Shown here one piece after another: positions 1 through 64,000 of a DNA stretch of 64,000 nt. The notes beneath the pieces are model-generated. The model was not told where the DNA came from. It ran no database searches and saw only the letters and a program-made list of their open reading frames with translations. Every line of letters begins with the position of its first letter. Position 1 is the first letter of the stretch. Both the position numbers and the translations under genes were made by a program. The DNA is from Bacteroidota bacterium (GTDB lineage Bacteria > Bacteroidota > Bacteroidia > Bacteroidales > FEN-979): assembly GCA_026391795.1 (NCBI GenBank), contig JAPLDI010000049.1, positions 34,594 through 98,593 of the forward strand, in the 5' to 3' direction.

Positions 1-287
1 AAGGTATTCTTCGTGGTATCGTCGATCTCGGGACTGTTCAGTTCATATTTCTTAAATGCCTTGATGACGGCAGTTTGTTTGAAGGTCATCAGGACATTGA
101 CAGTAGCCTGGAATTTTCCGTTGTCCTTTTTCAGGTACTTCACACTGTTGCCTGCAACAGTCAGATAGGTCTCAATATACGGGCCTTCCGGAGAATTGAA
201 CGTGGAATAGGTCATAAATGCCCATAAATTTTTTGCTTCCGACAGGAATGGAAGTAAAAGGATCGAAAGAAGGAGGATCTTTCTCAT
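1..287 (-). CDS. GWxTD-type secreted protein, N-terminal part only
   Basis: The reading frame starts at the ATG at 287 and runs off the left edge, so only about 95 residues are visible. It opens with a typical signal peptide (MRKILLLSILLLPFLSEA). The mature part then reads LWAFMTYSTFNSPEGPYIET, followed by a stretch resembling the first beta-sandwich module of Bacteroidota GWxTD domain proteins. The GWxTD motif itself would lie outside the window, so the family call rests on N-terminal resemblance from memory. A good promoter lies upstream at 335-365. Export to the periplasm is likely; function is unknown. Confidence 0.55.
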   Translation of the reverse strand, partial: MRKILLLSILLLPFLSEAKNLWAFMTYSTFNSPEGPYIETYLTVAGNSVKYLKKDNGKFQATVNVLMTFKQTAVIKAFKKYELNSPEIDDTTKNT

Positions 288-334
288 AGCAGCAGGTTTT
301 TACAGAAACGGAAAAATAGCGTTTTTATGATGTA

Positions 335-365
335 CAAATATATTGATTTCTCAGGGAAATGGCAA
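335..365 (-). promoter_or_regulatory. Bacteroidota-type promoter for the gene at 1-287
   Basis: Read on the minus strand, TTG (363-365) is followed after exactly 20 nt by TATATTTG (335-342), matching the -33/-7 pattern TTG-N19-20-TAnnTTTG of the Bacteroidota primary sigma factor. The predicted start of transcription leaves a leader of about 40 nt. Confidence 0.6.
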
Positions 366-447
366 TTTTATTCGGTGAAAGCCCAGGCAGGAGAGATGAG
401 TCAAGAATTTGCGAGGGTGTTCTTTTTAACCGGTGAAGAGTGAGGAT

Positions 448-1044
448 TCATTTTTCATTCTTCCTTTTTACCTCCTGATGCCGGAAACAATGAACCATGT
501 GGTCGTTTACCATTCCGGCTGCCTGCATATAAGAATAACAGATGGTTGATCCTACAAACTTGAATCCTCTTCTGATCAGGTCCCTGCTCATCGCATCCGA
601 TTCTTTGGATGTGACCGGAATGTCGCCGAGTCTTTTCCATTTATTGTGAATCGTTCGTCCTCCTGTGAATTGCCAGATGTAAGCATCAAACGACCCAAAC
701 TCCTTTCTGATTTCAAGGAAGAGGGATGCATTCAGGATGGAGGCATTGATTTTTGCCTTGTTGCGGATGATACCGGCATCCTGCAGCAGTGCGTCTTTCT
801 TCACCTGGCCGTACCCGGCAATTTTCCTGAAATCGAACTGGTCAAATGCCTTCCTGAAATTTTCTCTTTTATGGAGAACGGTTCTCCAGCTTAACCCTGC
901 CTGGAAACAGTCGAGCAGGATAAACTCGAAATGCTTTCTGTCATCGTGAACAGGATTCCCCCATTCACGGTCATGATAATCAATCATGAGCGGATCACCC
1001 GATGGCCACTCGCAGGAAGATGAACTGGCAGCTTGACTTTTCAT
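448..1044 (-). CDS. tag: DNA-3-methyladenine glycosylase I
   Basis: Base-excision repair enzyme that removes 3-methyladenine from alkylated DNA. The Tag signature is clear: CEWPSGDPLMIDYHDREWG near the N-terminus, then QAGLSWRTVLHKRE, and a C-terminal segment NDHMVHCFRH supplying His and Cys of the expected zinc site. I chose the ATG at 1044 (MKSQAASSSS) because the upstream part of the open frame is coded by a low-complexity GAATGAA repeat. The last codons (KRKNEK) are also made of GAATGAAA-like repeat, so the extreme C-terminus is probably not ancestral. It stands alone on the minus strand, opposite the tRNA-Ser. About 198 residues, close to the family's usual length. Confidence 0.92.
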   Translation of the reverse strand: MKSQAASSSSCEWPSGDPLMIDYHDREWGNPVHDDRKHFEFILLDCFQAGLSWRTVLHKRENFRKAFDQFDFRKIAGYGQVKKDALLQDAGIIRNKAKINASILNASLFLEIRKEFGSFDAYIWQFTGGRTIHNKWKRLGDIPVTSKESDAMSRDLIRRGFKFVGSTICYSYMQAAGMVNDHMVHCFRHQEVKRKNEK

Positions 1045-1060
1045 GAGATAAAGGTAAGTA

Positions 1061-1194
1061 GAAATGAAGAATGAAGAATGGAAAATGAACGAGGCACGGT
1101 AAGAAAGTAACAAAGTCACAAAGTAGCAGTAACCTTAATCATCCAGCATCGAGCATCCAGCATCCAGCAATCCAGCATCGAGCATCCAGCATCC
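1061..1194. repeat. Three short degenerate tandem words
   Basis: Three different words lie in a row between tag and the tRNA-Ser promoter: GAATGAA-like units at 1061-1090, GTCACAAA-like units at 1102-1127, and seven or so AGCATCC/AGCATCG heptamers at 1141-1194. Each word recurs elsewhere in the window: GAATGAA behind ftsK, GTCACAAA behind htpG, and the heptamer inside argS and the uvrA-like gene and behind purM. No gene is seen in this stretch. Confidence 0.85.
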
Positions 1195-1202
1195 TCTTTC
1201 CT

Positions 1203-1232
1203 TTTGTATTTCTCAAAAAAAGTGTACTTTTG
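1203..1232 (+). promoter_or_regulatory. Promoter of tRNA-Ser
   Basis: TTTG at 1203-1206 and TACTTTTG at 1225-1232 are separated by 18 nt, fitting the Bacteroidota TTTG/TAnnTTTG promoter. The predicted transcription start falls at or within a few bases of the mature tRNA 5' end at 1238, so little or no 5' leader would need removal. Confidence 0.6.
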
Positions 1233-1237
1233 CCGGT

Positions 1238-1324
1238 GGAGAGATGGCAGAGTGGTCGAATGCGGCGGTCTCGAAAACCGTTGATCCCTTTTGGGATCCG
1301 GGGGTTCGAATCCCCCTCTCTCCG
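1238..1324 (+). tRNA. tRNA-Ser (anticodon CGA)
   Basis: The acceptor arms GGAGAGA (1238-1244) and TCTCTCC (1317-1323) pair perfectly and are followed by discriminator G1324. The anticodon arm GCGGT-CUCGAAA-ACCGT gives anticodon CGA, which reads UCG. A long variable arm with GATCCC/GGGATC pairing is typical of class II serine tRNA, and the T arm carries GGTTCGAATCC. CCA is not encoded. Any long reading frame crossing this region is spurious. Confidence 0.97.
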
Positions 1325-1340
1325 CAACGGTCACCCCGGA

Positions 1341-2243
1341 TTATTCCCTGAAAGATTTTGGTTCGAAAACGGTAAAGATCCTGTTGATGTTGAATCCCAG
1401 GAAGATATCGCCTTTATTCCAGCGCCCCGTCGTATTTGTGAGGAACCCTTCTTCATTTTCCCCTGTGGAATTGGTCAGGAAGATCTGGAAAACGTGACCA
1501 CCTGTTTCAATGTCTACGCCAATTGAGAAAGAATCATAAACTTTGTAGGAAACAACCTGCCCGGGGAAAATATGATGGTATTCAGCATTGATGGAAACAC
1601 GTTCGGAGACTTTGGCACGTCCACCTGCACCCAGGGTAAAGATGTCATTGTGATCGGCGGAAGTGGGAACCAGGTTTTTGTGCACCATCGAAGGGGTGAT
1701 CTGCAACGTCAGCCACTCATTGAATTTCCTCGCCATAAGAGCCTGGAAACAGTAGGATATTCTTGAGGTGAAATAATTTTTCCGGTCAGGAACATCCCAT
1801 TTGGTCGTGTAAATGGCAGTATTTGCAAATGCAGTAAGGCTGAAAGGGAATTTCTTTCCGCCTGATTTTTGCCTCAGGATTTTGTATTTCAGGAAGCCGT
1901 CCCATGTGTTGCGGTCGGTGTTGAGACCCAATCCCAATACCAGCCGTTTGGTAATTCCGTATTCAGCCCCAAAACGAAAAGCAGCCTGTTTGAGTCCGAA
2001 CAGGTTCTCATAGCCTGTGTTCATGGCACCGAAATGATGGGAGATTGTTAACAGGATGTTCCCCTGGGGTGTATTTTCGATCGACTGTCCGATCACAATG
2101 CGTGTTGTTTTAAATGCGGCCTCTGCGTATTCAACCGGAGGTTTTTTATCACGGAAAAGATTTGCAAGGGTATCCTGTGCGGGAAGCAGCGATGGAAAGA
2201 TCAACAGCAGGAGAAAGAAAATAATCCGGGGATTGAGTCTCAT
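1341..2243 (-). CDS. DUF5777-type outer-membrane beta-barrel protein
   Basis: About 300 residues with a cleavable signal peptide (LLLLIFPSLLPAQ) and a long series of amphipathic beta strands ending in an aromatic-rich C-terminus. The opening of the mature region (FRDKKPPVEYAEAAFKTTRI) and GNILLTISHHFGAMN look like the Bacteroidota DUF5777 family. It is probably the last gene of an envelope cluster read from about 4.35 kb downward (barrel protein, cytochrome c, OB-fold, YceI, DUF5777). Co-occurrence with YceI and a small cytochrome suggests a shared role in an envelope redox or lipid process, but that is inference. The stop lies only 16 nt from the oppositely read tRNA-Ser. Confidence 0.7.
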   Translation of the reverse strand: MRLNPRIIFFLLLLIFPSLLPAQDTLANLFRDKKPPVEYAEAAFKTTRIVIGQSIENTPQGNILLTISHHFGAMNTGYENLFGLKQAAFRFGAEYGITKRLVLGLGLNTDRNTWDGFLKYKILRQKSGGKKFPFSLTAFANTAIYTTKWDVPDRKNYFTSRISYCFQALMARKFNEWLTLQITPSMVHKNLVPTSADHNDIFTLGAGGRAKVSERVSINAEYHHIFPGQVVSYKVYDSFSIGVDIETGGHVFQIFLTNSTGENEEGFLTNTTGRWNKGDIFLGFNINRIFTVFEPKSFRE

Positions 2244-2245
2244 GG

Positions 2246-2800
2246 TCAGTTTTTGTTTAGTTCTGCCATTGTTGCCTCAACCGTGATTTCGATGCTTTTG
2301 GAGATGTTGTTCACCACAGTATTCGGAACCGAGATGTTATAATCGGCCAGCAGGATGCTGAACTTGGCCCTGGCAGTCACCAATCCATTCTTGATTTCAA
2401 GGGTCCCGGTTTGTTTAACCTGTCTGGTCTGTCCGTGGATTGTCAGTTTTCCTTCCACATTTGCAGGGTAAGTTCCGTCTTTTTTGAAGTTGATCTCCTG
2501 GTAGTTGGTTATTTTTCCAACAAAGGTGGCATCCGGGTATTTTGCCGACTCAAGGTAATTTTCATTGAAGTGTTCCTGCATCAGGGCTTTTTCAAAATTG
2601 AAGGATTTGATGAGCACCTTGAAGAAGAAATCACCGGTTGGTGGCATAAAGGCAACGTTCACCTGGCGGTTCACAGCTTCAATCTTTTCCAGCTTGGTCT
2701 CTGAATAAAACCGGATCATCCCGTTCTTGGTCACAAAGGCCTGAGAATACCCGCTGAAATAAAACCCAAGGAGGGTAAATACTATCCAATATTTTTTCAT
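2246..2800 (-). CDS. YceI-family periplasmic protein
   Basis: YceI proteins are small secreted lipocalin-like barrels that bind polyisoprenoids or other amphiphiles; the substrate here is unknown. The sequence shows a signal peptide (YWIVFTLLGFYFSGYSQA), then the typical YceI course: MIRFYSETKLEKIEA, the strand FLIKSFNF-type segment, YPDATFVGKITN, and VEGKLTIHGQTRQV near the middle. I use the ATG at 2800 (MKKYW) because the longer frame would overlap the upstream gene and precede the signal peptide with polar residues; the ATG at 2803 is equally possible. Two bases separate its stop from the DUF5777 start, so the two are surely cotranscribed. Confidence 0.85.
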   Translation of the reverse strand: MKKYWIVFTLLGFYFSGYSQAFVTKNGMIRFYSETKLEKIEAVNRQVNVAFMPPTGDFFFKVLIKSFNFEKALMQEHFNENYLESAKYPDATFVGKITNYQEINFKKDGTYPANVEGKLTIHGQTRQVKQTGTLEIKNGLVTARAKFSILLADYNISVPNTVVNNISKSIEITVEATMAELNKN

Positions 2801-2823
2801 CATGATAAGGTTATACATTTTCG

Positions 2824-3258
2824 TTAATAAATCAGTGAACATTTTTCCATAATGACATCGGTTTCAGTTGCCCCTGTGCAATATCCCTTGATGCGGACAA
2901 CTCCGTCGGACTTGAGTTTTTTTACCTCGGGACTGAATTTCTTCAACATGGTACAGCGGATGCCTTCTTCTCCGAACATTCCCTGGTTGAAAACGAAAAC
3001 GGCAATGGTCATCGTATCCACACTTTCAACCCGGTTCAGCTTCCCCGAAATCTCAATTACTTTTCCATTGTAAAGTTTATGCGCATTTTGCTTGCTTGTC
3101 CTGAATTCCTTGTAAAACTTTCCGGCATCAAGGGTATAGTCAGGATTCATTTTTTCGATGTCAGGATGAGGCTTATTAACCACGAAATGAACAATAAAAA
3201 AAACTGCAGCTATTCCTGCAACGGCCAACGCCAGAACAATTTTTATCCAGAGTTTCAT
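2824..3258 (-). CDS. Membrane-anchored OB-fold (tRNA_anti-like) protein
   Basis: A 144-residue protein with an N-terminal membrane anchor (IVLALAVAGIAAVFFIVHFV) and a periplasmic domain resembling the tRNA_anti-like OB-fold family. Features are ELYKEFRTSK-type helix, YNGKVIEISGKLNRVES as the first OB strands, a conserved CTMLK-like segment, and VRIKGYCTG near the end. The family is common in Bacteroidota beside YceI and cytochrome genes; its ligand is not known. It sits between the small cytochrome and yceI on the minus strand with short gaps, in line with one transcript. Confidence 0.65.
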   Translation of the reverse strand: MKLWIKIVLALAVAGIAAVFFIVHFVVNKPHPDIEKMNPDYTLDAGKFYKEFRTSKQNAHKLYNGKVIEISGKLNRVESVDTMTIAVFVFNQGMFGEEGIRCTMLKKFSPEVKKLKSDGVVRIKGYCTGATETDVIMEKCSLIY

Positions 3259-3268
3259 ATATTTAAGA

Positions 3269-3643
3269 TCAATTTTGAGGTGCCCCGTCGTTCACCCATT
3301 TTCTTAGTTTAGCAATCGAACAGGGATCCAGTTTTGATCCTGATTTGGGCATGGGAAAAGGGCCTGTCTGTTCAATGGAGGGGATCAGTTTGCCATTCAA
3401 TGCTACTTCCTTGACACCTCCATAGGTGTCGAGTACAATGCTGCTTTGCTGGTTTCCTGTTGAATGACACACATAACAGTTGGCGCTCAGGATCGGCACG
3501 ACGGTCTGCGAATAGGTTACATTCACACTGTCACATTTTTTAAAGGGATACAATGTCTCTTCCTTGTCATAATAACAGGAAGGTGACAGAAATCCCAGGG
3601 CAAGGATAAAGAGCAGGAGGATGAGTAACGGTTTTATTTTCAT
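3269..3643 (-). CDS. Small exported c-type cytochrome
   Basis: After an N-terminal hydrophobic segment ending in FLSPSC, which may be a lipoprotein cysteine, the protein carries one haem c site, CYVCH, preceded by SQTVVPILSANC. The C-terminal LDPCSIAKLRKWVNDGAPQN is the usual last helix of this cytochrome type; a Met ligand is likely in GPFPMPKSG. I start at the ATG at 3643 (MKIKPLL) because it is immediately followed by the signal sequence. About 124 residues. It probably passes electrons in the periplasm; its partner is not visible, though the adjacent YceI and OB-fold genes recur with it in this phylum. Confidence 0.75.
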   Translation of the reverse strand: MKIKPLLILLLFILALGFLSPSCYYDKEETLYPFKKCDSVNVTYSQTVVPILSANCYVCHSTGNQQSSIVLDTYGGVKEVALNGKLIPSIEQTGPFPMPKSGSKLDPCSIAKLRKWVNDGAPQN

Positions 3644-3713
3644 TATTCTGTTTGCTAGTTGGCAGGGGATAGGGTCTTGACAATTTGTAACCGCCTGGTA
3701 AAACAATTCTTTG

Positions 3714-4346
3714 CTATCTGTTCAGGAAAGGGTCGTATAAGGGTGATCCGAATCCATGCATACCCGGACAGCCGAAGGAATAGCCATTTGTACCCTGCGA
3801 GTACCCGAATCCTGCTTCAATGTGCATAAAATCGTTGATCTTGTACCCCACATTAAAATAGGCTCCCTGTGGAGTGGATTTGTAAAAGCGGGCATTCGGG
3901 TTATCTCCGAGGATATCGAATGTTTTATAAGCGGTTCCGGTGATTACGAGCCGGTTGCTCAACATGTATTGTCCCGACACCCAGAGGGTAGCCTGGGTGA
4001 AATTCCCGGAATAGGAGGGTCCTTCGCCGAATGAATAATAGGGTCTGTAACCAAAAAGATTCGTATTGACAACGCTGATGCCTCCGCTGATAAGAAACCT
4101 TTTGCTGACAGGATAGGTGAGCGTAGGCGAGAGATAGGTGCTGAACCCCGATCCGTAGCCGGATGTGGTTGTGAACTGGGTTCCGGCCTGGACGCCTACA
4201 TGCAGTTTATGAAGCGGGAGTGAAGTGCTCCTGCTTACATTTTCAGCTGAGGGCGGAAGAGAATCGCTGGCCGGTATTTGTGCATTTCCTTCCATAAACA
4301 GGAAGCACAAGGGGAAGAGGATAAAGCCAGATATCCAGCGGGTCAT
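3714..4346 (-). CDS. Outer-membrane beta-barrel protein, unknown role
   Basis: About 210 residues with a signal peptide (GFILFPLCFLFMEGNAQ) and alternating strands rich in Tyr, Gly and Ser, for example HVGVQAGTQFTTTSGYGSGF and FMHIEAGFGYSQG. This fits a small barrel; I recognise no named family. The start is taken at 4346 (MTRWISG), which places the signal peptide at the N-terminus. A minus-strand TAAATTTG at 4368-4375 could be its -7 element, without a clear -33. It probably heads the transcript that continues into the cytochrome and YceI genes. Confidence 0.6.
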   Translation of the reverse strand: MTRWISGFILFPLCFLFMEGNAQIPASDSLPPSAENVSRSTSLPLHKLHVGVQAGTQFTTTSGYGSGFSTYLSPTLTYPVSKRFLISGGISVVNTNLFGYRPYYSFGEGPSYSGNFTQATLWVSGQYMLSNRLVITGTAYKTFDILGDNPNARFYKSTPQGAYFNVGYKINDFMHIEAGFGYSQGTNGYSFGCPGMHGFGSPLYDPFLNR

Positions 4347-4396
4347 ATTGAAATGGATTGATGAATGCAAATTTAACCGAATTTATGGTATCTCCT

Positions 4397-5026
4397 TCAG
4401 GTTCTCAGTGAATAAAACGTCTGCTTGTCCGTAAAAAGTATCTTTATGGTTTTCAGAAGCACAAATTTAACAAGAATGTTTTCTGCTTTCTGCCGTGAGA
4501 TTTTTGCCATCCGGCAGAATCTTGAAACGGTGATTGTGGGGTTTTGTTCGAGGAATTCCAGCAGGATCTTTTCCTTTTCGGTGAATTTGAGAAAAACCCC
4601 TTTTGGCTTCCCTTCACGCTCCCATACCTTAAGCAAAACACGGTTTGCAAGCAGGTTCTGGTCAGCCACACGGATGTAGACCAGCCATTTCCCGTCTTTA
4701 TGGGCTGCATAATGAGGGCGGGATTTGCTCTTCGGAACGATGATTTCAAGTACGGTCTTTGTGTTGATGGTCCATTCCTTCGACTGGAAAACAACCGGAG
4801 GCTTGCAGTACATGGTGGCAGCTCCTTCCAGCATGTAATATTCTTCATCGGACCTGACCCCGGCAATTGCGCCATTGTCCTTAACTCCGATCAGGAGACG
4901 CCCCCCATCGGTGTTTGCAAAGGCAACCAGCGTGCGGGCAATCTTCCTGGCATCGGTGATCTCAAACTTGAAATCAAGCTTCTGATGCTCCCCTTCGGCA
5001 ATAAGGTTATGAATGTGGGTGGACAT
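4397..5026 (-). CDS. AlbA_2 (Schlafen-type) domain putative regulator with HTH
   Basis: The N-terminal half is an AlbA_2/AAA_4-type domain: GEHQKLDFKFEITDARKIAR, then LVAFANTDGGRLLIGVKDNG, the hallmark of the family. The C-terminal part (FLEQNPTITVSRFCRMAKIS) looks like a winged helix-turn-helix. Such proteins usually act as DNA- or RNA-binding regulators; the target is unknown. The start at 5026 (MSTHIHN) precedes the conserved domain directly. It follows pyrI by 22 nt, suggesting one transcript with pyrB-pyrI, though a role in pyrimidine control is only inference from position. Confidence 0.75.
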   Translation of the reverse strand: MSTHIHNLIAEGEHQKLDFKFEITDARKIARTLVAFANTDGGRLLIGVKDNGAIAGVRSDEEYYMLEGAATMYCKPPVVFQSKEWTINTKTVLEIIVPKSKSRPHYAAHKDGKWLVYIRVADQNLLANRVLLKVWEREGKPKGVFLKFTEKEKILLEFLEQNPTITVSRFCRMAKISRQKAENILVKFVLLKTIKILFTDKQTFYSLRT

Positions 5027-5048
5027 GGTTTGCCTTCCATCGGTGCAG

Positions 5049-5516
5049 TTAAGCAAATGAAATGGTATCCCTGGCTGTAATTTTTTCGCAATAGTGGCAT
5101 TGAAGTTTCAGATCTTCCTTATCAATCACCGTGAACCGGGTTATTACACTTTCGTGGTTTGTGATGCAGTTCGGGTTAAAACACTTCACGATCTTCTCAA
5201 CACTGTCAGGCACCTCAACCTTTTTCTTTTCCACGACTTTAAAATTTTTAATGATGATCAGTGTGGCACTGGGTGCAACCAGGGCGATCTTGTTGATCTC
5301 ATCCGGCCTGAAAAATTTATTGCTGACTTTGATGATTCCTTTCTTTCCCATCTTACGGCTGTCGAGGTTTGTACCGAATGTCACCTGATCGGTAACTTCG
5401 CTGAGGTTAAGGATTTTGACAACCTGAAATACAACTTTTCCGGGAATATGGTCGATCACGGTTCCATTTTCAATGGCGGATACCACGAGTTCTTTCCTTG
5501 TTTCTTCTTTTTCCAT
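5049..5516 (-). CDS. pyrI: Aspartate carbamoyltransferase regulatory chain
   Basis: Regulatory subunit that lets CTP and ATP control aspartate transcarbamoylase. The allosteric domain shows SAIENGTVIDHIPGKV at the N-terminus, then GKKGIIKVSNKFF. The C-terminal zinc domain has the expected four cysteines: CFNPNCITNHE and LQCHYCEK. Length (155 residues) is normal. It follows pyrB on the minus strand, but the gap is unusually long (about 240 bp) and filled with inverted tandem repeats and a possible gene remnant, which may alter the balance of the two subunits. Confidence 0.96.
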   Translation of the reverse strand: MEKEETRKELVVSAIENGTVIDHIPGKVVFQVVKILNLSEVTDQVTFGTNLDSRKMGKKGIIKVSNKFFRPDEINKIALVAPSATLIIIKNFKVVEKKKVEVPDSVEKIVKCFNPNCITNHESVITRFTVIDKEDLKLQCHYCEKITARDTISFA

Positions 5517-5520
5517 GTCA

Positions 5521-5602
5521 CTAAGTTATCAAGTTCTTAAAGTTTATCAAGTTTATAAAGTTCATAAAGTTTGTAGAGTTTGTAAAGTTCAAAAAGTTAT
5601 CC
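5521..5602. repeat. AAGTTTATA nonamer tandem repeat upstream of pyrI
   Basis: About eight degenerate 9-nt units of the type AAGTTTATA/AAGTTCATA/AAGTTTGTA directly in front of the pyrI start codon. The same word lies in the opposite orientation at 5723-5757 behind the pyrB stop, and again between the histidine kinase and response regulator at 40.4 kb. Confidence 0.9.
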
Positions 5603-5631
5603 GGTTAATATGGGGTTGAACCTGCCATGGA

Positions 5632-5718
5632 TTAAAGAGCCTTTATCAGCCCGGAAAGAATTTTAGATATTTCAGTACTTTTATCAATCACAATGGATGC
5701 ATTTTTCTCAATCTTCAT
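5632..5718 (-). pseudogene. Possible remnant of a four-helix-bundle (S23/avd-like) gene
   Basis: Between pyrB and pyrI a 28-codon frame starts at 5718 (MKIEKNASIVIDKSTE) and ends at a TAA at 5632 with EISKILSGLIKAL. The last residues resemble the C-terminus of the small four-helix-bundle proteins found in Bacteroidota, which often end in forms such as EISRMIxGFIKYL. Nothing of the usual 80 or so preceding residues remains. The resemblance is from memory and short, so this may equally be a chance frame. It is enclosed by inverted copies of the 9-nt repeat. Confidence 0.3.
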
Positions 5719-5722
5719 ACCC

Positions 5723-5757
5723 CACTTTAAAAACTTTATAAACTTTACAAACTTTCT
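5723..5757. repeat. Inverted copy of the 9-nt repeat behind pyrB
   Basis: Four degenerate units reading AAACTTTATA-like on the plus strand begin directly at the pyrB stop codon (5756-5758). They are the reverse complement of the array at 5521-5602, so the pyrB-pyrI transcript could pair the two arrays into a long AU-rich stem. Confidence 0.85.
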
Positions 5758-6667
5758 ACTTCTTTACTCCCAGGATCGATGCCAGGATGGCCTGTCTGAC
5801 ATAAACCCCGTTGAGTGCCTGGGTGAAATAATAGGCCTGGGGATTATCATCCACATCAATGGTGATCTCGTTGACCCTGGGCAGGGGATGCAATATCCGC
5901 ATGTTCGGCCTGGCCTTTTCCAGCATGGAATTCCGGAGGATATAGGAGTTTTTCACCCGTTCATACTCGATCGGATCGGAGAAACGTTCTTTCTGGATAC
6001 GCGTCATGTAGAGAATGTCGACCTTCGGGATCACATCGATGATGTCGGTGTACTGGTAATACTCAAGTTTGTTCTCTTTGATATGGATCTTTGTTGCACT
6101 GGGAAGTTTCAGCAGTTGAGGCGAAACCAGGTGAAACGTTGTATTGTAGTTCGATAATGCCATGACCAGAGAATGAACGGTTCGTCCGTATTTCAGGTCG
6201 CCGACGAACGCGATGTTAAGGTTATCGAGCGTCCCTTGTGTTTTTCGTATGGAGTACATGTCAAGCAAGGTCTGCGTGGGATGCTGGTTGGCGCCGTCTC
6301 CTGCATTGATAACCGGTACCTCCGACACTTCGCTGGCAAAACGTGCACTGCCTTCCTTCGGGTGGCGCATCACGATGATATCGGAGTAATTGGCCACGGT
6401 CTTGATCGTATCCCGCAGCGATTCTCCTTTCTGAACGCTGGTCGAACCGGGTTCCGAAAACCCGATCACCTTGGCTCCCAACCGCGACGCAGCGCTTTCA
6501 AAACTGAGGCGCGTCCGTGTGGAAGGTTCGAAAAAGAGGGTGGCCACTACATAATCCTGGAGGATCTTCTGGGTGGGTTTTTTTTCGAATTCTTCGGCCA
6601 GATCAAGGATGTGGATTTGTTCTTCCCGGGTAAAATCGGTAATCGAGACTAAACTTTTATTTTTCAT
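5756..6667 (-). CDS. pyrB: Aspartate carbamoyltransferase catalytic chain
   Basis: Catalyses condensation of carbamoyl phosphate with aspartate, the committed step of pyrimidine synthesis. The carbamoyl-phosphate motif FFEPSTRTRLSFE is intact, as are GDGANQHPTQTLLD and the C-terminal HPLPRVNEI. Starting at the ATG at 6667 (MKNKSLVSITDFTREE) gives about 303 residues, the family length. It leads the pyrB-pyrI-AlbA_2 run and is separated from the upstream GTPase gene by a strong terminator at 6697-6722. Its stop codon passes straight into a tandem repeat. Confidence 0.97.
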   Translation of the reverse strand: MKNKSLVSITDFTREEQIHILDLAEEFEKKPTQKILQDYVVATLFFEPSTRTRLSFESAASRLGAKVIGFSEPGSTSVQKGESLRDTIKTVANYSDIIVMRHPKEGSARFASEVSEVPVINAGDGANQHPTQTLLDMYSIRKTQGTLDNLNIAFVGDLKYGRTVHSLVMALSNYNTTFHLVSPQLLKLPSATKIHIKENKLEYYQYTDIIDVIPKVDILYMTRIQKERFSDPIEYERVKNSYILRNSMLEKARPNMRILHPLPRVNEITIDVDDNPQAYYFTQALNGVYVRQAILASILGVKK

Positions 6668-6696
6668 CGGCAGGAATTTTAATGAACAGATAAAGT

Positions 6697-6722
6697 TAAA
6701 AAAAAGGGGCAAAAGCCCCTTT
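6697..6722 (-). terminator. Intrinsic terminator behind the GTPase gene
   Basis: On the minus strand an 8-bp stem AAAGGGGC/GCCCCTTT with a TTTT loop is followed by an unbroken T run. It lies directly behind the stop of the gene at 6725-8071 and before pyrB, so pyrB must have its own promoter or depend on read-through. Confidence 0.85.
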
Positions 6723-6724
6723 AC

Positions 6725-8071
6725 TTATTTTTTAGTTTTGATTTTTTTTGTTTTCAGAAAATCGTCGAGGATGTCCTTCAGATCGGGTTTCCCGATCTCC
6801 TGCAGATCATAATATACACGTGTATTTGGTTTCTTGATCTTGATCAGGCGGTTGAGGTCGATCGGAGTGGCAATCACAACCGAATCACATTTGACCTTGT
6901 TTACGGTGGCTTCGAGGTCCCTGACCTGCTGGTCACCATAGCCCATGGCCGGCAGTAGCTGTCCGATGTTTGGATAGATACGGAATGTTTCAGCAAGTTT
7001 CCCTACAACATAAGGTCTTGGGTCAACCAGTTCGGCAGCACCGTATTTCAGGGCAGCCACTACACCTGCACCGATCTTCATTTCGCCGTGGGTCAGGGTG
7101 GGTCCGTCTTCGATCACGAGAACCTTCTTGCCGCGGATGATGCTTTCGTCGTCAACCCGGATCGGGGAGGCACCGTCAACAACAATGGCTTTCGGATTCA
7201 GCTTCTGAATGTTTTTCCTGACGATATCAATATTTTCAGGATAGGCCGAATCGATCTTGTTCAGAACCACCACATCGGCGATCCTGATATTGACTTCTCC
7301 CGGATAATAACTCACTTCAGCGCCCGGCCTGTGGGGATCGGCAACGGTCACCATGAGATCCGGCTTGTAGAATGGGAAGTCGTTGTTTCCGCCATCCCAG
7401 AGGATCACATCGCAGCCCTTCGGGTCTTTCTCGGCAGCACGGAGGATCGCCTCATAATCAACGCCGGCATAGATCACGTTTCCGCGCTCCACGTGCGGTT
7501 CGTATTCTTCCATCTCCTCGATGGTGCATTTGTGTTTTGCAAGGTCAGCGATGGTAGCAAAGCGCTGTACTTTTTGTTTTACCAGGTCGCCATAAGGCAT
7601 CGGGTGACGCACCGCCACAACTTTCAGTCCTCTCTCCATCAGGATCTCGATGATCCTGCGTGAGGTCTGGCTCTTTCCGCAACCCGTGCGGGTAGCGCAA
7701 ACGGCAATGACCGGCTTTGTGCTTTTGACATAGGTGTCTTTTGGCCCCAGGAGGAGAAAGTTGGCGCCTGATGCGTTCACCAATGCGCTGATGTTCATAA
7801 CCCTCTGGTAGGGTACATCGCTGTAAGCAAAGTTGCAGATCTGAACATTCAGGTTCTTGATCAGTTTGGGTAATTCTGCCTCAGCATAGATGGGAATTCC
7901 TTTGGGATAGAGTTTTCCGGCAAGCTGTGCCGGGTATTTCCTGCCATCGATGTCGGGGATCTGGGCGGCAGTAAATGCAACAACATTAAAGTCTGCATTG
8001 TCCCTGTAATAGGTGTTAAAATTGTGAAAATCCCTTCCGGCCGCGCCGATGATGATTACATTTTTTTTCAT
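6725..8071 (-). CDS. Cyclic 2,3-diphosphoglycerate synthetase-like P-loop GTPase
   Basis: A 448-residue soluble protein. It opens with MKKNVIIIGAAGRDFHNF, and a P-loop follows at about residue 125 (TRTGCGKSQTSRR), then VAVRHPMPYGDL, ILWDGGNNDFPFYKPDL and VVLNKIDSA, the last resembling a G4-type NKxD base-recognition motif. This order matches the family annotated as cyclic 2,3-diphosphoglycerate synthetase in methanogens and as a GTPase in many anaerobic bacteria. Whether the bacterial form makes cyclic diphosphoglycerate is not settled by sequence. It is monocistronic: strong promoter at 8140-8170 and terminator at 6697-6722. Confidence 0.8.
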   Translation of the reverse strand: MKKNVIIIGAAGRDFHNFNTYYRDNADFNVVAFTAAQIPDIDGRKYPAQLAGKLYPKGIPIYAEAELPKLIKNLNVQICNFAYSDVPYQRVMNISALVNASGANFLLLGPKDTYVKSTKPVIAVCATRTGCGKSQTSRRIIEILMERGLKVVAVRHPMPYGDLVKQKVQRFATIADLAKHKCTIEEMEEYEPHVERGNVIYAGVDYEAILRAAEKDPKGCDVILWDGGNNDFPFYKPDLMVTVADPHRPGAEVSYYPGEVNIRIADVVVLNKIDSAYPENIDIVRKNIQKLNPKAIVVDGASPIRVDDESIIRGKKVLVIEDGPTLTHGEMKIGAGVVAALKYGAAELVDPRPYVVGKLAETFRIYPNIGQLLPAMGYGDQQVRDLEATVNKVKCDSVVIATPIDLNRLIKIKKPNTRVYYDLQEIGKPDLKDILDDFLKTKKIKTKK

Positions 8072-8139
8072 ACTGACCTCACTTTTTTGTAGATTTTTGA
8101 TGGTATTTTGAGTTTATAATTTTTGAGGGGATGGGTATG

Positions 8140-8170
8140 CAAACTTACTCATTTTTTGGTAAATAGCCAA
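8140..8170 (-). promoter_or_regulatory. Promoter of the GTPase gene
   Basis: Minus-strand TTG (8168-8170), exactly 20 nt, then TAAGTTTG (8140-8147): a full match to the Bacteroidota consensus. The leader would be about 60 nt. Confidence 0.7.
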
Positions 8171-8372
8171 ACAGGTTGATAATTTGTTAAAAACAAAATG
8201 AATGAATCCCTTTTGTTCAGGCACTCTCCGGTGATCTCCCGGATTTCATTACGGTACTGCAATCCCGAATGCCGGCCACTTTTTACGGCAAGGAATGAGA
8301 AAGCAGATGTATGACGTATGAGTTACCGGCGGTGTTTCTGATCCAATCTGATAAAAACAGTGCATTGAAATG

Positions 8373-8403
8373 TTGGAAAAAAAATTTCGTTTTCATATCT
8401 TTG
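8373..8403 (+). promoter_or_regulatory. Promoter of the gene at 8423
   Basis: TTG at 8373-8375 and TATCTTTG at 8396-8403 are spaced by 20 nt. The predicted transcript would begin only about 12 nt before the TTG start codon at 8423, which supports that start. Confidence 0.7.
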
Positions 8404-8422
8404 ACATTAAAATACCATACAA

Positions 8423-9034
8423 TTGGCGAAATCTGTAAATAATATCATCACAAAAGGGTTGAGCGGGATGCTCGGACATCAGCTTGTATTCGTTCACGAG
8501 ACGAAAGGAAACCGGGACTATTTGCGATCCCTGCCGGCCAGGAATAAGAAATCCAAACCAAGTAAGGCCCAGGTCGAGCACAAACGGAAGTTTTATGTTC
8601 GCGGGACTCAGTACTGGCAGAAAGTGGTTAAAAAGGATCCGGACCTTCTCCGGGCATATACCGCGGTGGCGGTATCGCCCCGGAATGCTTACAACATGGT
8701 GATGAAGGACGTTATGAGCCTTCCCGTGGTCAGTCGGTTTACGATGAAAATGGCGAAACCCGGAAGCCATCCCGTCATCACCATCCGGGCCACGGATGTG
8801 ATCGGTGCCATGAGCGTACGGGTGATCATTGAAGATTGTGAAGGAAAGTGCCTGGAAAATGGGGAAGCTGTAAGGATAAAGAAAACTGACGACTGGAAGT
8901 ATACCTGTACACTCCTTTGCAGCCCGGTCCCCGAAGTTATTGCAAAGGCGGTTGCCTATGATTTCCCCGGCAACACGACGGTAGTTTCCATGGCTTTTTC
9001 TGCGAGCAATCCTAAAGGGACTCCCCTGAACTGA
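8423..9034 (+). CDS. Unknown Bacteroidota protein, DUF6266-like
   Basis: A 203-residue protein without signal peptide or membrane segment. The N-terminus (MAKSVNNIITKGLSGMLGHQ, then YLRSLPARNKKSKPSKAQVE) resembles in layout the DUF6266 family, which begins with a GxSGKxG motif, a DYMRS-like segment and a lysine-rich stretch; this link is by eye only. The start is a TTG at 8423: it sits at the right distance from the promoter and keeps the family-like N-terminus, while the next ATG would remove it. The C-terminal half looks beta-rich (VITIRATDVIGAMSVRVIIE). No function can be assigned. A tandem repeat begins just after the stop. Confidence 0.6.
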   Translation: MAKSVNNIITKGLSGMLGHQLVFVHETKGNRDYLRSLPARNKKSKPSKAQVEHKRKFYVRGTQYWQKVVKKDPDLLRAYTAVAVSPRNAYNMVMKDVMSLPVVSRFTMKMAKPGSHPVITIRATDVIGAMSVRVIIEDCEGKCLENGEAVRIKKTDDWKYTCTLLCSPVPEVIAKAVAYDFPGNTTVVSMAFSASNPKGTPLN

Positions 9035-9040
9035 ATCTTG

Positions 9041-9085
9041 GAAGGATAGAGAAGTGATAGGGGAGGGATAGAGGAGTGATAGCGG
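9041..9085. repeat. GGATAGAG/GTGATAGG tandem word
   Basis: About five degenerate units of the type GGATAGAG/AGTGATAG follow six bases after the stop of the gene at 8423-9034. The rest of the gap to 9322 contains only a weak TATTTTTG element (9221-9228) that might serve the next gene. Confidence 0.75.
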
Positions 9086-9322
9086 AATGCCCTTCCGGAA
9101 AGCTTCCTATCATATACGGTCCATGAAGGATCATACATGAATGATTGATGCTTACTTGAACTGTTAAGACAACAAATTCAAATATTCCATCTGCTTTGTG
9201 AATATCTGGATGTTTTTTCTTATTTTTGGATGAATGGGATTTGAGCTACCGGTTAATAAATAACCTTAGAGCTTTAAGCAAAACGTTCGGGCAGATTTAA
9301 GAAGGCTGAAATCATTTTTAAT

Positions 9323-11494
9323 ATGAACCTGATCGTAGCATCATCCATGAGAATCCTTATCGGGTGCATGGTATTTATTTTTCTGACGTCTGAGGCATTT
9401 GGACAATGGACGTGGGTCCATCCTCAACCCTGCGGCAATATTCCTTCTTCGATGACAGCGACCGACTCCATGCATGTCTGGGCTACAACCAGCGGAGGAT
9501 GTGTGATCTACACGAAAAACGGCGGTCGCGACTGGAAACTATGGCAGTCCGATTCCAATGTGATCATGTTATCCGTCAGCTTTGTTGACAGCCTGAGAGG
9601 GTGGGTAAGCGCCGAACATTGCGCGATCTATAAGACGACCGACGGAGGTGAATCCTGGACCCATTCAACGATCCCTGAATATCCTCCCGGTGATATCCGG
9701 TTCACCGACTCGCTGAATGGCTGGGTAGGCAGCCGGAATACAACAGACCTGAGGCATACGACTGATGGAGGCAATACCTGGGACACAGTCCCTGTTTCCA
9801 TCGGTTCCTCGCTTGCCAGAATTGCTTTCCCGGATGCAAATCACGGGTGGGCCGGTGAGAATGGCACATGTGTATACCATACCGATAACGGGGGCGGAAC
9901 CTGGGGAACTCAATGCTGGAGCTTCCCGCCAATGATGACCAAATTCTGTTTCCCCGATACGCTTACCGGGTATATGCTGAGCGCCTATGATGGTATGCTT
10001 CATTGTACATACAACGGCGGGGCATCCTGGGTTAGAAGAGTTTCCGCCACATTCAGCCAGATAAGTTTTTACTTCAGCGACAGGGATCATGGCTGGGTGG
10101 CAGGATTTAATACGATGCCCCCTCCCGTGTATAACGAGGGAAGAATTGCCAGGACAACCGACGGAGGTAAAAACTATACAAACTATTTCAATACAACAGG
10201 GAGTTCCTTTATGCAGGATATCACTGCTTCCGACAGTTTACATGCATGGGCAATGGGTAGCGGCGGGCTGATCTTAGCGACGGTCGACGGTGGTAAATCC
10301 TGGGTTCAACAGGGGTTGAGCCTGGGTGATCCGGGCCAGCTTAATGATATAGCAGTTTTAAAGGAGCACCACATGGCTGTCGCAGTCGGTGACAGGGGAT
10401 TCATCCTGAAAACAGAGGATGACGGAAACACCTGGGAAAAACAGGAAAGCCATGTCACTTCGACGCTCAACGCCGTTCAGTTTTTTGATTCCTTTCACGG
10501 GATCATAGGCGGGAATGACTCCCGGATCCTGAAGACCAGCGACGGCGGCGAACACTGGGATACCATCACAACCAATGTTTCCGGTCATTTCCGGGATCTT
10601 TATTTCGTAGACATCCTTCACGGATGGGCCACGCTTAATGGTGACATCTTCGAATCAAAGGACGGCGGCCTGACCTGGAAATTCAAAGCATCTGCTGCAG
10701 TGGATCTCGTTCATATGGTATTTACTGACTCCCTTCACGGATGGGCACTTGGTAACTGCCCCCTTGGACAGGGTTATTACGCTGAGCTGCTGATGACAAA
10801 AGATGGTGGGTCGTCATGGGACTCTGTGATGCTTTCCAGTCTGACCTCAAATTCGATCTCGTTTTCAGACACCTTGCACGGCTGGATATGCGGAATCAAC
10901 GGTGTGATCCTGACTACCACCGATGGGGGATCTACATGGTCAAGATTCGTCTATAACCAGTATTGCGATTTTAATGCTGTGCATTTTACCGATTCGAATA
11001 ACGGTTGGGTGGTTGGAAACAACTGGGTCTCCTATTATCAGAACTATGAAGGTGTGGCATTGCATACGGAAGACGGGGGATTGTCGTGGACAAGGATCGA
11101 CGCCGGAATTGGCGTCATTCTGACTTCTGTTTTCTTCGGGGATAAGGATTACGGGTATGCGGCAGGACGGGATGGCAGCATTCTTAGATGGGGCGGTACA
11201 AATGTAGTGGGCAATCCGAGACTTCATGAACCCGTCGCTTCAATGAACGTGAGAGCTGCACCCAATCCTTGCAAGGAACAAACCGTCGTACGTTATTTCC
11301 TGGCTATACCTTCAAGTGTCTCTCTGAAGGTCTTCGATGTTGTCGGCAAAGAGGTTATCGCGCTGAAAGCTGTTGAGAGCTCCGGAGGCGACCATCAATT
11401 TATTGTGAACACGGATAAATTGTTACCAGGGATTTATTTCTGCAAGTTAACAGACTGCAATCATACGAAGACGATCAAGATCATTAAAGACTGA
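9323..11494 (+). CDS. Secreted YCF48/BNR-repeat beta-propeller protein with T9SS sorting domain
   Basis: 723 residues. After a signal peptide (ILIGCMVFIFLTSEAFGQW) come about a dozen repeats of the YCF48 or photosystem-stability-factor type, recognisable by recurrent TTDGGxTW and HGWA/GWVxG words. They cover roughly residues 35-640 and probably fold into one or two beta-propellers. The last 85 residues (AAPNPCKEQTVVRYFL, then VFDVVGKEV, then GIYFCKL) form a type A sorting domain for the type IX secretion system, so the protein should be exported and anchored or released at the cell surface. The ATG at 9323 is used; the ATG nine codons later is also possible. No enzymatic motif is seen. Confidence 0.88.
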   Translation: MNLIVASSMRILIGCMVFIFLTSEAFGQWTWVHPQPCGNIPSSMTATDSMHVWATTSGGCVIYTKNGGRDWKLWQSDSNVIMLSVSFVDSLRGWVSAEHCAIYKTTDGGESWTHSTIPEYPPGDIRFTDSLNGWVGSRNTTDLRHTTDGGNTWDTVPVSIGSSLARIAFPDANHGWAGENGTCVYHTDNGGGTWGTQCWSFPPMMTKFCFPDTLTGYMLSAYDGMLHCTYNGGASWVRRVSATFSQISFYFSDRDHGWVAGFNTMPPPVYNEGRIARTTDGGKNYTNYFNTTGSSFMQDITASDSLHAWAMGSGGLILATVDGGKSWVQQGLSLGDPGQLNDIAVLKEHHMAVAVGDRGFILKTEDDGNTWEKQESHVTSTLNAVQFFDSFHGIIGGNDSRILKTSDGGEHWDTITTNVSGHFRDLYFVDILHGWATLNGDIFESKDGGLTWKFKASAAVDLVHMVFTDSLHGWALGNCPLGQGYYAELLMTKDGGSSWDSVMLSSLTSNSISFSDTLHGWICGINGVILTTTDGGSTWSRFVYNQYCDFNAVHFTDSNNGWVVGNNWVSYYQNYEGVALHTEDGGLSWTRIDAGIGVILTSVFFGDKDYGYAAGRDGSILRWGGTNVVGNPRLHEPVASMNVRAAPNPCKEQTVVRYFLAIPSSVSLKVFDVVGKEVIALKAVESSGGDHQFIVNTDKLLPGIYFCKLTDCNHTKTIKIIKD

Positions 11495-11571
11495 AATCGG
11501 ACGTCAGCCTTCAGACATCACTCTTCCATCCTCATAAATAAATAGTATTTTTGTCCTCCAAATTCATCAGG

Positions 11572-13428
11572 ATGATCGAACAGCAGTTGCAGGCAAAAAC
11601 CTCTGAAGCCATAAAGAAACTGTACGGGCAGGATTTTCCTTCCGGTTCCGTCGGAGTTGAAAAAACGAAGAAGGAGATAGAAGGCGATTTTACCATTGTG
11701 GTTTTCCCGTTGAGCAAGATATCCGGAAAATCTCCCTTACAAACTGCAAATGATATTGGAATTTACCTGAAAGAGCATCTTTCTATCGGGAAATTCAATG
11801 TCATTCATGGTTTCCTGAACATTATCCTGAAAGACGAATACTGGATTTCATTCCTGGAAGAGCATTTTTACGAGGGGCGGTTTGGACTTACGACAGCGCA
11901 AGGCGAAACCCCGGTGCTTGTCGAATATTCATCTCCCAACACCAACAAGCCGCTCCATCTCGGTCACATCCGCAACAACCTTCTTGGGTTTTCACTCGCC
12001 CGCATCCTGCAGGCCAACGGACAAAATGTGATCAAGCTCAACCTGGTCAACGACCGGGGCATCCACATCTGCAAGTCGATGCTTGCTTACATGAAATGGG
12101 GCAAAAATGAAACACCCTCATCCGCAGGAATAAAAAGCGACCATCTCATCGGCAAGTATTATGTTATCTTTGACAAGGAATACAAAAAAGAGATCGCTGC
12201 CCTGGTTGAAGGGGGGATGAAGGAAGAAGACGCCCTTCGCAATGCCCCATTGATTGTTGAAGCACAGGATTTACTTCTCAAATGGGAAGCCGGTGATCCC
12301 GGTACACACGAGCTCTGGTCGCGTATGAGCGGATGGGCGTTTGAAGGGTTTACGGAAACGTACCGGACACTCGGCGTCGATTTCGATGTCGTCCAGAAAG
12401 AATCGGATACATACCTGGCAGGTAAAGATATCGTGATGGAAGGGGTCCGTGAAGGCCTCCTTGAAAAGCATGCCGACGGAAGCATATGGGCCGATCTGCG
12501 TGACGAGGGACTCGACGAAAAGCTGCTTCTGCGATCCGACGGCACATCCGTATACATGACCCAGGATCTCGGAACGGCCGATCTGCGCTACCGTGAATTT
12601 CGCCCCTCGAAGATGATCTACGTGGTGGGGAATGAACAGAATTATCATTTTGACGTCCTGAGAAGGATTCTTCATAAACTCGGCCACGTATGGTCCGATA
12701 CGTTGTTCCACCTATCCTACGGGATGGTTGAACTTCCCGAAGGCAAGATGAAATCACGGGAAGGCACTGTTGTTGACGCCGATGACCTGATGCAGGAAAT
12801 GTTCACCACGGCTGAAGAAACGACCAGGGCGTTGGGCAAGGTAGAAGGATTCCCTGAAGTGGAAGCAAAGGAATTGTTCCGGATCATCGGACTTGGGGCA
12901 TTAAAATATTTTATCCTGAAAGTGGATCCGAAGAAGAACATGCTTTTCGATCCGAAAGAATCCATTGACTTCAACGGCAATACAGGTCCGTTCATTCAGT
13001 ACACATACGCACGTATCAAATCGCTGTTACGCAAGGCGGAGGATGGAGGATGGAAGATGGAGGACGGAGGTCTGAAGTCGGAGATCGGAGGACACAATCC
13101 AGCATCCAGCATCGAGCATCGAGCATCGAGCATCCAGCATCGAGCATCCAGCATGCTGCTTCTCCCCCGTGAAAAAGATACGCTCCGGCTTCTTTACCAG
13201 TTCCCCGAAGTGGTAGCCCAGGCAGGAGAAGCATACAGCCCTGCTGCCATAGCAAACTATGTTTATGAGCTGTCCAGGCAATATAACCAATTCTACCAGG
13301 AGATCCCTGTTCTGAAGGAAGAAGACGAGAATGCCAGAGTGCTAAGGTTGAAATTATCCCTTTTCACCGGGAATGTCATTAAAAAAGCCATGTGGCTCCT
13401 GGGAATTGAGGTTCCGGAAAGAATGTAA
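11572..13428 (+). CDS. argS: Arginyl-tRNA synthetase with in-frame repeat insertion
   Basis: Charges tRNA-Arg. Class I motifs are intact: SSPNTNKPLHLGHIRNN (HIGH-type, about residue 129), the Arg-tRNA synthetase core and GKMKSREGT as the KMSKS equivalent. The C-terminal DALR anticodon domain ends in AMWLLGIEVPERM. I use the ATG at 11572; a TTG seven codons earlier overlaps a TATTTTTG promoter element (11546-11553) and would lie at the transcription start. Residues about 489-528, between RIKSLLRKA and LLPREKDTL, are coded by tandem repeats (EDGGWKMEDGG, then ASSIEHRASSIQHRASS). They fall in the linker between catalytic core and DALR domain, so activity may be kept. Confidence 0.95.
   Translation: MIEQQLQAKTSEAIKKLYGQDFPSGSVGVEKTKKEIEGDFTIVVFPLSKISGKSPLQTANDIGIYLKEHLSIGKFNVIHGFLNIILKDEYWISFLEEHFYEGRFGLTTAQGETPVLVEYSSPNTNKPLHLGHIRNNLLGFSLARILQANGQNVIKLNLVNDRGIHICKSMLAYMKWGKNETPSSAGIKSDHLIGKYYVIFDKEYKKEIAALVEGGMKEEDALRNAPLIVEAQDLLLKWEAGDPGTHELWSRMSGWAFEGFTETYRTLGVDFDVVQKESDTYLAGKDIVMEGVREGLLEKHADGSIWADLRDEGLDEKLLLRSDGTSVYMTQDLGTADLRYREFRPSKMIYVVGNEQNYHFDVLRRILHKLGHVWSDTLFHLSYGMVELPEGKMKSREGTVVDADDLMQEMFTTAEETTRALGKVEGFPEVEAKELFRIIGLGALKYFILKVDPKKNMLFDPKESIDFNGNTGPFIQYTYARIKSLLRKAEDGGWKMEDGGLKSEIGGHNPASSIEHRASSIQHRASSMLLLPREKDTLRLLYQFPEVVAQAGEAYSPAAIANYVYELSRQYNQFYQEIPVLKEEDENARVLRLKLSLFTGNVIKKAMWLLGIEVPERM
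13038..13155. repeat. Composite tandem repeat inside argS
   Basis: A purine-rich part (GGATGGAG-like units, 13038-13092) is followed by about eight AGCATCC/AGCATCG heptamers (13097-13155). Three heptamers make 21 nt, so the protein shows a seven-residue period (ASSIEHR, ASSIQHR). The same two-part order, GGATGGA then CAGCATC, occurs non-coding at 43319-43468. Confidence 0.9.
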
Positions 13429-13472
13429 TTCCACTTCTATTTCTTTATTTAAAAAAACCAGGAATAAATGTC

Positions 13473-13503
13473 TTGCTTTCAGCTACATTCCTGCTTATCT
13501 TTG
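13473..13503 (+). promoter_or_regulatory. Promoter of sodC
   Basis: TTG (13473-13475), 20 nt, TATCTTTG (13496-13503). The leader of about 60 nt contains a small GACCC-TTCAT-GGGTC hairpin (13537-13551). Confidence 0.7.
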
Positions 13504-13567
13504 CGTTAATTAAATCTAAATTAATATATTCCTTGAGACCCTTCATGGGTCAAAAAAAATAAAAGTT

Positions 13568-14116
13568 ATGAAAAAGAAGAAGTTAGCAGTCTGGATCCTG
13601 TTACTGTTCCTGATCCCGGTAATGCATGTATTTGCCCAGATGGACATGGGAAAAATGTCCATGGGAAAGAATGTGAAGGCCATCTGTGTTCTTTATGCAA
13701 CCCAGGGTAATAATGTCACGGGTATCATCACTTTCACTCAAACGGACAAGGGCGTTAAAGTTGTTGCCGATCTGCAGGGGCTGACAAAAGGGAAGCACGG
13801 TTTTCATATCCATGAATTCGGCGATTGCAGTTCGGTTGACGGGACATCTGCCGGAGGGCACTTTAATCCCGAAGGAAAGAGTCATGGTGCACCGTTGGAT
13901 ATGTCGCGGCACATGGGCGATATGGGAAACCTGGAGGCCGATGAATCGGGGAAAGCCCACCTTGAATACACAGATGCCACCATTCAGCTTAATGGCCCGA
14001 ACTCGATCCTTGGCAGGTCGGTCATCATCCATAAAAATGAGGATGATCTGAAAACACAACCTACGGGGAATGCAGGCCCGAGGGTGGCATGCGGTGTGAT
14101 AGGAGCAGCAAAGTGA
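13568..14116 (+). CDS. sodC: Superoxide dismutase [Cu-Zn], exported
   Basis: Dismutates superoxide outside the cytoplasm. A signal peptide (AVWILLLFLIPVMHVFAQ) precedes a short Met-rich stretch (MDMGKMSMGK) that may help bind copper. The Cu/Zn ligands are visible in HGFHIHEFGDCSS, GHFNPEGKSHG, a distal His segment, and VIIHKNEDDL. GNAGPRVACGVIG supplies the active-site Arg and the second disulfide Cys. 182 residues, the usual length. It has its own promoter and is followed by the dihaem cytochrome gene, which also has a promoter. Confidence 0.95.
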   Translation: MKKKKLAVWILLLFLIPVMHVFAQMDMGKMSMGKNVKAICVLYATQGNNVTGIITFTQTDKGVKVVADLQGLTKGKHGFHIHEFGDCSSVDGTSAGGHFNPEGKSHGAPLDMSRHMGDMGNLEADESGKAHLEYTDATIQLNGPNSILGRSVIIHKNEDDLKTQPTGNAGPRVACGVIGAAK

Positions 14117-14146
14117 AGTGGTGCAGTGGTGCAGAGGTGCAGTGGG
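14115..14146. repeat. GTGCAGTG octamer repeat behind sodC
   Basis: Three to four units of GGTGCAGT/AGGTGCAG start within the sodC stop codon and end next to the -33 element of the following promoter. Confidence 0.75.
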
Positions 14147-14149
14147 TAG

Positions 14150-14180
14150 TTGACAACGCGATTTTGATTTAGTATCTTTG
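14150..14180 (+). promoter_or_regulatory. Promoter of the dihaem cytochrome gene
   Basis: TTG (14150-14152), 20 nt, TATCTTTG (14173-14180), identical in layout to the sodC promoter. Confidence 0.7.
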
Positions 14181-14238
14181 GATATCCCATTGATTTCTTT
14201 ATCATGAATATAGTTATTCACTTCAATAATGAACCACT

Positions 14239-15222
14239 ATGAAGAAGAACAGACTATGGAAAATCCTGGGATTTGTAATCCTGGGATTAATCGTGATTGT
14301 TTTTGGAGGAATCGGTTACATCGTCTGGTTCCGGCCCCACATTCCTGTCAAGGAGATCAAGATCGATTCAACCGCTGATCGTGTGGCACGCGGAAAATAC
14401 CTTGCCAATCATGTCACGGTTTGTATGGATTGTCATTCCACCCGCGACTGGACGAAATTCTCAGGACCGATTACTCCCGGAACGGAAGGAAAAGGAGGGG
14501 AGAAGTTTGATCAGCTGGAGGGATTTCCAGGGATTTTTATCGCTGCAAACATCACACCTTATAAACTTTCAGGCTGGACCGACGGGGAACTTTACAGGGC
14601 CATCACCAGCGGAGTAGGAAAAGGGAACCGGCCGTTTTTCCCTGTCATGCCCTACCTCTATTACGGGGCGCTGGATACGGAAGATATTTATTGTATTATG
14701 ACCTATATCCGGACCCTGAAGCCGATTTCGTATGATCCTCCCTCTTCCAGTCCCGATTTCCCGATGAACATCATCCTGCACATGATCCCTCAACCGGCAA
14801 ACCCGGCAAAAGCACCTGATCCCTCCGACAGCCTGAATTATGGTAAGTATCTTGTGAAAGCCGGTAGTTGTGTTGAATGTCACACCCGGGCAGACAAGAA
14901 GGGAAAGCTCGTTGAGGGGATGTCATTTGCCGGCGGGAGGGAGTTTCAGCTGCCCTGGGGGATCGTACGTTCTGCAAACATCACTCCCGACAAGGAGACA
15001 GGGATTGGAGGGTATACCGCACAGACCTTTATCAATCGTTTCAAGGCCTATGACCCGTCACTTCATGAACTGGCAACGGTACAGTATGGTGAATTTAATT
15101 CCATCATGCCCTGGTCGATGTATGCCGGTATGACGACAAGTGACCTGTCATCCATCTATCAATACCTGCACTCACTTAAACCCATCTCAAACCAAGTGGT
15201 GAGGTTCAGTTCCTTAAAATAA
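14239..15222 (+). CDS. Membrane-anchored dihaem c-type cytochrome
   Basis: 327 residues. An uncleaved N-terminal membrane helix (ILGFVILGLIVIVFGGIGYI) anchors two successive cytochrome c domains in the periplasm. Haem sites are CMDCH (about residue 62) and CVECH (about 211). Each domain also carries a repeated FAANITP or RSANITPD segment and ends in YLHSLKPIS-like residues, indicating an internal duplication. Such proteins relay electrons between membrane dehydrogenases and periplasmic acceptors. No partner enzyme is adjacent, and the role is inferred only from the fold. The gene has its own promoter downstream of sodC. Confidence 0.85.
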   Translation: MKKNRLWKILGFVILGLIVIVFGGIGYIVWFRPHIPVKEIKIDSTADRVARGKYLANHVTVCMDCHSTRDWTKFSGPITPGTEGKGGEKFDQLEGFPGIFIAANITPYKLSGWTDGELYRAITSGVGKGNRPFFPVMPYLYYGALDTEDIYCIMTYIRTLKPISYDPPSSSPDFPMNIILHMIPQPANPAKAPDPSDSLNYGKYLVKAGSCVECHTRADKKGKLVEGMSFAGGREFQLPWGIVRSANITPDKETGIGGYTAQTFINRFKAYDPSLHELATVQYGEFNSIMPWSMYAGMTTSDLSSIYQYLHSLKPISNQVVRFSSLK

Positions 15223-15258
15223 GGAAGAATGAAAAAGGACAGGGTTTAATCTCGATTG

Positions 15259-15288
15259 TCAGCTCATCAACTCATCAACTCATCAGCT
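15259..15288. repeat. TGATGAGT octamer repeat behind the ABC permease
   Basis: Three to four AACTCATC units (TGATGAGT in the sense of the permease gene) follow its TGA stop after only a few bases. The same word follows cydB and overlaps the 3' ends of the histidine kinase and the Fe-S protein at 62.6 kb. Confidence 0.85.
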
Positions 15289-15289
15289 G

Positions 15290-16432
15290 TCAATGCCACC
15301 GGAAGATTTTCAGTCCGGCCAGGAAGAAGATGATACCTGTTGAAGCAAGGATCAGTGCCGGAACTGCGATCTCTGCAAATCCTGCACCTTCGATAAATAC
15401 GCTTCGGATACCGTCGGCAAGCATCGTTAGCGGGAACTTCTGGATGATCGAGGAGCTCCATTCCGGGAAATTATGGTAGCTGAAGAAGATGCCGGAGAGC
15501 ACCATCATCGGCATTGAGACGAGATTAATGAGGCCGTTGCCGATCTCTGTTTTTGCAGTATGAGAGGACATAAAAATCGCAATCCCGGCAAAAGCAATAT
15601 TACCTGCCATGAAAATCGTGATCAGGGCAGGTACGCTTCCCTGAACTTTGATCCCGAATGCAATCCATGTAAAAAGGAAGAGGAGACCCGATTCCACGAA
15701 GTTCATTCCCACCCGCACTGTGATCAGGGCGATCAGGTAGTGTGATTTTTTCATCGGGGTCGCCACCATCCTGCGAAGCAGCTTCTTTGCCCGGTTATCA
15801 ATGATCTCGTAACTGACACCCCACATGATCGACATCATCACACCCATCGCAATAAGCCCGGGAACGAGAAAATCAACATAACGGGTTCCGGTTACCGTCA
15901 GCGGTTTTATACTGGTATTGCTTGTTTGCTGAAGCACAGAAGGGTGCTGGAAAAGGTTGGAGAGTTTCAGATAGATCAATTGGGCATCCGGATTGAGTGG
16001 GTCGAAATGATATTCGATCTGACCGTATCGTTCACCAATGATCATTGTCAGGTTACCGCGTTTCAGCAAGACCATTGCTTTTTGCCAATTCATGGTCCGG
16101 AATGTGAATGTGGTATTGCCCAGTTTGTCATCGGGAATGGTGATCCTGTATAGTACGGAACCATCTTTGTCACTTTCCTTTATTGCATGATTCGATTCCA
16201 TGAAAGCGCTGATCAGCGATCCAGGTTCAGTACCGGATGGAGATTGCCAGGTTGATATCCAGGCAACATCCCTGGTAACATCTGCTTTTTTCGTAAAGGC
16301 AATGCCGAGGCCCAGCGACATCAGGATGGGGAAGATGATCCCCCAGAACAAAACGCCTGGCTCCCGTATGATCTGGCGGGCATGCGCGAGGATCAGCTGA
16401 ACTAGCTGTTTATAGCGGATCGGGCTATTCAT
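15290..16432 (-). CDS. ABC-2 type transporter permease
   Basis: 380 residues. One N-terminal membrane helix (GVLFWGIIFPILMSLGLGIA) is followed by a large extracytoplasmic domain and then five hydrophobic helices, the usual ABC-2 exporter permease layout (type NatB/YhfN-like). It overlaps the start of its partner ATPase by 8 nt and is translated after it. The cargo cannot be deduced; drugs, lipids or a polysaccharide are all possible. Confidence 0.87.
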   Translation of the reverse strand: MNSPIRYKQLVQLILAHARQIIREPGVLFWGIIFPILMSLGLGIAFTKKADVTRDVAWISTWQSPSGTEPGSLISAFMESNHAIKESDKDGSVLYRITIPDDKLGNTTFTFRTMNWQKAMVLLKRGNLTMIIGERYGQIEYHFDPLNPDAQLIYLKLSNLFQHPSVLQQTSNTSIKPLTVTGTRYVDFLVPGLIAMGVMMSIMWGVSYEIIDNRAKKLLRRMVATPMKKSHYLIALITVRVGMNFVESGLLFLFTWIAFGIKVQGSVPALITIFMAGNIAFAGIAIFMSSHTAKTEIGNGLINLVSMPMMVLSGIFFSYHNFPEWSSSIIQKFPLTMLADGIRSVFIEGAGFAEIAVPALILASTGIIFFLAGLKIFRWH

Positions 16433-17195
16433 GCAGATGCCTCCCTGTTAAGACGGTAAAGAGGTCGTCAAGATTTTTAACCTTCTCCACTCCTCCGGAT
16501 TCCGGTTGGTCTTTGTTCTCATCGCCGAGCAGTTCATCCAGGGTGCCTTCTTTCAGGATCAGCCCGTTGTCGATGATCACAATATGGTCACACAGTTTTT
16601 CAGCTTCTTCCATGTAGTGGGTAGTCAGGATCAGGGAAGTCTGCGAATGTTCTTTCAGCCCGTGAAGGATCGCCCATATCTCGCGGCGGGCGTTGGGATC
16701 TAGTCCGGTGGTCGGTTCATCCAGCAACAGGATTTTAGGATCGTTGAGCAGCGCAATGCCCAAGGCCAGCCGCTGACGCTGTCCGCCCGAAAGATTTACC
16801 ACATAGGCTTTTTTCTTCTCCTCAAGGCCAACAATGGTGATGATCTCATCGGCGCGGGCATCGCTGAGTTCGAAGAAACTTGCAAAGAGTTTGACGGTTT
16901 CACGAACCGTCAGTTTATCGATAAACCGTGTTTCCTGGAGTGATAATCCGATGACTTTTCTCAGTTCGTCTTCATTGCCTTTCCATTTCTTCCCAAGAAT
17001 GAAGATCTCTCCCTGGTCAGGGTTTTGAATTCCTTCGATCATCTCCACCAGTGTGGTCTTTCCGGCTCCGTTAGGGCCGAGCAAGGCGACGAATTGTCCC
17101 TGGAAAATGCGCAGGTTAATGCCCCTTATTGCCTGGACGGTCTTAAACGACTTGACAACATTCACTACTTCGATAACAGGATTCCCGGGGAGCAT
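16425..17195 (-). CDS. ABC transporter ATP-binding protein
   Basis: Nucleotide-binding partner of the permease at 15290-16432. All ABC motifs are intact: Walker A LLGPNGAGKTTLVEMI, Q-loop GLSLQETRF, signature NLSGGQRQRLAL, Walker B ILLLDEPTTGLDPNA and the switch His in LTTHYMEEA. 256 residues. The gene starts 15 nt after the M64 peptidase gene stops, so the three may form one transcript. Confidence 0.93.
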   Translation of the reverse strand: MLPGNPVIEVVNVVKSFKTVQAIRGINLRIFQGQFVALLGPNGAGKTTLVEMIEGIQNPDQGEIFILGKKWKGNEDELRKVIGLSLQETRFIDKLTVRETVKLFASFFELSDARADEIITIVGLEEKKKAYVVNLSGGQRQRLALGIALLNDPKILLLDEPTTGLDPNARREIWAILHGLKEHSQTSLILTTHYMEEAEKLCDHIVIIDNGLILKEGTLDELLGDENKDQPESGGVEKVKNLDDLFTVLTGRHLHE

Positions 17196-17210
17196 CAGGC
17201 AATGGGATCA

Positions 17211-18686
17211 CTACTGTGTATATTCGTCAAAAACGGTCTCCAGGGTTTTTAAACAAACCTTGCAGAACTTAATATGCCGTGTGTACATGATGCAGTCGAG
17301 CTGTGAACGGAAAAGACCGTATTGAGTATAATTGGCGCCTTCAAAGGCCCCTGCTTTCTGCGCATATTTTTCCGTTGAAAAGAATTGGGTTTCCTGATTC
17401 AGCTGGCGGGTGAAAAGATCTTCCATCACATTTTCGGGAACCTTTGCACTGCGCAGGCTGTCACGTTCTTTCTGGATTTTATACCCGAAAGCATCAAAAG
17501 CCTCCTTGTTCCATGGAGTGGGGATTGGTGTTCCCGGGTCCACTTCGGCTTTCCATTTCAGATTGTCCTTGTCGAGTAATGCCGTGACATTAGGCTCCCA
17601 GGGCTCAACCGTAATTTTTTGTGCCTCATAGGAGACTGCCGAAGTGTAATATTCATCTGCCAGTGCGCCCATGTTATGCCCCAGTTCATGAACCATGATG
17701 TAATCTGCAAATTTATTATCCGCGGAAACCGTCGTGTAAAGATTGTAGATTCCGCCGCCACCATAGGTCTTTTCGTTGATCAGGATCACCATAAAGTCAT
17801 ACGGTACTTCGGATGCAACATTCCTTACCGTTTTGTTGTCGAACGTCAGTGCATATCTTTCGGAATCGAAGATCCCATAAGAGACGGAGAGGGGAGTGCG
17901 TTTAAAGACTCCGGGATGGGGTTTGTTCACACCCGGCTGTTCAGAAGGTGTTTCTACAGTGCGGATGTTGATGTCGTTTTTCCTTGATTTGAAAGGTTCA
18001 ACGCTGAGCAGAACGGAGGAAAGACGTTTGGCGTCGTTCCGGAATTTCTCCATTTCCTTTGCGGAATATCCGTCGCCGAGGATTACAAGATCCACCTTTT
18101 GGAATGCAGGCCCGCTTTGAAGGATCACATCGGTTTTATGGGTGGGAATGATATCTGCAGGGTTGACCTGGCGGGATGAAGGGTCGATTGTTGTAGTCCA
18201 TACGGCCTGGAATTTATTTTCCGGGTTTCTTTTTTTCAGGACGACAAGCACGGGTTTTTTGGGCCATGGAAAGCGGACCGATTCGGAAAAGGTCCCGTAG
18301 TTTTTATCAGCTTCAGGCGTCGTTTGCCATTCTCCGAAGATACTTGAAAAACCCCGCGAATAGATCACGGTTTTGGTCTCCTGATCAAGAACTTCAAAGA
18401 AATACTGCCCAAACCCGAGCCGGTCAATGAGCACCGTCCTGCTACCCGGCCAGATACCATCGGAAACCACCTGGTCGGTTGCAAAATGATCGTCTGAAGC
18501 ATTCCCCGAATGATAGAAATCCAGGCGCATGGTCTTATCCAGGAAGAAATTTTCAAAAGCGACCTTCCCGGCCGGAACCTCACTGGCTGATTCCTCAATA
18601 TATGTAGCGGGTCCGCTCAGGATCTGAAGGTGGGCGGTATAAGGCAATAACAATAATCCAAACAAGATGGCTTTACCTCTCATCAT
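17211..18686 (-). CDS. Secreted M64-family (IgA peptidase-like) metallopeptidase
   Basis: 491 residues with a signal peptide (AILFGLLLLPYTAHLQ). The N-terminal about 150 residues form the beta-sandwich domain seen in this family. The catalytic domain begins near VDLVILGDGYS and carries the zinc motif MVHELGHNMG at about residues 333-337 with DEYYT supplying the further ligand. These match peptidase family M64. Despite the family name, IgA need not be the substrate in an environmental organism. It lies just upstream of the ABC exporter genes on the same strand. A minus-strand TATTTTTG at 18737-18744 may be its -7 element. Confidence 0.87.
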   Translation of the reverse strand: MMRGKAILFGLLLLPYTAHLQILSGPATYIEESASEVPAGKVAFENFFLDKTMRLDFYHSGNASDDHFATDQVVSDGIWPGSRTVLIDRLGFGQYFFEVLDQETKTVIYSRGFSSIFGEWQTTPEADKNYGTFSESVRFPWPKKPVLVVLKKRNPENKFQAVWTTTIDPSSRQVNPADIIPTHKTDVILQSGPAFQKVDLVILGDGYSAKEMEKFRNDAKRLSSVLLSVEPFKSRKNDINIRTVETPSEQPGVNKPHPGVFKRTPLSVSYGIFDSERYALTFDNKTVRNVASEVPYDFMVILINEKTYGGGGIYNLYTTVSADNKFADYIMVHELGHNMGALADEYYTSAVSYEAQKITVEPWEPNVTALLDKDNLKWKAEVDPGTPIPTPWNKEAFDAFGYKIQKERDSLRSAKVPENVMEDLFTRQLNQETQFFSTEKYAQKAGAFEGANYTQYGLFRSQLDCIMYTRHIKFCKVCLKTLETVFDEYTQ

Positions 18687-18812
18687 TGAAAATAATTAAA
18701 TTAAAACTGTCGAACGCAGTCGTCAACTTCGGGGTGCAAAAATACATCAATTTTTTTAGCCGTCATCGATTAATGATGTAATTCCTTACAAGCTAATAGT
18801 TAACAGTTAAGG

Positions 18813-21800
18813 TTATAGGGGCCGGATGTATTTTGAGAGGTAAGAACCGGTTAAGGAACCGGGGTTTTTCATAATATCAGAAACGCTTCCTTCAGCGACA
18901 ATTTTGCCGCCCCTGTCGCCTCCTCCCGGTCCGAGGTCAATGATCCAGTCAGCCTGGAGAATAATCTCAGGATCATGTTCAATAACAATCAGTGTGTGTC
19001 CTTTCTCTGCAAGGTTCCGGAAAAGTTTATTCAGGTGGATGATATCGAGGAAGTGAAGCCCTGTTGAAGGTTCATCAAAGAGATAGAGGTTTTTTCCCTT
19101 GACAGGTTTTATCAGTTCTGTTGCCAGTACAAGCCGCTGGCTTTCACCCCCCGAAAGGCTATCGAGTGATTGTCCGAGCTGCAGGTACCCCAATCCTACA
19201 TCTTCAAGGGTCTTCAGTTGTACTTTCAGGTTTTTCTGATCATCAAAGAAAACAGCGGCATCAGAAAAACTCATGTCCAGGATATCTGCAATTGTTTTGT
19301 CCTTATAACGGCATGAAAGGATTGACAGGTTGTAACGCAACCCCTTGCATTCCTCGCAGATCATAGGGATATCCGACATAAAATCCATGCTTACCGTGAT
19401 CTTTCCGGCTCCCTGGCAATGCGGGCAGCGCCCTTCCTTGTTGAGAAAAGAGAAGTGGTTTTTTCCAAGATTCAGGAGCCTGGCATTCTCTGATTTTGCA
19501 AAAAGGTCCCGGATTTTATCAAAGGTTCCTGTGAAGGTGACGGTGGTGCCGTTCGATCCGGTAAATTCTGACCTGGGATGTACAGGAACCAGGTTTGAGA
19601 AAATTCCCAGGCCCGAAATATGACTGCATGCTGTTGGTTCGGAGTTCTTCCAGGATGCCAATAAAACATCGAAGATCAGGCTTGACTTCCCGCTACCGGA
19701 AACACCGGTTACCGTAATGATTCCGCCTGACGGGATCACAAGATCAAATCCCTTCAGGTTGTTTGCAGAGGCTTTTCGGATGATCAGGCCTTCCAAAAGT
19801 TTTCGTTGTACCCCATCCGTCACGAATTCTCTTTTCTGTAAAAACGGACCTGTGACAGAGGCTGTATTCTCTCTGATCTCACCGGGACTTCCTTCTGCCA
19901 GTATCCTGCCTCCAAGCTTTCCTCCGCCGGGTCCAAGATCAATAATATGATCAGAGGAGAGGATCACGTCCCGGTCGTGTTCAACAATGACAACTGTGTT
20001 ATTCTGATGCTGCAGGTTTCGGATCATCCCCATCAGCCGGCTTACATCGGACGGATGCAACCCTATGGTTGGTTCATCAAGCACATAGGTGGTTCCTGTC
20101 AGGCCTGAACCCAGCTGTCCCGCCAAACGGATGCGCTGGGCCTCACCTCCTGAAAGTGTCGATGAATTCCGGTTGACTGAAAGGTATGACAATCCCATTC
20201 CTTCAATAAACTCAAGCCGTTTCAATATGTCTCTTACAAGAGGTGCTGCAATGGCTTTTAAATGCGGACCGGAGTTCAGGAACAGCGGATCTTTGAATAA
20301 CCCGATCGAGGCTGAAACCGTCATGGATGAGAGTTGTGCAATGTTGATTCCCTGCAGGGTGAAGCTAAGTGCCTGGGTAGACAGGCGTGCCCCACGGCAG
20401 GCAGGACACTCTTCCTTCATCATAACATCCATCATTTCATCTCCCCTGTGATCCGCATGTTTCCGTCCGTATTCTTCATTGACAAGAAAAAGAAATCCCT
20501 GCCACCGGCCTTCAAAATGATGTTCTCCTTCGCGCTTGTTTCTCCGGTATTCCCAGGTAACATCGAAAACCTCCTCCCCGGCTCCGTTCATTGCCAGGTT
20601 TCTGGCCTGTTCGGACAGACCCTGCCAGGGAACCGAATAATCGATGTTATGAGAATTCCCGGCTGCTTTGAGTGTGGAAACATACTGCCCAAAAGGATCC
20701 CCGTAAAAATTCCCGGTTTTCGTACCATTCAGCGCACCATCGAGGAGTGATCTTTCGGGATGTGTGACCAGAAGAGAGGGATTGCAAACTGTGACGGCTC
20801 CAAGCCCGTGACATAACGGGCAGGCACCGTGCTGGTGATTGAAGGAGAACAGGGAAGAGAGAACAGTCCCGGTTTGTAATTCTGATTCCCCGATCCTGGC
20901 GAAGAGTAACCGGTAGAGGTCATAAATGCCCGTCAGTGTCCCCAATGTGGATCTTGGGTTGACCCCTGATGTTCCCTGTCCAACTGCAAGCGAAGGTGTT
21001 AGGCCTGAGACCTCTTCAAAATCAGGTTTGTCTTTCATTCCCAGGCGGGTACGGGCATACGTTGAAAAACTCTCAAGAAAACGGTTCCTTGATTCGGCAA
21101 ACAGCGTGTCAAAGGCCAGTGATGATTTTCCACTGCCGGAAACGCCGGTCATGACGGTTATTCTGTTATGAGGGATTCTTACTGAGATGTTTTGAAGATT
21201 GTTAGTAGTTACTCCTGAGAAAGTGATGCTGGATGCTGGATGCTGGATACTGGATGTGTGAGATGTGGGAGGTGGGATGCTGGATGCCGGGCTCTGGATG
21301 CTGGATACTGGATGCTGGATACTGGATGCTGGATGCGCGGGAGTGGAAAAATCATCCTCGCGAATGGCGAAAGTCGAAAGGCGAACAGCTGATAGATACT
21401 CTGCCAATGCCTTGCCGGTGTGTGATTCTTTGCAGGCTGCTACTTCTTCCGGTGTGCCGGTAACAACAATCGATCCGCCTTCTTTTCCGCTACCCGGACC
21501 GAGGTCGATCACATGATCGGCGGAAGCGATCACACCCAGGTGGTGTTCAATGAGGACCACCGTGTTTCCCTGTTTTATCAGGGTGTCAAGCGCCCGAAGA
21601 AGGACCCTGACATCAGCCTGATGCAGCCCTGTTGTAGGTTCATCAAGAATATAGAGTGTATGACCGGAGTGAGGGAACGCAAGTTCAGTAGCCAGTTTGA
21701 CACGCTGTGCTTCACCGCCGCTGAGTGTTGTGGATCGCTGTCCAAGTTTCAGGTAACCCAGCCCAAGGTCGTTCATGGCATCAAGGAAACGCAGGATGGC

Positions 21801-22568
21801 CGGCTGATCCAGGAAGAACTCCCGGGCTTCGCTGACGTACATGTCGAGGATATCGTAGATGTTCTTCCCTTTAAAGCAAACCTCGAGTGTTTCGTCATCA
21901 AACCTTTTCCCTTCACATTTCTCACAGAGGATCTCGACATTTCCCATAAAATGCATTCCGATCTCCATGTATCCTGCACCCTGGCATTCTTCGCACCGCC
22001 CGCCTGAAGTGTTGAACGAGAAGCGGCTTTTATCATATCCTCTCAACCTCGAAAGCTCCTGACTGGCAAAAAGATCACGAACCGGATCAAAAAGGCCGGA
22101 ATAGGTGGCAGGATTGCTCCTTGGGGTTCGTCCGATCGGGGAGGAGTCGATATCGATAATTTTCCGGATTGTTTCATATCCGGTTACAGAATCATATTCA
22201 ATGGTCCGGGTATCCTGGTTGTTCAGCTTTTTCCTCATGAACTCAGCGAAGACATTTTCGGCCAGCGACGACTTCCCTGCGCCTGAAACGCCTGTGATGA
22301 CATTAAGTGCATTCAGGCGGAAAACAGCATCAATGTTTTTAAGATTGTTGGAACAGGCTCCTTTAATGACAATGTCTCCTTCTCCCGTTCGTCTAATACC
22401 GGGTATCGCGATCTTCTCAATTCCTGTGAGAAACGAAAGAGTAAGGCTTTTTCGGATCTCTTCCTGCGTAAGATCAGAAATATCAGCGACAGGCATATTA
22501 ACCAGTACTTCGCCCCCGTGAATTCCAGCTGCAGGCCCGATATCGACCAGCCAATCGGCCCGACGCAT
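18813..22568 (-). CDS. uvrA: UvrA2-type tandem ABC protein, downstream part after a stop codon
   Basis: 1251 residues from the first ATG after an in-frame TAA; it continues the frame of 22584-23846. It holds the second nucleotide-binding domain of UvrA copy 1 (GVSGAGKSSLAE, LSGGEAQRVKLA, YILDEPTTGLH) and a complete second copy (two Walker A, two LSGGE signatures, two VIVEHD/VIEHD switches). Zinc modules such as CEECQGAGYMEIGMHFMGN are present. Neither copy has the roughly 120-residue UvrB-binding domain between LLFARxG and SLFSFN, which points to class II UvrA, linked to drug or DNA-damage tolerance rather than core excision repair. A GGATGCT-repeat linker (SSIQHP-type) joins the copies. If translated from 22568 alone, the first domain would be missing. 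Confidence 0.85.
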   Translation of the reverse strand: MRRADWLVDIGPAAGIHGGEVLVNMPVADISDLTQEEIRKSLTLSFLTGIEKIAIPGIRRTGEGDIVIKGACSNNLKNIDAVFRLNALNVITGVSGAGKSSLAENVFAEFMRKKLNNQDTRTIEYDSVTGYETIRKIIDIDSSPIGRTPRSNPATYSGLFDPVRDLFASQELSRLRGYDKSRFSFNTSGGRCEECQGAGYMEIGMHFMGNVEILCEKCEGKRFDDETLEVCFKGKNIYDILDMYVSEAREFFLDQPAILRFLDAMNDLGLGYLKLGQRSTTLSGGEAQRVKLATELAFPHSGHTLYILDEPTTGLHQADVRVLLRALDTLIKQGNTVVLIEHHLGVIASADHVIDLGPGSGKEGGSIVVTGTPEEVAACKESHTGKALAEYLSAVRLSTFAIREDDFSTPAHPASSIQHPVSSIQSPASSIPPPTSHTSSIQHPASSITFSGVTTNNLQNISVRIPHNRITVMTGVSGSGKSSLAFDTLFAESRNRFLESFSTYARTRLGMKDKPDFEEVSGLTPSLAVGQGTSGVNPRSTLGTLTGIYDLYRLLFARIGESELQTGTVLSSLFSFNHQHGACPLCHGLGAVTVCNPSLLVTHPERSLLDGALNGTKTGNFYGDPFGQYVSTLKAAGNSHNIDYSVPWQGLSEQARNLAMNGAGEEVFDVTWEYRRNKREGEHHFEGRWQGFLFLVNEEYGRKHADHRGDEMMDVMMKEECPACRGARLSTQALSFTLQGINIAQLSSMTVSASIGLFKDPLFLNSGPHLKAIAAPLVRDILKRLEFIEGMGLSYLSVNRNSSTLSGGEAQRIRLAGQLGSGLTGTTYVLDEPTIGLHPSDVSRLMGMIRNLQHQNNTVVIVEHDRDVILSSDHIIDLGPGGGKLGGRILAEGSPGEIRENTASVTGPFLQKREFVTDGVQRKLLEGLIIRKASANNLKGFDLVIPSGGIITVTGVSGSGKSSLIFDVLLASWKNSEPTACSHISGLGIFSNLVPVHPRSEFTGSNGTTVTFTGTFDKIRDLFAKSENARLLNLGKNHFSFLNKEGRCPHCQGAGKITVSMDFMSDIPMICEECKGLRYNLSILSCRYKDKTIADILDMSFSDAAVFFDDQKNLKVQLKTLEDVGLGYLQLGQSLDSLSGGESQRLVLATELIKPVKGKNLYLFDEPSTGLHFLDIIHLNKLFRNLAEKGHTLIVIEHDPEIILQADWIIDLGPGGGDRGGKIVAEGSVSDIMKNPGSLTGSYLSKYIRPL
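21226..21337. repeat. GGATGCT heptamer repeat inside the uvrA-like gene
   Basis: About a dozen degenerate GGATGCT/GGATACT heptamers, interrupted by GGATGTGTGAGATG-like sequence, lie in frame. They code for a linker with the words HPASSIQHPVSSIQ and SSIQHPASS between the two UvrA copies. Confidence 0.9.
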
Positions 22569-22583
22569 AAATTCTTCTTCATG

Positions 22584-23846
22584 TTAAACGACGATCACCG
22601 TGTTGCCCTTGTCGCGCAGCTCTTCCAGTACTTCCAAAAGCTTCCGTGTGTCCCTTGGATGCAGTCCGATTGAAGGTTCGTCGAACAGGTATAAAACATT
22701 CTGCAGGCCGGTTGTCACCTGGTTAGCAAGCCTGAGGCGCTGCATTTCGCCGCCTGAAAGGCTTTCGGATCCCCTGTTTGCTGAAAGATAGGAAACGCCC
22801 AGCCTTTCCAGTACATTGATCCGGCTTATGATTTGTTCCAGGATAGGGCCGGCGATTTTCTTTTCGTTTCCGGAAAAATCCAGGTGATCCAGAACCTCTT
22901 TTAACTCATCCAGCTGAAAAGCGGCCAGGTCAGCAATATTTTTCCCGGAAATCTTTACCGAGAGGGCTTTTTCATTCAGGCGGGCACCCTTGCATGTCCT
23001 GCATTTGCAGGTCTTTACAAACCTCAGGATATTTTTATTGCGTTCCCGTTTAAGAATGGTCTCCATGATCGGAAGGATGCCTTTGTAATAACCCATCTCG
23101 CGTGGCTTTGCGCTAATTCCGCTCCAGCGCATGCGCGATTCCAGCGTATGTTTTCCGAACGGGATCTCTATTTTGTTACTTCCGTAGAGGATGATGTTTT
23201 TCTGGTCCGGTGTGAGGTCTTTCCATGGAATATCAACAGAGAACCCTTCAGAATGGCAAACCTGGTCGAGCACATCCATGGTCACCTGAGAATAGATGAT
23301 ATAGCCATTGGGGGCAGTGATGACAAGGGCACGGTCGCGGATGGATTTTGTTTCATCCGCAACAAGGAGTTCGGGGTCGAGGCGGTCTTCACTGCCCAGG
23401 CCTTTACAAACCGGACAGGCTCCTTTCCGGGTATTAAAAGAGAACAGGCTCCGGTCGATGGTGAAATCCGGATGGGAAAGATCGGATTTCCCAAGCCGGG
23501 CAAAGAGCAGCCGGAGATAGTCATATACTTCGGTAACTGTGCCTGCTGTTGATCTCGGATTGTTCAGTGTCGATTTCTGTCCGACCGATACCGCAGGCGA
23601 CAGTCCCTCTATTTTTTCCACTCCCGGCGATTTCCGTTTTCCGAGGAATTGCATGGCATGGGACGAGAACGATCCAAGGTATCGGACTTCTGCTTCCCGG
23701 TAAAGAACATCAAAGACCAGCGATGACTTTCCCGAACCGGAAACGCCCGTCACCACGACCAGTTTGTTTCTTGGGATATCAAGGCTGACCGATCGCAGGT
23801 TGTTCTCGGTGGCATTAAGTATGCGGATGAAGTCCGAAGATGCCAT
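22584..23846 (-). CDS. uvrA: UvrA2-type tandem ABC protein, upstream part ending at a premature TAA
   Basis: About 420 residues forming the first nucleotide-binding domain: [18 protein letters not shown] (Walker A), [20 protein letters not shown], zinc motif [10 protein letters not shown], second zinc [11 protein letters not shown], signature [13 protein letters not shown] and [15 protein letters not shown]. It stops at TAA 22584-22586 directly after NTVIVV, where the family reads VIVVEHDE. The following codons HEEEFMRRADW continue the same frame, so one base change (GAA to TAA) explains the break. Start at 23846 ([10 protein letters not shown]); a TATTTTTG element on the minus strand at 23862-23869 would leave a very short leader. 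The break may be real, a polymorphism, or an assembly error. Confidence 0.85.
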
Positions 23847-23960
23847 GGGTTTGGTTTGGAGCAAAAATACAGGTTTTTCATCGTATCTTTGATCTCCTTG
23901 AGATGATTATAAACGGAATCGTAAAGAATACATACTTACTGGACTAATGAAATCTTGCAT

Positions 23961-25070
23961 ATGAAAAACCGGCTGCATCAACAATTACAAATTGAAATCG
24001 ACACCGCATTCCTCTATAAAAAACTAGGTGAAAACACGCCGGATGAAAAATCAGCTGAAATATACAGGAGCATGTCTGCCATCGAAGGAATCCATGCCGG
24101 GAAGATGCTGTCAAAAATACAACATACAGAAAAAAACGCAATTTTGCCGTTACCCTCTGCAAAGGCCAGAATCCAGGTGCGTCTGGCCTCGGTCTTTGGA
24201 TGGGGAATGATCGCCTCCACCCTCATGGGCACTGAAAAGATGCTTGCAAGGAAAGTTATCGAAGACAAAAAAATAAAGGGGGAAGAGGTAAATCCCAGTA
24301 TTCTGAACCATTTCGCTATTCTCGATAATATCAACAAATCATCTTCGGGCATGAAAGGAGGGATCCTGGCTAAACTGGAAGGCCGCCATCAGTCGGTTGG
24401 AGGGAATGCCATGCGCGCAGCGGTTTTGGGGGCAAACGATGGCCTGGTAACCAACCTGAGCCTGATCATGGGCGTCGCAGGAGCAGCCGTAGGCCCAAAA
24501 GCCATCATCGTAACCGGGATTGCCGGGTTACTGGCAGGTGCTTTTTCAATGGCCCTGGGTGAATGGCTCTCGGTTCAGAGTTCAAGGGAACTGAACCAGC
24601 GACAGGTGGACATTGAAACGGAGGAGATGGAAAATTCACCGGATGAAGAGATGCTCGAACTTGCCCTGATTTACCAGTCGAAAGGAATGGAGAAGGAGGA
24701 GGCGGAGAGGATGGCAAAGAAAGTTTTTGAAAACAAAGAATCTGCTATTGACACGCTGGTGCGTGAAGAGCTTGGGTTAGATACTGTGGAACTTGGCGGC
24801 TCGGCCTGGGAAGCAGCCATCACATCTTTTATCCTTTTTGCCGTTGGCGCCATCATACCACTGCTGCCATTCCTGGTACTGGCCCATTTCCATCCTGTCA
24901 TTGTCAGCCTGGGGGTCAGTACGCTCGGACTTTTCTTCCTTGGGGCGATCATCACCTTTTATACCGGGAAAAGCACCTGGTACTCAGGATTGAGACAGGT
25001 GCTTTTTGGTCTCCTTGCTGCCGGGCTTGTTTATGGTATCGGAAGACTGATCGGAGGAATGGTCCATTAA
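23961..25070 (+). CDS. VIT1/CCC1-family metal transporter with ferritin-like N-domain
   Basis: About 369 residues. The N-terminal 90 or so residues are a rubrerythrin/ferritin-like helical domain (QIEIDTAFLYKKLGE, then AIEGIHAGKML with the ExxH iron motif). The C-terminal part is a VIT1/CCC1 membrane domain: LGANDGLVTNLSLIMGVAGA, a cytoplasmic Glu-rich metal-binding loop, and three further helices ending in GLVYGIGRLIGG. The family moves Fe(II) or Mn(II) across membranes, here probably out of the cytoplasm. ATG 23961 is preferred over the TTG two codons earlier. A TATCTTTG at 23884-23891 may be its -7 element. It is read divergently from the uvrA-like gene. Confidence 0.88.
   Translation: MKNRLHQQLQIEIDTAFLYKKLGENTPDEKSAEIYRSMSAIEGIHAGKMLSKIQHTEKNAILPLPSAKARIQVRLASVFGWGMIASTLMGTEKMLARKVIEDKKIKGEEVNPSILNHFAILDNINKSSSGMKGGILAKLEGRHQSVGGNAMRAAVLGANDGLVTNLSLIMGVAGAAVGPKAIIVTGIAGLLAGAFSMALGEWLSVQSSRELNQRQVDIETEEMENSPDEEMLELALIYQSKGMEKEEAERMAKKVFENKESAIDTLVREELGLDTVELGGSAWEAAITSFILFAVGAIIPLLPFLVLAHFHPVIVSLGVSTLGLFFLGAIITFYTGKSTWYSGLRQVLFGLLAAGLVYGIGRLIGGMVH
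24969..25007 (+). other. Terminator-like hairpin inside the VIT1 coding sequence
   Basis: AAAAGCACCTG (24969-24979) and CAGGTGCTTTT (24996-25006) form a perfect 11-bp stem with a 16-nt loop, followed by one more T. It lies about 65 nt before the stop codon and codes for ordinary residues (KSTWYSGLRQVLFG). It may end or stabilise the transcript, or be coincidence. Confidence 0.4.
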
Positions 25071-25115
25071 AAGATTACGAAATCCGAAATCCGAATTCCG
25101 AATTCGAAATTCCGT
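25071..25115. repeat. CCGAAAT/CCGAATT tandem word behind the VIT1 gene
   Basis: About five units of the type AATCCGAA/ATTCCGAA begin right after the TAA stop of the gene at 23961-25070. Confidence 0.8.
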
Positions 25116-25126
25116 TTATCTTCTAA

Positions 25127-25231
25127 TCAGCCTGCCTTCTTATCCTTTAACACCGCAAACAGAATAACACGGTAGGATACGTAGATTAGTAACGGCCAGG
25201 TTAAAAACCACAATATGGATGTCCAGTACAT
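25127..25231 (-). CDS. CydX-like 34-residue membrane protein behind cydB
   Basis: An ATG at 25231 opens a 34-codon frame (MYWTSILWFLTWPLLIYVSY, then RVILFAVLKDKKAG) ending at TGA 25127-25129. It is one hydrophobic helix followed by a positively charged tail. Size, topology and place (last gene of the cydA-cydB run, same strand, 85 nt after cydB) fit the small CydX/YbgT-type subunits that stabilise cytochrome bd oxidase; the Trp-Pro-Leu-Leu-Ile core is also reminiscent of such peptides. There is no strict sequence proof, and Bacteroidota versions are little described as far as I know. Confidence 0.6.
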   Translation of the reverse strand: MYWTSILWFLTWPLLIYVSYRVILFAVLKDKKAG

Positions 25232-25236
25232 GTCTT

Positions 25237-25270
25237 TAATTGATAATTGACAATTGATAATTGATAATTG
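25237..25270. repeat. GATAATT heptamer repeat between cydB and the small protein
   Basis: Four TTGATAA/TTGACAA units lie six bases before the start codon of the 34-residue protein. A short TGATGAGT-type word (25307-25317) follows the cydB stop in the same gap. Confidence 0.8.
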
Positions 25271-25316
25271 TTTTGCTCAGATTTATCACTTCTCTCCTTC
25301 TATTTCAACTCATCAG

Positions 25317-26480
25317 CTAATAGGCGTGTTCATCACTTTCCATTTCAGCTGCATCAATTTTTTTCCTGTTAAGTGACCACCAGGCATACCAGATGTAGGC
25401 CAGGACAAAAGGCACCAGCAGGGAAACGTAACTCATCGCTGTGAGGGTATAGTGACTCGATGAACTGTTCATAATTGTCAGTGAACTCTGCAGATCATAG
25501 GTCGAAGGATAATAGGCTGTGTTGTTGAACCCGGCAAGGAGAAACAGTGAAAAGACAGTAAGGACTGTTCCAATGCCGGCAAACCAAATTCCTTTTGATG
25601 CACATTGATCAAATTTCCAAAGCGGGCGGATAATTCCCCAGAGGACGAGGAGCACACCCAGCAGGAAAAGGATCAGTACCAGCGGCATTGCAAGCAGGTT
25701 GTGAAGATATTTAAAATCTTCCATCGTAACCATTCCGCTGGAAGGGTCTACTGCAAATCCTTTGGAAAGGATCAATGCGATAACATAAGCCAGAAAGAAA
25801 ACAAGGAACGGACCTGCGTTGATCAGAAGTTGCCGCTTTGCTCTTCCGAGGATATTCTTGTCATCCACGGTATTCATAAAATAAAGTGTTCCCAGGATAC
25901 GGGCAAGAAAGAAAACAGCAAGTCCAAGGGCAACGTTATGCCAGTTCAGAACGGCCTCCAGTCCATGAGCAGGGCCCTGCCATTGTGAAATCACGGGGTT
26001 GGCATATTCAGCAAGGTTTGCCTTCTGGATCGAGAACTGCGAACCGGTGAAGAAGGTGGAAACTGCAGCCCCGATCAGGATAGTTCCGAGTGCACCGTTG
26101 ATGAACAGGAAGATCTCATAGGTTTTTTGTCCCAGGAAATTGTTGGGTTTTGAACGGAATTCATAAGAAACGGCCTGGATGATAAAACAGAAAAGGATTG
26201 CGATCCACACCCAATAGGCACCTCCGAAACTGGTTGAATAAAACAGCGGGAAAGAGGCAAAGAATGCGCCACCAAAGGTAACGAGCGTGGTAAAGGTAAA
26301 CTCCCATTTACGTCCAAGGCTGTTGATCAGGATCTTTTTCTCGGTTTCCGTTTTTCCTAACTGAAAGATCAGTGTTTGTCCACCCTGGACAAACATGAGG
26401 AAGACGAGAAGAGCACCCAGAAGGGAGACAATCATAAACCAGTATTGTTGCAGGGTTAGCAGTGACAATGATTCAAACAT
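25317..26480 (-). CDS. cydB: Cytochrome bd ubiquinol oxidase subunit II
   Basis: 387 residues with eight or nine hydrophobic helices (for example IVSLLGALLVFLMFVQGG at the N-terminus and PLVLILFLLGVLLVLWGI near the middle). This is the partner of CydA in the quinol oxidase that reduces O2 with high affinity. Start and preceding stop overlap in a TAATG, so translation is coupled to cydA. A 34-residue CydX-like frame follows. The pair gives this otherwise anaerobic-looking genome oxygen scavenging or microaerobic respiration. Confidence 0.95.
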   Translation of the reverse strand: MFESLSLLTLQQYWFMIVSLLGALLVFLMFVQGGQTLIFQLGKTETEKKILINSLGRKWEFTFTTLVTFGGAFFASFPLFYSTSFGGAYWVWIAILFCFIIQAVSYEFRSKPNNFLGQKTYEIFLFINGALGTILIGAAVSTFFTGSQFSIQKANLAEYANPVISQWQGPAHGLEAVLNWHNVALGLAVFFLARILGTLYFMNTVDDKNILGRAKRQLLINAGPFLVFFLAYVIALILSKGFAVDPSSGMVTMEDFKYLHNLLAMPLVLILFLLGVLLVLWGIIRPLWKFDQCASKGIWFAGIGTVLTVFSLFLLAGFNNTAYYPSTYDLQSSLTIMNSSSSHYTLTAMSYVSLLVPFVLAYIWYAWWSLNRKKIDAAEMESDEHAY

Positions 26481-28057
26481 TACTTGGTTCCTCCATCTTT
26501 AGGTCCTAACTTGATTTGCTTAGTCATGATCATCACTTCAGCAATGAGTAACGCCGTAAACAAAACTGCAAACAGCACGAAGGTGATCTGAACCGAGGCT
26601 GTTTCGATCATGGAAACTGCGGCCCGTGTGGGAAGCAGGTCCTGAATGACCCAGGGTTGCCGCCCGAGCTCCGCGACAATCCATCCGGCCTGCCCGGCAA
26701 GGTAAACGAGGGGTATCGTCCAGAGCATGAGCCGAAGGAGCCAGCGTTTGTCCTGCAGTTGATTCTTTGAGTGAAAATAGAGAACAAGGATAAACAGAAG
26801 GATGAAGTAAAAACCCAGGATTACCATCGACCGGAAACTGTAAAAGGTAAGAGGTACATTTGGCAGGGCTTCTTCCGGCGTCTTCAGGTAACCGTATCCA
26901 AAATACGCAAAATTGGATTTCATCGCGCTGTCGGCTTTTGCTGCTGCAACTTCATCTCCTGCTTTCCGGGCTTTTTTAAGATCACCGAAAGCAGTAATGG
27001 CGAGTTTTCCACGCACGATCTTTTCACTGATCGGAAGTGCCGTTTCCGTTTCGGCCGGGGATACATTCTGGAATTCAGGTTTGAAACCTCCGTTCAGAAG
27101 ATCCTCTACTCCCGGTACAAAAGCATTCACATTACGGTACCCCAGGATGGAGAGCATTCCCGGGATCTCAACTTTGAGTGCGAAATTATTTTGCCCGTCA
27201 CCGGCTTTTTTCCCGGGTTGCGGAATGCCAAACAGGACAAGTCCGTTGGATCTCTGCCCTTTATAGAGTCCTTCCATGGCAGCGAGCTTCATTGGCTGTT
27301 TCTGGGCAACGGTAAAGGCAGAGCCGTCACCGGTTATGGCAAGGAAAAGAGATGTAATCAGGCCGAATATCGCGGCTACCAGGATGCTTTTCCGGGCCAA
27401 CCCGGTCTCTCTCTTTTTAAGCAGGAACCATGCGCTGATTCCAAGGATAAAGATGGCAGCTGTGACATAGCCTGCGGAGATCGTATGCAGGAATTTATGA
27501 ACGGCAACCGGGGAAAAGAGAACATCCCAGAAGTTCTGCATCTCATTTCTGGCAGTTTCAGGGTTGAACTTCATCCCGACAGGATATTGCATCCATGAAT
27601 TGGCCACCAGGATCCAGAGGGCAGAGAGGTTAGCCCCAATAGCAGTAAGCCAGGAAGAGGCAAGGTGAAACTTTTTGCTTACCTTGTTCCATCCGAAGAA
27701 CATGATCGCGATGAAGGTCGATTCGAGGAAAAAGGCCATGATGCCTTCAATGGCGAGGGGGGCACCAAAAATATCACCGACAAACCAGGAATAGTTTGAC
27801 CAGTTTGTGCCAAATTCAAATTCCAGGATGATGCCTGTGGCGACGCCGATGGCAAAATTGATCCCGAACAGGGTCATCCAGAATTTTGTGATTCGCTTCC
27901 ATTCGGGGTCGCCGGTTTTCACATAGAGGGTCTCCATGATGGCGACCAGAAAAGATAAGCCAAGAGTCAGCGGCACAAACAACCAATGGTAGATTGCAGT
28001 TAATGCAAACTGAGCCCTCGACCAATCCACAACTGCAGGGTCGATATTTAAAATCAT
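26480..28057 (-). CDS. cydA: Cytochrome bd ubiquinol oxidase subunit I
   Basis: 525 residues; carries the haems b558, b595 and d. The N-terminus shows SRAQFALTAIYHWLFVPLTL with the axial His, then GIILEFEFGTNWSNYSWFVGD and SWMQYPVGMKFN, all CydA hallmarks. The periplasmic Q-loop region is of moderate length and of the Bacteroidota kind. C-terminal GRQPWVIQDLLPTR is typical. It follows the DUF4492 gene on the same strand after 79 nt containing a nested palindrome (28073-28108) that might be a control site. Confidence 0.96.
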   Translation of the reverse strand: MILNIDPAVVDWSRAQFALTAIYHWLFVPLTLGLSFLVAIMETLYVKTGDPEWKRITKFWMTLFGINFAIGVATGIILEFEFGTNWSNYSWFVGDIFGAPLAIEGIMAFFLESTFIAIMFFGWNKVSKKFHLASSWLTAIGANLSALWILVANSWMQYPVGMKFNPETARNEMQNFWDVLFSPVAVHKFLHTISAGYVTAAIFILGISAWFLLKKRETGLARKSILVAAIFGLITSLFLAITGDGSAFTVAQKQPMKLAAMEGLYKGQRSNGLVLFGIPQPGKKAGDGQNNFALKVEIPGMLSILGYRNVNAFVPGVEDLLNGGFKPEFQNVSPAETETALPISEKIVRGKLAITAFGDLKKARKAGDEVAAAKADSAMKSNFAYFGYGYLKTPEEALPNVPLTFYSFRSMVILGFYFILLFILVLYFHSKNQLQDKRWLLRLMLWTIPLVYLAGQAGWIVAELGRQPWVIQDLLPTRAAVSMIETASVQITFVLFAVLFTALLIAEVMIMTKQIKLGPKDGGTK

Positions 28058-28072
28058 AGTCAGGGTTATTTA

Positions 28073-28108
28073 TTGAACATATAGAATCGCATTCGATGCG
28101 ACGTTCAA
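28073..28108. promoter_or_regulatory. Nested palindrome upstream of cydA
   Basis: Outer arms TTGAAC (28073-28078) and GTTCAA (28103-28108) enclose an inner perfect hairpin TCGCAT-TCG-ATGCGA (28087-28101). It lies 16-51 nt upstream of cydA. It could be an operator for an oxygen- or redox-responsive regulator, or an RNA hairpin adjusting cydA relative to the DUF4492 gene. Confidence 0.4.
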
Positions 28109-28136
28109 AAGTAGTAAAAATCTGGAAAGAAAAAAT

Positions 28137-28349
28137 TTATTTTCTAAGGATGAGTTGTTCCCGCACATAATCTCCCCGCTCTCTTTCGCTGCTGAATCTT
28201 GATTTCAGGAAATCCGGAAAGAAAAGTAACTTAAGAATGATAAAAAGGATGAAAAGCTTTATCAGGATGATAATCCAGAGTTTCTTCCCAACTGTCATGC
28301 TGCGGAAGCCATCGTAATAGAAGAGGATTATTTTTTTGAGGAAAGACAA
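28137..28349 (-). CDS. DUF4492 small membrane protein
   Basis: 70 residues: KKIILFYYDGFRSMTVGKKL, one hydrophobic helix (LWIIILIKLFILFIILKLLFF) and a charged tail. This is the DUF4492 family, which in Bacteroidota and Campylobacterota is found directly before cydA; it may assist assembly of cytochrome bd, but its role is unproven. The start is a TTG at 28349: an in-frame TAA lies three codons upstream and the next ATG falls inside the conserved segment. The region before it is a tandem repeat without a good promoter, so it may be transcribed from the TPM gene. Confidence 0.85.
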   Translation of the reverse strand: MSFLKKIILFYYDGFRSMTVGKKLWIIILIKLFILFIILKLLFFPDFLKSRFSSERERGDYVREQLILRK

Positions 28350-28350
28350 T

Positions 28351-28438
28351 TCAATTTACGATTTACGATTTACGATTTTTTCGCGTCACGTGTCACGCGT
28401 CACGCGTTACGATATTTTCGCCATTTCGCCATTTTGTA
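28351..28438. repeat. Three tandem words between a TPM gene and the DUF4492 gene
   Basis: In the sense of the TPM gene: ATGGCGAA-type units, then CGTGACG-type heptamers, then CGTAAAT heptamers, starting three bases after the TAA stop. The first word recurs behind the response regulator (39.7 kb), the last behind ftsK (51.8 kb). Confidence 0.85.
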
Positions 28439-29272
28439 TTACCAGCTGCCGCCTGCGCCTCCGCCACCAAAACCGCCTCCTCCGAATCCGCCAAAACCAC
28501 CGCCTCCTCCGAATCCGCCAAAACCACCACTTCCTCCGCCACCGAAGCTTCCTCCGCCGGATTGAAAGTCGCCCCAGCTGCCACCGCTGCCGCGCCCCAT
28601 GGAGGAGAGCAGGAAAAGAGAGGCCCAGAAAGGCAGGTGTTTTCCGACCGAATGGGTGCCGCCACGGTTCCGCCCGATCCAGAAAACCAGCAATGCAAGG
28701 ATTATGATGGGAACCAGGATGCCATATGGTTTCTGTTTATTCGCCCTTTTGTTATATTGATCGGCAGTGAATTCTCCTTTTGTGATGGACATTACAACAG
28801 AAATACCGGAGGAGATCCCCCCGTAATAATCACCTTGTGCAAATTTCGGGATCATCTCATTTTCAACAATCCGCTTGCAGGTTATATCCGGGAGAACACC
28901 TTCCAGTCCATAGCCGGATTGAAGAGATACTTCTCCTTTTTCATTTGCATACTTGGGTTTTATGACGATGACCACACCGTTATTTTTTCCTTTCTGGCCA
29001 ACTCCCCATTTCTGACCCAGCCGTTGGGCAAAATCATTCTTGTCGTATCCGTTCAGCGATTTAACAATAACCAGGAGAATCTGCGTTGAGGTGGAATCGT
29101 TGAAGGATACCAGTTTCTGTTCCAAAAGGGCAACCTGCTCTGAAGACAGAACCCCGGCATAGTCATTCAAGAGGCGGGGCGGAACAGGCCGTTCGGGAAT
29201 ATCCTGCGCAGCCAGAATAATCGTCCACGTAAGGAATACGGGAAGGAAAATAAATTTTTTATAATTCTTCAT
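28439..29272 (-). CDS. TPM-domain membrane protein with Gly-rich tail
   Basis: 277 residues. After a signal peptide (FLPVFLTWTIILAAQ) comes a TPM domain (about residues 30-175: LNDYAGVLSSEQVALLEQKL, NDSTSTQILLVIVKSLNG, KNNGVVIVIKPKYANEKGEV, QSGYGLEGVLPD), then one membrane helix (ILVPIIILALLVFWIG) and a tail made almost only of Gly, Phe and Ser (GGFGGFGGGG). TPM proteins have been linked to photosystem repair phosphatase activity in plants and to membrane protein turnover in bacteria. Grouping with a second TPM gene and lemA is usual. Its precise role is unknown. Confidence 0.85.
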   Translation of the reverse strand: MKNYKKFIFLPVFLTWTIILAAQDIPERPVPPRLLNDYAGVLSSEQVALLEQKLVSFNDSTSTQILLVIVKSLNGYDKNDFAQRLGQKWGVGQKGKNNGVVIVIKPKYANEKGEVSLQSGYGLEGVLPDITCKRIVENEMIPKFAQGDYYGGISSGISVVMSITKGEFTADQYNKRANKQKPYGILVPIIILALLVFWIGRNRGGTHSVGKHLPFWASLFLLSSMGRGSGGSWGDFQSGGGSFGGGGSGGFGGFGGGGGFGGFGGGGFGGGGAGGSW

Positions 29273-29369
29273 CTCAGTGCTATCAGTATTTATTGGATAT
29301 GTCTAACCCTGACTACGTGTCAGCTATTCGCTGTTCGCTTTACCAAATTCGTAATTCTTTTCTGACTGT

Positions 29370-29816
29370 TCACTTTTTTCCGAAGGAGATATCATCCGGA
29401 AGTTCATTGATATCATCCTTTGAATGAGGAAAATATTTCTTGAGCTGTTTGCCTGACTCTGTGATGGCCAGGATAAGTCCGTCGCAGAATTTTCCATCCC
29501 GGAAGAGATCGAGCATTTTCGATTTTATGGAATCCCAGAAATCGGGTGGTACCACATTATGGATTCCTTTATCCCCGATGATGGCAAATTTCCTGTTCCT
29601 GACTGCCAGGTAAATCATTACCCCGTTTCGCTGTGCGGTCTTTGTCATTCCCAGTTTATGAAAGACATAAGAAGCCCGGTCGAGGACATCCCCTTTGCAA
29701 ACACTTTCGATGTGGACCCTGATCTCCCCCGAAGTATCAAGCTCTGAATTCATGATCGCCTGCTTAATATCTTCCTGTTCTTCTGATGTGAAAAAATCAC
29801 TTGCCGAAATACTCAT
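29370..29816 (-). CDS. TPM-domain protein, soluble
   Basis: 148 residues with only the TPM domain: DFFTSEEQEDIKQAIMNSE, SGEIRVHIESVC, RNGVMIYLAVRNRKFAIIGD and GLILAITESGKQL. No signal peptide or membrane helix is seen, so it probably works at the cytoplasmic side or as a partner of the TPM protein downstream and LemA upstream. The three genes share strand and short gaps. The gap behind it contains a small GCGAACA/GCGAATA word (29321-29340). Confidence 0.85.
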   Translation of the reverse strand: MSISASDFFTSEEQEDIKQAIMNSELDTSGEIRVHIESVCKGDVLDRASYVFHKLGMTKTAQRNGVMIYLAVRNRKFAIIGDKGIHNVVPPDFWDSIKSKMLDLFRDGKFCDGLILAITESGKQLKKYFPHSKDDINELPDDISFGKK

Positions 29817-29851
29817 ATTCCTGGAATTAAAATTACTGAATACGGAGAACG

Positions 29852-30460
29852 TCAGAACTGAACTTTTGGTGCATTCTCTGCCCCTTTTGTTGCTTCGAAG
29901 TAGGCTTTCTTCGAGAATCCGAACATTCCGGCGAAGATATTTGTCGGAAAACTTCTCAGGTACGTGTTGTACGCCTGTGCCGCTTCATTGAAATTCCTCC
30001 GCTCGACCGTGATCCGGTTTTCAGTTCCTTCCAGCTGGGCCTGCAGTTCAGAGAAGTTCTGCGTGGCCTTCAGTTCGGGGTATTTTTCAACCACGACCAT
30101 CAGTCTTGACAATGCACTGCTGAGTCCATCCTGTGCCGATTGGAACTTCTGAAGCGAAGCATCATCCAGGTTTTTCGGGTTGATGTTAACCGAAGTGGCT
30201 TTGGCGCGGGCTTCGATAACTGCGGTCAGCGTACTCTGTTCGAAATTGGCAACCCCTTTTACGGTGGCAACCAGGTTCGGTATCAGGTCGGAACGGCGCT
30301 GGTAAACATTCTGGACATTGGCCCACGACTGATTCACGGTTTCTTCTTTTGTTACCAGGCTGTTGTAAGTGCCCACACTGGTCAGGATCCCGATCAGTAC
30401 AACGATAAATACAATTCCGAAAATTGCGATGGCAAGAATCCATCCTTTTGAAAGTTTCAT
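29852..30460 (-). CDS. LemA family protein
   Basis: 202 residues. A single N-terminal membrane helix (ILAIAIFGIVFIVVLIGILTS) is followed by the LemA helical bundle: YNSLVTKEETVNQSWANVQN, YQRRSDLIPNLVATVKGV, FSELQAQLEGTENRITVERR and the C-terminal FPTNIFAGMFGFSKKAYFEA. It is the first gene of the lemA-TPM-TPM run on the minus strand. LemA is an abundant membrane protein of unknown biochemical function in bacteria. Confidence 0.93.
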   Translation of the reverse strand: MKLSKGWILAIAIFGIVFIVVLIGILTSVGTYNSLVTKEETVNQSWANVQNVYQRRSDLIPNLVATVKGVANFEQSTLTAVIEARAKATSVNINPKNLDDASLQKFQSAQDGLSSALSRLMVVVEKYPELKATQNFSELQAQLEGTENRITVERRNFNEAAQAYNTYLRSFPTNIFAGMFGFSKKAYFEATKGAENAPKVQF

Positions 30461-30497
30461 ACGTTTTGTTTTAGATTGTTGGCTAATTTAATTATAA

Positions 30498-30576
30498 AAG
30501 TCACAAAGTCACAAAGTCACAAAGTCACAAAGTCACAAAGTTATTTTTTCTTCTTTTTAATTCGTAATTCGTAATT
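30498..30576. repeat. GTCACAAA octamer and CGTAATT words behind htpG
   Basis: Five near-perfect GTCACAAA units (30498-30542) and two CGTAATT units (30557-30576, reaching the htpG stop). The octamer is the most regular array in the window. Confidence 0.9.
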
Positions 30577-32482
30577 ATTTTGTTGCTAACTCCATGCTCC
30601 GTTTGATAAACTCGGAGAGCTCTTTTCCTTTAAGCATGTTCTGTGCAAGTTGTGCAAGGTCGAAGATGTGCCTGATGATGGCAGACTGCCTGGATTCATC
30701 GGTTTCTGAGAGTATGTCTCCGATTACAGGACTGTTTGCATTCACGATGAGGTTATAATGCTCCGGAAGTTCTCCCATGTATGACATGCCTCCGCCCAGA
30801 GCCGACATGTCTTTCATCCTGCGCATGAACTCGGGCTGCATGATCATCATGGCCTGTTCCGATTCACTCATACTTTCAAGTTCGACCGTGAACTTACCTT
30901 TATCCACTTGCTTTTCGATCAGTTCCTTGAGGCTCTTTTTCTGCTCATCATCCAGTTTGGAAGGAACGGCTTCGTCTTTTTTGATCAGTTTGTCGATGGT
31001 ATCGGAATCCACACGGGTGAAATGAGTCTTTTCGAACTTCTGTTCCAGCGTATTGATAAAATGTGCGTCAAGTACACCATCCATGAGCAATACATCATAT
31101 CCGCGCGCTTTCACAGGCTCTATGAAATTATACTGTTCATTGATGTTGTTGGTATAGAGATAAACCAGGTTTCCGTCTTTGTCTTTCTGTGTTTTTTTTA
31201 CCGACTTTTCATATTCCTCAAAAGTAAAATACTTGCCATCGGTGTTCTTCAGCAGACAGAATTTCTTTGCCCGGTCGAAAAAGTTCGGCTCCGAGATGAT
31301 GCCATATTGGATGAATATCTTTATGTCATCCCATTTGGATTCAAAATCAGGCCGGTTCTCCTTAAAAAGTTCCTCCAGTTTATCTGCAACTTTCTTGGTG
31401 ATATGGTTTGAGATTTTCTTGACGTTCGGATCGCTCTGAAGGTAACTTCTCGAAACATTGAGGGGGATATCCGGTGAATCCAGTACTCCGTGCAACAAGG
31501 TAAGAAAATCGGGTACGATGCCTTCCACCGAATCGGTCACGAATACCTGGTTGCTGTATAGCTGGATCTTTTCTTTCTGAACCTCAAAGGCTTTCTTGAC
31601 TTTCGGGAAATAAAGGATCCCGGTAAGGTTGAAAGGATAATCCACGTTCAGATGGATCTGGAAAAGGGGATCTTCGAAATTATATGGATAGAGTTCTCGG
31701 TAGAATTTTTTATACTGATCGTCTGTAAGATCCACCGGTTTCTGTTTCCAGAGGGGATTGGTGTTGTTAATGATCCGGGGTTTTTCGACTTCAACTTCCT
31801 TGTCCTTCCCGTCAGCATCCTTTTCCCCTTCCACTTTCTCCCAATGCTTTTCATTGCCAAAACGGATGGGGACCGGCAGGAACTTGCAATACTTTTTCAA
31901 TAATTCGAGGATCCTGTATTCTTCCAGGTATTCTTTCGATTCCTCGGAGATATGCACCACAACTTCGGTTCCGTGATCCTTTTTATCGGATTCTTCCATC
32001 GTGTATTCCGGACTTCCGTCACATTCCCAGTGAACGGCTTTGGTTTCGCCTCCTTTTTTATAGGTTTTGGAGAAGATCTCAACCTTGTCGGAAACCATAA
32101 AGCTGGAATAGAATCCCAGTCCGAAATGTCCGATCAGGGCATTCAGCTCGGATTCAGATTTTGTCTTGAATTTTTTGACAAATTCTTCCGCACTGGAGAA
32201 GGCGATCTGGTTGATGTATTTGTCCACCTCGTCAGTAGTCATTCCAATCCCTTTATCAGTCACGGTCAGGGTCTTCTTCTTTTTGTCGATGGATACCTCA
32301 ATGGTAATGTCGCTCAGGTCGCCATTGTATTTCCCAAGGGATGCAAGGGTCTTTAATTTCTGTGTTGCATCCACGGCATTTGAGATAAGTTCCCGAAGGA
32401 ATATTTCATGATCCGAATAGAGGAATTTTTTGATGATCGGAAATATATTTTCCGTCTGAACATTGATCTTCCCTTTTTGCAT
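30575..32482 (-). CDS. htpG: Molecular chaperone HtpG (Hsp90)
   Basis: 635 residues. The N-terminal GHKL ATPase is intact (FLRELISNAVDATQKLKTLA, TVTDKGIGMTTDEV, LIGHFGLGFYSSFMV), followed by the middle domain (IPLNVSRSYLQSD with the catalytic Arg) and a C-terminal dimerisation domain. A short charged insertion (EKDADGKDKEVEVEKP) lies after the ATPase, as in other Bacteroidota HtpG. Monocistronic by context; no convincing heat-shock promoter could be defined upstream. The stop codon adjoins tandem repeats. Confidence 0.97.
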   Translation of the reverse strand: MQKGKINVQTENIFPIIKKFLYSDHEIFLRELISNAVDATQKLKTLASLGKYNGDLSDITIEVSIDKKKKTLTVTDKGIGMTTDEVDKYINQIAFSSAEEFVKKFKTKSESELNALIGHFGLGFYSSFMVSDKVEIFSKTYKKGGETKAVHWECDGSPEYTMEESDKKDHGTEVVVHISEESKEYLEEYRILELLKKYCKFLPVPIRFGNEKHWEKVEGEKDADGKDKEVEVEKPRIINNTNPLWKQKPVDLTDDQYKKFYRELYPYNFEDPLFQIHLNVDYPFNLTGILYFPKVKKAFEVQKEKIQLYSNQVFVTDSVEGIVPDFLTLLHGVLDSPDIPLNVSRSYLQSDPNVKKISNHITKKVADKLEELFKENRPDFESKWDDIKIFIQYGIISEPNFFDRAKKFCLLKNTDGKYFTFEEYEKSVKKTQKDKDGNLVYLYTNNINEQYNFIEPVKARGYDVLLMDGVLDAHFINTLEQKFEKTHFTRVDSDTIDKLIKKDEAVPSKLDDEQKKSLKELIEKQVDKGKFTVELESMSESEQAMMIMQPEFMRRMKDMSALGGGMSYMGELPEHYNLIVNANSPVIGDILSETDESRQSAIIRHIFDLAQLAQNMLKGKELSEFIKRSMELATK

Positions 32483-32670
32483 GTTTTTAAGATGATTTGA
32501 GTTATGAATGGCTGCCGCATGTCAAAGCAAGTGCCATAGCTGTATAATCTGACAAAATGACGGTGAGGATGCCTGATTTTTTCGTCACATTTCGTATCGG
32601 CATCAAATAAAATTCTAAATTTACAGTGTCGTTAGACGGATCATACTGATAACAAATAAACTCGAAAACT

Positions 32671-33690
32671 ATGACTGCAATTGATTGGAAAGGACTGCCT
32701 TTCGGTTATTTTAAGACCGATTTCAACATCAGGTGTTACTATGTCAACGGAGAATGGGGCCAGCTGGAAGTTTCCGATTCGGAATACATCACCATGCATA
32801 TGGCTGCAACCTGTCTTCATTACGGGCAGGAAGCCTTTGAGGGTATGAAAGCATTTACCGGGGCTGATAAAAAAGTAAGGATCTTCCGGCTGGATGAGAA
32901 CGGGAAAAGGTTGAACCGGTCGGCTTCCGGGCTGATGATGCCTGAGATCCCTGCCGATTTGTTCCGTAAAGCTATCCTTAAGGCGGTAAGCCTGAACATT
33001 AAATATGTTCCGCCCTACGGTGAAGGTGCTTCCTTATACATCCGCCCGTTGCTCATCGGTACCGGGGCGCAGGTGGGTGTAAAACCGGCAAAAGAATACA
33101 TGTTTGTGGTCTTTGTGGGCCCTGTGGGTCCTTATTTTAAGGAGGGATTCAGTCCTGTCAGGATGCAGATCGTGAAGGATTACGACCGGGCAGCCCCGCT
33201 GGGAACCGGGAGTATCAAGGTCGGAGGGAACTATGCTGCAAGCCTCCGTGCCAGCGAACGTGCACACGACGAAGGTTATTCTTCTGCCATCTTTCTGGAT
33301 GCAAAAGAGAAAAAATACATTGATGAGGCTGGTCCTGCCAACTTCTTCGGCATCAAAAACAATACCTATGTAACTCCCCAGTCGGTATCCATTCTTCCTT
33401 CCATTACGAACATGTCATTAAGAGTGATCGCTGAAGAGATGGGCATGAAAGTGGAACAGCGTCATATCCCGGTTGAAGAACTGGCCGAATTTGAAGAGGT
33501 GGGTGCCTGCGGAACGGCAGCTGTCATTTCTCCGATCTGCAAAATTGTTGACCGGGAAACAGGGAAAGAGTTCATCTACTGTAAGGACGGAAAGGCAGGC
33601 CCGGTATCCGAGAAGCTTTACAACAAGCTGAAAGGGATCCAGGAAGGCCTGGAACCGGATAAGTACGGCTGGATTACAGTGGTGGAATAA
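32671..33690 (+). CDS. ilvE: Branched-chain amino acid aminotransferase
   Basis: PLP enzyme exchanging amino groups between glutamate and leucine, isoleucine or valine. 339 residues, class IV fold: ATCLHYGQEAFEGMKAF, RPLLIGTGAQVGVKPA, catalytic Lys in GTGSIKVGGNYAASL, DEAGPANFFGIK and EEVGACGTAAVISP. The upstream region has only a weak promoter-like TAAATTTA near 32616-32623. The gene is convergent with pyrF and the two stop codons abut at 33690/33691 with no visible terminator. Confidence 0.95.
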   Translation: MTAIDWKGLPFGYFKTDFNIRCYYVNGEWGQLEVSDSEYITMHMAATCLHYGQEAFEGMKAFTGADKKVRIFRLDENGKRLNRSASGLMMPEIPADLFRKAILKAVSLNIKYVPPYGEGASLYIRPLLIGTGAQVGVKPAKEYMFVVFVGPVGPYFKEGFSPVRMQIVKDYDRAAPLGTGSIKVGGNYAASLRASERAHDEGYSSAIFLDAKEKKYIDEAGPANFFGIKNNTYVTPQSVSILPSITNMSLRVIAEEMGMKVEQRHIPVEELAEFEEVGACGTAAVISPICKIVDRETGKEFIYCKDGKAGPVSEKLYNKLKGIQEGLEPDKYGWITVVE

Positions 33691-34527
33691 TCAGAAGATC
33701 ACAGAAGACAGCAACTTCTCCATCTCCTGCTGAACCTTCAGCGCTTCCTCTCTTGCTTTTTGAGCAAAATCGGTTTCTTTCGAAGCATAGATAATATTGC
33801 GGGAAGAATTTACCAGCAGTCCGCACTCTTTGGTCATCCCGTATTTCGCCACTTCCTGGAGACTCCCGCCCTGCGCACCTATGCCGGGAACGAGCAGGAA
33901 ATGATCCGGTACAAGCCTTCTTACTTCCGTAAGCATTTCTGCCTTTGTTGCACCTACTACATACATCATGTTGTCGGGGGAGCCCCAGTTGCGGGATTTT
34001 AAGAGGACCTCCTCAAACAGCTTTATTCCGGAACCTTTATTTACCATCAACTGGAAATCATCAGCGCCTTTGTTGGAAGTCAGCGCAAGCAAGATCACCC
34101 ATTTTCCCGGAAAATCAAGGAATGGCTTCACCGAATCTTCCCCCATGTAAGGTGCCACGGTCACTGCATCGAAATCCATTCCCGACTGCTCAGGGCTGAA
34201 AAAGGCTTTCGCATATTGAGTGGAGGTATTCCCGATGTCGCCGCGCTTTGCATCAGCGATGGTGAACACGTCAAAACCCTTCAGGTACTGGATGGTCCTG
34301 GCAAGGCTCTGCCAGCCAAGGATGCCATTGCATTCGTAAAAAGCAAGGTTGGGTTTGTACGCTGCTGCAAGGTCGTGCGTGGCATCGATAATCTGTTTGT
34401 TGAATTCAAAAGCCGGATCTTCTGCCTTTAAAAGGTGCTGTGGGATTTTGGTGAGGTCGGTGTCTAGTCCGATACAGAGAAAGGATTTCTTTTTTCGGAT
34501 GATTGAGATAAGTTCAGATCTAAGCAT
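33691..34527 (-). CDS. pyrF: Orotidine 5'-phosphate decarboxylase
   Basis: Last step of UMP synthesis. This is the longer PyrF form, 278 residues: [34 protein letters not shown] (the catalytic Lys/Asp tetrad region), [17 protein letters not shown], and [10 protein letters not shown] then VPGIGAQGG. The start at 34527 ([10 protein letters not shown]) directly follows a tandem repeat that separates it from the prfA stop. It is the end of a purM-prfA-pyrF run. Another pyrimidine gene set, pyrBI, is 28 kb away. Confidence 0.95.
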
Positions 34528-34557
34528 AATTACCAATTATCCATTATGAATTATCAA
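34528..34557. repeat. TAATTGG/TTGATAATT word between prfA and pyrF
   Basis: The complete 30-bp gap between the prfA stop and the pyrF start is made of degenerate AATTATC/TAATTGG units, related to the array before the CydX-like gene. Confidence 0.8.
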
Positions 34558-35628
34558 TTAGCTTACCGCCTCTTTCATACGTTCAGCGTTTTCAGCAAGT
34601 TGCAAGGCTTCGATCAGGGGCTGAACGTCCCCATCCATGATGACAGCCAGGTTGTAGAGTGTCAGGCCGATGCGGTGATCGGTCACGCGGCTCTGGGGAT
34701 AGTTGTAGGTGCGGATCTTTGCAGAACGGTCACCGGTGGAGACCATCGTTTTCCTTTTCTTCGAGATCTCATCAAGGTACTTCTGATGTTCCATCTCATA
34801 CAAACGGGAACGCAATACCTTCATCGCTTTTTCAAAATTCTTCATCTGAGATTTCTCGTCCTGGCAGCTGGCCACGATACCCGATGGAATATGCGTCAGC
34901 CGGATGGCGGAATAGGTCGTATTTACCGATTGCCCGCCCGGACCGGATGCACAGAAGGTGTCTTTCCGTATATCGGCGGGTTTAATATCAATATCAAATT
35001 CATCGGCTTCCGGTAACACGACTACACTGGCTGCCGAGGTGTGCACGCGCCCCTGTGTTTCCGTCTGGGGAACACGCTGAACACGGTGAACACCCGATTC
35101 ATATTTCATCTGGCCATAAACACCATCGCCAGTCACATTAAAGATGATCTCCTTGAAGCCTCCGGCTGTACCATCCTGGAAATCAACAAGCTCTACTTTC
35201 CATCCGCGGTTTTCACAGAACTTATTGTACATCCGGTAAAGGTCGCCGGCAAAAATACTGGCTTCATCCCCGCCGGTGCCGGCACGGATCTCAACAACGG
35301 CATTCTTCTCATCTTCCGGGTCAACCGGAACCAGCAACAGGCGGATCTGGTCCTCCAGGTCATCCCTCTCATGGGTTATGGTGTCAAGCTCCTCTTTTGC
35401 AAGGCTCCTGAATTCCTCGTCTTTCTCATTGTGGATGATGTTTTTTGCATGATCGATGTTGGCCAGGATATTTTTGTACTTCTCATACGCCTCCATGATC
35501 GCCTGCAACGACTTGTAATCCTTGCTCAGCTTGATGTATCGTTTCATGTCGCTCATCACGTCAGGATCTGACATCTGTTTCTCGATCTCGTCGTACTTGA
35601 GCTTGATGGCTTCTAATTTGTCTAGCAT
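34558..35628 (-). CDS. prfA: Peptide chain release factor 1
   Basis: Recognises UAA and UAG and triggers peptide release. 356 residues. The GGQ loop is intact ([19 protein letters not shown]), and the codon-recognition region reads [19 protein letters not shown], with a PxT motif as expected for RF1. An N-terminal coiled-coil domain precedes it. It lies between purM and pyrF on the minus strand; the gap to purM (191 nt) is filled with tandem repeats. Confidence 0.96.
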
Positions 35629-35667
35629 TCTTCCTCCTGAATTCGCGGCAAAGTTAAGAAAAATTCT

Positions 35668-35819
35668 CCAGCTGGATGCTGGATGCTGGGTTAAGGGTAT
35701 TAGGTATTAGGCTTTAGGAAGCAGATGCTGGATACTGGATGCTGGATGTTTGGGTGTGGGTTTGGGTTTGGGTTTGGATGTAAGATAGTGCCGACTGCGG
35801 ACTGCTGACTGCCGACTTA
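35668..35819. repeat. Mosaic of tandem words between purM and prfA
   Basis: In 150 bp there are five blocks: GGATGCT heptamers (35671-35690), GGTATTA heptamers (35695-35718), GGATGCT/GGATACT again (35724-35750), GGGTTT hexamers (35750-35778) and GACTGCG/GACTGCT heptamers (35792-35819). The last block starts right at the purM stop codon. No gene or terminator is seen. Confidence 0.9.
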
Positions 35820-36992
35820 CTAGCGATACGTGAACGTCCCGGTTCCGGTTTTGATCGTGAGCCTTTTTTCTGCGGAGGATTCGCAACGACCGATCACCTT
35901 TGCATCCACATTAAATGCTTTGGAAACCGCAATGATCTCTTCAGCATATTTCTCAGGAAGATAGATCTCCATCCTGTGCCCCATGTTGAACACCCTGTAC
36001 ATCTCTTCCCAGGACGTGCCGGATTGGGATTGGATCAACCTGAACAGGGGAGGAACCGGGAAGAGGTTGTCTTTTATTACATGCAGATTTTCGATAAAAT
36101 GAAGCACCTTGGTCTGCCCGCCACCGCTGCAATGCACCATCCCATGAATGTGGGCCCGGTGATTTTCAAGGATTTTTTTTATCACCGGAGCATAGGTCCG
36201 GGTAGGGGAGAGAATCATCTTTCCGACATCTGTTCCCTCGATTTCCGTTGGATCCGTAAGTTTTTTATTTCCCGTATAGGTCAGTTCCGACGGGATCCCC
36301 TGATCAAAGGTTTCGGGGTATTTTTCAGCGAAGGAATGATCGAGCACATCATGACGTGCAGAGGTCAGACCGTTGCTTCCCATCCCTCCGTTGTAACGGG
36401 TCTCATAGGTAGCCTGTCCGGATGAAGAAAGCCCGACAACCACATCTCCTTCAATAATATTGGAATTATCGATCACATCTGTGCGCTTCATACGGACAAA
36501 TACGGTGGAGTCAACGATGATGGTCCGGACAAGGTCGCAGACATCAGCGGTTTCACCCCCGGTGGAATGGATACCGATTCCCTGTTCCCTCAACAATCCG
36601 AGAAATTCTTCTGTTCCATTAATGATCTCAGCGATCACCATGCCGGGGATGAGTCTTTTGTTGCGCCCGATCGTGGAGGAGAGAAGAATGTTTTCAGTGG
36701 CCCCGACACAGAGAAGGTCATCCAGGTTCATGACGATGGCATCCTGGGCGATGCCTTTCCAGACAGAGATATCACCGGTTTCTTTCCAGTAGAGGTAAGC
36801 CAGGGAAGATTTTGTTCCGGCTCCGTCGGCATGCATTACGTTGCAGTATTCGGGGTCAATCCCGGCAATATCCGGGATGATCTTGCAGAAAGCCTTTGGA
36901 AACAGTCCTTTGTCAATCCCGTGTATGGCAAGGTGGACATCTTCTTTTGAAGAAGAAACACCTCTCTGCCCATACCGTGAAGGATCTGTCAT
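35820..36992 (-). CDS. purM: Phosphoribosylformylglycinamidine cyclo-ligase (AIR synthetase)
   Basis: Fifth step of purine synthesis. 390 residues, the longer form usual in Bacteroidota. Key segments: HADGAGTKSSLAYLYWKE, AIVMNLDDLLCVGA, GIHSTGGETADVCDL, VVVGLSSSGQATYETRYN and GMVHCSGGGQTKVL. Its start lies 21 nt behind the stop of the PorE-like gene, so it may be expressed with it. The stop codon is followed at once by a tandem repeat. Confidence 0.94.
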   Translation of the reverse strand: MTDPSRYGQRGVSSSKEDVHLAIHGIDKGLFPKAFCKIIPDIAGIDPEYCNVMHADGAGTKSSLAYLYWKETGDISVWKGIAQDAIVMNLDDLLCVGATENILLSSTIGRNKRLIPGMVIAEIINGTEEFLGLLREQGIGIHSTGGETADVCDLVRTIIVDSTVFVRMKRTDVIDNSNIIEGDVVVGLSSSGQATYETRYNGGMGSNGLTSARHDVLDHSFAEKYPETFDQGIPSELTYTGNKKLTDPTEIEGTDVGKMILSPTRTYAPVIKKILENHRAHIHGMVHCSGGGQTKVLHFIENLHVIKDNLFPVPPLFRLIQSQSGTSWEEMYRVFNMGHRMEIYLPEKYAEEIIAVSKAFNVDAKVIGRCESSAEKRLTIKTGTGTFTYR

Positions 36993-37013
36993 TGGAGTTA
37001 AATCGGAAAAGAA

Positions 37014-39473
37014 CTATTTGGTGAAGATCAGCTTGTTGTTCTTATCGTCAAGGGTGTAATTGCCAAATTTCAGAAGCGTATTTTCACCGAACACGAGATC
37101 CTGTTTTGCTTTTGAATTCACAGTGGCTTCAAGATCCTTAATACTATTTTTTCCGATCTTGACCTCTTTGAGTGTTACCACTGCCTTGTCGGCAATTGTT
37201 CCTGTTCCAAGGATTTTACTTACATCACCCTTGAAATCAGTTTTGTCGATAGAACCCTCTTTCAGCAGTTTCATGGCTGCAGCGGGCGTGATGTATACGC
37301 CTTTCTCCGGTTTATCAACCTCGAGTTGTGTTGTCATTCCATTCACGAAACAGCTAACCTGGAAGCCATCCTTCATGTTCGTATAGACCACGGAGTTTTC
37401 CTCCGGGTTTTCAACTACCTCAATAGAAGGTGCAACCGGTTTGGAGACGGTCTGTTTCGGGATAAAATCATTTCTGACAATGCTGAATTCCGTGCGCCGG
37501 TTCAGGGCATGTGCAGCTTCTTTTTCTGCCGTAGAGGAAAAGGAATTGATCAGCGAATCTGTGAGAACAGACCCGGTCTTGAACAGGAAGCCATCCTTGG
37601 TGACGTCTTTGGTGAGCACGCGAGGCACTCTCTTTCCATATCCCTTTGCTGTAAGCCTGTCGGGGTCGATACCGCGGGAAATGAGATAGTCAACAACCGA
37701 TTGGGCACGTCGCTGTGAAAGGATGTCGTTGCGTTCGTCCGATCCCCGGGAGTCGGTGTGAGAGGCAAGTTCAATGACGATGTTCTCATTGGCATCGAGT
37801 GTGGCAATCAGCCCCTGCAGCGAATCCTGGAATTGCGGTTTGAGATCATACTTGTCGAGGTCATAAAGGATGTCAGGTAATACCACCGGTTTTTTCGGGA
37901 TGGGCCTGAGCACAAAGTTGCGCGTAAGGTCTTTGCTTTTCTCAAGTCCAACCGTGGTCTCCTTGCCTTTTTCGTTGAAGTAATCTTTCTTCAGAACGAG
38001 AATTTCGTAAGTGGTATTGGGCGAGATCTGGTTTTTATTAAAGCTGTATTTCCCTTTCTCATCGGTATTGTACTGCAGGGTTTTCCCGTTCGTGCCATTA
38101 AGTTTGACAAGTGCACCGGCAACCGGTTGAAGTGTACGGTCGTCCGTGACAGTTCCTTCAAGAGTAAATAACAGCGGGGGTACAACAAACGAATAGATGT
38201 CGTCTCCTCCCTTGCCTCCGGGGCGGTTTGAACTGAAATATCCCTCTTCAGGTTCCTCCGGGTTGAAAACGATCCCGATGTCATCGGCCGGGGAATTGAT
38301 CGGGTATTTCATGTTGACGGGCTTTGTCCACTTCCCGTTCACCCTTATTGAACGGAAGATATCTTGTCCGCCCATTCCCGGCTGGCCGTTGGAGGAAAAA
38401 TAAAGTGTACTGTCATCGCGGATGAAAGGGAATAACTCGTCTCCGGAAGTATTTATCTCGGGGCCCAGGTTTTCTGGACGGCCGTAACCGCTGCTTTTTG
38501 TCTTTCCCTTGCGGGAAACCATCCAGATGTCCTTTCCTCCCAATCCTCCGGGCAGATCGGCAGAAAAATAGAGTGTGTTTTCATCGCTGGTTACCGAGGG
38601 ATGTCCCATAACCGTTGTACTGTCACCGGCAAGTTTTAACATTTCAGGGTCTCCCCATGTCGTGGTCCCGATTCGGCTTACTTTATAAATGGCACATCCG
38701 TTCTTCTTTTTTGGCTCGTTCCAGCAACGGGTGAAATACATTGCGGTAAACTTGCTGTTGAACCTGGCAACCCCGTCATTAGACTTGGTATTCAGTATTT
38801 CAGCAGCATCCGCTGGAATGGGCGTATTCCATTCTCCTTTGCGGTCTTTCCTGGCAATGAACATATCTGAGAACTTTTTACCTGTCCAGTTGTCAATCTC
38901 TTTTCCCATGGAAGCATCCCGGTCGGATGTAAAGATGATCGAATTAAACGTCCGGTCAGCATAGGACGGGGCATAATCATCATCCTTGGAGTTGATCTTT
39001 TTTTCCCATTTCACATCATACTTACCGGGGTTTTTGATCCAATCCATTGATTGGTTACAGGTCTCAACACCTCTTTGGGCGCGTGCATCATTCGGAACTT
39101 TTTCAAGGTAAAGTTTGTACTGATTGATGGCTTCTTTATAGTTTCCGTTGGTCTTTAATGCGTCGGCATAGTAGAGAATAACTTTTGGATCGGTCTTGAC
39201 ATATTTTCCTGTTGCCAGTCTTTTGTACGCGATCTCCGCTTTCTTCATGTTGTTCATCATGCGATAGCATTCTGCCATCCGGAAGGAGATACGGTCGCGT
39301 TCAACTTTATTGTTTTTAACCTTTGAATATGCTTTCTGGTAACGGGTGAGTGCCGTGAGGAATTGCTGGTCGGTAAATGCATCATCGGCAGATTTTGAAT
39401 ATTTGTTCTGCGCAAAGATCAGGCCTGAAATAAAGAAAAGAAGGAGTAAAAATATTCCCCGTACTTTATTCAT
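37014..39473 (-). CDS. PorE-like OmpA protein (TPR, PD40, CNA-type, OmpA) with degenerate retropepsin-like C-domain
   Basis: About 819 residues. After a signal peptide come TPR helices (about 20-130), a WD40-like PD40 propeller (about 140-425, with FTSDRDA, LYFSSNGQPGMGGQDIF, GYFSSNRPGGKGGDDIY), a carboxypeptidase-regulatory-like beta domain (about 425-510) and an OmpA peptidoglycan-binding domain (about 530-665, ASHTDSRGSDERNDILSQRR). This order matches the T9SS component PorE and related proteins. The last 125 residues are extra and follow the course of a retropepsin-like aspartic protease, but the catalytic D-T-G is replaced by LEVDKPEKG, so the domain is probably inactive. Start at 39473 (MNKVRGIFLLL). 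Confidence 0.85.
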   Translation of the reverse strand: MNKVRGIFLLLLFFISGLIFAQNKYSKSADDAFTDQQFLTALTRYQKAYSKVKNNKVERDRISFRMAECYRMMNNMKKAEIAYKRLATGKYVKTDPKVILYYADALKTNGNYKEAINQYKLYLEKVPNDARAQRGVETCNQSMDWIKNPGKYDVKWEKKINSKDDDYAPSYADRTFNSIIFTSDRDASMGKEIDNWTGKKFSDMFIARKDRKGEWNTPIPADAAEILNTKSNDGVARFNSKFTAMYFTRCWNEPKKKNGCAIYKVSRIGTTTWGDPEMLKLAGDSTTVMGHPSVTSDENTLYFSADLPGGLGGKDIWMVSRKGKTKSSGYGRPENLGPEINTSGDELFPFIRDDSTLYFSSNGQPGMGGQDIFRSIRVNGKWTKPVNMKYPINSPADDIGIVFNPEEPEEGYFSSNRPGGKGGDDIYSFVVPPLLFTLEGTVTDDRTLQPVAGALVKLNGTNGKTLQYNTDEKGKYSFNKNQISPNTTYEILVLKKDYFNEKGKETTVGLEKSKDLTRNFVLRPIPKKPVVLPDILYDLDKYDLKPQFQDSLQGLIATLDANENIVIELASHTDSRGSDERNDILSQRRAQSVVDYLISRGIDPDRLTAKGYGKRVPRVLTKDVTKDGFLFKTGSVLTDSLINSFSSTAEKEAAHALNRRTEFSIVRNDFIPKQTVSKPVAPSIEVVENPEENSVVYTNMKDGFQVSCFVNGMTTQLEVDKPEKGVYITPAAAMKLLKEGSIDKTDFKGDVSKILGTGTIADKAVVTLKEVKIGKNSIKDLEATVNSKAKQDLVFGENTLLKFGNYTLDDKNNKLIFTK

Positions 39474-39678
39474 AGGTGTGGAATTGTTTCTGGTGTAGTA
39501 ATAAAACAAAACAAGCCGGCTTATTATTGTTTCTACAAAAATATAAAAAAGTGGGGAATTAACGGGACTTTTTAGATTTCTCCTGATAATATCAAGTAAA
39601 CCGGATACCGGATGCCGGGAACGATAGTAATAAAAGTTAGTGTTAGAGGATTACCTAAAAACGCTTGGGCGACCTACA

Positions 39679-39712
39679 TATTTCGTCATCCCGCTATTTC
39701 GCCATCTCGCTT
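39679..39712. repeat. ATGGCGAAATA-type repeat at the response regulator 3' end
   Basis: Two to three degenerate units GCGAGATGGCGAAATA/GCGGGATGACGAAATA (sense of the regulator) span the stop codon, supplying the final codons for SEMAK and the TAG itself. The same word stands behind the TPM gene at 28.4 kb. Confidence 0.75.
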
Positions 39713-40404
39713 TTTATAATGAGCCTGAACCCGTTTCCATGAATGTTGATGATCTCGATGGATGGGTCGGGCCTCAGATATTTGCGAAGCCGCGCCATAA
39801 ACACATCCATGCTCCGTGTCGTAAAATAATCTTCTTTTCCCCAGATCTGCCGGAGTGCATCGTGGCGGGTAAGAACCCCTTCTTTCGCGCTGCAGAGCAT
39901 TTTTAGAAGTTCAGCTTCTTTTGGCGATAGTGTCTGTGAGATCTTACCCAGCCTGAGAATTCTCAACCGGCAATCAAAATGGAAAGCTCCGATTTCATAG
40001 AACTGGGGTTTATCGTCTGCTGACGATGCCATGGCATTCCTTTTGAGAATGGCTGCAATCTTATACAGCAGGACTTCTGAATCGAAAGGTTTGGTAAGGT
40101 AATCATCGGCACCGATGCGGAATCCTTCCAGCACATCTTCCTTTAAGGTCTTCGCTGTAAGGAAAATGAGGGGAATTTTGCTGTTCAGCTTCCGAAGCTC
40201 CTTTGCAAGCGTGAACCCATCCATCTCCGGCATCATGATGTCCAGGATGCAGAGATCAAAGAAAAAGGTCCGGAAGGCACTTAATCCCTGCTTCCCGTCT
40301 GTTTTGAGTATGACTTCATAATCTGCAAGTTCGAGATAGGATTTAAGGATTGACCCGAAATTAGGATCGTCTTCCACCAGCAGTATTTTTACTTTTTTAA
40401 CCAT
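39694..40404 (-). CDS. OmpR-family response regulator
   Basis: 236 residues. The receiver domain has the acidic pair EDD (about 11-13), the phosphoacceptor Asp in CILDIMMPEMDGF (about residue 55) and LTKPFDSE with the conserved Lys. The C-terminal winged helix ends in RSMDVFMARLRKYLRPDPSI and INIHGNGFRLI, the OmpR/PhoB type. It follows the histidine kinase gene and is the natural partner. Architecture and pairing recall Bacteroides RprY-RprX. Its likely binding site is the phased TTAAC array at 42444-42480. Confidence 0.92.
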   Translation of the reverse strand: MVKKVKILLVEDDPNFGSILKSYLELADYEVILKTDGKQGLSAFRTFFFDLCILDIMMPEMDGFTLAKELRKLNSKIPLIFLTAKTLKEDVLEGFRIGADDYLTKPFDSEVLLYKIAAILKRNAMASSADDKPQFYEIGAFHFDCRLRILRLGKISQTLSPKEAELLKMLCSAKEGVLTRHDALRQIWGKEDYFTTRSMDVFMARLRKYLRPDPSIEIINIHGNGFRLIIKSEMAK

Positions 40405-40407
40405 GGG

Positions 40408-40510
40408 TTATAAAGTTCATAAAGTTTATAAAGTTCATAAAGTTTGTAAAGTTTATAAAGTTCATACAGTTCACCAACTCATCAACTCATCAGCTCATCA
40501 GCTCATCAGC
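40408..40510. repeat. Two tandem words between histidine kinase and response regulator
   Basis: In kinase sense: five TGATGAGC/TGATGAGT octamers (from inside the last kinase codons to about 40473), then six or seven degenerate AACTTTATA/AACTTTATG nonamers up to three bases before the regulator start. The nonamer is the same family as in pyrBI. Confidence 0.9.
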
Positions 40511-42328
40511 TTTTAGAGGTAGACTTACCTCAAACCTGCTCCCTTTTCCGACTTCGCTCGTTACCCTGATCTCACCTTTATGAGCTAAAATAATGGCACG
40601 GGCATAACTCAGTCCCAGGCCGAATCCTTTAACATTGTGTATGTTCCCCGTATTAAGGCGGTAGAATTTTTCAAAGATCTTGCGCTGAGTCTCCGCGTTC
40701 ATCCCGATCCCCTTATCTTCTATGATCACTACAACAGTTGAATTCCGGTTCACGGTTTCAACCCTGATTTCAGGCTTTCCCGGCGAATATTTGTTTGCAT
40801 TGTCAAGAAGGTTCATGATCACATTGGAAAGGTGGATATCGTCCGCATCCACAACCGCATTCTGTGCCCCCGTTTGAAGTTCCAGATGTCCTTCCCGGTT
40901 CTCAACCTGCAACCGGATATTCAGGGCAACTTTGGCCACCAGGGCATTTATATCGACCGGTTTGAAGTTAAGTCTGAATTCACTGCTGTCAAGCAGTGCC
41001 ATCTGCAGAACCTGCTCAACACGGGCATTCATCCGGTTGTTCTCCTCTTTGATGATCCGTGTGAAGGATTTAATCCGTTCCGGCTCATCGATCACCTTTG
41101 CATTATTGATTGAATCGACTGCGATGGAAATGGTAGCAATGGGAGTCTTGAATTCATGGGTCATGTTGTTGATGAAATCCGTCTTTATATCCGAGATCTT
41201 TTTCTGGCGCAACATAGTCACGATTCCAAGTATGGAGGAAAGGATGATGATCAGTGTGAAGAACAACGAAACCAGCATCAAACCGGAGAGGGATCTTAGA
41301 ACAATACTTCCTTGTTCGGGGAAGTAGAGCAGCAAGGTGTTGGTTTTTTCGAAGATGTCGTTCGGGAACAGCGAAACCCGGTGGATCTGGTTTTTTTTGT
41401 CGATCTGAAACCCGGCTGATTTCAGCGGAACCTGTCTCTTGCCCTGTCTGGTTGAGATCACCGCATACTCATAGGGATTAAAGATGTCTTTATCCGCGAG
41501 TGATTTCGAAAGCGACCTTTCCAGGTTGTCCCGGTTGATTCGCATCTCTATTGGAACCGGCTTGTTTTCCATTTCGCGCGCCATTTTCTGGATCACATCC
41601 TTGATCTTTCTGGCTTTTTTCGAAATGGTTCTCATATCATCATGAAATGCCATCCCCGGGTCATGCATGTCCGTCGCCGGATTGATGCAGATCCTGGCTG
41701 TCGCTTCAATCTCTTTCAATTTCTCGTTCTTCTGATGGATCTTTTTTTTGCTAATCGTGCTGGTCTTCGTTGAATGCAAGGGTGATCCGTTGAGCAGGTG
41801 CGATCCGTAGATTCGCTGCCGGTCGGCCATCATGACGGAGTCGAATCGCTTGCTGTCAAATTCTGTATTCCACTCAATTGTAAATCCGTCCGGGTAATCC
41901 TGTGCGAAAACCTGGACCTGCTGGTATTGACGAACTGCAGAATCGAACTCGGCAATGTTTGAATTGTAACTTTCATCCAGGAACAACACAGGAAAAGGCG
42001 GACACCCTGGAGAGGATGGGGGACGGATATCTTCATCCTTTTTCAGAAGGGAATCCAGTTTATCATTAAGTGCCAGGATAGGATCCTGCGAAAAAGCCTG
42101 CACAAGGGCATGAACACTGTCGCCGACGAGATTTTTCTTCAGGTAAACAATATCTTCCCTGACTTCCAGCTTATTCACAACGTTGCCAAGCGCCTCATTC
42201 ACGCTGCGGTCGAACTGGGCCTCCTTTACCTGGATTGCATTCAGAATCCAGAAATACTGCACAGCCACGATCCCCGCAAGCGAGATGCAGATAAATGCAA
42301 TGATGATGTACAGTACCTTTTTTTTCAT
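40490..42328 (-). CDS. Membrane sensor histidine kinase
   Basis: About 612 residues. Two membrane helices (YIIIAFICISLAGIVAVQYF at the N-terminus; LMLVSLFFTLIIILSSILGI near 360) enclose a large periplasmic sensor of about 320 residues without a recognised domain. The kinase core follows: NNMTHEFKTPIATISIAVDS (phospho-His), NLLDNANKYSPG (N box), EDKGIGM (G1) and GFGLGLSYARAI (G2). I use the ATG at 42328 (MKKKVLYI); an earlier ATG at 42367 is possible. The last codons (ADELMS and stop) are made of the TGATGAGC repeat. It is cotranscribed with the regulator and read divergently from the Cys-rich gene. Confidence 0.92.
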   Translation of the reverse strand: MKKKVLYIIIAFICISLAGIVAVQYFWILNAIQVKEAQFDRSVNEALGNVVNKLEVREDIVYLKKNLVGDSVHALVQAFSQDPILALNDKLDSLLKKDEDIRPPSSPGCPPFPVLFLDESYNSNIAEFDSAVRQYQQVQVFAQDYPDGFTIEWNTEFDSKRFDSVMMADRQRIYGSHLLNGSPLHSTKTSTISKKKIHQKNEKLKEIEATARICINPATDMHDPGMAFHDDMRTISKKARKIKDVIQKMAREMENKPVPIEMRINRDNLERSLSKSLADKDIFNPYEYAVISTRQGKRQVPLKSAGFQIDKKNQIHRVSLFPNDIFEKTNTLLLYFPEQGSIVLRSLSGLMLVSLFFTLIIILSSILGIVTMLRQKKISDIKTDFINNMTHEFKTPIATISIAVDSINNAKVIDEPERIKSFTRIIKEENNRMNARVEQVLQMALLDSSEFRLNFKPVDINALVAKVALNIRLQVENREGHLELQTGAQNAVVDADDIHLSNVIMNLLDNANKYSPGKPEIRVETVNRNSTVVVIIEDKGIGMNAETQRKIFEKFYRLNTGNIHNVKGFGLGLSYARAIILAHKGEIRVTSEVGKGSRFEVSLPLKADELMS

Positions 42329-42407
42329 CCGGATAAATACGGGGAAGCAGAATGCGGGTTTGAACATTCTCTGACCTGCACAAATTTTATTCCCGTCAAT
42401 TAAGCGT

Positions 42408-42510
42408 CAAAATTATAAAAAGGAAAGGGTGTTCACGCATTTATTAACCTTTCCTTGACCATTTTTAACTGAACATTAACTTTTTACGGAACCGATTCCC
42501 CATAGATTTG
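42408..42510. promoter_or_regulatory. Divergent promoter region with phased TTAAC operator array
   Basis: Four like-oriented pentamers stand in a row: TTAAC (42444), TTGAC (42455), TTAAC (42465) and TTAAC (42476), spaced 11, 10 and 11 bp, thus on one face of the helix. The last two extend to TTAACT-N5-TTAACT, the direct-repeat style of OmpR/PhoB regulators. A plus-strand TAGATTTG (42503-42510) and a minus-strand TAATTTTG (42408-42415) flank the array, neither with a good -33 TTG, as expected for activator-dependent promoters. The adjacent response regulator is the obvious candidate binder. Confidence 0.65.
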
Positions 42511-42529
42511 CAGGAAAAAAGGAGGCACT

Positions 42530-43312
42530 ATGATTCCAAAAAAACATTCTATGACACTCTTTAAAATTTTCGGGGTGACCATCTCACTGGCAATCTTTCT
42601 TGCAATTCCAGGTTTTTCTCAGGATACTACCAAGGTGAAAGGGGAAAAGAAAGTGAAGATTGTGGCACGGGTAGTTGATGAAAAAAACGGAAAGACCCGT
42701 GTTTATGACACCACCATCAACCTCGACCGGGAACTGAAACCAGGGGAGAAAGAAAAAATCATGAAAGAGATTCAGGTGAAGATGAAAAGTAACGATGACC
42801 AGATGAAAAGGATGGAAGTTGAACTCTCAGCAACGGATCTTCCCGACAGCGGGATGCTGGATTCCATTCAGCACACGTGCAAAAAGTTTGTTATGATGCA
42901 GGGTTGCAGCGGTAAAGGCCGATCCATGCGTAACTGTTGTTCCCAGGGGTTTAATTTTGAATCTGATTTCGATATGCCCGAAGGATGTTGTAATCCCGGT
43001 GCCGGATTTGAACAATTCGGAAACGGATGTTATCCCGGGATGTTTGCTGAGGATTTTCAGGGGATGATGAACAGGGGTGAAGGCGAATCACTGAATGACC
43101 TTCTTGGAGATATACCGATGGACAGGGTTACGAGCTATTCCATCAAGGAGACGAAGAACGGTAAAAAGATAACGATTGAATTGAAGAATGATCCGTTGAT
43201 TGAACATCGCAACAAAGTAATTATCATCCGCTCTCCGGAACAGGGAGGTAGATCCGGACAGGGTCAGCCGCATCAGATGCAGAAAAAGATCATCATTAAA
43301 GATGACGATTGA
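42530..43312 (+). CDS. Cys-rich exported protein divergent from the two-component system
   Basis: 260 residues, no family recognised. A signal peptide (IFGVTISLAIFLAIPGFSQ) is followed by a Lys/Glu-rich region, then a segment with seven cysteines between about residues 120 and 170 (words GCSG, NCCSQG, GCCNPG, GCYPG), then a beta-like C-terminal part (TSYSIKETKNGKKITIELK) and a charged end. An unusually strong ribosome-binding site GGAGG lies four bases before the ATG. Placement behind the TTAAC array suggests it is a target of the adjacent regulator, perhaps a periplasmic stress or metal-response protein; this is inference. Confidence 0.7.
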   Translation: MIPKKHSMTLFKIFGVTISLAIFLAIPGFSQDTTKVKGEKKVKIVARVVDEKNGKTRVYDTTINLDRELKPGEKEKIMKEIQVKMKSNDDQMKRMEVELSATDLPDSGMLDSIQHTCKKFVMMQGCSGKGRSMRNCCSQGFNFESDFDMPEGCCNPGAGFEQFGNGCYPGMFAEDFQGMMNRGEGESLNDLLGDIPMDRVTSYSIKETKNGKKITIELKNDPLIEHRNKVIIIRSPEQGGRSGQGQPHQMQKKIIIKDDD

Positions 43313-43318
43313 AAAGGT

Positions 43319-43468
43319 AAGAATGGAGTATGGAGAATGGAGGATGGAGAATGGAAAATGGAAGATGGAAGATGGAAGATGGAGAATAGAGGATAGAGAT
43401 CGGAGGCAGGAAGAATTCAGATACCAACCAGCCGGTGCGCAGTCTAAAGTATCCAGCATCCAGCATCA
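43319..43468. repeat. Composite GGATGGA and CAGCATC repeat
   Basis: About ten degenerate ATGGAGA/ATGGAAG heptamers begin a few bases after the stop of the Cys-rich gene, followed by GATAGAG-like units, 35 bp of unique sequence and two CCAGCAT heptamers (43450-43468). The order of the two words is the same as in the argS insertion. Confidence 0.9.
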
Positions 43469-43520
43469 ATAAAAAGATGGTTTGAGGTTGATTTCACAAA
43501 GGGTAGTTGAGAGACTGCCC

Positions 43521-43563
43521 TTTTTTTATAAAAAAAAGGCTGCTTATGGGGGAGCAGCCTTTC
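43521..43563 (-). terminator. Strong terminator of the hydrogenase operon
   Basis: On the minus strand AAAGGCTGCT and AGCAGCCTTT form a perfect 10-bp stem (43535-43544 with 43553-43562) followed by eight T. It lies about 20 nt behind the hydA stop. Confidence 0.9.
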
Positions 43564-43581
43564 ATTTTGAGGAAGTAGAAA

Positions 43582-45375
43582 CTAGTACCTCTTTCTGGGA
43601 GTGTAGTGCGTATGTAGTAGTTCGTGTGATTTATGCCCAAGTGGTGTTCCGAGGAAGTCTTTGTAGATTTCAGCAACTTCAGGGTTCTCATGAGATTTAC
43701 GGATGGGCATTCCCATATCTTCTTCGTAGATGGCAGCTTTTCGTTTTGAGCGGATCTCACGGTTTGTTGGGATGGGTTGCCCTCCACCGCCAAGGCATCC
43801 GCCCGGGCAAGCCATGATCTCGATAAAATGGTAATTTCCTGTACCATCCTTGACACTCTGCATCACTTTCTTGGCATAGGCAAGTCCGTTGGCGACAACG
43901 CATTTCAGTTCAACACCTTCCAGGAAATTCCATTCAGGAAGTGTTTTGTTGATCAGGATGGATGCTTCCCTCACTTCGCCTTCTGTTCCGCGTACCGGGG
44001 TGACGTTGATCCCTTCAAATGGAACTTCCCGGCCTGTAACAATTTCATACGCTGTTCTCAGGGCAGCCTCCATTACACCACCAGTGGTTCCGAAGATAAC
44101 TGCAGCACCGGTGGAAGATCCCATGATGCTGTCGCAATGTTCATCAGGCAGGGATTCAAAGTCGAGACCTGCCTGGCGGATCATGATTCCAAGTTCACGG
44201 GTTGTCAGCACATAATCCACATCGTTGTAGCCGCTGGAGCGCATTTCCCTGCGGTTTGCCTCAAACTTCTTTGCTGTACAAGGCATGATCGAGATGGAGA
44301 CGATATTTTTCGGGTCAAGGTTACGTTTCTGAGCATAGTAGGTTTTTGCCAATGCACCAAACATCTGTTGGGGTGATTTACAGGTCGAGAGGTTCGGCAA
44401 ATATTCGGGGAACGTATGTTCAATAAATTTAATCCAGCCCGGAGAGCAGGATGTAGCCATTGGCAGGGCAACGGTCGGATCTTTATCAACCAGTACCCTC
44501 TTGAGGCGGGAAAGCAGTTCATGGCCTTCTTCGATGATGGTAAGGTCGGCTGTGAAATCGGTATCAAGAACGGAATCGAATCCGAGACGTTTCAGTGCAG
44601 CCACCATCTTTCCTGTAACGATCTTTCCTGCAGGCATTCCGAGGGCTTCTCCGAGTGCGACCCTTACTGCAGGAGCAGTTTGTACAACCACATGCTTTGT
44701 GGGATCATAGATGGCATCCCATACCTGGTCAACATAATTTCTTTCAATAAGGGCTCCGGTCGGACAGCGGTTCACGCACTGTCCGCAGTTCGTGCAGACC
44801 ACCTCAAACAATGGATGCTCGAAGAATGTGGAGATCTTCATGTGGTTTCCCCTGTAAGCAACATCGAGAGCGCTTACACTCTGGAGTTCTTCGCAGGTTC
44901 TTACACAACGCTGGCACCGGATACAACGGCTGTCATCCTTGATGATGGCCATGTTGTATTTATCGATCGTGTATTTCCTTGTATGTGCAAGGTCAATGAA
45001 CATGGGTTCACCGGTGAGCATTTCGGAAGCATGCATCTGAAGTTCACAGTTCCCGTTTTTATAGCATTTGGTACAGTCTGCGTTGTGTTCGGAAAGCAGC
45101 AGTTCTATGATATGCTTCCTTGCAAGACGAACCTTTCCGGTATTGGTGAAAATTTCCATCCCTTCAGATACAGGCATTGCGCAAGAGGCAATCAGGTTTT
45201 TTGAGCCTTTCTGCTCAACCACACAAACCCGGCAGTTACCTGCAACGCATAAGTCTTCGTGGTAACATAACGTGGGGATGTGGATATTTGCTTTTGTGGC
45301 AGCATTCAGAATGGTCGTGCCATCATCAACACTAACATCTATGCCATCTATTTTAAGATTGATCTCTTTTGTCAT
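43582..45375 (-). CDS. hydA: [FeFe] hydrogenase large subunit, NAD(P)H-linked trimeric type
   Basis: 597 residues. N-terminal [2Fe-2S] ferredoxin domain (CYHEDLCVAGNCRVC), His-Cys [4Fe-4S] site (HNADCTKCYKNGNC), two [4Fe-4S] clusters (CIRCQRCVRTC and CTNCGQCVNRCP), then the H-cluster domain: L1 TSCSPGW (about 308-314), L2 IMPCTAKKFE (about 363-372), L3 MACPGGCLGGGGQP (about 521-534). It forms the catalytic unit with the two NADH-dehydrogenase-like subunits encoded upstream. L1 has Ser where many enzymes have the second Cys of TSCCPxW. Maturases HydE, HydF and HydG are not in this window. Last gene of the operon, with a strong terminator. Confidence 0.95.
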   Translation of the reverse strand: MTKEINLKIDGIDVSVDDGTTILNAATKANIHIPTLCYHEDLCVAGNCRVCVVEQKGSKNLIASCAMPVSEGMEIFTNTGKVRLARKHIIELLLSEHNADCTKCYKNGNCELQMHASEMLTGEPMFIDLAHTRKYTIDKYNMAIIKDDSRCIRCQRCVRTCEELQSVSALDVAYRGNHMKISTFFEHPLFEVVCTNCGQCVNRCPTGALIERNYVDQVWDAIYDPTKHVVVQTAPAVRVALGEALGMPAGKIVTGKMVAALKRLGFDSVLDTDFTADLTIIEEGHELLSRLKRVLVDKDPTVALPMATSCSPGWIKFIEHTFPEYLPNLSTCKSPQQMFGALAKTYYAQKRNLDPKNIVSISIMPCTAKKFEANRREMRSSGYNDVDYVLTTRELGIMIRQAGLDFESLPDEHCDSIMGSSTGAAVIFGTTGGVMEAALRTAYEIVTGREVPFEGINVTPVRGTEGEVREASILINKTLPEWNFLEGVELKCVVANGLAYAKKVMQSVKDGTGNYHFIEIMACPGGCLGGGGQPIPTNREIRSKRKAAIYEEDMGMPIRKSHENPEVAEIYKDFLGTPLGHKSHELLHTHYTPRKRY

Positions 45376-45393
45376 AGGAGTAAGTCTTATTAA

Positions 45394-46557
45394 TTAGTAA
45401 ATCATTTCTTCTTTAAAGTTGTTCACAATGGAGGAGAAGGAATTGGCAACCGACTGGCCGAGACCGCATTTGGCTGTTATTTTCATGGTTTCACTGAGCT
45501 TCATCAGTTGTTCCAGGTAGTTGATCGGTTTGTCGCCTCTTTTAACGGCTTCAATACCGATCCTCAGCTGCTGGCAGCCAACCCTGCAGGGTGTGCACTG
45601 TCCGCAGGATTCTTCTTCAAAGAAGTCAAGGTAATTGTGAAGCACATTGTACATGGAACGGGAACTGTTGAAGATCATCATGGATCCACCTGTTGGTACG
45701 CCTTCAAATCCTATGATTGTATCCTTGAATTTCTTTCTGGGAACACAAAATCCGGATGCGCCTCCAACCTGTACAGCCTTTGTATCGCCATCGCCGAATT
45801 CTTCGACGAATTTTTCAAGTGCCATTCCGAGTTCGAGTTCATAGATGCCTGCCTTGGGTGTGTCACCGGAAACTGAAAAAACTTTTGATCCCCGTGAATC
45901 AAGGGTTCCAAGCTTTTTATACTTGACCGGACCGATACGGCAAATCATCAGGACATTGACGAAGGTTTCTACGTTGTTAATCACTGTAGGTTTGCTCAGG
46001 TATCCGGCAATGGTGGGGTAGGGAGGTTTGTTACGGGGTTCGCCGCGTTTGCCTTCCATGGATTCGAAAAGCGCACTCTCTTCTCCGCAGATATAGGCTC
46101 CGCTTCCCATTCGGATCTCGATGCTGAAATCGATGCCAAGTCCTTTGGCGGTTTTTTCATACTCCTCAATTTCTTTCAGAAGGTCAGGCAACAGGTAACG
46201 GTATTCTCCCCGAAGGTACATGTATCCTTTTTTTGCACCGATCACCTTTCCGCAGATGGCCATGCCGGCAAAAACCTTCCGGGGTACCTTGGTGAGGATC
46301 TCACGGTCTTTGAATGTCCCGGGTTCTCCTTCATCAGCGTTACAGATGACATACTTTTCATCACCCGGCTGCTCCATTGCAAATTTCCATTTCATGGCGG
46401 TAGGAAAACCGGCACCACCACGTCCGCGCAGACCTGAATCGAGAACATCCTTGATGATATCCTCAGTGGGGCGTTTAACCGTCTTTTCCAGGGTCTTGTA
46501 TTTTTGATCCGAATATTCTCCGAATATTAAATCAACTCGTTTCAGAAATTCTGACAT
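45394..46557 (-). CDS. NuoF-like flavoprotein subunit of the hydrogenase (HydB/HndC type, short form)
   Basis: 387 residues. The NADH and FMN sites are intact: GLRGRGGAGFPTAMKW, CNADEGEPGTFKDR, GAYICGEESALFESMEG, and the [4Fe-4S] motif ESCGQCTPCRVGCQQL near the C-terminus with the later Cys in AKCGLGQS. The usual HydB of bifurcating enzymes carries an extra N-terminal thioredoxin-like [2Fe-2S] domain and a C-terminal two-cluster ferredoxin domain; both are absent here and the frame begins and ends cleanly. It links NADH to the [FeFe] subunit encoded downstream. Confidence 0.93.
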   Translation of the reverse strand: MSEFLKRVDLIFGEYSDQKYKTLEKTVKRPTEDIIKDVLDSGLRGRGGAGFPTAMKWKFAMEQPGDEKYVICNADEGEPGTFKDREILTKVPRKVFAGMAICGKVIGAKKGYMYLRGEYRYLLPDLLKEIEEYEKTAKGLGIDFSIEIRMGSGAYICGEESALFESMEGKRGEPRNKPPYPTIAGYLSKPTVINNVETFVNVLMICRIGPVKYKKLGTLDSRGSKVFSVSGDTPKAGIYELELGMALEKFVEEFGDGDTKAVQVGGASGFCVPRKKFKDTIIGFEGVPTGGSMMIFNSSRSMYNVLHNYLDFFEEESCGQCTPCRVGCQQLRIGIEAVKRGDKPINYLEQLMKLSETMKITAKCGLGQSVANSFSSIVNNFKEEMIY

Positions 46558-46583
46558 AATATCTTGATTTATTTTGTAATACC

Positions 46584-47048
46584 TTATTTATGAATGTACT
46601 CGGCGATGATCTTTTGAACTTTCTCAGGAGTGAGTTCAGAATAGACATCATGGTTGATCAGCATGGAAGGCCCTTTGTGGCACCATCCCAGGCAGTTGGT
46701 CTCCAGTAATGAGAATTTCTTGTCCTGTGTCGTCTCGCCGACTTTGATCTTGAGCATGTCTTCCAGCGTCTGGATAATTAATTTCTTCCCATGCATGTCA
46801 CAGGTGATGGTTTTGCAGACACGGATGACAAACCTGCCACGTGGAACGGTGTCGAGAAAAGCATAGAAAGTTGCAGTGCCAAATACCTGCGCAGCAGAAA
46901 GGTCCAGTTCCTTGGCGATCTCGGTCATATCCACATCCGAAATGTAATTGTTCTGCTCAACAACACCCTGTAAAATGGGCATCAGACTCGTTCGGTCTCT
47001 TCCATACTGATTTACTAACTCCTTAATCAGATTGTTATTAGCTGTCAT
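46584..47048 (-). CDS. NuoE-like [2Fe-2S] subunit of the hydrogenase (HydC/HndA type)
   Basis: 154 residues: thioredoxin-like [2Fe-2S] fold with the four expected cysteines, RVCKTITCDMHG and ETNCLGWCHKGPSML. The N-terminal helical part (LMPILQGVVEQNNYISD, AQVFGTATFYAFL) is the NuoE signature. First gene of the trimeric hydrogenase operon nuoE-like, nuoF-like, hydA. Upstream, a minus-strand TACTTTTG (47120-47127) may be the -7 element, giving a leader of about 65 nt; a matching -33 is not clear. Confidence 0.93.
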   Translation of the reverse strand: MTANNNLIKELVNQYGRDRTSLMPILQGVVEQNNYISDVDMTEIAKELDLSAAQVFGTATFYAFLDTVPRGRFVIRVCKTITCDMHGKKLIIQTLEDMLKIKVGETTQDKKFSLLETNCLGWCHKGPSMLINHDVYSELTPEKVQKIIAEYIHK

Positions 47049-47256
47049 ATTTTATAGATTTTAAGAATAGTTGTTCTGAAGTCTGGATCAATTGAAATGA
47101 TCGTTTTGAAAATCCTTTGCAAAAGTAAAAGTTCTTTTGTTAATAAACTAACAACTGAAATATATTTTATTTACTATCTGTAAATTTATAAACAATCTAA
47201 ACAAATTCTTTAACTCTGTGCGGGAGTTGTATTTAGATAAAAGTCCTCTTTTTTAG

Positions 47257-47264
47257 TACATTTG
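47257..47264 (+). promoter_or_regulatory. Candidate -7 element for truA, possibly giving a leaderless mRNA
   Basis: TACATTTG at 47257-47264 ends six bases before the ATG at 47271. If used, transcription would start at or next to the start codon. No TTG at the usual distance is seen. Confidence 0.4.
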
Positions 47265-47270
47265 CAGGTC

Positions 47271-48047
47271 ATGAAAAAGGTCCCGACCCACCGTTATTTT
47301 CTTCGTCTCTCTTTTAACGGGGATTCATTCCATGGCTGGCAGAGTCAGCACAATGCTCCCAGCGTTCAGTCAGCCCTGAGGGATGCATTGACGGTGATCC
47401 TCAGGGAACCGGTTGAAGTAACCGGCGCGGGACGGACCGATGCAGGCGTTCATGCACGGGAGTTCTTTGCTCATTTTGATTACGGACCCGGTCTGACACT
47501 ATCTGACAGACAGGAACTACTAAACCATCTCAACGGATATCTGCCCGACTCAATTTCCATCCAGGATATCCTGCCGGTGAAAGCCGATGCGAATGCCAGA
47601 TTCAGCGCAGTTTCAAGAACCTATCAGTATATCGTTACCCGAAAAAAGGATCCCTTTTTAAAGACATTCTCATGGTACTATCCGGGAATCCTTGATACCC
47701 GTCTGATGAATCAGGGTGCTGAGATCCTGAAGAATACCCAGGACTTTACCTCTTTTGCAAAATTGCCCCAGGAAACAAAAACCAATACCTGCCATGTGCA
47801 ATCCGCAAAATGGGAACACCAAGGGGATCTCCTTGTATTTACGATAACAGCTGACCGTTTCCTGAGAAATATGGTAAGGGCAATTGTCGGGACGCTGATG
47901 GAACTCGGCCGGGGAAAGATCATGCTGGAAGACCTCGACCGTATCATCGAGGCAAGGGACAGGAGGGCGGCGGGGTATTCGGTTCCTGCAAACGGTTTGT
48001 TTCTGGTTGCAATAAAATACGCGGAAGAGATCTTCCTGGATTCATAG
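47271..48047 (+). CDS. truA: tRNA pseudouridine(38-40) synthase
   Basis: Converts uridines 38-40 of the tRNA anticodon arm to pseudouridine. 258 residues. The catalytic Asp lies in GAGRTDAGVHAREFFAHFD; further family segments are YFLRLSFNGDSFHGWQSQ, FSAVSRTYQYIV, DFTSFAKLP and RFLRNMVRAIVGTL. ATG 47271 is chosen; the TTG three codons earlier lies inside the promoter-like TACATTTG. Divergent from the hydrogenase operon. Confidence 0.95.
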   Translation: MKKVPTHRYFLRLSFNGDSFHGWQSQHNAPSVQSALRDALTVILREPVEVTGAGRTDAGVHAREFFAHFDYGPGLTLSDRQELLNHLNGYLPDSISIQDILPVKADANARFSAVSRTYQYIVTRKKDPFLKTFSWYYPGILDTRLMNQGAEILKNTQDFTSFAKLPQETKTNTCHVQSAKWEHQGDLLVFTITADRFLRNMVRAIVGTLMELGRGKIMLEDLDRIIEARDRRAAGYSVPANGLFLVAIKYAEEIFLDS

Positions 48048-48114
48048 GTGCGTTTTTCCGGTGAACATCGTTGTCCTGATCGACTTGTTGTAGACTTCAT
48101 TTAAATCACTAAAA

Positions 48115-48474
48115 ATGTTTATCGCCGATTTATCAACTTCATCCGAATTTATTGCGGGAGACAATACGATTCTCCGGGAATTGCTTCATCCTGATAAAGC
48201 CCCACTGGAACTCCGATACAGCCTGGCACATGCCACCGTGAAGCCGGGTGAAACTTCCTATGAGCATTCCCTTACAACTTCTGAGGTTTACTATATCCTT
48301 CAGGGAAAGGGGATCATGCACATTGGGGCAGAATCACAGGAGGTTATCCCCGGACAGGCCATCTACATTCCCCCGAAGGCCTGGCAGTGCATCCATAATC
48401 CCGGACCGGGAGATCTGACGTTCATCTGTATTGTTGATCCTGCATGGAGAAAAGAAGATGAAGTGGTCCGGTAG
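48115..48474 (+). CDS. Cupin-domain protein
   Basis: 119 residues: a single cupin barrel with metal-ligand positions in SYEHSLTTSEVYYILQGKG (His, Glu) and PGQAIYIPPKAWQCIHNPG (His). Cupins of this size are isomerases, epimerases or binding proteins; nothing here singles out a substrate. It lies between truA and the M14 peptidase on the plus strand, and may be cotranscribed with either. Confidence 0.85.
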   Translation: MFIADLSTSSEFIAGDNTILRELLHPDKAPLELRYSLAHATVKPGETSYEHSLTTSEVYYILQGKGIMHIGAESQEVIPGQAIYIPPKAWQCIHNPGPGDLTFICIVDPAWRKEDEVVR

Positions 48475-48519
48475 TTAATGCTCCTGATTATTTAGCCAAT
48501 TATGAAAACCTGATTTATT

Positions 48520-51120
48520 ATGAAACGTACAAGCCTTCTTTATTTACTTATCCTGATATCGGTGACTGCATTTGCCCAGAACCCTGTATCACCTGAAAAG
48601 TTCTTTGGTTTTGTTCCGGGATCCGACCGCATGCTCTTTACCTATGAGAAGCTCATTGATTATATGAAAGCACTGGATGAACAATCGGACATGCTCTCCC
48701 TGTTCGAGATCGGAAAATCTCCCATGGGCAAGCCCATGTATGTTGTCTGCATCTCTTCCCCGTCGAATCTGAAGAACCTGGATGCGTTGAAGGAGATAAA
48801 CCGGAAGCTTGCATTGGATGCAAGTCTTGATGAGGCAACCACCGGAAAGCTGGCCGAAGAAGGGAAGGTGTTTGTGCTGGCAACCCTGTCGATGCATTCC
48901 GTTGAGGTCGCTCCAAGTCAGTCGCTGCCCCTGGTGGCCTATGACTGGATCACCTCTGCCGATCCGGATATACGAAAAGCCCTGGATAACGTGGTCTTTA
49001 TGATTGTCCCCTGCCATAACCCCGATGGGATGAATATGGTTGTCAATTATTTCAACGAGAACAAGGGAACAAAGTATGAAGGTTCATCCCTTCCCGGGGT
49101 GTATCATAAATATGTAGGGCATGACAACAACCGGGATTTTGTTTTCCTGACGCAAAGCGATACAAAAGCCATCTCAGCCCTCACCAGCACGGAATGGTTT
49201 CCCCAGGTCATGGTGGAAAAGCACCAGATGGGATCGGGAGGACCGCGGTATTTCGTTCCGCCAAACGCAGACCCCATTGCGGAGAACGTAGATGCTTCAC
49301 TCTTCATCTGGACCGGTATTTTTGGCCAGCAGATGATCAGTGACATGACGAAGGCCGGACTGAAAGGTGTTACCCAGCATGCGATTTTCGACAACTACTG
49401 GCCGAGTTCCACGGAGACATGCATCTGGAAGAATGTGATTGCCATGCTTACGGAAGCCGCGGGCTGTCAGGTTGCAAAACCCATCTACATTGAGCCGACA
49501 GAACTTTCAGGCGGGGAAAAAGGACTCGCCGAGTACAAAAAAAGCATCAACATGCCCGAACCGTGGCCCGGAGGATGGTGGCGCCTGGAAGACATCGTAA
49601 AATATGAACGCGTTTCGATGAATACCATGCTTCTGACAGCTTCCGGGAATAAAAGAAAAATTCTTCTCCAGCGCAATGAATTGTGTAAAAAAGAGGTTGC
49701 GCTTGGGAAGACCGAACCGCCTTTCTATTATATCCTTCCTGCCCGCCAGCCCGACCAGGGAGAGCTGGTACACCTCGTAAAGCTGATGCAGGAACATGGA
49801 ATCGATGTGTTCAGTTTAAAGTCGAACCTAACTCTTGAACAGACAAACTACCTGGGAGGAGACATTGTCATCCCGCTGGCACAGCCATTCCGCGCATTTA
49901 TCAAAGAGGTAATGGAAAAGCAGAAATACCCGGAACGCCATTACACCCAAGGGGGAATCCTGATGGAACCGTATGATATCACAACCTGGTCGATGCCGTT
50001 GCATATGGGATTGACATCCATTGAAATTGACACACGGAGCCCCGAACTTGAACAAAGTCTCATCCCTGTGGGTAAGGATTTTACATTGGCGCTTCCTGTT
50101 CAGGAAAGTCCATTCACGATCCTGCCTTCCACTGACAATCAATCGTTCAAAATGGCTTTTACCGCTCTGCAGAAAGGAATAACGGTAAAAAGGAATTCGA
50201 ACAGCTTTTTCCTGAACGGGAAAAATGTCCCTCAAGGAAGTTTTCTGCTTGGGAAAGAGGCCGCTGAAATCCTGAAAGATTCTGATTTTCCGGTGATCTC
50301 CGCAACAGAGATCCCGGCAGCAAACTGGCTGGTTGTGACCTTCCCGAGAATTGCACTTGTGGAGTCCTGGATCAGCGATATGGATGCCGGCTGGACAAGA
50401 TATATCTTCGATACCTATGGAATCGGTTACACCGTAATTCGTCCGGGAGACTTTTCCAAAGGAAACTTTGCCAAAAAGTTCGATCTTTTCGTTTTTCCCG
50501 ATCAGAATTCGGCCCTCCTGAAAGATGGCAAGTATAAAGTTCAGGATGAGTACCGGTTAAATAATTACCGTCCTGAATATTCAAAAGGAATCGGCCCCAA
50601 AGGGATCGACAGTCTTATTTCTTTTCTGAATAAAGGCGGAAAGATCATCAGCTGGGGCGAATCTGTCAATTTATTTGATGTGAACCTGCAGATCAGATCC
50701 AAATCCGACAGCAGCGAATTTCACCTGCCTTTTCACGACATTTCAGAGGATCCCGGTATGAAAGGGATTAACTGTCCGGGCTCGCTGCTCAGGATGGAAC
50801 TGGCTCAAAACAATTCACTGACATGGGGCATGGGAGAGATGACCGGAATCTTTTATCACGGCAACCCGATCTTCAAGACCTCGGTTCCAAGGTTAGACAT
50901 GGATCGAAGGGTGATCGGATGGTTCGGCGAAGAAGAACTCCTGATGAGCGGTTTTCTCGAGGGGAAAAAACTGCTTCAGAACAAACCGGTAATGGTCTGG
51001 ATGAAGAAAGGGAAGGGGCAGATCGTTGTAATGGGCTTCAGCCCTGTCTTTCGAGCTTCCATGCCGGCAACCTATAAACTCCTGTTCAATTCGATCCTGA
51101 TGCCTTCACTGACAGAGTGA
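48520..51120 (+). CDS. Secreted M14-family zinc carboxypeptidase-like protein
   Basis: 866 residues with a signal peptide (LLYLLILISVTAFAQ). The M14 domain covers about residues 30-350: GKSPMGKPMYVVCIS, the zinc motif HSVE (126-129, HxxE), IVPCHNPDGMNM and HNNRDFVF with the substrate-binding Asn-Arg, and MVEKHQMGSGG with the third ligand. The remaining 500 residues are a long extension of beta/alpha character ending in a glutamine-amidotransferase-like fold (DSLISFLNKGGKIISWGES), a layout met in other large Bacteroidota M14 proteins. It may trim peptides or cell-wall material outside the cytoplasm; the substrate is unknown. Confidence 0.87.
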   Translation: MKRTSLLYLLILISVTAFAQNPVSPEKFFGFVPGSDRMLFTYEKLIDYMKALDEQSDMLSLFEIGKSPMGKPMYVVCISSPSNLKNLDALKEINRKLALDASLDEATTGKLAEEGKVFVLATLSMHSVEVAPSQSLPLVAYDWITSADPDIRKALDNVVFMIVPCHNPDGMNMVVNYFNENKGTKYEGSSLPGVYHKYVGHDNNRDFVFLTQSDTKAISALTSTEWFPQVMVEKHQMGSGGPRYFVPPNADPIAENVDASLFIWTGIFGQQMISDMTKAGLKGVTQHAIFDNYWPSSTETCIWKNVIAMLTEAAGCQVAKPIYIEPTELSGGEKGLAEYKKSINMPEPWPGGWWRLEDIVKYERVSMNTMLLTASGNKRKILLQRNELCKKEVALGKTEPPFYYILPARQPDQGELVHLVKLMQEHGIDVFSLKSNLTLEQTNYLGGDIVIPLAQPFRAFIKEVMEKQKYPERHYTQGGILMEPYDITTWSMPLHMGLTSIEIDTRSPELEQSLIPVGKDFTLALPVQESPFTILPSTDNQSFKMAFTALQKGITVKRNSNSFFLNGKNVPQGSFLLGKEAAEILKDSDFPVISATEIPAANWLVVTFPRIALVESWISDMDAGWTRYIFDTYGIGYTVIRPGDFSKGNFAKKFDLFVFPDQNSALLKDGKYKVQDEYRLNNYRPEYSKGIGPKGIDSLISFLNKGGKIISWGESVNLFDVNLQIRSKSDSSEFHLPFHDISEDPGMKGINCPGSLLRMELAQNNSLTWGMGEMTGIFYHGNPIFKTSVPRLDMDRRVIGWFGEEELLMSGFLEGKKLLQNKPVMVWMKKGKGQIVVMGFSPVFRASMPATYKLLFNSILMPSLTE

Positions 51121-51140
51121 CACGACGTTAAGACTGTATT

Positions 51141-51779
51141 TTATCGCATATCGATCACTTCAACGCCTGGGAATTTTGTCTTGTCAAAGGTGAAATCACC
51201 TGCAGTGACAGGAATGTCCGTCTGATATTTCGTGATCTTATAGGTGAATACATTCCCGTTTTTGTCGTACAGAATAAAGTTCTTAACCTGTTTTTTTACC
51301 TTGTCCACAACGAGAACAGCCTTCGTAAAATTTTTGATTACATTCGGGATCAACTCAATGGTTGCTTCGTTAGGATCCGTTGGAGAATGGTCTTTCAGCA
51401 TCTTTGACTTATAGCTGGCATTGTAAGAGCTCAGTAACTTTGAGGGGGTCAGGGATTCATCTTTATTGTCGAGATCATTGATCTGAACCTCGTTGGATTC
51501 CTTGAGGTAGGTCCAGATGGTTTTTCCGTCGCAGATCACTTCCTGCCCGGCTGCTTTCAGACTGTACTTATCTCCCGAGAGGGTTAGTGTTCCTGTCTTT
51601 ACTTCGTTGATCTTTGCCTGTTTGTTTTCCATCGTGTAGGAAAATTCAGCCCGGATCGATTTATAGGACTTTGTTTTGGCACTGACCTCATCCAGCAACT
51701 GGATCGCTTTGGCATCTTTGGTCTGGCTGAAAACCGGGACAGACACTATGATCATTATTGCAATAAATAGATTTCTCAT
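51141..51779 (-). CDS. lolA: LolA-like outer-membrane lipoprotein carrier
   Basis: 212 residues with a signal peptide (LFIAIMIIVSVPVFSQ). The mature part has LolA features: LLDEVSAKTKSYKSIRAEFS, TGTLTLSGDKYSLKAAGQEV, GKTIWTYLKESNEVQIND and IELIPNVIKNFTKAVLVVDK. It ferries lipoproteins across the periplasm. It stands behind ftsK on the same strand, a usual Bacteroidota order; the gap of about 100 bp is made of tandem repeats. Confidence 0.9.
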   Translation of the reverse strand: MRNLFIAIMIIVSVPVFSQTKDAKAIQLLDEVSAKTKSYKSIRAEFSYTMENKQAKINEVKTGTLTLSGDKYSLKAAGQEVICDGKTIWTYLKESNEVQINDLDNKDESLTPSKLLSSYNASYKSKMLKDHSPTDPNEATIELIPNVIKNFTKAVLVVDKVKKQVKNFILYDKNGNVFTYKITKYQTDIPVTAGDFTFDKTKFPGVEVIDMR

Positions 51780-51782
51780 TTT

Positions 51783-51881
51783 GTATTTACGATTTACGAT
51801 TTATGATTTACAATTTACGGCCTCCGAACTTCATTCTTTATTTTTTATTTTTCATTTTTCATTCTTCATTCTTTATTTTAC
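51783..51881. repeat. GAATGAAG and CGTAAAT words between ftsK and lolA
   Basis: In ftsK sense, GAATGAAG/GAATGAAA/AAATAAA units begin right after the TGA stop; after about 15 unique bases come four CGTAAAT heptamers that end at the lolA start codon. Confidence 0.9.
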
Positions 51882-54398
51882 TCATATTTCTCCAAGGTCC
51901 CGGAGATGAATCTCCAGCTGTGTCAGGTCCTTGAACCTCACGTCGCGGGCTTTGCTTCCTTCAAAAGGGCCTACGATCCCTGCGGATTCCAGTTGGTCAA
52001 TGATCCTGCCCGCACGGTTATAACCGAGTTTAAGTTTCCGCTGGATCAGGGAAGTAGATCCCTGCTGGTTCTGTACAATGAGCCGCGCTGCTTCCGCAAA
52101 CAAGGCATCCCGGGAATCCGGGTCGATCTCTCTGTTGCCTTCAGGCTCATCTTCATTGAACTCGGGCAGATGGAATGCATCGGAAAATCCCCTCTGACTT
52201 CCGATGAAATCAGTGAGTTTTTCAATTTCCGGTGTGTCGACAAAAGCGCATTGAAGCCGGATCAGGTCGCTTCCGGTAGAGAGCAGCATATCTCCGCGAC
52301 CAACCAGTTGGTCGGCTCCCCCGGTATCCAGGATCGTCCGCGAATCGATCTTTGAAATTACCCGGAAAGCAATACGTGCCGGAAAATTCGCCTTGATCGT
52401 ACCCGTGATGATGTTAACAGATGGCCTTTGCGTCGCTATTACAAGATGTATTCCCACTGCACGTGCGAGTTGTGCTAGCCTTGTGAGCGGTGTTTCTATC
52501 TCTCTCCCGGCTGTCATGATCAGGTCGGCAAACTCATCAACCACCAGGATCAGGTAGGGGAGAAAGTGATGATCGTGTTCAGGATTCAGTTTCCTTGCAA
52601 TAAATTTCTCATTATATTCTTTGATGTTCCTGACCTGCGCATTTTGTAGAAGGTCATACCGGCTGTCCATTTCAATGTTCAGCGAGTTCAGGGTGCGGAT
52701 GACTTTCTTTGTATCGGTAATAATCGCTTCTTCCGAATCGGGAAGTTTGGCGAGAAAGTGCCGCTCTATTTTCGAAAAGAGTGACAGCTCCACCTTCTTT
52801 GGATCCACCATTACGAACTTGATCTGGGAAGGGTGCTTTTTATAAAGGAGTGAAGTGATGATGGTATTCAGTCCAACCGATTTTCCCTGTCCGGTTGCGC
52901 CGGCCATCAGGATGTGAGGCATCTTGGCAAGGTCAACAATGAAGGTTTCGTTGGAGATCGTCTTTCCAAGTACAAGGGGTAATTCAAAGGTTGTTTTCTG
53001 GAATCGTTCGGAAGCCAGCAACGATTTCATGGAGACGATCTCAGGATTTTTATTCGGAACTTCGATCCCGATGGTTCCCTTGCCGGGTATCGGCGCTATG
53101 ATCCGGATACCAAGAGCAGAGAGACTTAAGGCGATATCATCCTCCAGGTTTTTGATCTTCGAGATCCGTACCCCTGCTTCCGGGACGATCTCGTAAAGTG
53201 TAACCGCCGGACCGATGGTAGCCTTGATCTTGTCTATTTTAATGGAATAGTTGTTCAGGGTCTGAACGATCCTGTTTTTGTTGGCTTCGAGCTCCTCCTT
53301 GTTGACATTGATCTCATCGCCGCCATAATCTTTCAAAAGATCCGTATCCGGGAATTTATAATTGGGCAGGTCGAGCGTAGGATCGTATTTGGTATCCAGT
53401 CCGAAATGAACCTTCTCACCAGCATCCCCGGTATCTGCAACAGGTTCCTCAACCGGTTTTTCGATCTGTAATTCTATTGAACTGGATTCCGGTAGCTTTT
53501 CGGCAGCAGGTTTGGTTTCTTGCTCCACTTCCAATTCCGTCGTCACTGCTTCCTCCGGGTCGGGATCCGCCTTCGGCATGAACCGGTTTCCGTCGGATTT
53601 TTCTTCCTGTACAAACTCTAAATCTGGTTCCGGAACCCTGTTTTCTTCTATTTTTTCAGGCTGAACCTCAGATACCGGAATTTCAATTATTTCCTTTTTC
53701 TTCATCCAGCGAAAAGGGATGTTGAAGGAAATAATCAGGAAACTGAGAAAAATAAACCCAAGGATAATGATCAACCCTGAATAGCCGAGAAAATCCTGCA
53801 GGATTTTATTCAGTTCAAATCCGTAGACCCCATAAAGAACGTCTTCCCCAGGAAAAATCACACTGAGTGCAACCGGGGTCCATACAATTCCAAAAAATGA
53901 ATACTTCAGCGTTCTGACAAGAGGAAAGAGGGTGATCCTGAGCAGGAATTTCATCCCGGTTATAAAGAAGATCGCAACAAACAGGAAGGATGCAACACCA
54001 AACCATTCGGATATGAAAAGATAGGCTGTGAGTGCCCCGATCTTGCCGACCCAGTTTTCAGGGGTTTTACTTTCCAGGAAATGGTTGAGAGTAAAATTGG
54101 AGAAGACCTTATTGGAAAAATCGAAATCCGCTTTCCATGTCAGTGTATAGGAGACAAATGCCAGGAGCAGGTACAAAGAAAACAAGAGGAAGAATAAACC
54201 GATTACCCTGAGATACCTCTCATCCAAAGGTTTCCTGACCTTCTTCTCCTTTTTCGGTTTGGCAGGTTTTTCAGGTTTCCTTTTTTTAGCAGGTTTTTCG
54301 GGTTTTTCAGGCTTTCTCAGGTCCGGGATTTCCGGCTCTTCCCCCTTTGATTCCTGTCTGAATGTATTCGCCCTCAGCGGGTTGATCTTCTTTACCAT
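51882..54398 (-). CDS. ftsK: FtsK/SpoIIIE-type DNA translocase
   Basis: 838 residues. A Lys/Pro/Glu-rich N-terminus (KPEKPEKPAKKRKPEKP) precedes four membrane helices (about residues 65-230), an acidic linker (about 240-340), and the motor domain with Walker A MAGATGQGKSVGLN (about 498-510), Walker B LPYLILVVDEFADL and ATQRPSVNIITGTIK. The gamma domain at the end (IVQNQQGSTSLIQRKLKLGY) would read polar DNA motifs (KOPS). It pumps chromosomes at the division septum. It lies 17 nt behind the DUF4412 gene and before lolA. Confidence 0.96.
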   Translation of the reverse strand: MVKKINPLRANTFRQESKGEEPEIPDLRKPEKPEKPAKKRKPEKPAKPKKEKKVRKPLDERYLRVIGLFFLLFSLYLLLAFVSYTLTWKADFDFSNKVFSNFTLNHFLESKTPENWVGKIGALTAYLFISEWFGVASFLFVAIFFITGMKFLLRITLFPLVRTLKYSFFGIVWTPVALSVIFPGEDVLYGVYGFELNKILQDFLGYSGLIIILGFIFLSFLIISFNIPFRWMKKKEIIEIPVSEVQPEKIEENRVPEPDLEFVQEEKSDGNRFMPKADPDPEEAVTTELEVEQETKPAAEKLPESSSIELQIEKPVEEPVADTGDAGEKVHFGLDTKYDPTLDLPNYKFPDTDLLKDYGGDEINVNKEELEANKNRIVQTLNNYSIKIDKIKATIGPAVTLYEIVPEAGVRISKIKNLEDDIALSLSALGIRIIAPIPGKGTIGIEVPNKNPEIVSMKSLLASERFQKTTFELPLVLGKTISNETFIVDLAKMPHILMAGATGQGKSVGLNTIITSLLYKKHPSQIKFVMVDPKKVELSLFSKIERHFLAKLPDSEEAIITDTKKVIRTLNSLNIEMDSRYDLLQNAQVRNIKEYNEKFIARKLNPEHDHHFLPYLILVVDEFADLIMTAGREIETPLTRLAQLARAVGIHLVIATQRPSVNIITGTIKANFPARIAFRVISKIDSRTILDTGGADQLVGRGDMLLSTGSDLIRLQCAFVDTPEIEKLTDFIGSQRGFSDAFHLPEFNEDEPEGNREIDPDSRDALFAEAARLIVQNQQGSTSLIQRKLKLGYNRAGRIIDQLESAGIVGPFEGSKARDVRFKDLTQLEIHLRDLGEI

Positions 54399-54415
54399 GG
54401 ATGCTCCTAACGAAA

Positions 54416-55096
54416 TTACTGTCCGCCACCGAATTTGCTTTTCAACTCTTCCTGAGTAGTAAGTGTGTAATCTGACGGGATTTCAAAATCCTTTGCAGCC
54501 ACTGTTTTTCTCTCAACGGCGGTTGCACTAAGTTTCATCGTGATCTGCGGCGTGATGATGGAGAATTCCAGGAGAACACCGTTGATATCCTTATAGAGAG
54601 GATTGTCGAAGTTCACCTCTTTACCGCCGAGTTCTTCGGTGAACCAGACGGTCAGGGTTGTTTTTACACCATCCTCATTGGTAGTCACGATGGCTTTCTT
54701 ACAGGTATAACCCGCTATGTTTTTTGTTTCATTCGTAATATTCACTTCCCCTTTTGCCTGGCCTGCATTATCTTTTTCGATCTCTGCAGTAGTCTGTTTG
54801 ATGGCATATTTCTGACCCATCATATTGATCAGGGCAATCTTCGATTTTGTAGCGTAATCAAGGATCTCAACTGTTGTCCCTCCGCCTACATTCATCTCAG
54901 TCCGGGCTTTGGTGCCTTTTGCAGACACAGTCATCACCTTTGGAAACATGTTCATCTGGGCCTCGGTATATTTGGCGTCGGGATAGGATATTTTATAGGT
55001 GATCACGCCTTCGAAGGGTTTTCCTGCCATTAGAACTGCAGAAATTAAGAACAGAAGGGTCAGTGTCAGTGAACTTCTCATGATATTTTTCTTCAT
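54416..55096 (-). CDS. DUF4412-type exported protein
   Basis: 226 residues with a signal peptide (SLTLTLLFLISAVLMAG). The mature part reads PFEGVITYKISYPD, KVMTVSAKGTKARTEM, NMMGQKYAIKQTT and TKNIAGYTCKKAIVT then LTVWFTEELGG, the course of DUF4412 proteins, thought to fold into a half barrel similar to LolA-type carriers. Role unknown. It probably shares a transcript with ftsK and lolA. A minus-strand TACCTTTG (55141-55148) just behind lepB may be its -7 element. Confidence 0.7.
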   Translation of the reverse strand: MKKNIMRSSLTLTLLFLISAVLMAGKPFEGVITYKISYPDAKYTEAQMNMFPKVMTVSAKGTKARTEMNVGGGTTVEILDYATKSKIALINMMGQKYAIKQTTAEIEKDNAGQAKGEVNITNETKNIAGYTCKKAIVTTNEDGVKTTLTVWFTEELGGKEVNFDNPLYKDINGVLLEFSIITPQITMKLSATAVERKTVAAKDFEIPSDYTLTTQEELKSKFGGGQ

Positions 55097-55150
55097 TGTT
55101 TCAGGATTTAAGGGTTTAGAAACAGGCGTCTAGTATAGAACAAAGGTATT

Positions 55151-56665
55151 TTATTTTACAATTCTCAATAATTTGTCCCATCGAATTTTTCCGTCAAACA
55201 AAGACTTGTTGGGATCCAGTGACAGCCATACAAAGACGGCTTTTCCAACCACGTGATCTTCTGGAACAAAACCCCAGTAGCGGGAGTCGGCTGAATTATG
55301 CCGGTTGTCGCCCATCATCCAGTAATAATTCATTTTAAAGGTGTATGTTGAGGATTCCTTGCCGTTAATAAAGATCCGGCCCTCTTTTTCTTCCAGTTTA
55401 TTTCCTTCAAAAACCTTTATAATCCTTCGGTACAAGCAGATGTTATCCTTATTGACAACTATGGTAACTCCACTTTTTGGAACCGTAATGGGCCCAAAAT
55501 TATCCACATTCCACCGGTAGGTGGAATCGAAGGGGAAGAGATCAGGATCCCAAAGACCTGCCTGCCTGATAATGGGTTCGATGGATTTAATGTTACTGTA
55601 TTGTTTCAGTTCTTCCAGTGCCGGTTCTGAAAGTGTGAGTTCATAATTTCCGCTGTTGTCAGTGGAGATATTTTCAGTGATCCCAAGCTTTTCAAAATTC
55701 CGGGCATTGATGGAGGTGCCATCTGTATGAACCAGGTATTTGAACTGGCGTTGTCCGGGGTTCTGCTCTTCCCGGCCATTGATCAAAACCTTCCGGTTTA
55801 CAATCTGGATAACGTCTCCGGGGATGCCGATGCATCGTTTGATGAAATTCTCACGTTTGTCGACCGGCCTGGAGATGATATCACCGAAATAGGACTTATT
55901 GTTCCATACGGATTCTCTCCCGAATTGCCTGACCAGCTGGTAATAGCTTGCATTACTCTGGAACCGTGTTGAAAGTGTATCCCCATCGGGATAGTTGAAA
56001 ACAACAACATCCATGTTCTTGATCTTTTGAAAGCCCGGGAAACGATAATAGGGGAGATTCGGCCATTCAATGTAAGATTTAGTGGCTTCCGTGAGAGGAA
56101 GCGTGTGATGAACAAATGGAAAGGAGAGGGGTGTGTTAGGAACCCTCGGACCAAAATTCACCTTGCTGACGAAAAGGTAATCGCCGACCAGCAGGGTTTT
56201 TTCCATGGATGATGTGGGGATTGTATAGGCTTCAATGAGGAAGATCCGGATGATGCTGGCAGCGATAACGGCAAAAATAATGGCATCAACCCATTCACGT
56301 ACCACTGTTTTTTTGATAACCGGTCTCTTTGCGGGATCAAGGTAGGTCTCCTTTTTTGAAAACCCCAGGTAGGGAAGATAGGCGAAGGGAAACAATACTC
56401 CGAGTGCCTGAGGGCCGAGATCGTACTTTTTAAAGCATTTACAAATCTCTACAGTCATCAGAAGGATCATGAAAACATTAATGAAGGGGATCAGAAGAAA
56501 CAGATACCACCAGAGGGGTTTTTTTATAATCCTGAGCCAGATGTAAAGATTGTAAAAAGGAACAAGGCTCATCCATCCTTTGTAGCCTGATTTCTCAAAG
56601 ATGCCCCATAATCCTGCGAGGCATAGGATGAAAAAAAGAATTGTAACGAGAAGGTATAGGTTCAT
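55151..56665 (-). CDS. lepB: Signal peptidase I, long Bacteroidota form
   Basis: 504 residues. Two to three N-terminal helices of a DUF5684-like segment precede the S26A catalytic domain: EAYTIPTSSMEKTLLVGDYL holds the nucleophile Ser (about 153), ENFIKRCIGIPGDVIQI the general-base Lys (about 276), and MMGDNRHNSADSRYWGFVPE the box E. A long insertion sits between the Lys box and box E (about residues 290-450), usual for this phylum. It removes signal peptides at the periplasmic face. It follows dapB in the par-dapB-lepB run. Confidence 0.95.
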   Translation of the reverse strand: MNLYLLVTILFFILCLAGLWGIFEKSGYKGWMSLVPFYNLYIWLRIIKKPLWWYLFLLIPFINVFMILLMTVEICKCFKKYDLGPQALGVLFPFAYLPYLGFSKKETYLDPAKRPVIKKTVVREWVDAIIFAVIAASIIRIFLIEAYTIPTSSMEKTLLVGDYLFVSKVNFGPRVPNTPLSFPFVHHTLPLTEATKSYIEWPNLPYYRFPGFQKIKNMDVVVFNYPDGDTLSTRFQSNASYYQLVRQFGRESVWNNKSYFGDIISRPVDKRENFIKRCIGIPGDVIQIVNRKVLINGREEQNPGQRQFKYLVHTDGTSINARNFEKLGITENISTDNSGNYELTLSEPALEELKQYSNIKSIEPIIRQAGLWDPDLFPFDSTYRWNVDNFGPITVPKSGVTIVVNKDNICLYRRIIKVFEGNKLEEKEGRIFINGKESSTYTFKMNYYWMMGDNRHNSADSRYWGFVPEDHVVGKAVFVWLSLDPNKSLFDGKIRWDKLLRIVK

Positions 56666-56723
56666 ATGCTAGATGTTTGTGATATATAAACGCAGTTGCA
56701 AGGATTTTCTTATCAGAGTATCC

Positions 56724-57458
56724 TTAAAGATTTGCTGCCAAATGTGAAGACAGGAAGTCTTTCATTTCAAAAATGCCCTTTTTCCCGATAACCCATTCGG
56801 CTGCTTCGATTGCACCGGTTGCAAATCCACGCCGGTTTTTGGCTGTATGAATGATCTCGATCGAATCGACTTCCGATTCATACCTGACCTTGTGGGTCCC
56901 CGGTACATTTTCAGTCCGGAATGACTGTATTTCCAATTCTTCAGGGTTTTCGGACAGTTCCCTGACCCATTTCTCTTTCCGGGAACTGTAGCGGATAATA
57001 TCATTTGCAAGCATGATTGCAGTACCGCTCGGTGCATCCTGCTTATGGATGTGATGGGTCTCCTCAATCACGATTTCGTAATCCGTCCATTTTGACATCA
57101 ATTCGGCCAGTTTTCGGTTCAGGTCAAAGAACAGGTTGACCCCAATGCTGAAATTGGTTGAATGCAAGAGGGTTTGTCCCCGGGCAATACAATCGTGCCG
57201 TATCTGTTCAACATCATCGAACCAGCCCGTAGTGCCTGTCACTATTGGTATGTTGGCATTAAAACAGTGGTAGATGTTGTCGAGGACTGTATCCGGTTGC
57301 GAAAACTCGATGGCTACATCTGCTTCTCCAAGACGGTTGCCGTCCTTCTCCCAGTCTTCAATGGAATCGATGATCAGAACGATTTCATGTTTCCTTAAAA
57401 TGGCGATGCGTTCTATTTCTTGTCCCATCTTGCCATAACCCAGGATCGCTATTTTCAT
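56724..57458 (-). CDS. dapB: 4-hydroxy-tetrahydrodipicolinate reductase
   Basis: Reduces the cyclic intermediate of lysine and diaminopimelate synthesis. 244 residues. N-terminal Rossmann motif MKIAILGYGKMGQEIER, EFSQPDTVLDNI, PIVTGTTGW, and the catalytic EETHHIHKQDAPSGTAIML. It lies 13 nt behind the DUF5683 gene and before lepB on the minus strand. Confidence 0.96.
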   Translation of the reverse strand: MKIAILGYGKMGQEIERIAILRKHEIVLIIDSIEDWEKDGNRLGEADVAIEFSQPDTVLDNIYHCFNANIPIVTGTTGWFDDVEQIRHDCIARGQTLLHSTNFSIGVNLFFDLNRKLAELMSKWTDYEIVIEETHHIHKQDAPSGTAIMLANDIIRYSSRKEKWVRELSENPEELEIQSFRTENVPGTHKVRYESEVDSIEIIHTAKNRRGFATGAIEAAEWVIGKKGIFEMKDFLSSHLAANL

Positions 57459-57470
57459 ACTCTGATTTTT

Positions 57471-58034
57471 TCAGAATTTTAAACAAAACTTTATTCCTGA
57501 TGTGTAATTCCTGTATTGCGCAGCCGGGGGGATTAATGCCGGCTCAACCCGGAGTGAAAGGTCATTTGTGATGTTGTAGGTGAACAGGTGAGCATCAACG
57601 GATGCATCCACCATGTTCAGGGCATACCATATCACGGTAAAGATGATCGTAATCTCCAGGTTCCTCCGGTAATATTCCCTGGATGATAATATGCTTTCCT
57701 TGGGATATTTTTTGACAATATCGCTGTAATTTCCGGTGCTGTCACCATTGGAGCTTTCAATATAGGCGCTTTTATAAGTAAGATAATAATTGGTATTGAA
57801 AACGATCAGGTAGGTAAAAACCCCAAACCCGGCATAGATGATAGGAACTTTCCAGTATTTCTTATTGTATATCTGTCCGAGCCCCGGAAGGCACATCGAC
57901 ATCAGGGTTGCCTTTGTAGGTGAATGTTGTTTCTCAAGAATGGAATCAGGTACAGGCTGATTCAGTTTGACTTTCTGAGCCATCGCTGTGGATCCCAGGA
58001 TAACCAGGATCAGGATGATGATGAATCTCTTCAC
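57471..58034 (-). CDS. DUF5683 membrane protein
   Basis: 187 residues: signal-like N-terminus (FIIILILVILGSTAMAQ), then HSPTKATLMSMCLPGLGQIY and NKKYWKVPIIYAGFGVFTYL with further helices. The SxxLPGxGQIYNKKYWK motif is the mark of DUF5683. In Bacteroidota this gene is regularly found between parB and dapB; its job is unknown. Confidence 0.9.
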   Translation of the reverse strand: MKRFIIILILVILGSTAMAQKVKLNQPVPDSILEKQHSPTKATLMSMCLPGLGQIYNKKYWKVPIIYAGFGVFTYLIVFNTNYYLTYKSAYIESSNGDSTGNYSDIVKKYPKESILSSREYYRRNLEITIIFTVIWYALNMVDASVDAHLFTYNITNDLSLRVEPALIPPAAQYRNYTSGIKFCLKF

Positions 58035-58057
58035 AGCCTCATGGTTTTACCGGTTCC

Positions 58058-58939
58058 CTATAACTTTATGATGATCCGGTCGAATTCTTCATCGGAACGG
58101 AACGGTATGGTGATTGTGCCGTTTCCTTTAGCATGGACTTTCACATCGACCCGGGTGTTCAGTTTCCGGGTAAGGGATTCGCGGATCTGTTCAAATTTCG
58201 GAGGAAGAACAGTTGGCTCCTGGCGTGTTGTGAACTGTTTCCCGGGAACCAGATTCCTTACAATATCCTCTACCTGTCTGACCGACAATTTCTTTTCAAA
58301 GATCCTGTGGAGAATGATCAGCTGGGTATTCACATCGTCGATGGTGATCAATGCACGGGCATGTCCCATGGTGATCTTTTTATCGCGGATGGCGATCTGG
58401 ATCTCGGTGGGGAGTTTCAGCAGGCGGATGTAGTTTGCAACGGTTGACCGGTCTTTCCCTACTTTCTGGCTCAGTTCTTCCTGTTTCATTTTGCATTCAT
58501 CCAGCAGACGCTGAAAACTGATGGCGATCTCCAGCGGGTTCAGTTCTTCCCGCTGAATATTCTCTACCAGCGCAAGTTCAAGCATCTGCTCGTCGTTTGC
58601 AATCCGGATGAAGGTGGGAATTTCCGACAATCCTGCAAGTTTGGCAGCTTTTAGACGGCGTTCACCTGAGATCAGCTGGTACTTGTCATATCCTAGTTTC
58701 CTGACGGTGATGGGCTGGATGATTCCCTGGGACTGAATGGAAAGTGTTAATTCGGCAAGTTCTTCCTCGTTGAACCGGGTTCGGGGTTGAAAAGGGTTGG
58801 GTTCAATTTTCTCAACTGCAATATGCGCGATGGCGCCGACTACATATTCACCGGAGATATCACGAGAAGTGATGTCAGTTTCCGGACTTTCCAGGATTGC
58901 GCTCAGGCCTCTTCCCAATGCCTTCTTTTTACCTTGCAT
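58058..58939 (-). CDS. parB: Chromosome-partitioning protein ParB
   Basis: 293 residues. N-terminal KKKALGRGLSAILE, CTPase/ParB box ERRLKAAKLAGLSEIP, ENIQREELNPLEIA, helix-turn-helix EELSQKVGKDRSTVANYIRL, and a C-terminal dimer domain. It binds centromere-like parS sites and loads condensin. Its start codon directly follows the parA stop. I did not find a convincing full parS palindrome in the window. Confidence 0.95.
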   Translation of the reverse strand: MQGKKKALGRGLSAILESPETDITSRDISGEYVVGAIAHIAVEKIEPNPFQPRTRFNEEELAELTLSIQSQGIIQPITVRKLGYDKYQLISGERRLKAAKLAGLSEIPTFIRIANDEQMLELALVENIQREELNPLEIAISFQRLLDECKMKQEELSQKVGKDRSTVANYIRLLKLPTEIQIAIRDKKITMGHARALITIDDVNTQLIILHRIFEKKLSVRQVEDIVRNLVPGKQFTTRQEPTVLPPKFEQIRESLTRKLNTRVDVKVHAKGNGTITIPFRSDEEFDRIIIKL

Positions 58940-59743
58940 CTAGATGTCGATTTGTTTTTCAGATGATTTAAGCCGTGTCATTTCATTTTTCTGGAGTATC
59001 TCCCGGGCCAGGTTGAGGTAATTGATCGCCCCCATACTGTTGATGTCGTGCATCATGATCGTGTTACCGAAACTTGGGGCTTCACCCAGCTTGGTGTTGC
59101 GGTTGATCAGGGTGTCAAACACCATTTGCTGAAAATGTGTCTTTACCTCTTCTGCTACCTGCCGTGAAAGATTCAGGCGGTTATCAAACATGGTGAGGAG
59201 GATCCCTTCAATATCCAGTTCTGGATTCAGTCTTGATTGTACTATTTTAATGGTGTTCAGGAGTTTCCCGAGGCCTTCAAGTGCAAAGTATTCACATTGC
59301 ACCGGTATGATCACAGAATCCGCTGCAGTAAGTGCGTTGATAGTGATCAGTCCGAGGGAAGGAGAACAATCGATGATGATGAAATCGTAATTCCCCCTGA
59401 CTTTCCCAACCACCTTTTTCATCATTTTTTCCCGGTTGGGGAGGTTGATCATTTCCACTTCTGCTCCGACGAGGTCAATGTGCGCCGGCATCAGGTCAAG
59501 GTTCGGGGTGGATGTATTGAGGATGATGTTTTCGGGTTCCACATCATCGATGATACACTCATAGACGCTGGTCTTGACGTTTCTGGGATCGAAACCAACG
59601 CCGGAGGTGGCATTCGCCTGCGGATCGGCATCGATAAGCAGTGTTTTATACTCAAGTACAGCAAGGCCTCCTGCCAGGTTAATGGCTGTCGTGGTTTTTC
59701 CAACTCCCCCTTTCTGATTTGCTATCGCAATGACTTTCCCCAT
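58940..59743 (-). CDS. parA: Chromosome-partitioning ATPase ParA (Soj type)
   Basis: 267 residues. Deviant Walker A IANQKGGVGKTTTAINLA, LLIDADPQANATSGVG, DFIIIDCSPSLGLITINAL. It partners ParB. A minus-strand TAATTTTG (59802-59809) about 60 nt upstream may be the -7 element of the par operon. First gene of a run through parB, DUF5683, dapB and lepB. Confidence 0.95.
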   Translation of the reverse strand: MGKVIAIANQKGGVGKTTTAINLAGGLAVLEYKTLLIDADPQANATSGVGFDPRNVKTSVYECIIDDVEPENIILNTSTPNLDLMPAHIDLVGAEVEMINLPNREKMMKKVVGKVRGNYDFIIIDCSPSLGLITINALTAADSVIIPVQCEYFALEGLGKLLNTIKIVQSRLNPELDIEGILLTMFDNRLNLSRQVAEEVKTHFQQMVFDTLINRNTKLGEAPSFGNTIMMHDINSMGAINYLNLAREILQKNEMTRLKSSEKQIDI

Positions 59744-59840
59744 TTTTCGGGTCGAATTATTTAGAATGATGACTTAATCGTACTATAACCTGCAAAGGTC
59801 GCAAAATTATCCTTTAAAAGCAATGTGTTGAAAACTGTTG

Positions 59841-59871
59841 AAAAATAAAAAAGCCACCCTTCAGGATGGCT
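59841..59871 (-). terminator. Intrinsic terminator of the DUF3276 gene
   Basis: On the minus strand AGCCATCC-TGAA-GGGTGGCT makes an 8-bp stem with one U-G pair, followed by TTTTTTATTTTT. It separates the DUF3276 gene from the par operon. Confidence 0.85.
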
Positions 59872-59895
59872 GAATTTGTTAGAAATTGATGCAAC

Positions 59896-60297
59896 CTATT
59901 TCTCAATCGTGTCTGAACTCAGATCATCAAAGGAGATGTCAGTATGCTTGCTGGTTTCATGGTCTTCGGAAGTATGGTGATATTCTTCCTGCTCAGGTTC
60001 CGGACGATCAGGCGCCTTACCGGTCTGGATGAATTCAATGGCATCACTGAGGCCGTTGTTGAATTTCTCGAAATCCTCCCGGTACAGGAAGAGTTTGTGC
60101 TTTTCGTAAAAGAACTTTCCCTGTTCATTGTTGAACCGCCTCTTGCTTTCGGTGATGGTCAGGTAACGTTCATCCGCAATGGTGGCCTTTACATCAAAAA
60201 AATAGGTTCGTTTTCCTGCCCGGACGGTCCTCGAAAATATCTCTTCCTTATCCCGATCCCTGTCTCTGTCCCTGTCCACTTTTTCATTCTCTTCCAT
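59896..60297 (-). CDS. DUF3276 (PUR-alpha-like) nucleic-acid-binding protein
   Basis: 133 residues. A stretch of alternating Arg-Asp (VDRDRDRDRDKEE) precedes a PUR-like domain: EIFSRTVRAGKRTYFFDVK, RYLTITESKRRF, KHKLFLYREDFEKF. The C-terminus is acidic. The family resembles eukaryotic PUR-alpha and binds single-stranded DNA or RNA in Bacteroidota and spirochaetes. Start at 60297 (MEENEKVDRD). A minus-strand TAATTTTG at 60347-60354 is a likely -7 element; a terminator follows. Confidence 0.88.
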   Translation of the reverse strand: MEENEKVDRDRDRDRDKEEIFSRTVRAGKRTYFFDVKATIADERYLTITESKRRFNNEQGKFFYEKHKLFLYREDFEKFNNGLSDAIEFIQTGKAPDRPEPEQEEYHHTSEDHETSKHTDISFDDLSSDTIEK

Positions 60298-60470
60298 CGT
60301 GCTTTTCTTTTGAAATGTGACTCTCAAATTAGTTCTTCAATGAACGCAAAATTATAAATAATATTTGAAAGAAATGCGTATTTTGAGAAGAAGGGAAAAA
60401 AATCAAGAAATTATGATTAGTTTTGCGTGGCATTTGAGAACTGTTTGTTGTTCTTTTTCATACCCATTTT

Positions 60471-61430
60471 ATGCTTGGCAGAAGGCATTACAGGATCAAG
60501 GTTTTTCAGGCGCTTTACGCCTGGTTCCAGGGTGGTGAAAGCCGCCAGGACGTTGCAGAAAGAGCCCTTCTGCAGAGCATTGATAAAATCACCGAACTTT
60601 ATTACCTGCAATTTTCTTTTTTTCTTGAAGTGATTGAGTTTTACCGGATGCGTTCCGAAGACGGAAAAAACAAGTTCTACCCGACGGAAGAAGAGCTGAA
60701 TCCCAACATGAAACTTCTTGAGAATTCCGTGATTACAGGCCTTCAGCAAAATAAGGGACTTCAAAAACAGTTCCATAACTTCAAATTTTCGTGGACGGAA
60801 GAGCAGGAGATGGTCCGTAAGATCTACCTGAAGGTAAAGAACCTGAAAGATCTGCGTTCCTACTTCAACCAGGAAACAAGTTCTTTTGAGACCGACCGTG
60901 ATATCGTTTACCGCATCTTTAAAAAGTGCATTTCAAAATCGGCTGAACTTCAGTTCTATTGTGAAGAACGGAACATCTTCTGGGTTGAGGATTATCAGTC
61001 GGCAGCCCTCTTCATCCTGAAAACCCTAAAGCAAATTCCTGAAGGGTTTCCCGACACCGGATCGCTGGTTTCGCTCTTTCCGAAAGATGAGGATGACGAT
61101 CCCAAGGAGGATAAAAAGTTCATCGTAGAGTTGTTCCAGAAAACCATTGCACAAAGTGAAAAGCTCGAAGAGCTGATCCGATTGAAAACAAAGAACTGGG
61201 AACTTGAGAGGATTGCTCTTACCGATATCATCCTGATCAAGATGGCAATGATTGAGCTGATGCATTTTCCTTCCATCCCCGTTAAAGTGACCCTGAACGA
61301 ATATATCGAGTTGTCAAAACTGTTCAGTACCCCAAAAAGCAAATTGTTCATCAACGGTTTACTTGATAAATTGGTCGAAGATCTTAAGAAAGAGAAAAAA
61401 ATCAAGAAAAAGGGGAGAGGCTTGCTATAA
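60471..61430 (+). CDS. nusB: Transcription antitermination factor NusB, long Bacteroidota form
   Basis: 319 residues, about twice the length of E. coli NusB, as usual in this phylum. The N-terminus (MLGRRHYRIKVFQALYAWFQ) and C-terminal half (ELERIALTDIILIKMAMIELMHF, VKVTLNEYIELSKLFSTPKS) form the NusB bundle; a helical insertion lies between. It binds boxA RNA with NusE for rRNA antitermination. TAGTTTTG at 60418-60425 is a candidate -7 element. porQ follows 46 nt downstream on the same strand. Confidence 0.94.
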   Translation: MLGRRHYRIKVFQALYAWFQGGESRQDVAERALLQSIDKITELYYLQFSFFLEVIEFYRMRSEDGKNKFYPTEEELNPNMKLLENSVITGLQQNKGLQKQFHNFKFSWTEEQEMVRKIYLKVKNLKDLRSYFNQETSSFETDRDIVYRIFKKCISKSAELQFYCEERNIFWVEDYQSAALFILKTLKQIPEGFPDTGSLVSLFPKDEDDDPKEDKKFIVELFQKTIAQSEKLEELIRLKTKNWELERIALTDIILIKMAMIELMHFPSIPVKVTLNEYIELSKLFSTPKSKLFINGLLDKLVEDLKKEKKIKKKGRGLL

Positions 61431-61476
61431 TATTTCCGCAGCATCCTCGTTATTTAAAAAATAATAAGCAAAGACT

Positions 61477-62544
61477 GTGCAGTATTTACTACGACTTTTC
61501 TTTATCATATTACTTTCAGGGATATTTGCTCTTTCTTCCATCGCACAGATCGGGGGACGTTCAACCTTTGGTTTCCTTGACCGCACAAACTCAGCAAGGG
61601 TGGCCTCCATGGGCGGAAATATCCTCGCTGTAAACGATGACGACATCAGCCTTGCACTGACAAATCCATCCCTCATCTCTGCGGGAATGAACAATACCCT
61701 CGCCCTGGATTTTGTTTCCCTTCGTTCTGCATACAGCTACGGGGATGTAATGTATTCAAAAACATTCAACAAGGTTGGAAGTTTTGTCGGGACATTTCAG
61801 TTTATCAATTACGGGAAATTTACCTATGCGGATATGGCCGGAAATACAAGTGGTGAGTTCGGCGCTTCTGAATATGCTTTAAATATAGGATGGGGAAGGA
61901 AACTGAGCCCCCATTTCTCGATCGGGGCCAATGGAAAACTTATCTATTCACAGCTGGAAAGTTACCGTTCATTCGGACTTGCCGTCGATGTTGCAGGATC
62001 TTACACTACAACCGACGACATCTTTTCAGCATCCCTCATCGCACGGAATATCGGAGTCCAGATTGTTACCTATATTCCCGGTACCCGCGATCCTTTGCCT
62101 TTTGTGATGCAGGCAGGGCTTGCAACACGCCTCAGACACATCCCTGTGCGGTTTTCACTGCTCTACAACAACATCGAGAAATGGGACCTGACCTATACTG
62201 ATCCGTTAAGTCCGGATAACCAGGTTGATCCCATTACCCAGCAACCAAAATCAAAAAGTGAGATCGGGATATTTGCCGATAAACTGATGCGTCATATTGT
62301 GCTTGGAACTGAGATCACCATTGCAAAAGTTTTCGCCATCAGGTTAGGCTATAATTACCGTACACGCCAGGAAATGAAGCTACCCGACCGAACAGCGCTC
62401 AGCGGTTTTACTTACGGTTTCGGGCTCCGGATCAAGATGTTTACCCTTAGTTATGCACGTGCTACTTACATGACAGGAACTTTCAATCCCAATTACTTCT
62501 CTTTTGCCGTGAATCTCGGGCAGTTCAGCAAGAAGAAAGAATAG
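61477..62544 (+). CDS. porQ: Type IX secretion system protein PorQ
   Basis: 355 residues with a signal peptide (FIILLSGIFALSSIAQ) and a 14-strand-like barrel: IGGRSTFGFLDRTNSARVAS, LALTNPSLISAGMNNTLALD, GASEYALNIGWGRKLSPH, YNYRTRQEMKLPDRTALSGF. These match PorQ, an outer-membrane partner of the PorU/PorV attachment complex. The start is a GTG at 61477: in-frame stops lie just upstream and no ATG precedes the signal peptide. With the T9SS-sorted protein at 9.3 kb and the PorE-like protein it shows that this organism has a type IX system. Confidence 0.9.
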   Translation: MQYLLRLFFIILLSGIFALSSIAQIGGRSTFGFLDRTNSARVASMGGNILAVNDDDISLALTNPSLISAGMNNTLALDFVSLRSAYSYGDVMYSKTFNKVGSFVGTFQFINYGKFTYADMAGNTSGEFGASEYALNIGWGRKLSPHFSIGANGKLIYSQLESYRSFGLAVDVAGSYTTTDDIFSASLIARNIGVQIVTYIPGTRDPLPFVMQAGLATRLRHIPVRFSLLYNNIEKWDLTYTDPLSPDNQVDPITQQPKSKSEIGIFADKLMRHIVLGTEITIAKVFAIRLGYNYRTRQEMKLPDRTALSGFTYGFGLRIKMFTLSYARATYMTGTFNPNYFSFAVNLGQFSKKKE

Positions 62545-62559
62545 ATCCCGGATTTTTAA

Positions 62560-62592
62560 ACTCATCAGCTCAGCAACTCATCACCTCACCAG
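62560..62592. repeat. TGATGAGT-type repeat at the 3' end of the Fe-S protein gene
   Basis: Four degenerate octamers (GGTGAGGT, GATGAGTT, GCTGAGCT, GATGAGTT in gene sense) supply the last codons for GEVMSC and the TGA stop of the gene at 62570-64000. The repeat ends a short distance from the convergent porQ stop. Confidence 0.8.
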
Positions 62593-64000
62593 CTTTCTTT
62601 GGAATGGCTTCCATTACCAGTTCTGCAACATCCATCACTTCAACAGGTGAATGTTTTGCAAATGTTTTTTTGCATAATGGGCAGGCAGTAAGAAGGATCT
62701 CGGGTTTGGCCTCCAGGTAATTTTCAAGTGCCTCTTTCGTGATCCTGTCTTTTTCCTCCGTTCCTGCATTGATAAGTCCCAGGCTTCCTCCGCAGCAGAG
62801 TGAATCTTTTCCTTCATTCCTCACCTTCACCGGATCGGCAATTTTAAGCAACAGCTCCCTGGGGTCATTGTATACTCCTGAACCTCGTCCAAGATCACAA
62901 GGATCATGGTAGGCAACCTTACGGAAATAGGCCTGAAGAGGAATTTTCCCTTTTTTTATCAATTCAAGAAGATACTGGGTATGATGAAGGATCCGGATAT
63001 CCAGCTTATAATCTTCCCTGAAAACCCGGTAGCAGATCGGACAGGAAGTCACCAGGAGCACAGCTTCTGAATCAAGGATCGTTTTCTTATTTTGTGCAAT
63101 CAGCATCTCCGCCTGCACCGGTTTCCCGGCAAGCATCAGCGGCCTTCCACAGCAAACAGTATGGTCTTTATCGAGATACAGATAATCAATCTTTGCGGTA
63201 TCCAGGATCTGTTGCATGGCTTCAGGAATGGTGGGTGTCAGATGTGACATGCACCCGGCAAAGTAGATCACTTCTGCCTTCCGTGTTGATTCGCCATTCA
63301 GAAAGGAAAAATCCTGTGCCTGCGACTTCCGGAATACTTCCCGATGAAAGAGACGCTGGTAGTCGGTATGAATTCCCACCGGACAGACTTCCTGACAACG
63401 TCCGCAAACGAGGCAACGGTTTACAATGTTGTTCATTACCTGCTTGTGGCGGATGGATTGCAGGAAATACACGGCCTGAATGTCCTGTATCCCTGCAGCT
63501 GTGTTTAACTGGCAGACGTCGATACAAACTCCGCAGCGTGAGCATGAGAGTAATTCAATTTCGGAGAAAAATCCTGAACCTTTCCGTGTCTGGATCCCGA
63601 AATTGCGGTAGAAAATCAGGATCAGTTCGGTAGGAATATGCATGTAGCGGGAATAGGGAAGCATGACGAAAAAAATGCCGAGACTCAGTGAATACATCCA
63701 CCAGCAGGCATAAGCAACATCCTTATCATTTAAGGGCCAGAGAAAAGCCAGAACATTTCCGAGATGCTGGGTGATAAATCCTCCTCCGTAACCATATGCC
63801 CCCGCGGTAAAGCTCTCGGCAAGAAGCCGCAAGGGAAAGATCAGCCAGAGGCAGGTCATGGTGACTTTGTCTGAGAACTGCAGCTGAGAGGTTTTCTTTA
63901 ATCCGAACCAATGGGAGCGGCTGCGTTTAAGGATGGCCAGGAAGAGCCCGCTGAGGACGAATAGGAGCAGAAGGTCCATGGAAAACCTGAAAAAACCCGG
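62570..64000 (-). CDS. Membrane-bound (Fe-S)-binding oxidoreductase, heterodisulfide-reductase-like, 5' end cut
   Basis: At least 476 residues; the frame is still open at the window edge (seven more codons upstream of the ATG at 63979), so the gene probably continues. The N-terminal part has membrane helices (LLLLFVLSGLFLAIL, MYSLSLGIFFVMLPYSRYMH). Then come two [4Fe-4S] sites (CSRCGVCIDVC, CLVCGRCQEVCP) and two CCG domains (YFAGCMSHL with CCGRP; HDPCDLGRGSG with SLCCGGSLG). This is the HdrD/GlpC-like layout of membrane oxidoreductases that pass electrons between quinones and soluble donors. The substrate is unknown. Confidence 0.85.
   Translation of the reverse strand, partial: PGFFRFSMDLLLLFVLSGLFLAILKRSRSHWFGLKKTSQLQFSDKVTMTCLWLIFPLRLLAESFTAGAYGYGGGFITQHLGNVLAFLWPLNDKDVAYACWWMYSLSLGIFFVMLPYSRYMHIPTELILIFYRNFGIQTRKGSGFFSEIELLSCSRCGVCIDVCQLNTAAGIQDIQAVYFLQSIRHKQVMNNIVNRCLVCGRCQEVCPVGIHTDYQRLFHREVFRKSQAQDFSFLNGESTRKAEVIYFAGCMSHLTPTIPEAMQQILDTAKIDYLYLDKDHTVCCGRPLMLAGKPVQAEMLIAQNKKTILDSEAVLLVTSCPICYRVFREDYKLDIRILHHTQYLLELIKKGKIPLQAYFRKVAYHDPCDLGRGSGVYNDPRELLLKIADPVKVRNEGKDSLCCGGSLGLINAGTEEKDRITKEALENYLEAKPEILLTACPLCKKTFAKHSPVEVMDVAELVMEAIPKKAGEVMSC

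Follow-up and report, generated by a model that had tools for sequence, protein, structure and literature searches.

The window analyzed here, a 64,000-nucleotide (nt) stretch of a Bacteroidota genome (G000; contig JAPLDI010000049.1), contains 29 merged TRF arrays (score of at least 40, period 5 to 40). By our own sorting, 22 of these are degenerate tandem repeats of short words, and 7 are ordinary in-gene repeats. Genes were called with our own dicodon caller.

The preliminary description had placed an array right behind each of 16 named stop codons, and 11 of the 16 do have one that overlaps the stop or lies within 10 nt. A ACTTTAAAA array (5724..5755) abuts the stop of the pyrB-like gene at 5756-6712(-), at distance 0, and a TTATAAAGT array (5526..5598; TRF) lies in the gap below this gene. 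Arrays of GTGCAGTG (14113..14145), AATTATC (34528..34560), and TATTTCGCCATCCCGC (39679..39715) overlap the stops at 14116, 34558, and 39694, respectively; sister species G003 has no TRF array at the second of these places. At 40408..40511 (TRF), ATAAAGTTC and TCATCAGC arrays occur together, the latter crossing the stop at 40490. An array with an 11/22-nt unit (9040..9087) lies 5 nt past the stop at 9034, a CGAAATC array (25078..25114) lies 7 nt past that at 25070, and an ATGGAGG array (43323..43398) lies 10 nt past that at 43312, separate from the terminator-like hairpins at 43498-43563. Between convergent genes, a TCAACTCA array (15259..15285) is 4 nt off the stop at 15290. The compound gap below the gene at 35820-36992(-) holds GATGCTG and GTTTGG/GTTTGGGTGTGG arrays (35724..35781; TRF) together with a TGCCGAC array (35789..35817) that is 2 nt off the stop at 35820, and the gap from the gene end at 51882 to the gene start at 51755 holds an ATTTACG array (51785..51819) and a TTCATTT array (51830..51879), the second 2 nt off the stop at 51882.

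At three other named ends, the array is farther away: ATTTACG and CGCGTCA arrays (28354..28411; TRF) are 27 nt off the stop at 28439, a AAAGTCAC array of 5.6 copies (30497..30541) is 33 nt off that at 30575, where the G003 junction carries the same word family, and a TAATTGA array (25237..25270) is 46 nt off that at 25317. The ends at 448 and 62570 have no array at the TRF threshold, a few degenerate copies being visible by eye. Among all called genes of the window, 11 of 53 ends have an array overlapping them or within 10 nt. Three arrays (AATGAAG, GTAACAAA, and CATCCAG; 1063..1194; TRF) occupy the called 5' side of the gene at 448-987(-), adjoining a tRNA-Ser gene. Two sites are in frame within genes: a two-part array of GGAGGAT and then ATCCAGC/ATCGAGC (13029..13154, plus strand; TRF) in argS (11572-13428), and an ATCCAGC array (21225..21336, minus strand, reading GATGCTG on the plus strand; TRF) in a uvrA-like gene (18813-22568, minus strand).

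Words, positions, and strands of the arrays

Degenerate tandem arrays with 7- to 9-nt units fill the genome at levels far above chance. In 1,124,092 sampled bases of G000, there are 413 TRF rows, and contigs C9, C15, and C18 yield 81, 92, and 47 rows, versus 6, 4, and 1 in an order-3 Markov copy (one of each). Heptamers are the commonest unit, as in the dispersed heptameric SSR class: period 7 accounts for 138 of the 413 rows and for 2210 exact tandem dimer positions, against 819, 311, 582, 8, and 63 for periods 6, 8, 9, 10, and 11. Although the sample is 88% coding, 205 of 293 merged arrays are intergenic; 75 are inside genes, and many of those are ordinary coding repeats. Crowding of arrays into few gaps was rejected (144 occupied gaps versus 149.6 ± 5.5 expected). 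Word counts and clustering confirm that the same words recur at distant loci in either orientation, as had been claimed. The 293 arrays form 139 word clusters, 110 of which are singletons, and 8 clusters comprise 118 arrays; ATAAAGTTCATAAAGTT, with at most one mismatch, occurs 168 times genome-wide and its reversed control 0 times. With all distances pooled, word orientation relative to genes is mixed, only AATTACG being skewed (23:7).

The tie of arrays to stop codons is genuine yet of moderate size: relative to a fair null it is about twofold in this genome and 1.4-fold in the sister species. Sample-wide, an array lies within 10 nt of 71 of 828 gene 3' ends. In gaps between genes of the same direction, 53 of 141 arrays overlap the stop or lie within 10 nt of it, versus 19.6 ± 3.4 under uniform placement, and the start side has no excess (21 arrays versus 19.6 expected). 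Under a fairer null, in which placement up to 12 nt into the coding sequence is allowed and the last 30 nt before starts are barred, 41 of 100 arrays are at the stop versus 19.2 ± 3.6, a count reached by 0 of 1000 shuffles; about two-fifths of this excess are arrays crossing the stop (19 versus 10.1). The corresponding count in G003 is 19 of 69, versus 13.3 ± 2.8 (P = 0.03; multiple tests were examined, and P values are uncorrected). A cruder pooled count that omits overlap and start exclusion gives 40 arrays beginning 0 to 10 nt past a stop versus about 32 expected. Enrichment at stops above the general intergenic share is therefore upheld against shuffled positions in both species, but the phrase "right behind stop codons" overstates it, as 48 of the 141 arrays in same-direction gaps are no nearer the stop than the start.

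The strand of arrays at stops follows a rule. GATGCTG runs following stops are G-sense in 30 genes and C-sense in 1, with 20 of the genes coming from public records that span several phyla. This is a genuine constraint, for which some selection or process has to account. The stop codon is TGA in 17 of the 30 genes with G-sense GATGCTG (748 of 2149 overall), and T comes next in 13 of the 17. More generally, arrays within 10 nt of a stop are G-rich in the sense strand by 93:15, versus 62:70 for array-free stop flanks. From 30 to 99 nt past stops the strand is reversed (10 G-sense versus 26 C-sense), which a stop filter alone does not account for, and inside genes neither strand is favored (16 G-sense, 22 C-sense). 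ATCCAGC/GATGCTG, the commonest word, has no stop triplet on either strand; as read off the words, neither it nor the other main words, AATTACG and AAACTTTAY, contain GGG, and the four G runs of a quadruplex are absent. Quadruplexes are unnecessary for the strand rule because GATGCTG has no GGG run, and the rule thus holds for a word whose letters allow neither a quadruplex nor a stop.

Among arrays overlapping a stop, the stop triplet of the unit is sense-only in 36 and antisense-only in 2, a skew in part inherent to the comparison, since any array that overlaps the stop includes it; for arrays 1 to 10 nt away, the numbers are 24 and 18. C termini are shifted at 19 of 55 array-bearing ends and 51 of 219 array-free ends; this difference is not significant (P = 0.12), so most ends are unchanged, and array-supplied stops were rejected as a full explanation of the stop tie. 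Among 25 genes with conserved C termini, the stop is in array phase in 7, and the preceding codon is also in phase in 5. Neighboring arrays run G-rich then C-rich in 28:2 cases (81:13 across all sets), an order discarded as a signature of break healing, since array-free gaps are alike (14:2) and the ratio inside genes (7:2) is not significant.

Sister species, the argS site, and other phyla

The sister species G000 and G003 differ in word vocabulary. Exact tandem AACTGGTG occurs at 23.9 loci/Mb in G003 and 2.7 in G000, AAAAGCG at 19.1 and 2.7, and ACATCCC at 0 and 8.9. Arrays were compared with a relaxed detector of 32 words chosen from both genomes, which at a threshold of 13 also responds to 11 of 200 random 150-nt stretches; the junction count used 14, and junctions with gaps of >650 nt (1 of 180 old and 1 of 35 new pairs) were excluded. 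Of 213 conserved junctions, 30 have arrays in both species versus 13.8 ± 2.5 in shuffles matched for G003 gap length only, a value reached by 0 of 3000 shuffles. The words are unrelated at 23 of these 30 junctions, the same in the same orientation at 6, and the same but inverted at 1. Among 34 later-fetched pairs, 6 are doubly occupied versus 1.9 expected, and none share words. At the TRF threshold (180 pairs), 14 of 53 array-bearing junctions are common to both species.

Most empty sites have no preexisting seed: in the empty orthologous gaps of 47 arrays, the word reaches a maximal run of 5.1 nt on average, versus 4.4 nt in controls. In ~23% of empty gaps the run is longer than in 90% of controls, and some arrays are therefore either old or seeded on the spot. 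With arrays subtracted, gaps are of similar length whether the species is occupied or empty (137.9/121.2 and 146.0/124.8 nt), indicating net insertion. A concerted switch of an 8-mer, GATGAGCT in G000 being matched in position by GGTGAACT in G003 (4 loci versus 0.9 expected), was noticed in these same data and set aside; the 34 fresh pairs gave 0 versus 0.06 expected, too few for a test.

One site in argS has arrays in the DNA of 8 of 9 genomes (this genome and seven relatives), G002 being without. Its words, which include GGAGGAT, its reverse complement, ATCCAGC, CCTCGTC, and GGCTTCA, vary in identity or strand. The argS proteins P0002 and P0003, two close variants, are alike except for one residue and a gap of 7 residues (three heptamers), a single case, compared at the protein level, of VNTR-like copy-number variation. 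Phage records have no match to window positions 13020-13160, and a phage origin of the argS array was rejected. In public records from many phyla, four exact copies of ATCCAGC occur in each of 109 stretches, which were selected for this property (genes there are open frames of at least 150 amino acids), and an unrelated CobB protein has the same peptide. The suspicion that peptides such as SSIQHPASS mark a wider class gained support; such database peptides, and altered C termini, can be array encoded.

Known heptamer repeats

Accounts of bacterial heptamer repeats have so far treated one word at a time, and no cause is generally accepted. Heptamers dominate the STRR sequences of cyanobacteria, which occur scattered among taxa. 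Rehm et al. 2015 (PMC4692102) give a stop tie and a strand rule for GGGAATC and GGGGA(C/T)T heptamers in Xanthomonas and Nostoc. Like ours, those arrays are dispersed, mostly intergenic, and rarer between divergent genes; downstream copies lie mostly 0 to 50 nt past the stop, some overlapping it, with the G-rich strand as the coding strand, and place is mostly kept between two species while length and sequence vary. They differ in having one G-quadruplex word per genome, whereas here there are many words, swapped between species at kept places, including GATGCTG with no GGG run, as well as in-gene inserts with many words at one argS site. The TAACTGA repeats of Beggiatoaceae, Cyanobacteria, and five Bacteroidetes, as treated in MacGregor 2015 (PMC4679880), are again dispersed copies of one heptamer at many loci, patchy across phyla, with other heptamers mixed in (some genomes) and empty gaps in close relatives; in the main species, however, they lie mostly just upstream of starts, whereas our excess is at stops. 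The prokaryotic long SSRs of 5 to 11 nt of Mrazek et al. 2007, as relayed in PMC4679880, share with STRR and our arrays the dominance of heptamers and the scattered taxa, and these descriptions, to the extent relayed, are without the word vocabularies, place conservation, and strand rule seen here. Borg repeats, as characterized in PMC9879509, likewise occupy gaps and reading frames, evolve fast, and may begin within a gene end, but they are perfect, nearly locus-unique, and, when inside frames, invariably of a unit length divisible by three, unlike the degenerate, recurrent heptamers in frame here.

Our arrays share with the Rehm/MacGregor/Mrazek class its unit size, noncoding bias, and recurrence of one word at many loci. 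The preliminary description could name no published account; one exists for the heptamer stop tie and strand rule (PMC4692102) and one for TAACTGA (PMC4679880), each for single words, and a search of the open-licence PMC literature for multiword turnover gave these two as the relevant matches. New here are the differing vocabularies, the kept places with changed words, the multiword argS site, and the strand rule for the stop-less GATGCTG.

Origin and retention of the arrays

We give about an even chance to a reading in which dispersed 7- to 9-nt arrays spread by copying, change length by slippage, and persist in permissive spots. Stretches of one array would be copied into other places, most simply by template switching during replication or repair, because no RVT_1 reverse transcriptase was found in the genome; array length would then change through slippage, and arrays would persist only at gene junctions and in tolerant protein loops. 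At gene ends, an array would be retained chiefly where its strand and phase supply or preserve a stop codon. Because three consecutive heptamers (21 nt) put the unit into each reading frame once, a single stop triplet per unit closes whichever frame enters the array, and such a triplet would tie arrays to stops with no stop-recognizing machinery. The observed support consists of recurrent words, differing vocabularies, shared places with unrelated words, mostly seedless empty sites, in-frame inserts, and the argS copy-number change. Since places are often kept and words differ, copying is the likely way in which words spread, and they probably last where the damage is slight; we infer both the copying step and the filter, no copying event having been caught. 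The question of purpose splits in two: how new arrays arrive, and what removes the wrong strand.

Local birth, with slippage growing each array from a chance partial repeat in its gap and shared words being easily slipping sequences, is rather unlikely. It accommodates the 7-residue copy-number difference between close argS variants and a general heptamer preference, seen also in the public stretches, where 139 of the 315 other arrays are of period 7; Mrazek et al. 2007, as relayed in PMC4679880, tie this preference to polymerase slippage. The lack of longer word runs in most empty orthologous gaps speaks against it, however, as do the different vocabularies of sister species with similar genes and the occurrence of ATCCAGC x3 in 6 of 395 genomes versus 0 for reversed words. 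An unlikely reading, too, is a 3' untranslated region (UTR) function, in which hairpins or G-rich RNA behind the stop protect or terminate transcripts and the structure is selected as the word drifts. Kept places with changing words and the G-rich sense at stops agree with it; same-word neighbors in gaps are inverted in 25 cases versus direct in 13, AACTGGTG..CACCAGTT pairs share one polarity (10/10), and array folds, at a mean z of -1.25 against shuffles (-0.61 for array-free 3' flanks) with 27% below -2 (control, 13%), suit a hairpin role. Yet an array alone has an inverted partner in just 11 of 218 cases (~5 by chance), terminator-like sites (GC stem plus T run) number 28 versus 24.0 ± 5.6 in shuffles of positions 24001-44000, the clearest hairpins are located away from the array, few array-bearing junctions are shared at the TRF threshold, and the sole Rfam match is a tRNA. 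A 3' UTR role kept by selection, as first proposed, is also hard to reconcile with the replacement of words where places are kept. The companion proposal of a process acting at 3' ends is at odds with the same arrays inside argS and uvrA and in midgap, and with the absence of a favored strand within genes; transcription-linked expansion (R-loops), which should favor one strand there, was rejected.

REP-like elements sit behind genes, and it is improbable that the arrays derive from REP-type palindromes moved by a Y1 transposase, their arms turned into tandem words. Y1_Tnp is present in 23 of 25 genomes, with 5 matches in G000, and inverted array pairs in G003 have a conserved inner GAGT..ACTC border. 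Against this, Y1_Tnp does not appear to track array density (present in array-poor G002, absent from array-bearing G007), no fixed flank or tag was seen by eye in 29 junction pairs, and unpaired arrays are the rule; the original statement that the arrays are not palindromic like REP elements accordingly stands, a subset being paired (e.g., AACTGGTG in G003). It is very improbable that the arrays are scars of healed breaks, at which a telomere-like templated enzyme with no known RT domain would add G-rich words to both 3' ends before joining. The G-rich strand would then point away from the flank on either side (G-rich left, C-rich right), the two sides might carry different words, and a renewed break at the same spot would replace the word, each species having its own current word set. 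An artifact of assembly or gene calling is scarcely credible: the genomes are drafts, several contigs end in arrays, and the gene calls are ours, but the same class occurs in independent assemblies and named isolates (e.g., Sunxiuqinia dokdonensis DH1), and arrays sit within contigs, flanked by conserved genes.

Reverse transcription (a retroelement or telomerase product) was rejected, as the RVT_1 profile has no match in G000 (95.6% complete), G001, G003, or G004, with control matches in 3 of 14. Mismatch-repair loss was likewise rejected as a cause, MutS_V being found in all 25 genomes.

Abundance and vocabulary of the arrays

The source genome is a draft of 3.76 Mb in 50 contigs, of which we sampled 1.124 Mb, with 835 genes from a dicodon caller and arrays from TRF. 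A T9SS sorting domain helps to place the genome near Bacteroidales. The window, C9:34594-98593, holds 29 merged arrays, and the 413 TRF rows of the sample merged into 293 arrays (205 intergenic, 75 coding, and 13 spanning an edge). Three contigs gave 81, 92, and 47 TRF rows, versus 6, 4, and 1 in their Markov copies. Array density per kilobase of gap is highest between convergent genes (2.5), followed by same-direction (1.73) and divergent (1.03) genes. Across the family (23 stretches, 22 genomes), the density of noncoding arrays varies between 0 and 6.65 per 10 kb. Some contigs end inside arrays (C36, C47, and C49 of the source genome and C50, C53, and C145 of the related genome G012, among others), so that arrays have probably broken the assemblies and the longest arrays were likely missed.

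The dominant period is 7 nt. When words within one mismatch were clustered, they recurred at distant loci, as the preliminary description had proposed: the AGCATCC (i.e., ATCCAGC) cluster comprises 25 arrays, followed by AATTACG (20), AAACTTTAT (17), AAAAATG (14), AATACCC (13), ACATCCC (12), AGCTCATC (10), and AGGATGG (7), and 110 of the 139 clusters contain a single array. Three consecutive copies of ATCCAGC (≤1 mismatch) occur 601 times in the source genome and are found in 10 of 41 related genomes; the congener G002 has none, and the reversed word gave 0 in each genome listed. Exact triple copies were present in 6 of 395 genomes across the phylum, including the source genome and two distant genomes with 34 occurrences each, and the reversed word in 0 of the 395. 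The suspicion that the class extends beyond its host is borne out by at least 109 stretches with four exact ATCCAGC copies (one genome per species); the titles of the 80 stretches listed name Bacteroidota, Pseudomonadota, Desulfobacterota-type bacteria, Planctomycetota, Verrucomicrobiota, Chloroflexi, Calditrichota, and others.

The GTTTGGGTGTGG array at 35748-35781 is, by eye, a G-rich, telomere-like word. A tRNA-Ser (cga) gene at 1238-1325 adjoins three arrays at 1063-1194, and the orthologous gap of G004, another relative, appears by eye to hold two tRNA-like copies amid arrays. A repeat of the GTCATTGCGAGG/TTGCTTCGCTGCGCTCGCAATGAC type, unlike the words, occupies similar places at the argS site of G007 (L074) and in the C15 gap beside gene 224 of the source genome.

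Position and strand of arrays at stop codons

Sixteen gene ends in the window had been named as bearing arrays directly behind the stop codon: in 11, the array overlaps the stop or is at most 10 nt from it, whereas in three it is 27 to 46 nt away and in two there is no array at score 40. The broader claim of enrichment at stops held against shuffled placement, with 53 of 141 arrays in same-direction gaps overlapping the stop or no more than 10 nt from it (expected, 19.6 ± 3.4) and 21 on the start side (expected, 19.6). Because plain placement cannot overlap genes, we added a second null in which arrays may enter the coding sequence by 12 nt and the 30 nt before starts are barred; under it, 41 of 100 arrays were at the stop in the source genome (expected, 19.2 ± 3.6). 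The count was 19 of 69 in the sister species, G003 (expected, 13.3 ± 2.8). Of the 33 arrays in convergent gaps, 15 were no more than 10 nt from the closer stop (expected, 7.9 ± 1.5), and in divergent gaps, 1 of 28 was within 10 nt of a start (expected, 2.5). From the counts in the two species, the tie to stops is about 1.4- to 2-fold.

Within 10 nt of stops, the sense strand of arrays is G-rich at a ratio of 93:15 (source genome and sister species pooled), versus 62:70 in array-free stop flanks. Arrays close to starts have C-rich sense strands, as do start flanks without arrays (142:46). The bias at stops is partly built in, since any array that runs through a stop includes a stop triplet (36:2); arrays 1 to 10 nt from the stop have stop triplets without strand preference (24:18). 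The ATCCAGC/GATGCTG word has a stop triplet on neither strand, and at 0 to 9 nt after stops it is G-sense in 18:0 cases (14:0 in public stretches, selected for four exact copies and with open frames of ≥150 amino acids as genes, and 4:0 in the genus). At 30 to 99 nt the ratio reverses (10 G-sense to 26 C-sense), and inside genes there is no strand preference (16:22). Over 2,149 gene ends, exact 12-nt GATGCTG runs within 30 nt after stops are G-sense at 30:1, or 29:1 without one duplicate. TGA is enriched before these runs (17 of 30 versus 748 of 2,149 overall; P = 0.02), and in 13 of the 17 it is followed by T, continuing the array phase TGATGCTG. Other words near stops, which partly overlap one another, are likewise G-sense: TCACCAGT (27:0), TCATCAGC (21:1), CATTCTT (12:0), ATCCTCC (12:2), ATCCCAC (15:2), ATCTCAC (13:3), and CTCATTC (6:1).

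The tie to stops is not new: Rehm et al. 2015 (PMC4692102) describe heptamers of the GGGAATC type in Xanthomonas and Nostoc that, like our arrays, favor the coding strand just downstream of the stop. Those heptamers overlap stops, are rare between divergent genes, and have conserved places with variable arrays; the authors link them to quadruplexes and found no function. Further repeat classes compared are TAACTGA arrays across phyla (MacGregor 2015, PMC4679880) and Borg repeats (PMC9879509). In the portions available from the open-licence PMC literature, we found no description of many words per genome, of word replacement at conserved places, of one argS site with many words, or of a strand rule for a stop-free, nonquadruplex word.

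Turnover between sister species and origin of the arrays

Based on exact tandem dimers, the vocabularies of the two species differ. AACTGGTG and AAAAGCG occur at 23.9 and 19.1 loci/Mb, respectively, in the sister species and at 2.7 each in the source genome; AATACCC and ACATCCC each occur at 0 and 8.9, respectively, although relaxed detection recovers some of the "missing" words in the sister species (e.g., 11 of 477 gaps have arrays of the AAACTTTAT type). Often, a AACTGGTG array of the sister species has a reverse-complement partner across a short AT-rich loop (e.g., C1:147171-147232), with GAGT..ACTC at the inner border; the loops vary between loci.

At the TRF threshold, 180 conserved adjacent gene pairs have arrays in both species in 14 cases (8.4 ± 2.1 expected from gap-length strata), in the source genome alone in 18, and in the sister species alone in 21. 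With a relaxed word detector, both species are occupied at 30 of 213 junctions (length-matched expectation, 13.8 ± 2.5; 0 of 3,000 shuffles as high). The words at these 30 junctions are unrelated in 23 cases, of the same family and orientation in six, and of the same family but inverted in one. The seven junctions with a shared word exceed the 1.4 expected by chance, so some arrays are old. In a pattern spotted post hoc in the same data, the 8-mer GATGAGCT stands in the source genome where the sister species has GGTGAACT at four junctions (0.9 expected).

Dispersed repeats that spread by copying, undergo slippage, and pass through a selective filter suit these observations. Array stretches would be copied from place to place and change length by slippage, and selection would keep them where insertion is harmless, the last codons and stop included; at a frame end, an array would be retained if a stop is supplied or preserved at once. 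Insertion at the exact frame end fits the mostly unchanged C termini, which do not prove it. Template switching would be the simplest copying route, since we found no protein of the common reverse transcriptase family RVT_1 in the source genome, the sister species, G001, or G004, and MutS is present.

Less probably, arrays originate by local slippage or, with lower probability still, derive from REP-like elements; an artefact is very unlikely. When 47 arrays found in a single species were compared with the matching empty gaps of the other, most of those gaps contained no seed. Gap length minus the array is similar in occupied and empty states. Evidence for a role as 3' UTR hairpins is mixed: neighbors with the same word are inverted in 25 cases and direct in 13, and arrays fold slightly more stably than control sequences do, but there is no excess of terminator-like sites.

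Arrays inside genes

The argS gene has a two-part in-frame insert, GGAGGAT then ATCCAGC, at 13029-13154. Arrays occupy the aligned site in the DNA of eight of nine genomes, including the source genome (G002 has none), with the words ATCCAGC in G004, GGAGGAT in the sister species, its reverse complement in G001, GGCTTCA in G012, and CCTCGTC-like and others in G017, G007, and G023. Among 27 aligned protein sequences, those of genera g3 and g8 lack such an insert. Between two metagenome argS proteins, the differences are one residue and a stretch of seven array residues; the latter would correspond to three heptamers if the same holds at the DNA level.

In uvrA, arrays lie at one site in both sister species. 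In the source genome, two separate open frames (18813-22568 and 22584-23864) make up the uvrA-like gene, through either a draft error or a real break; in the sister species, the gene is one open frame of 1,656 amino acids. The array-coded peptides, suspected from the outset to reach beyond the host, do so: P0004, an unrelated CobB-like protein, bears the same two-part peptide as argS, with two array-coded stretches between its domains, one purine-rich and one SSIEHRASSIQHP-like.
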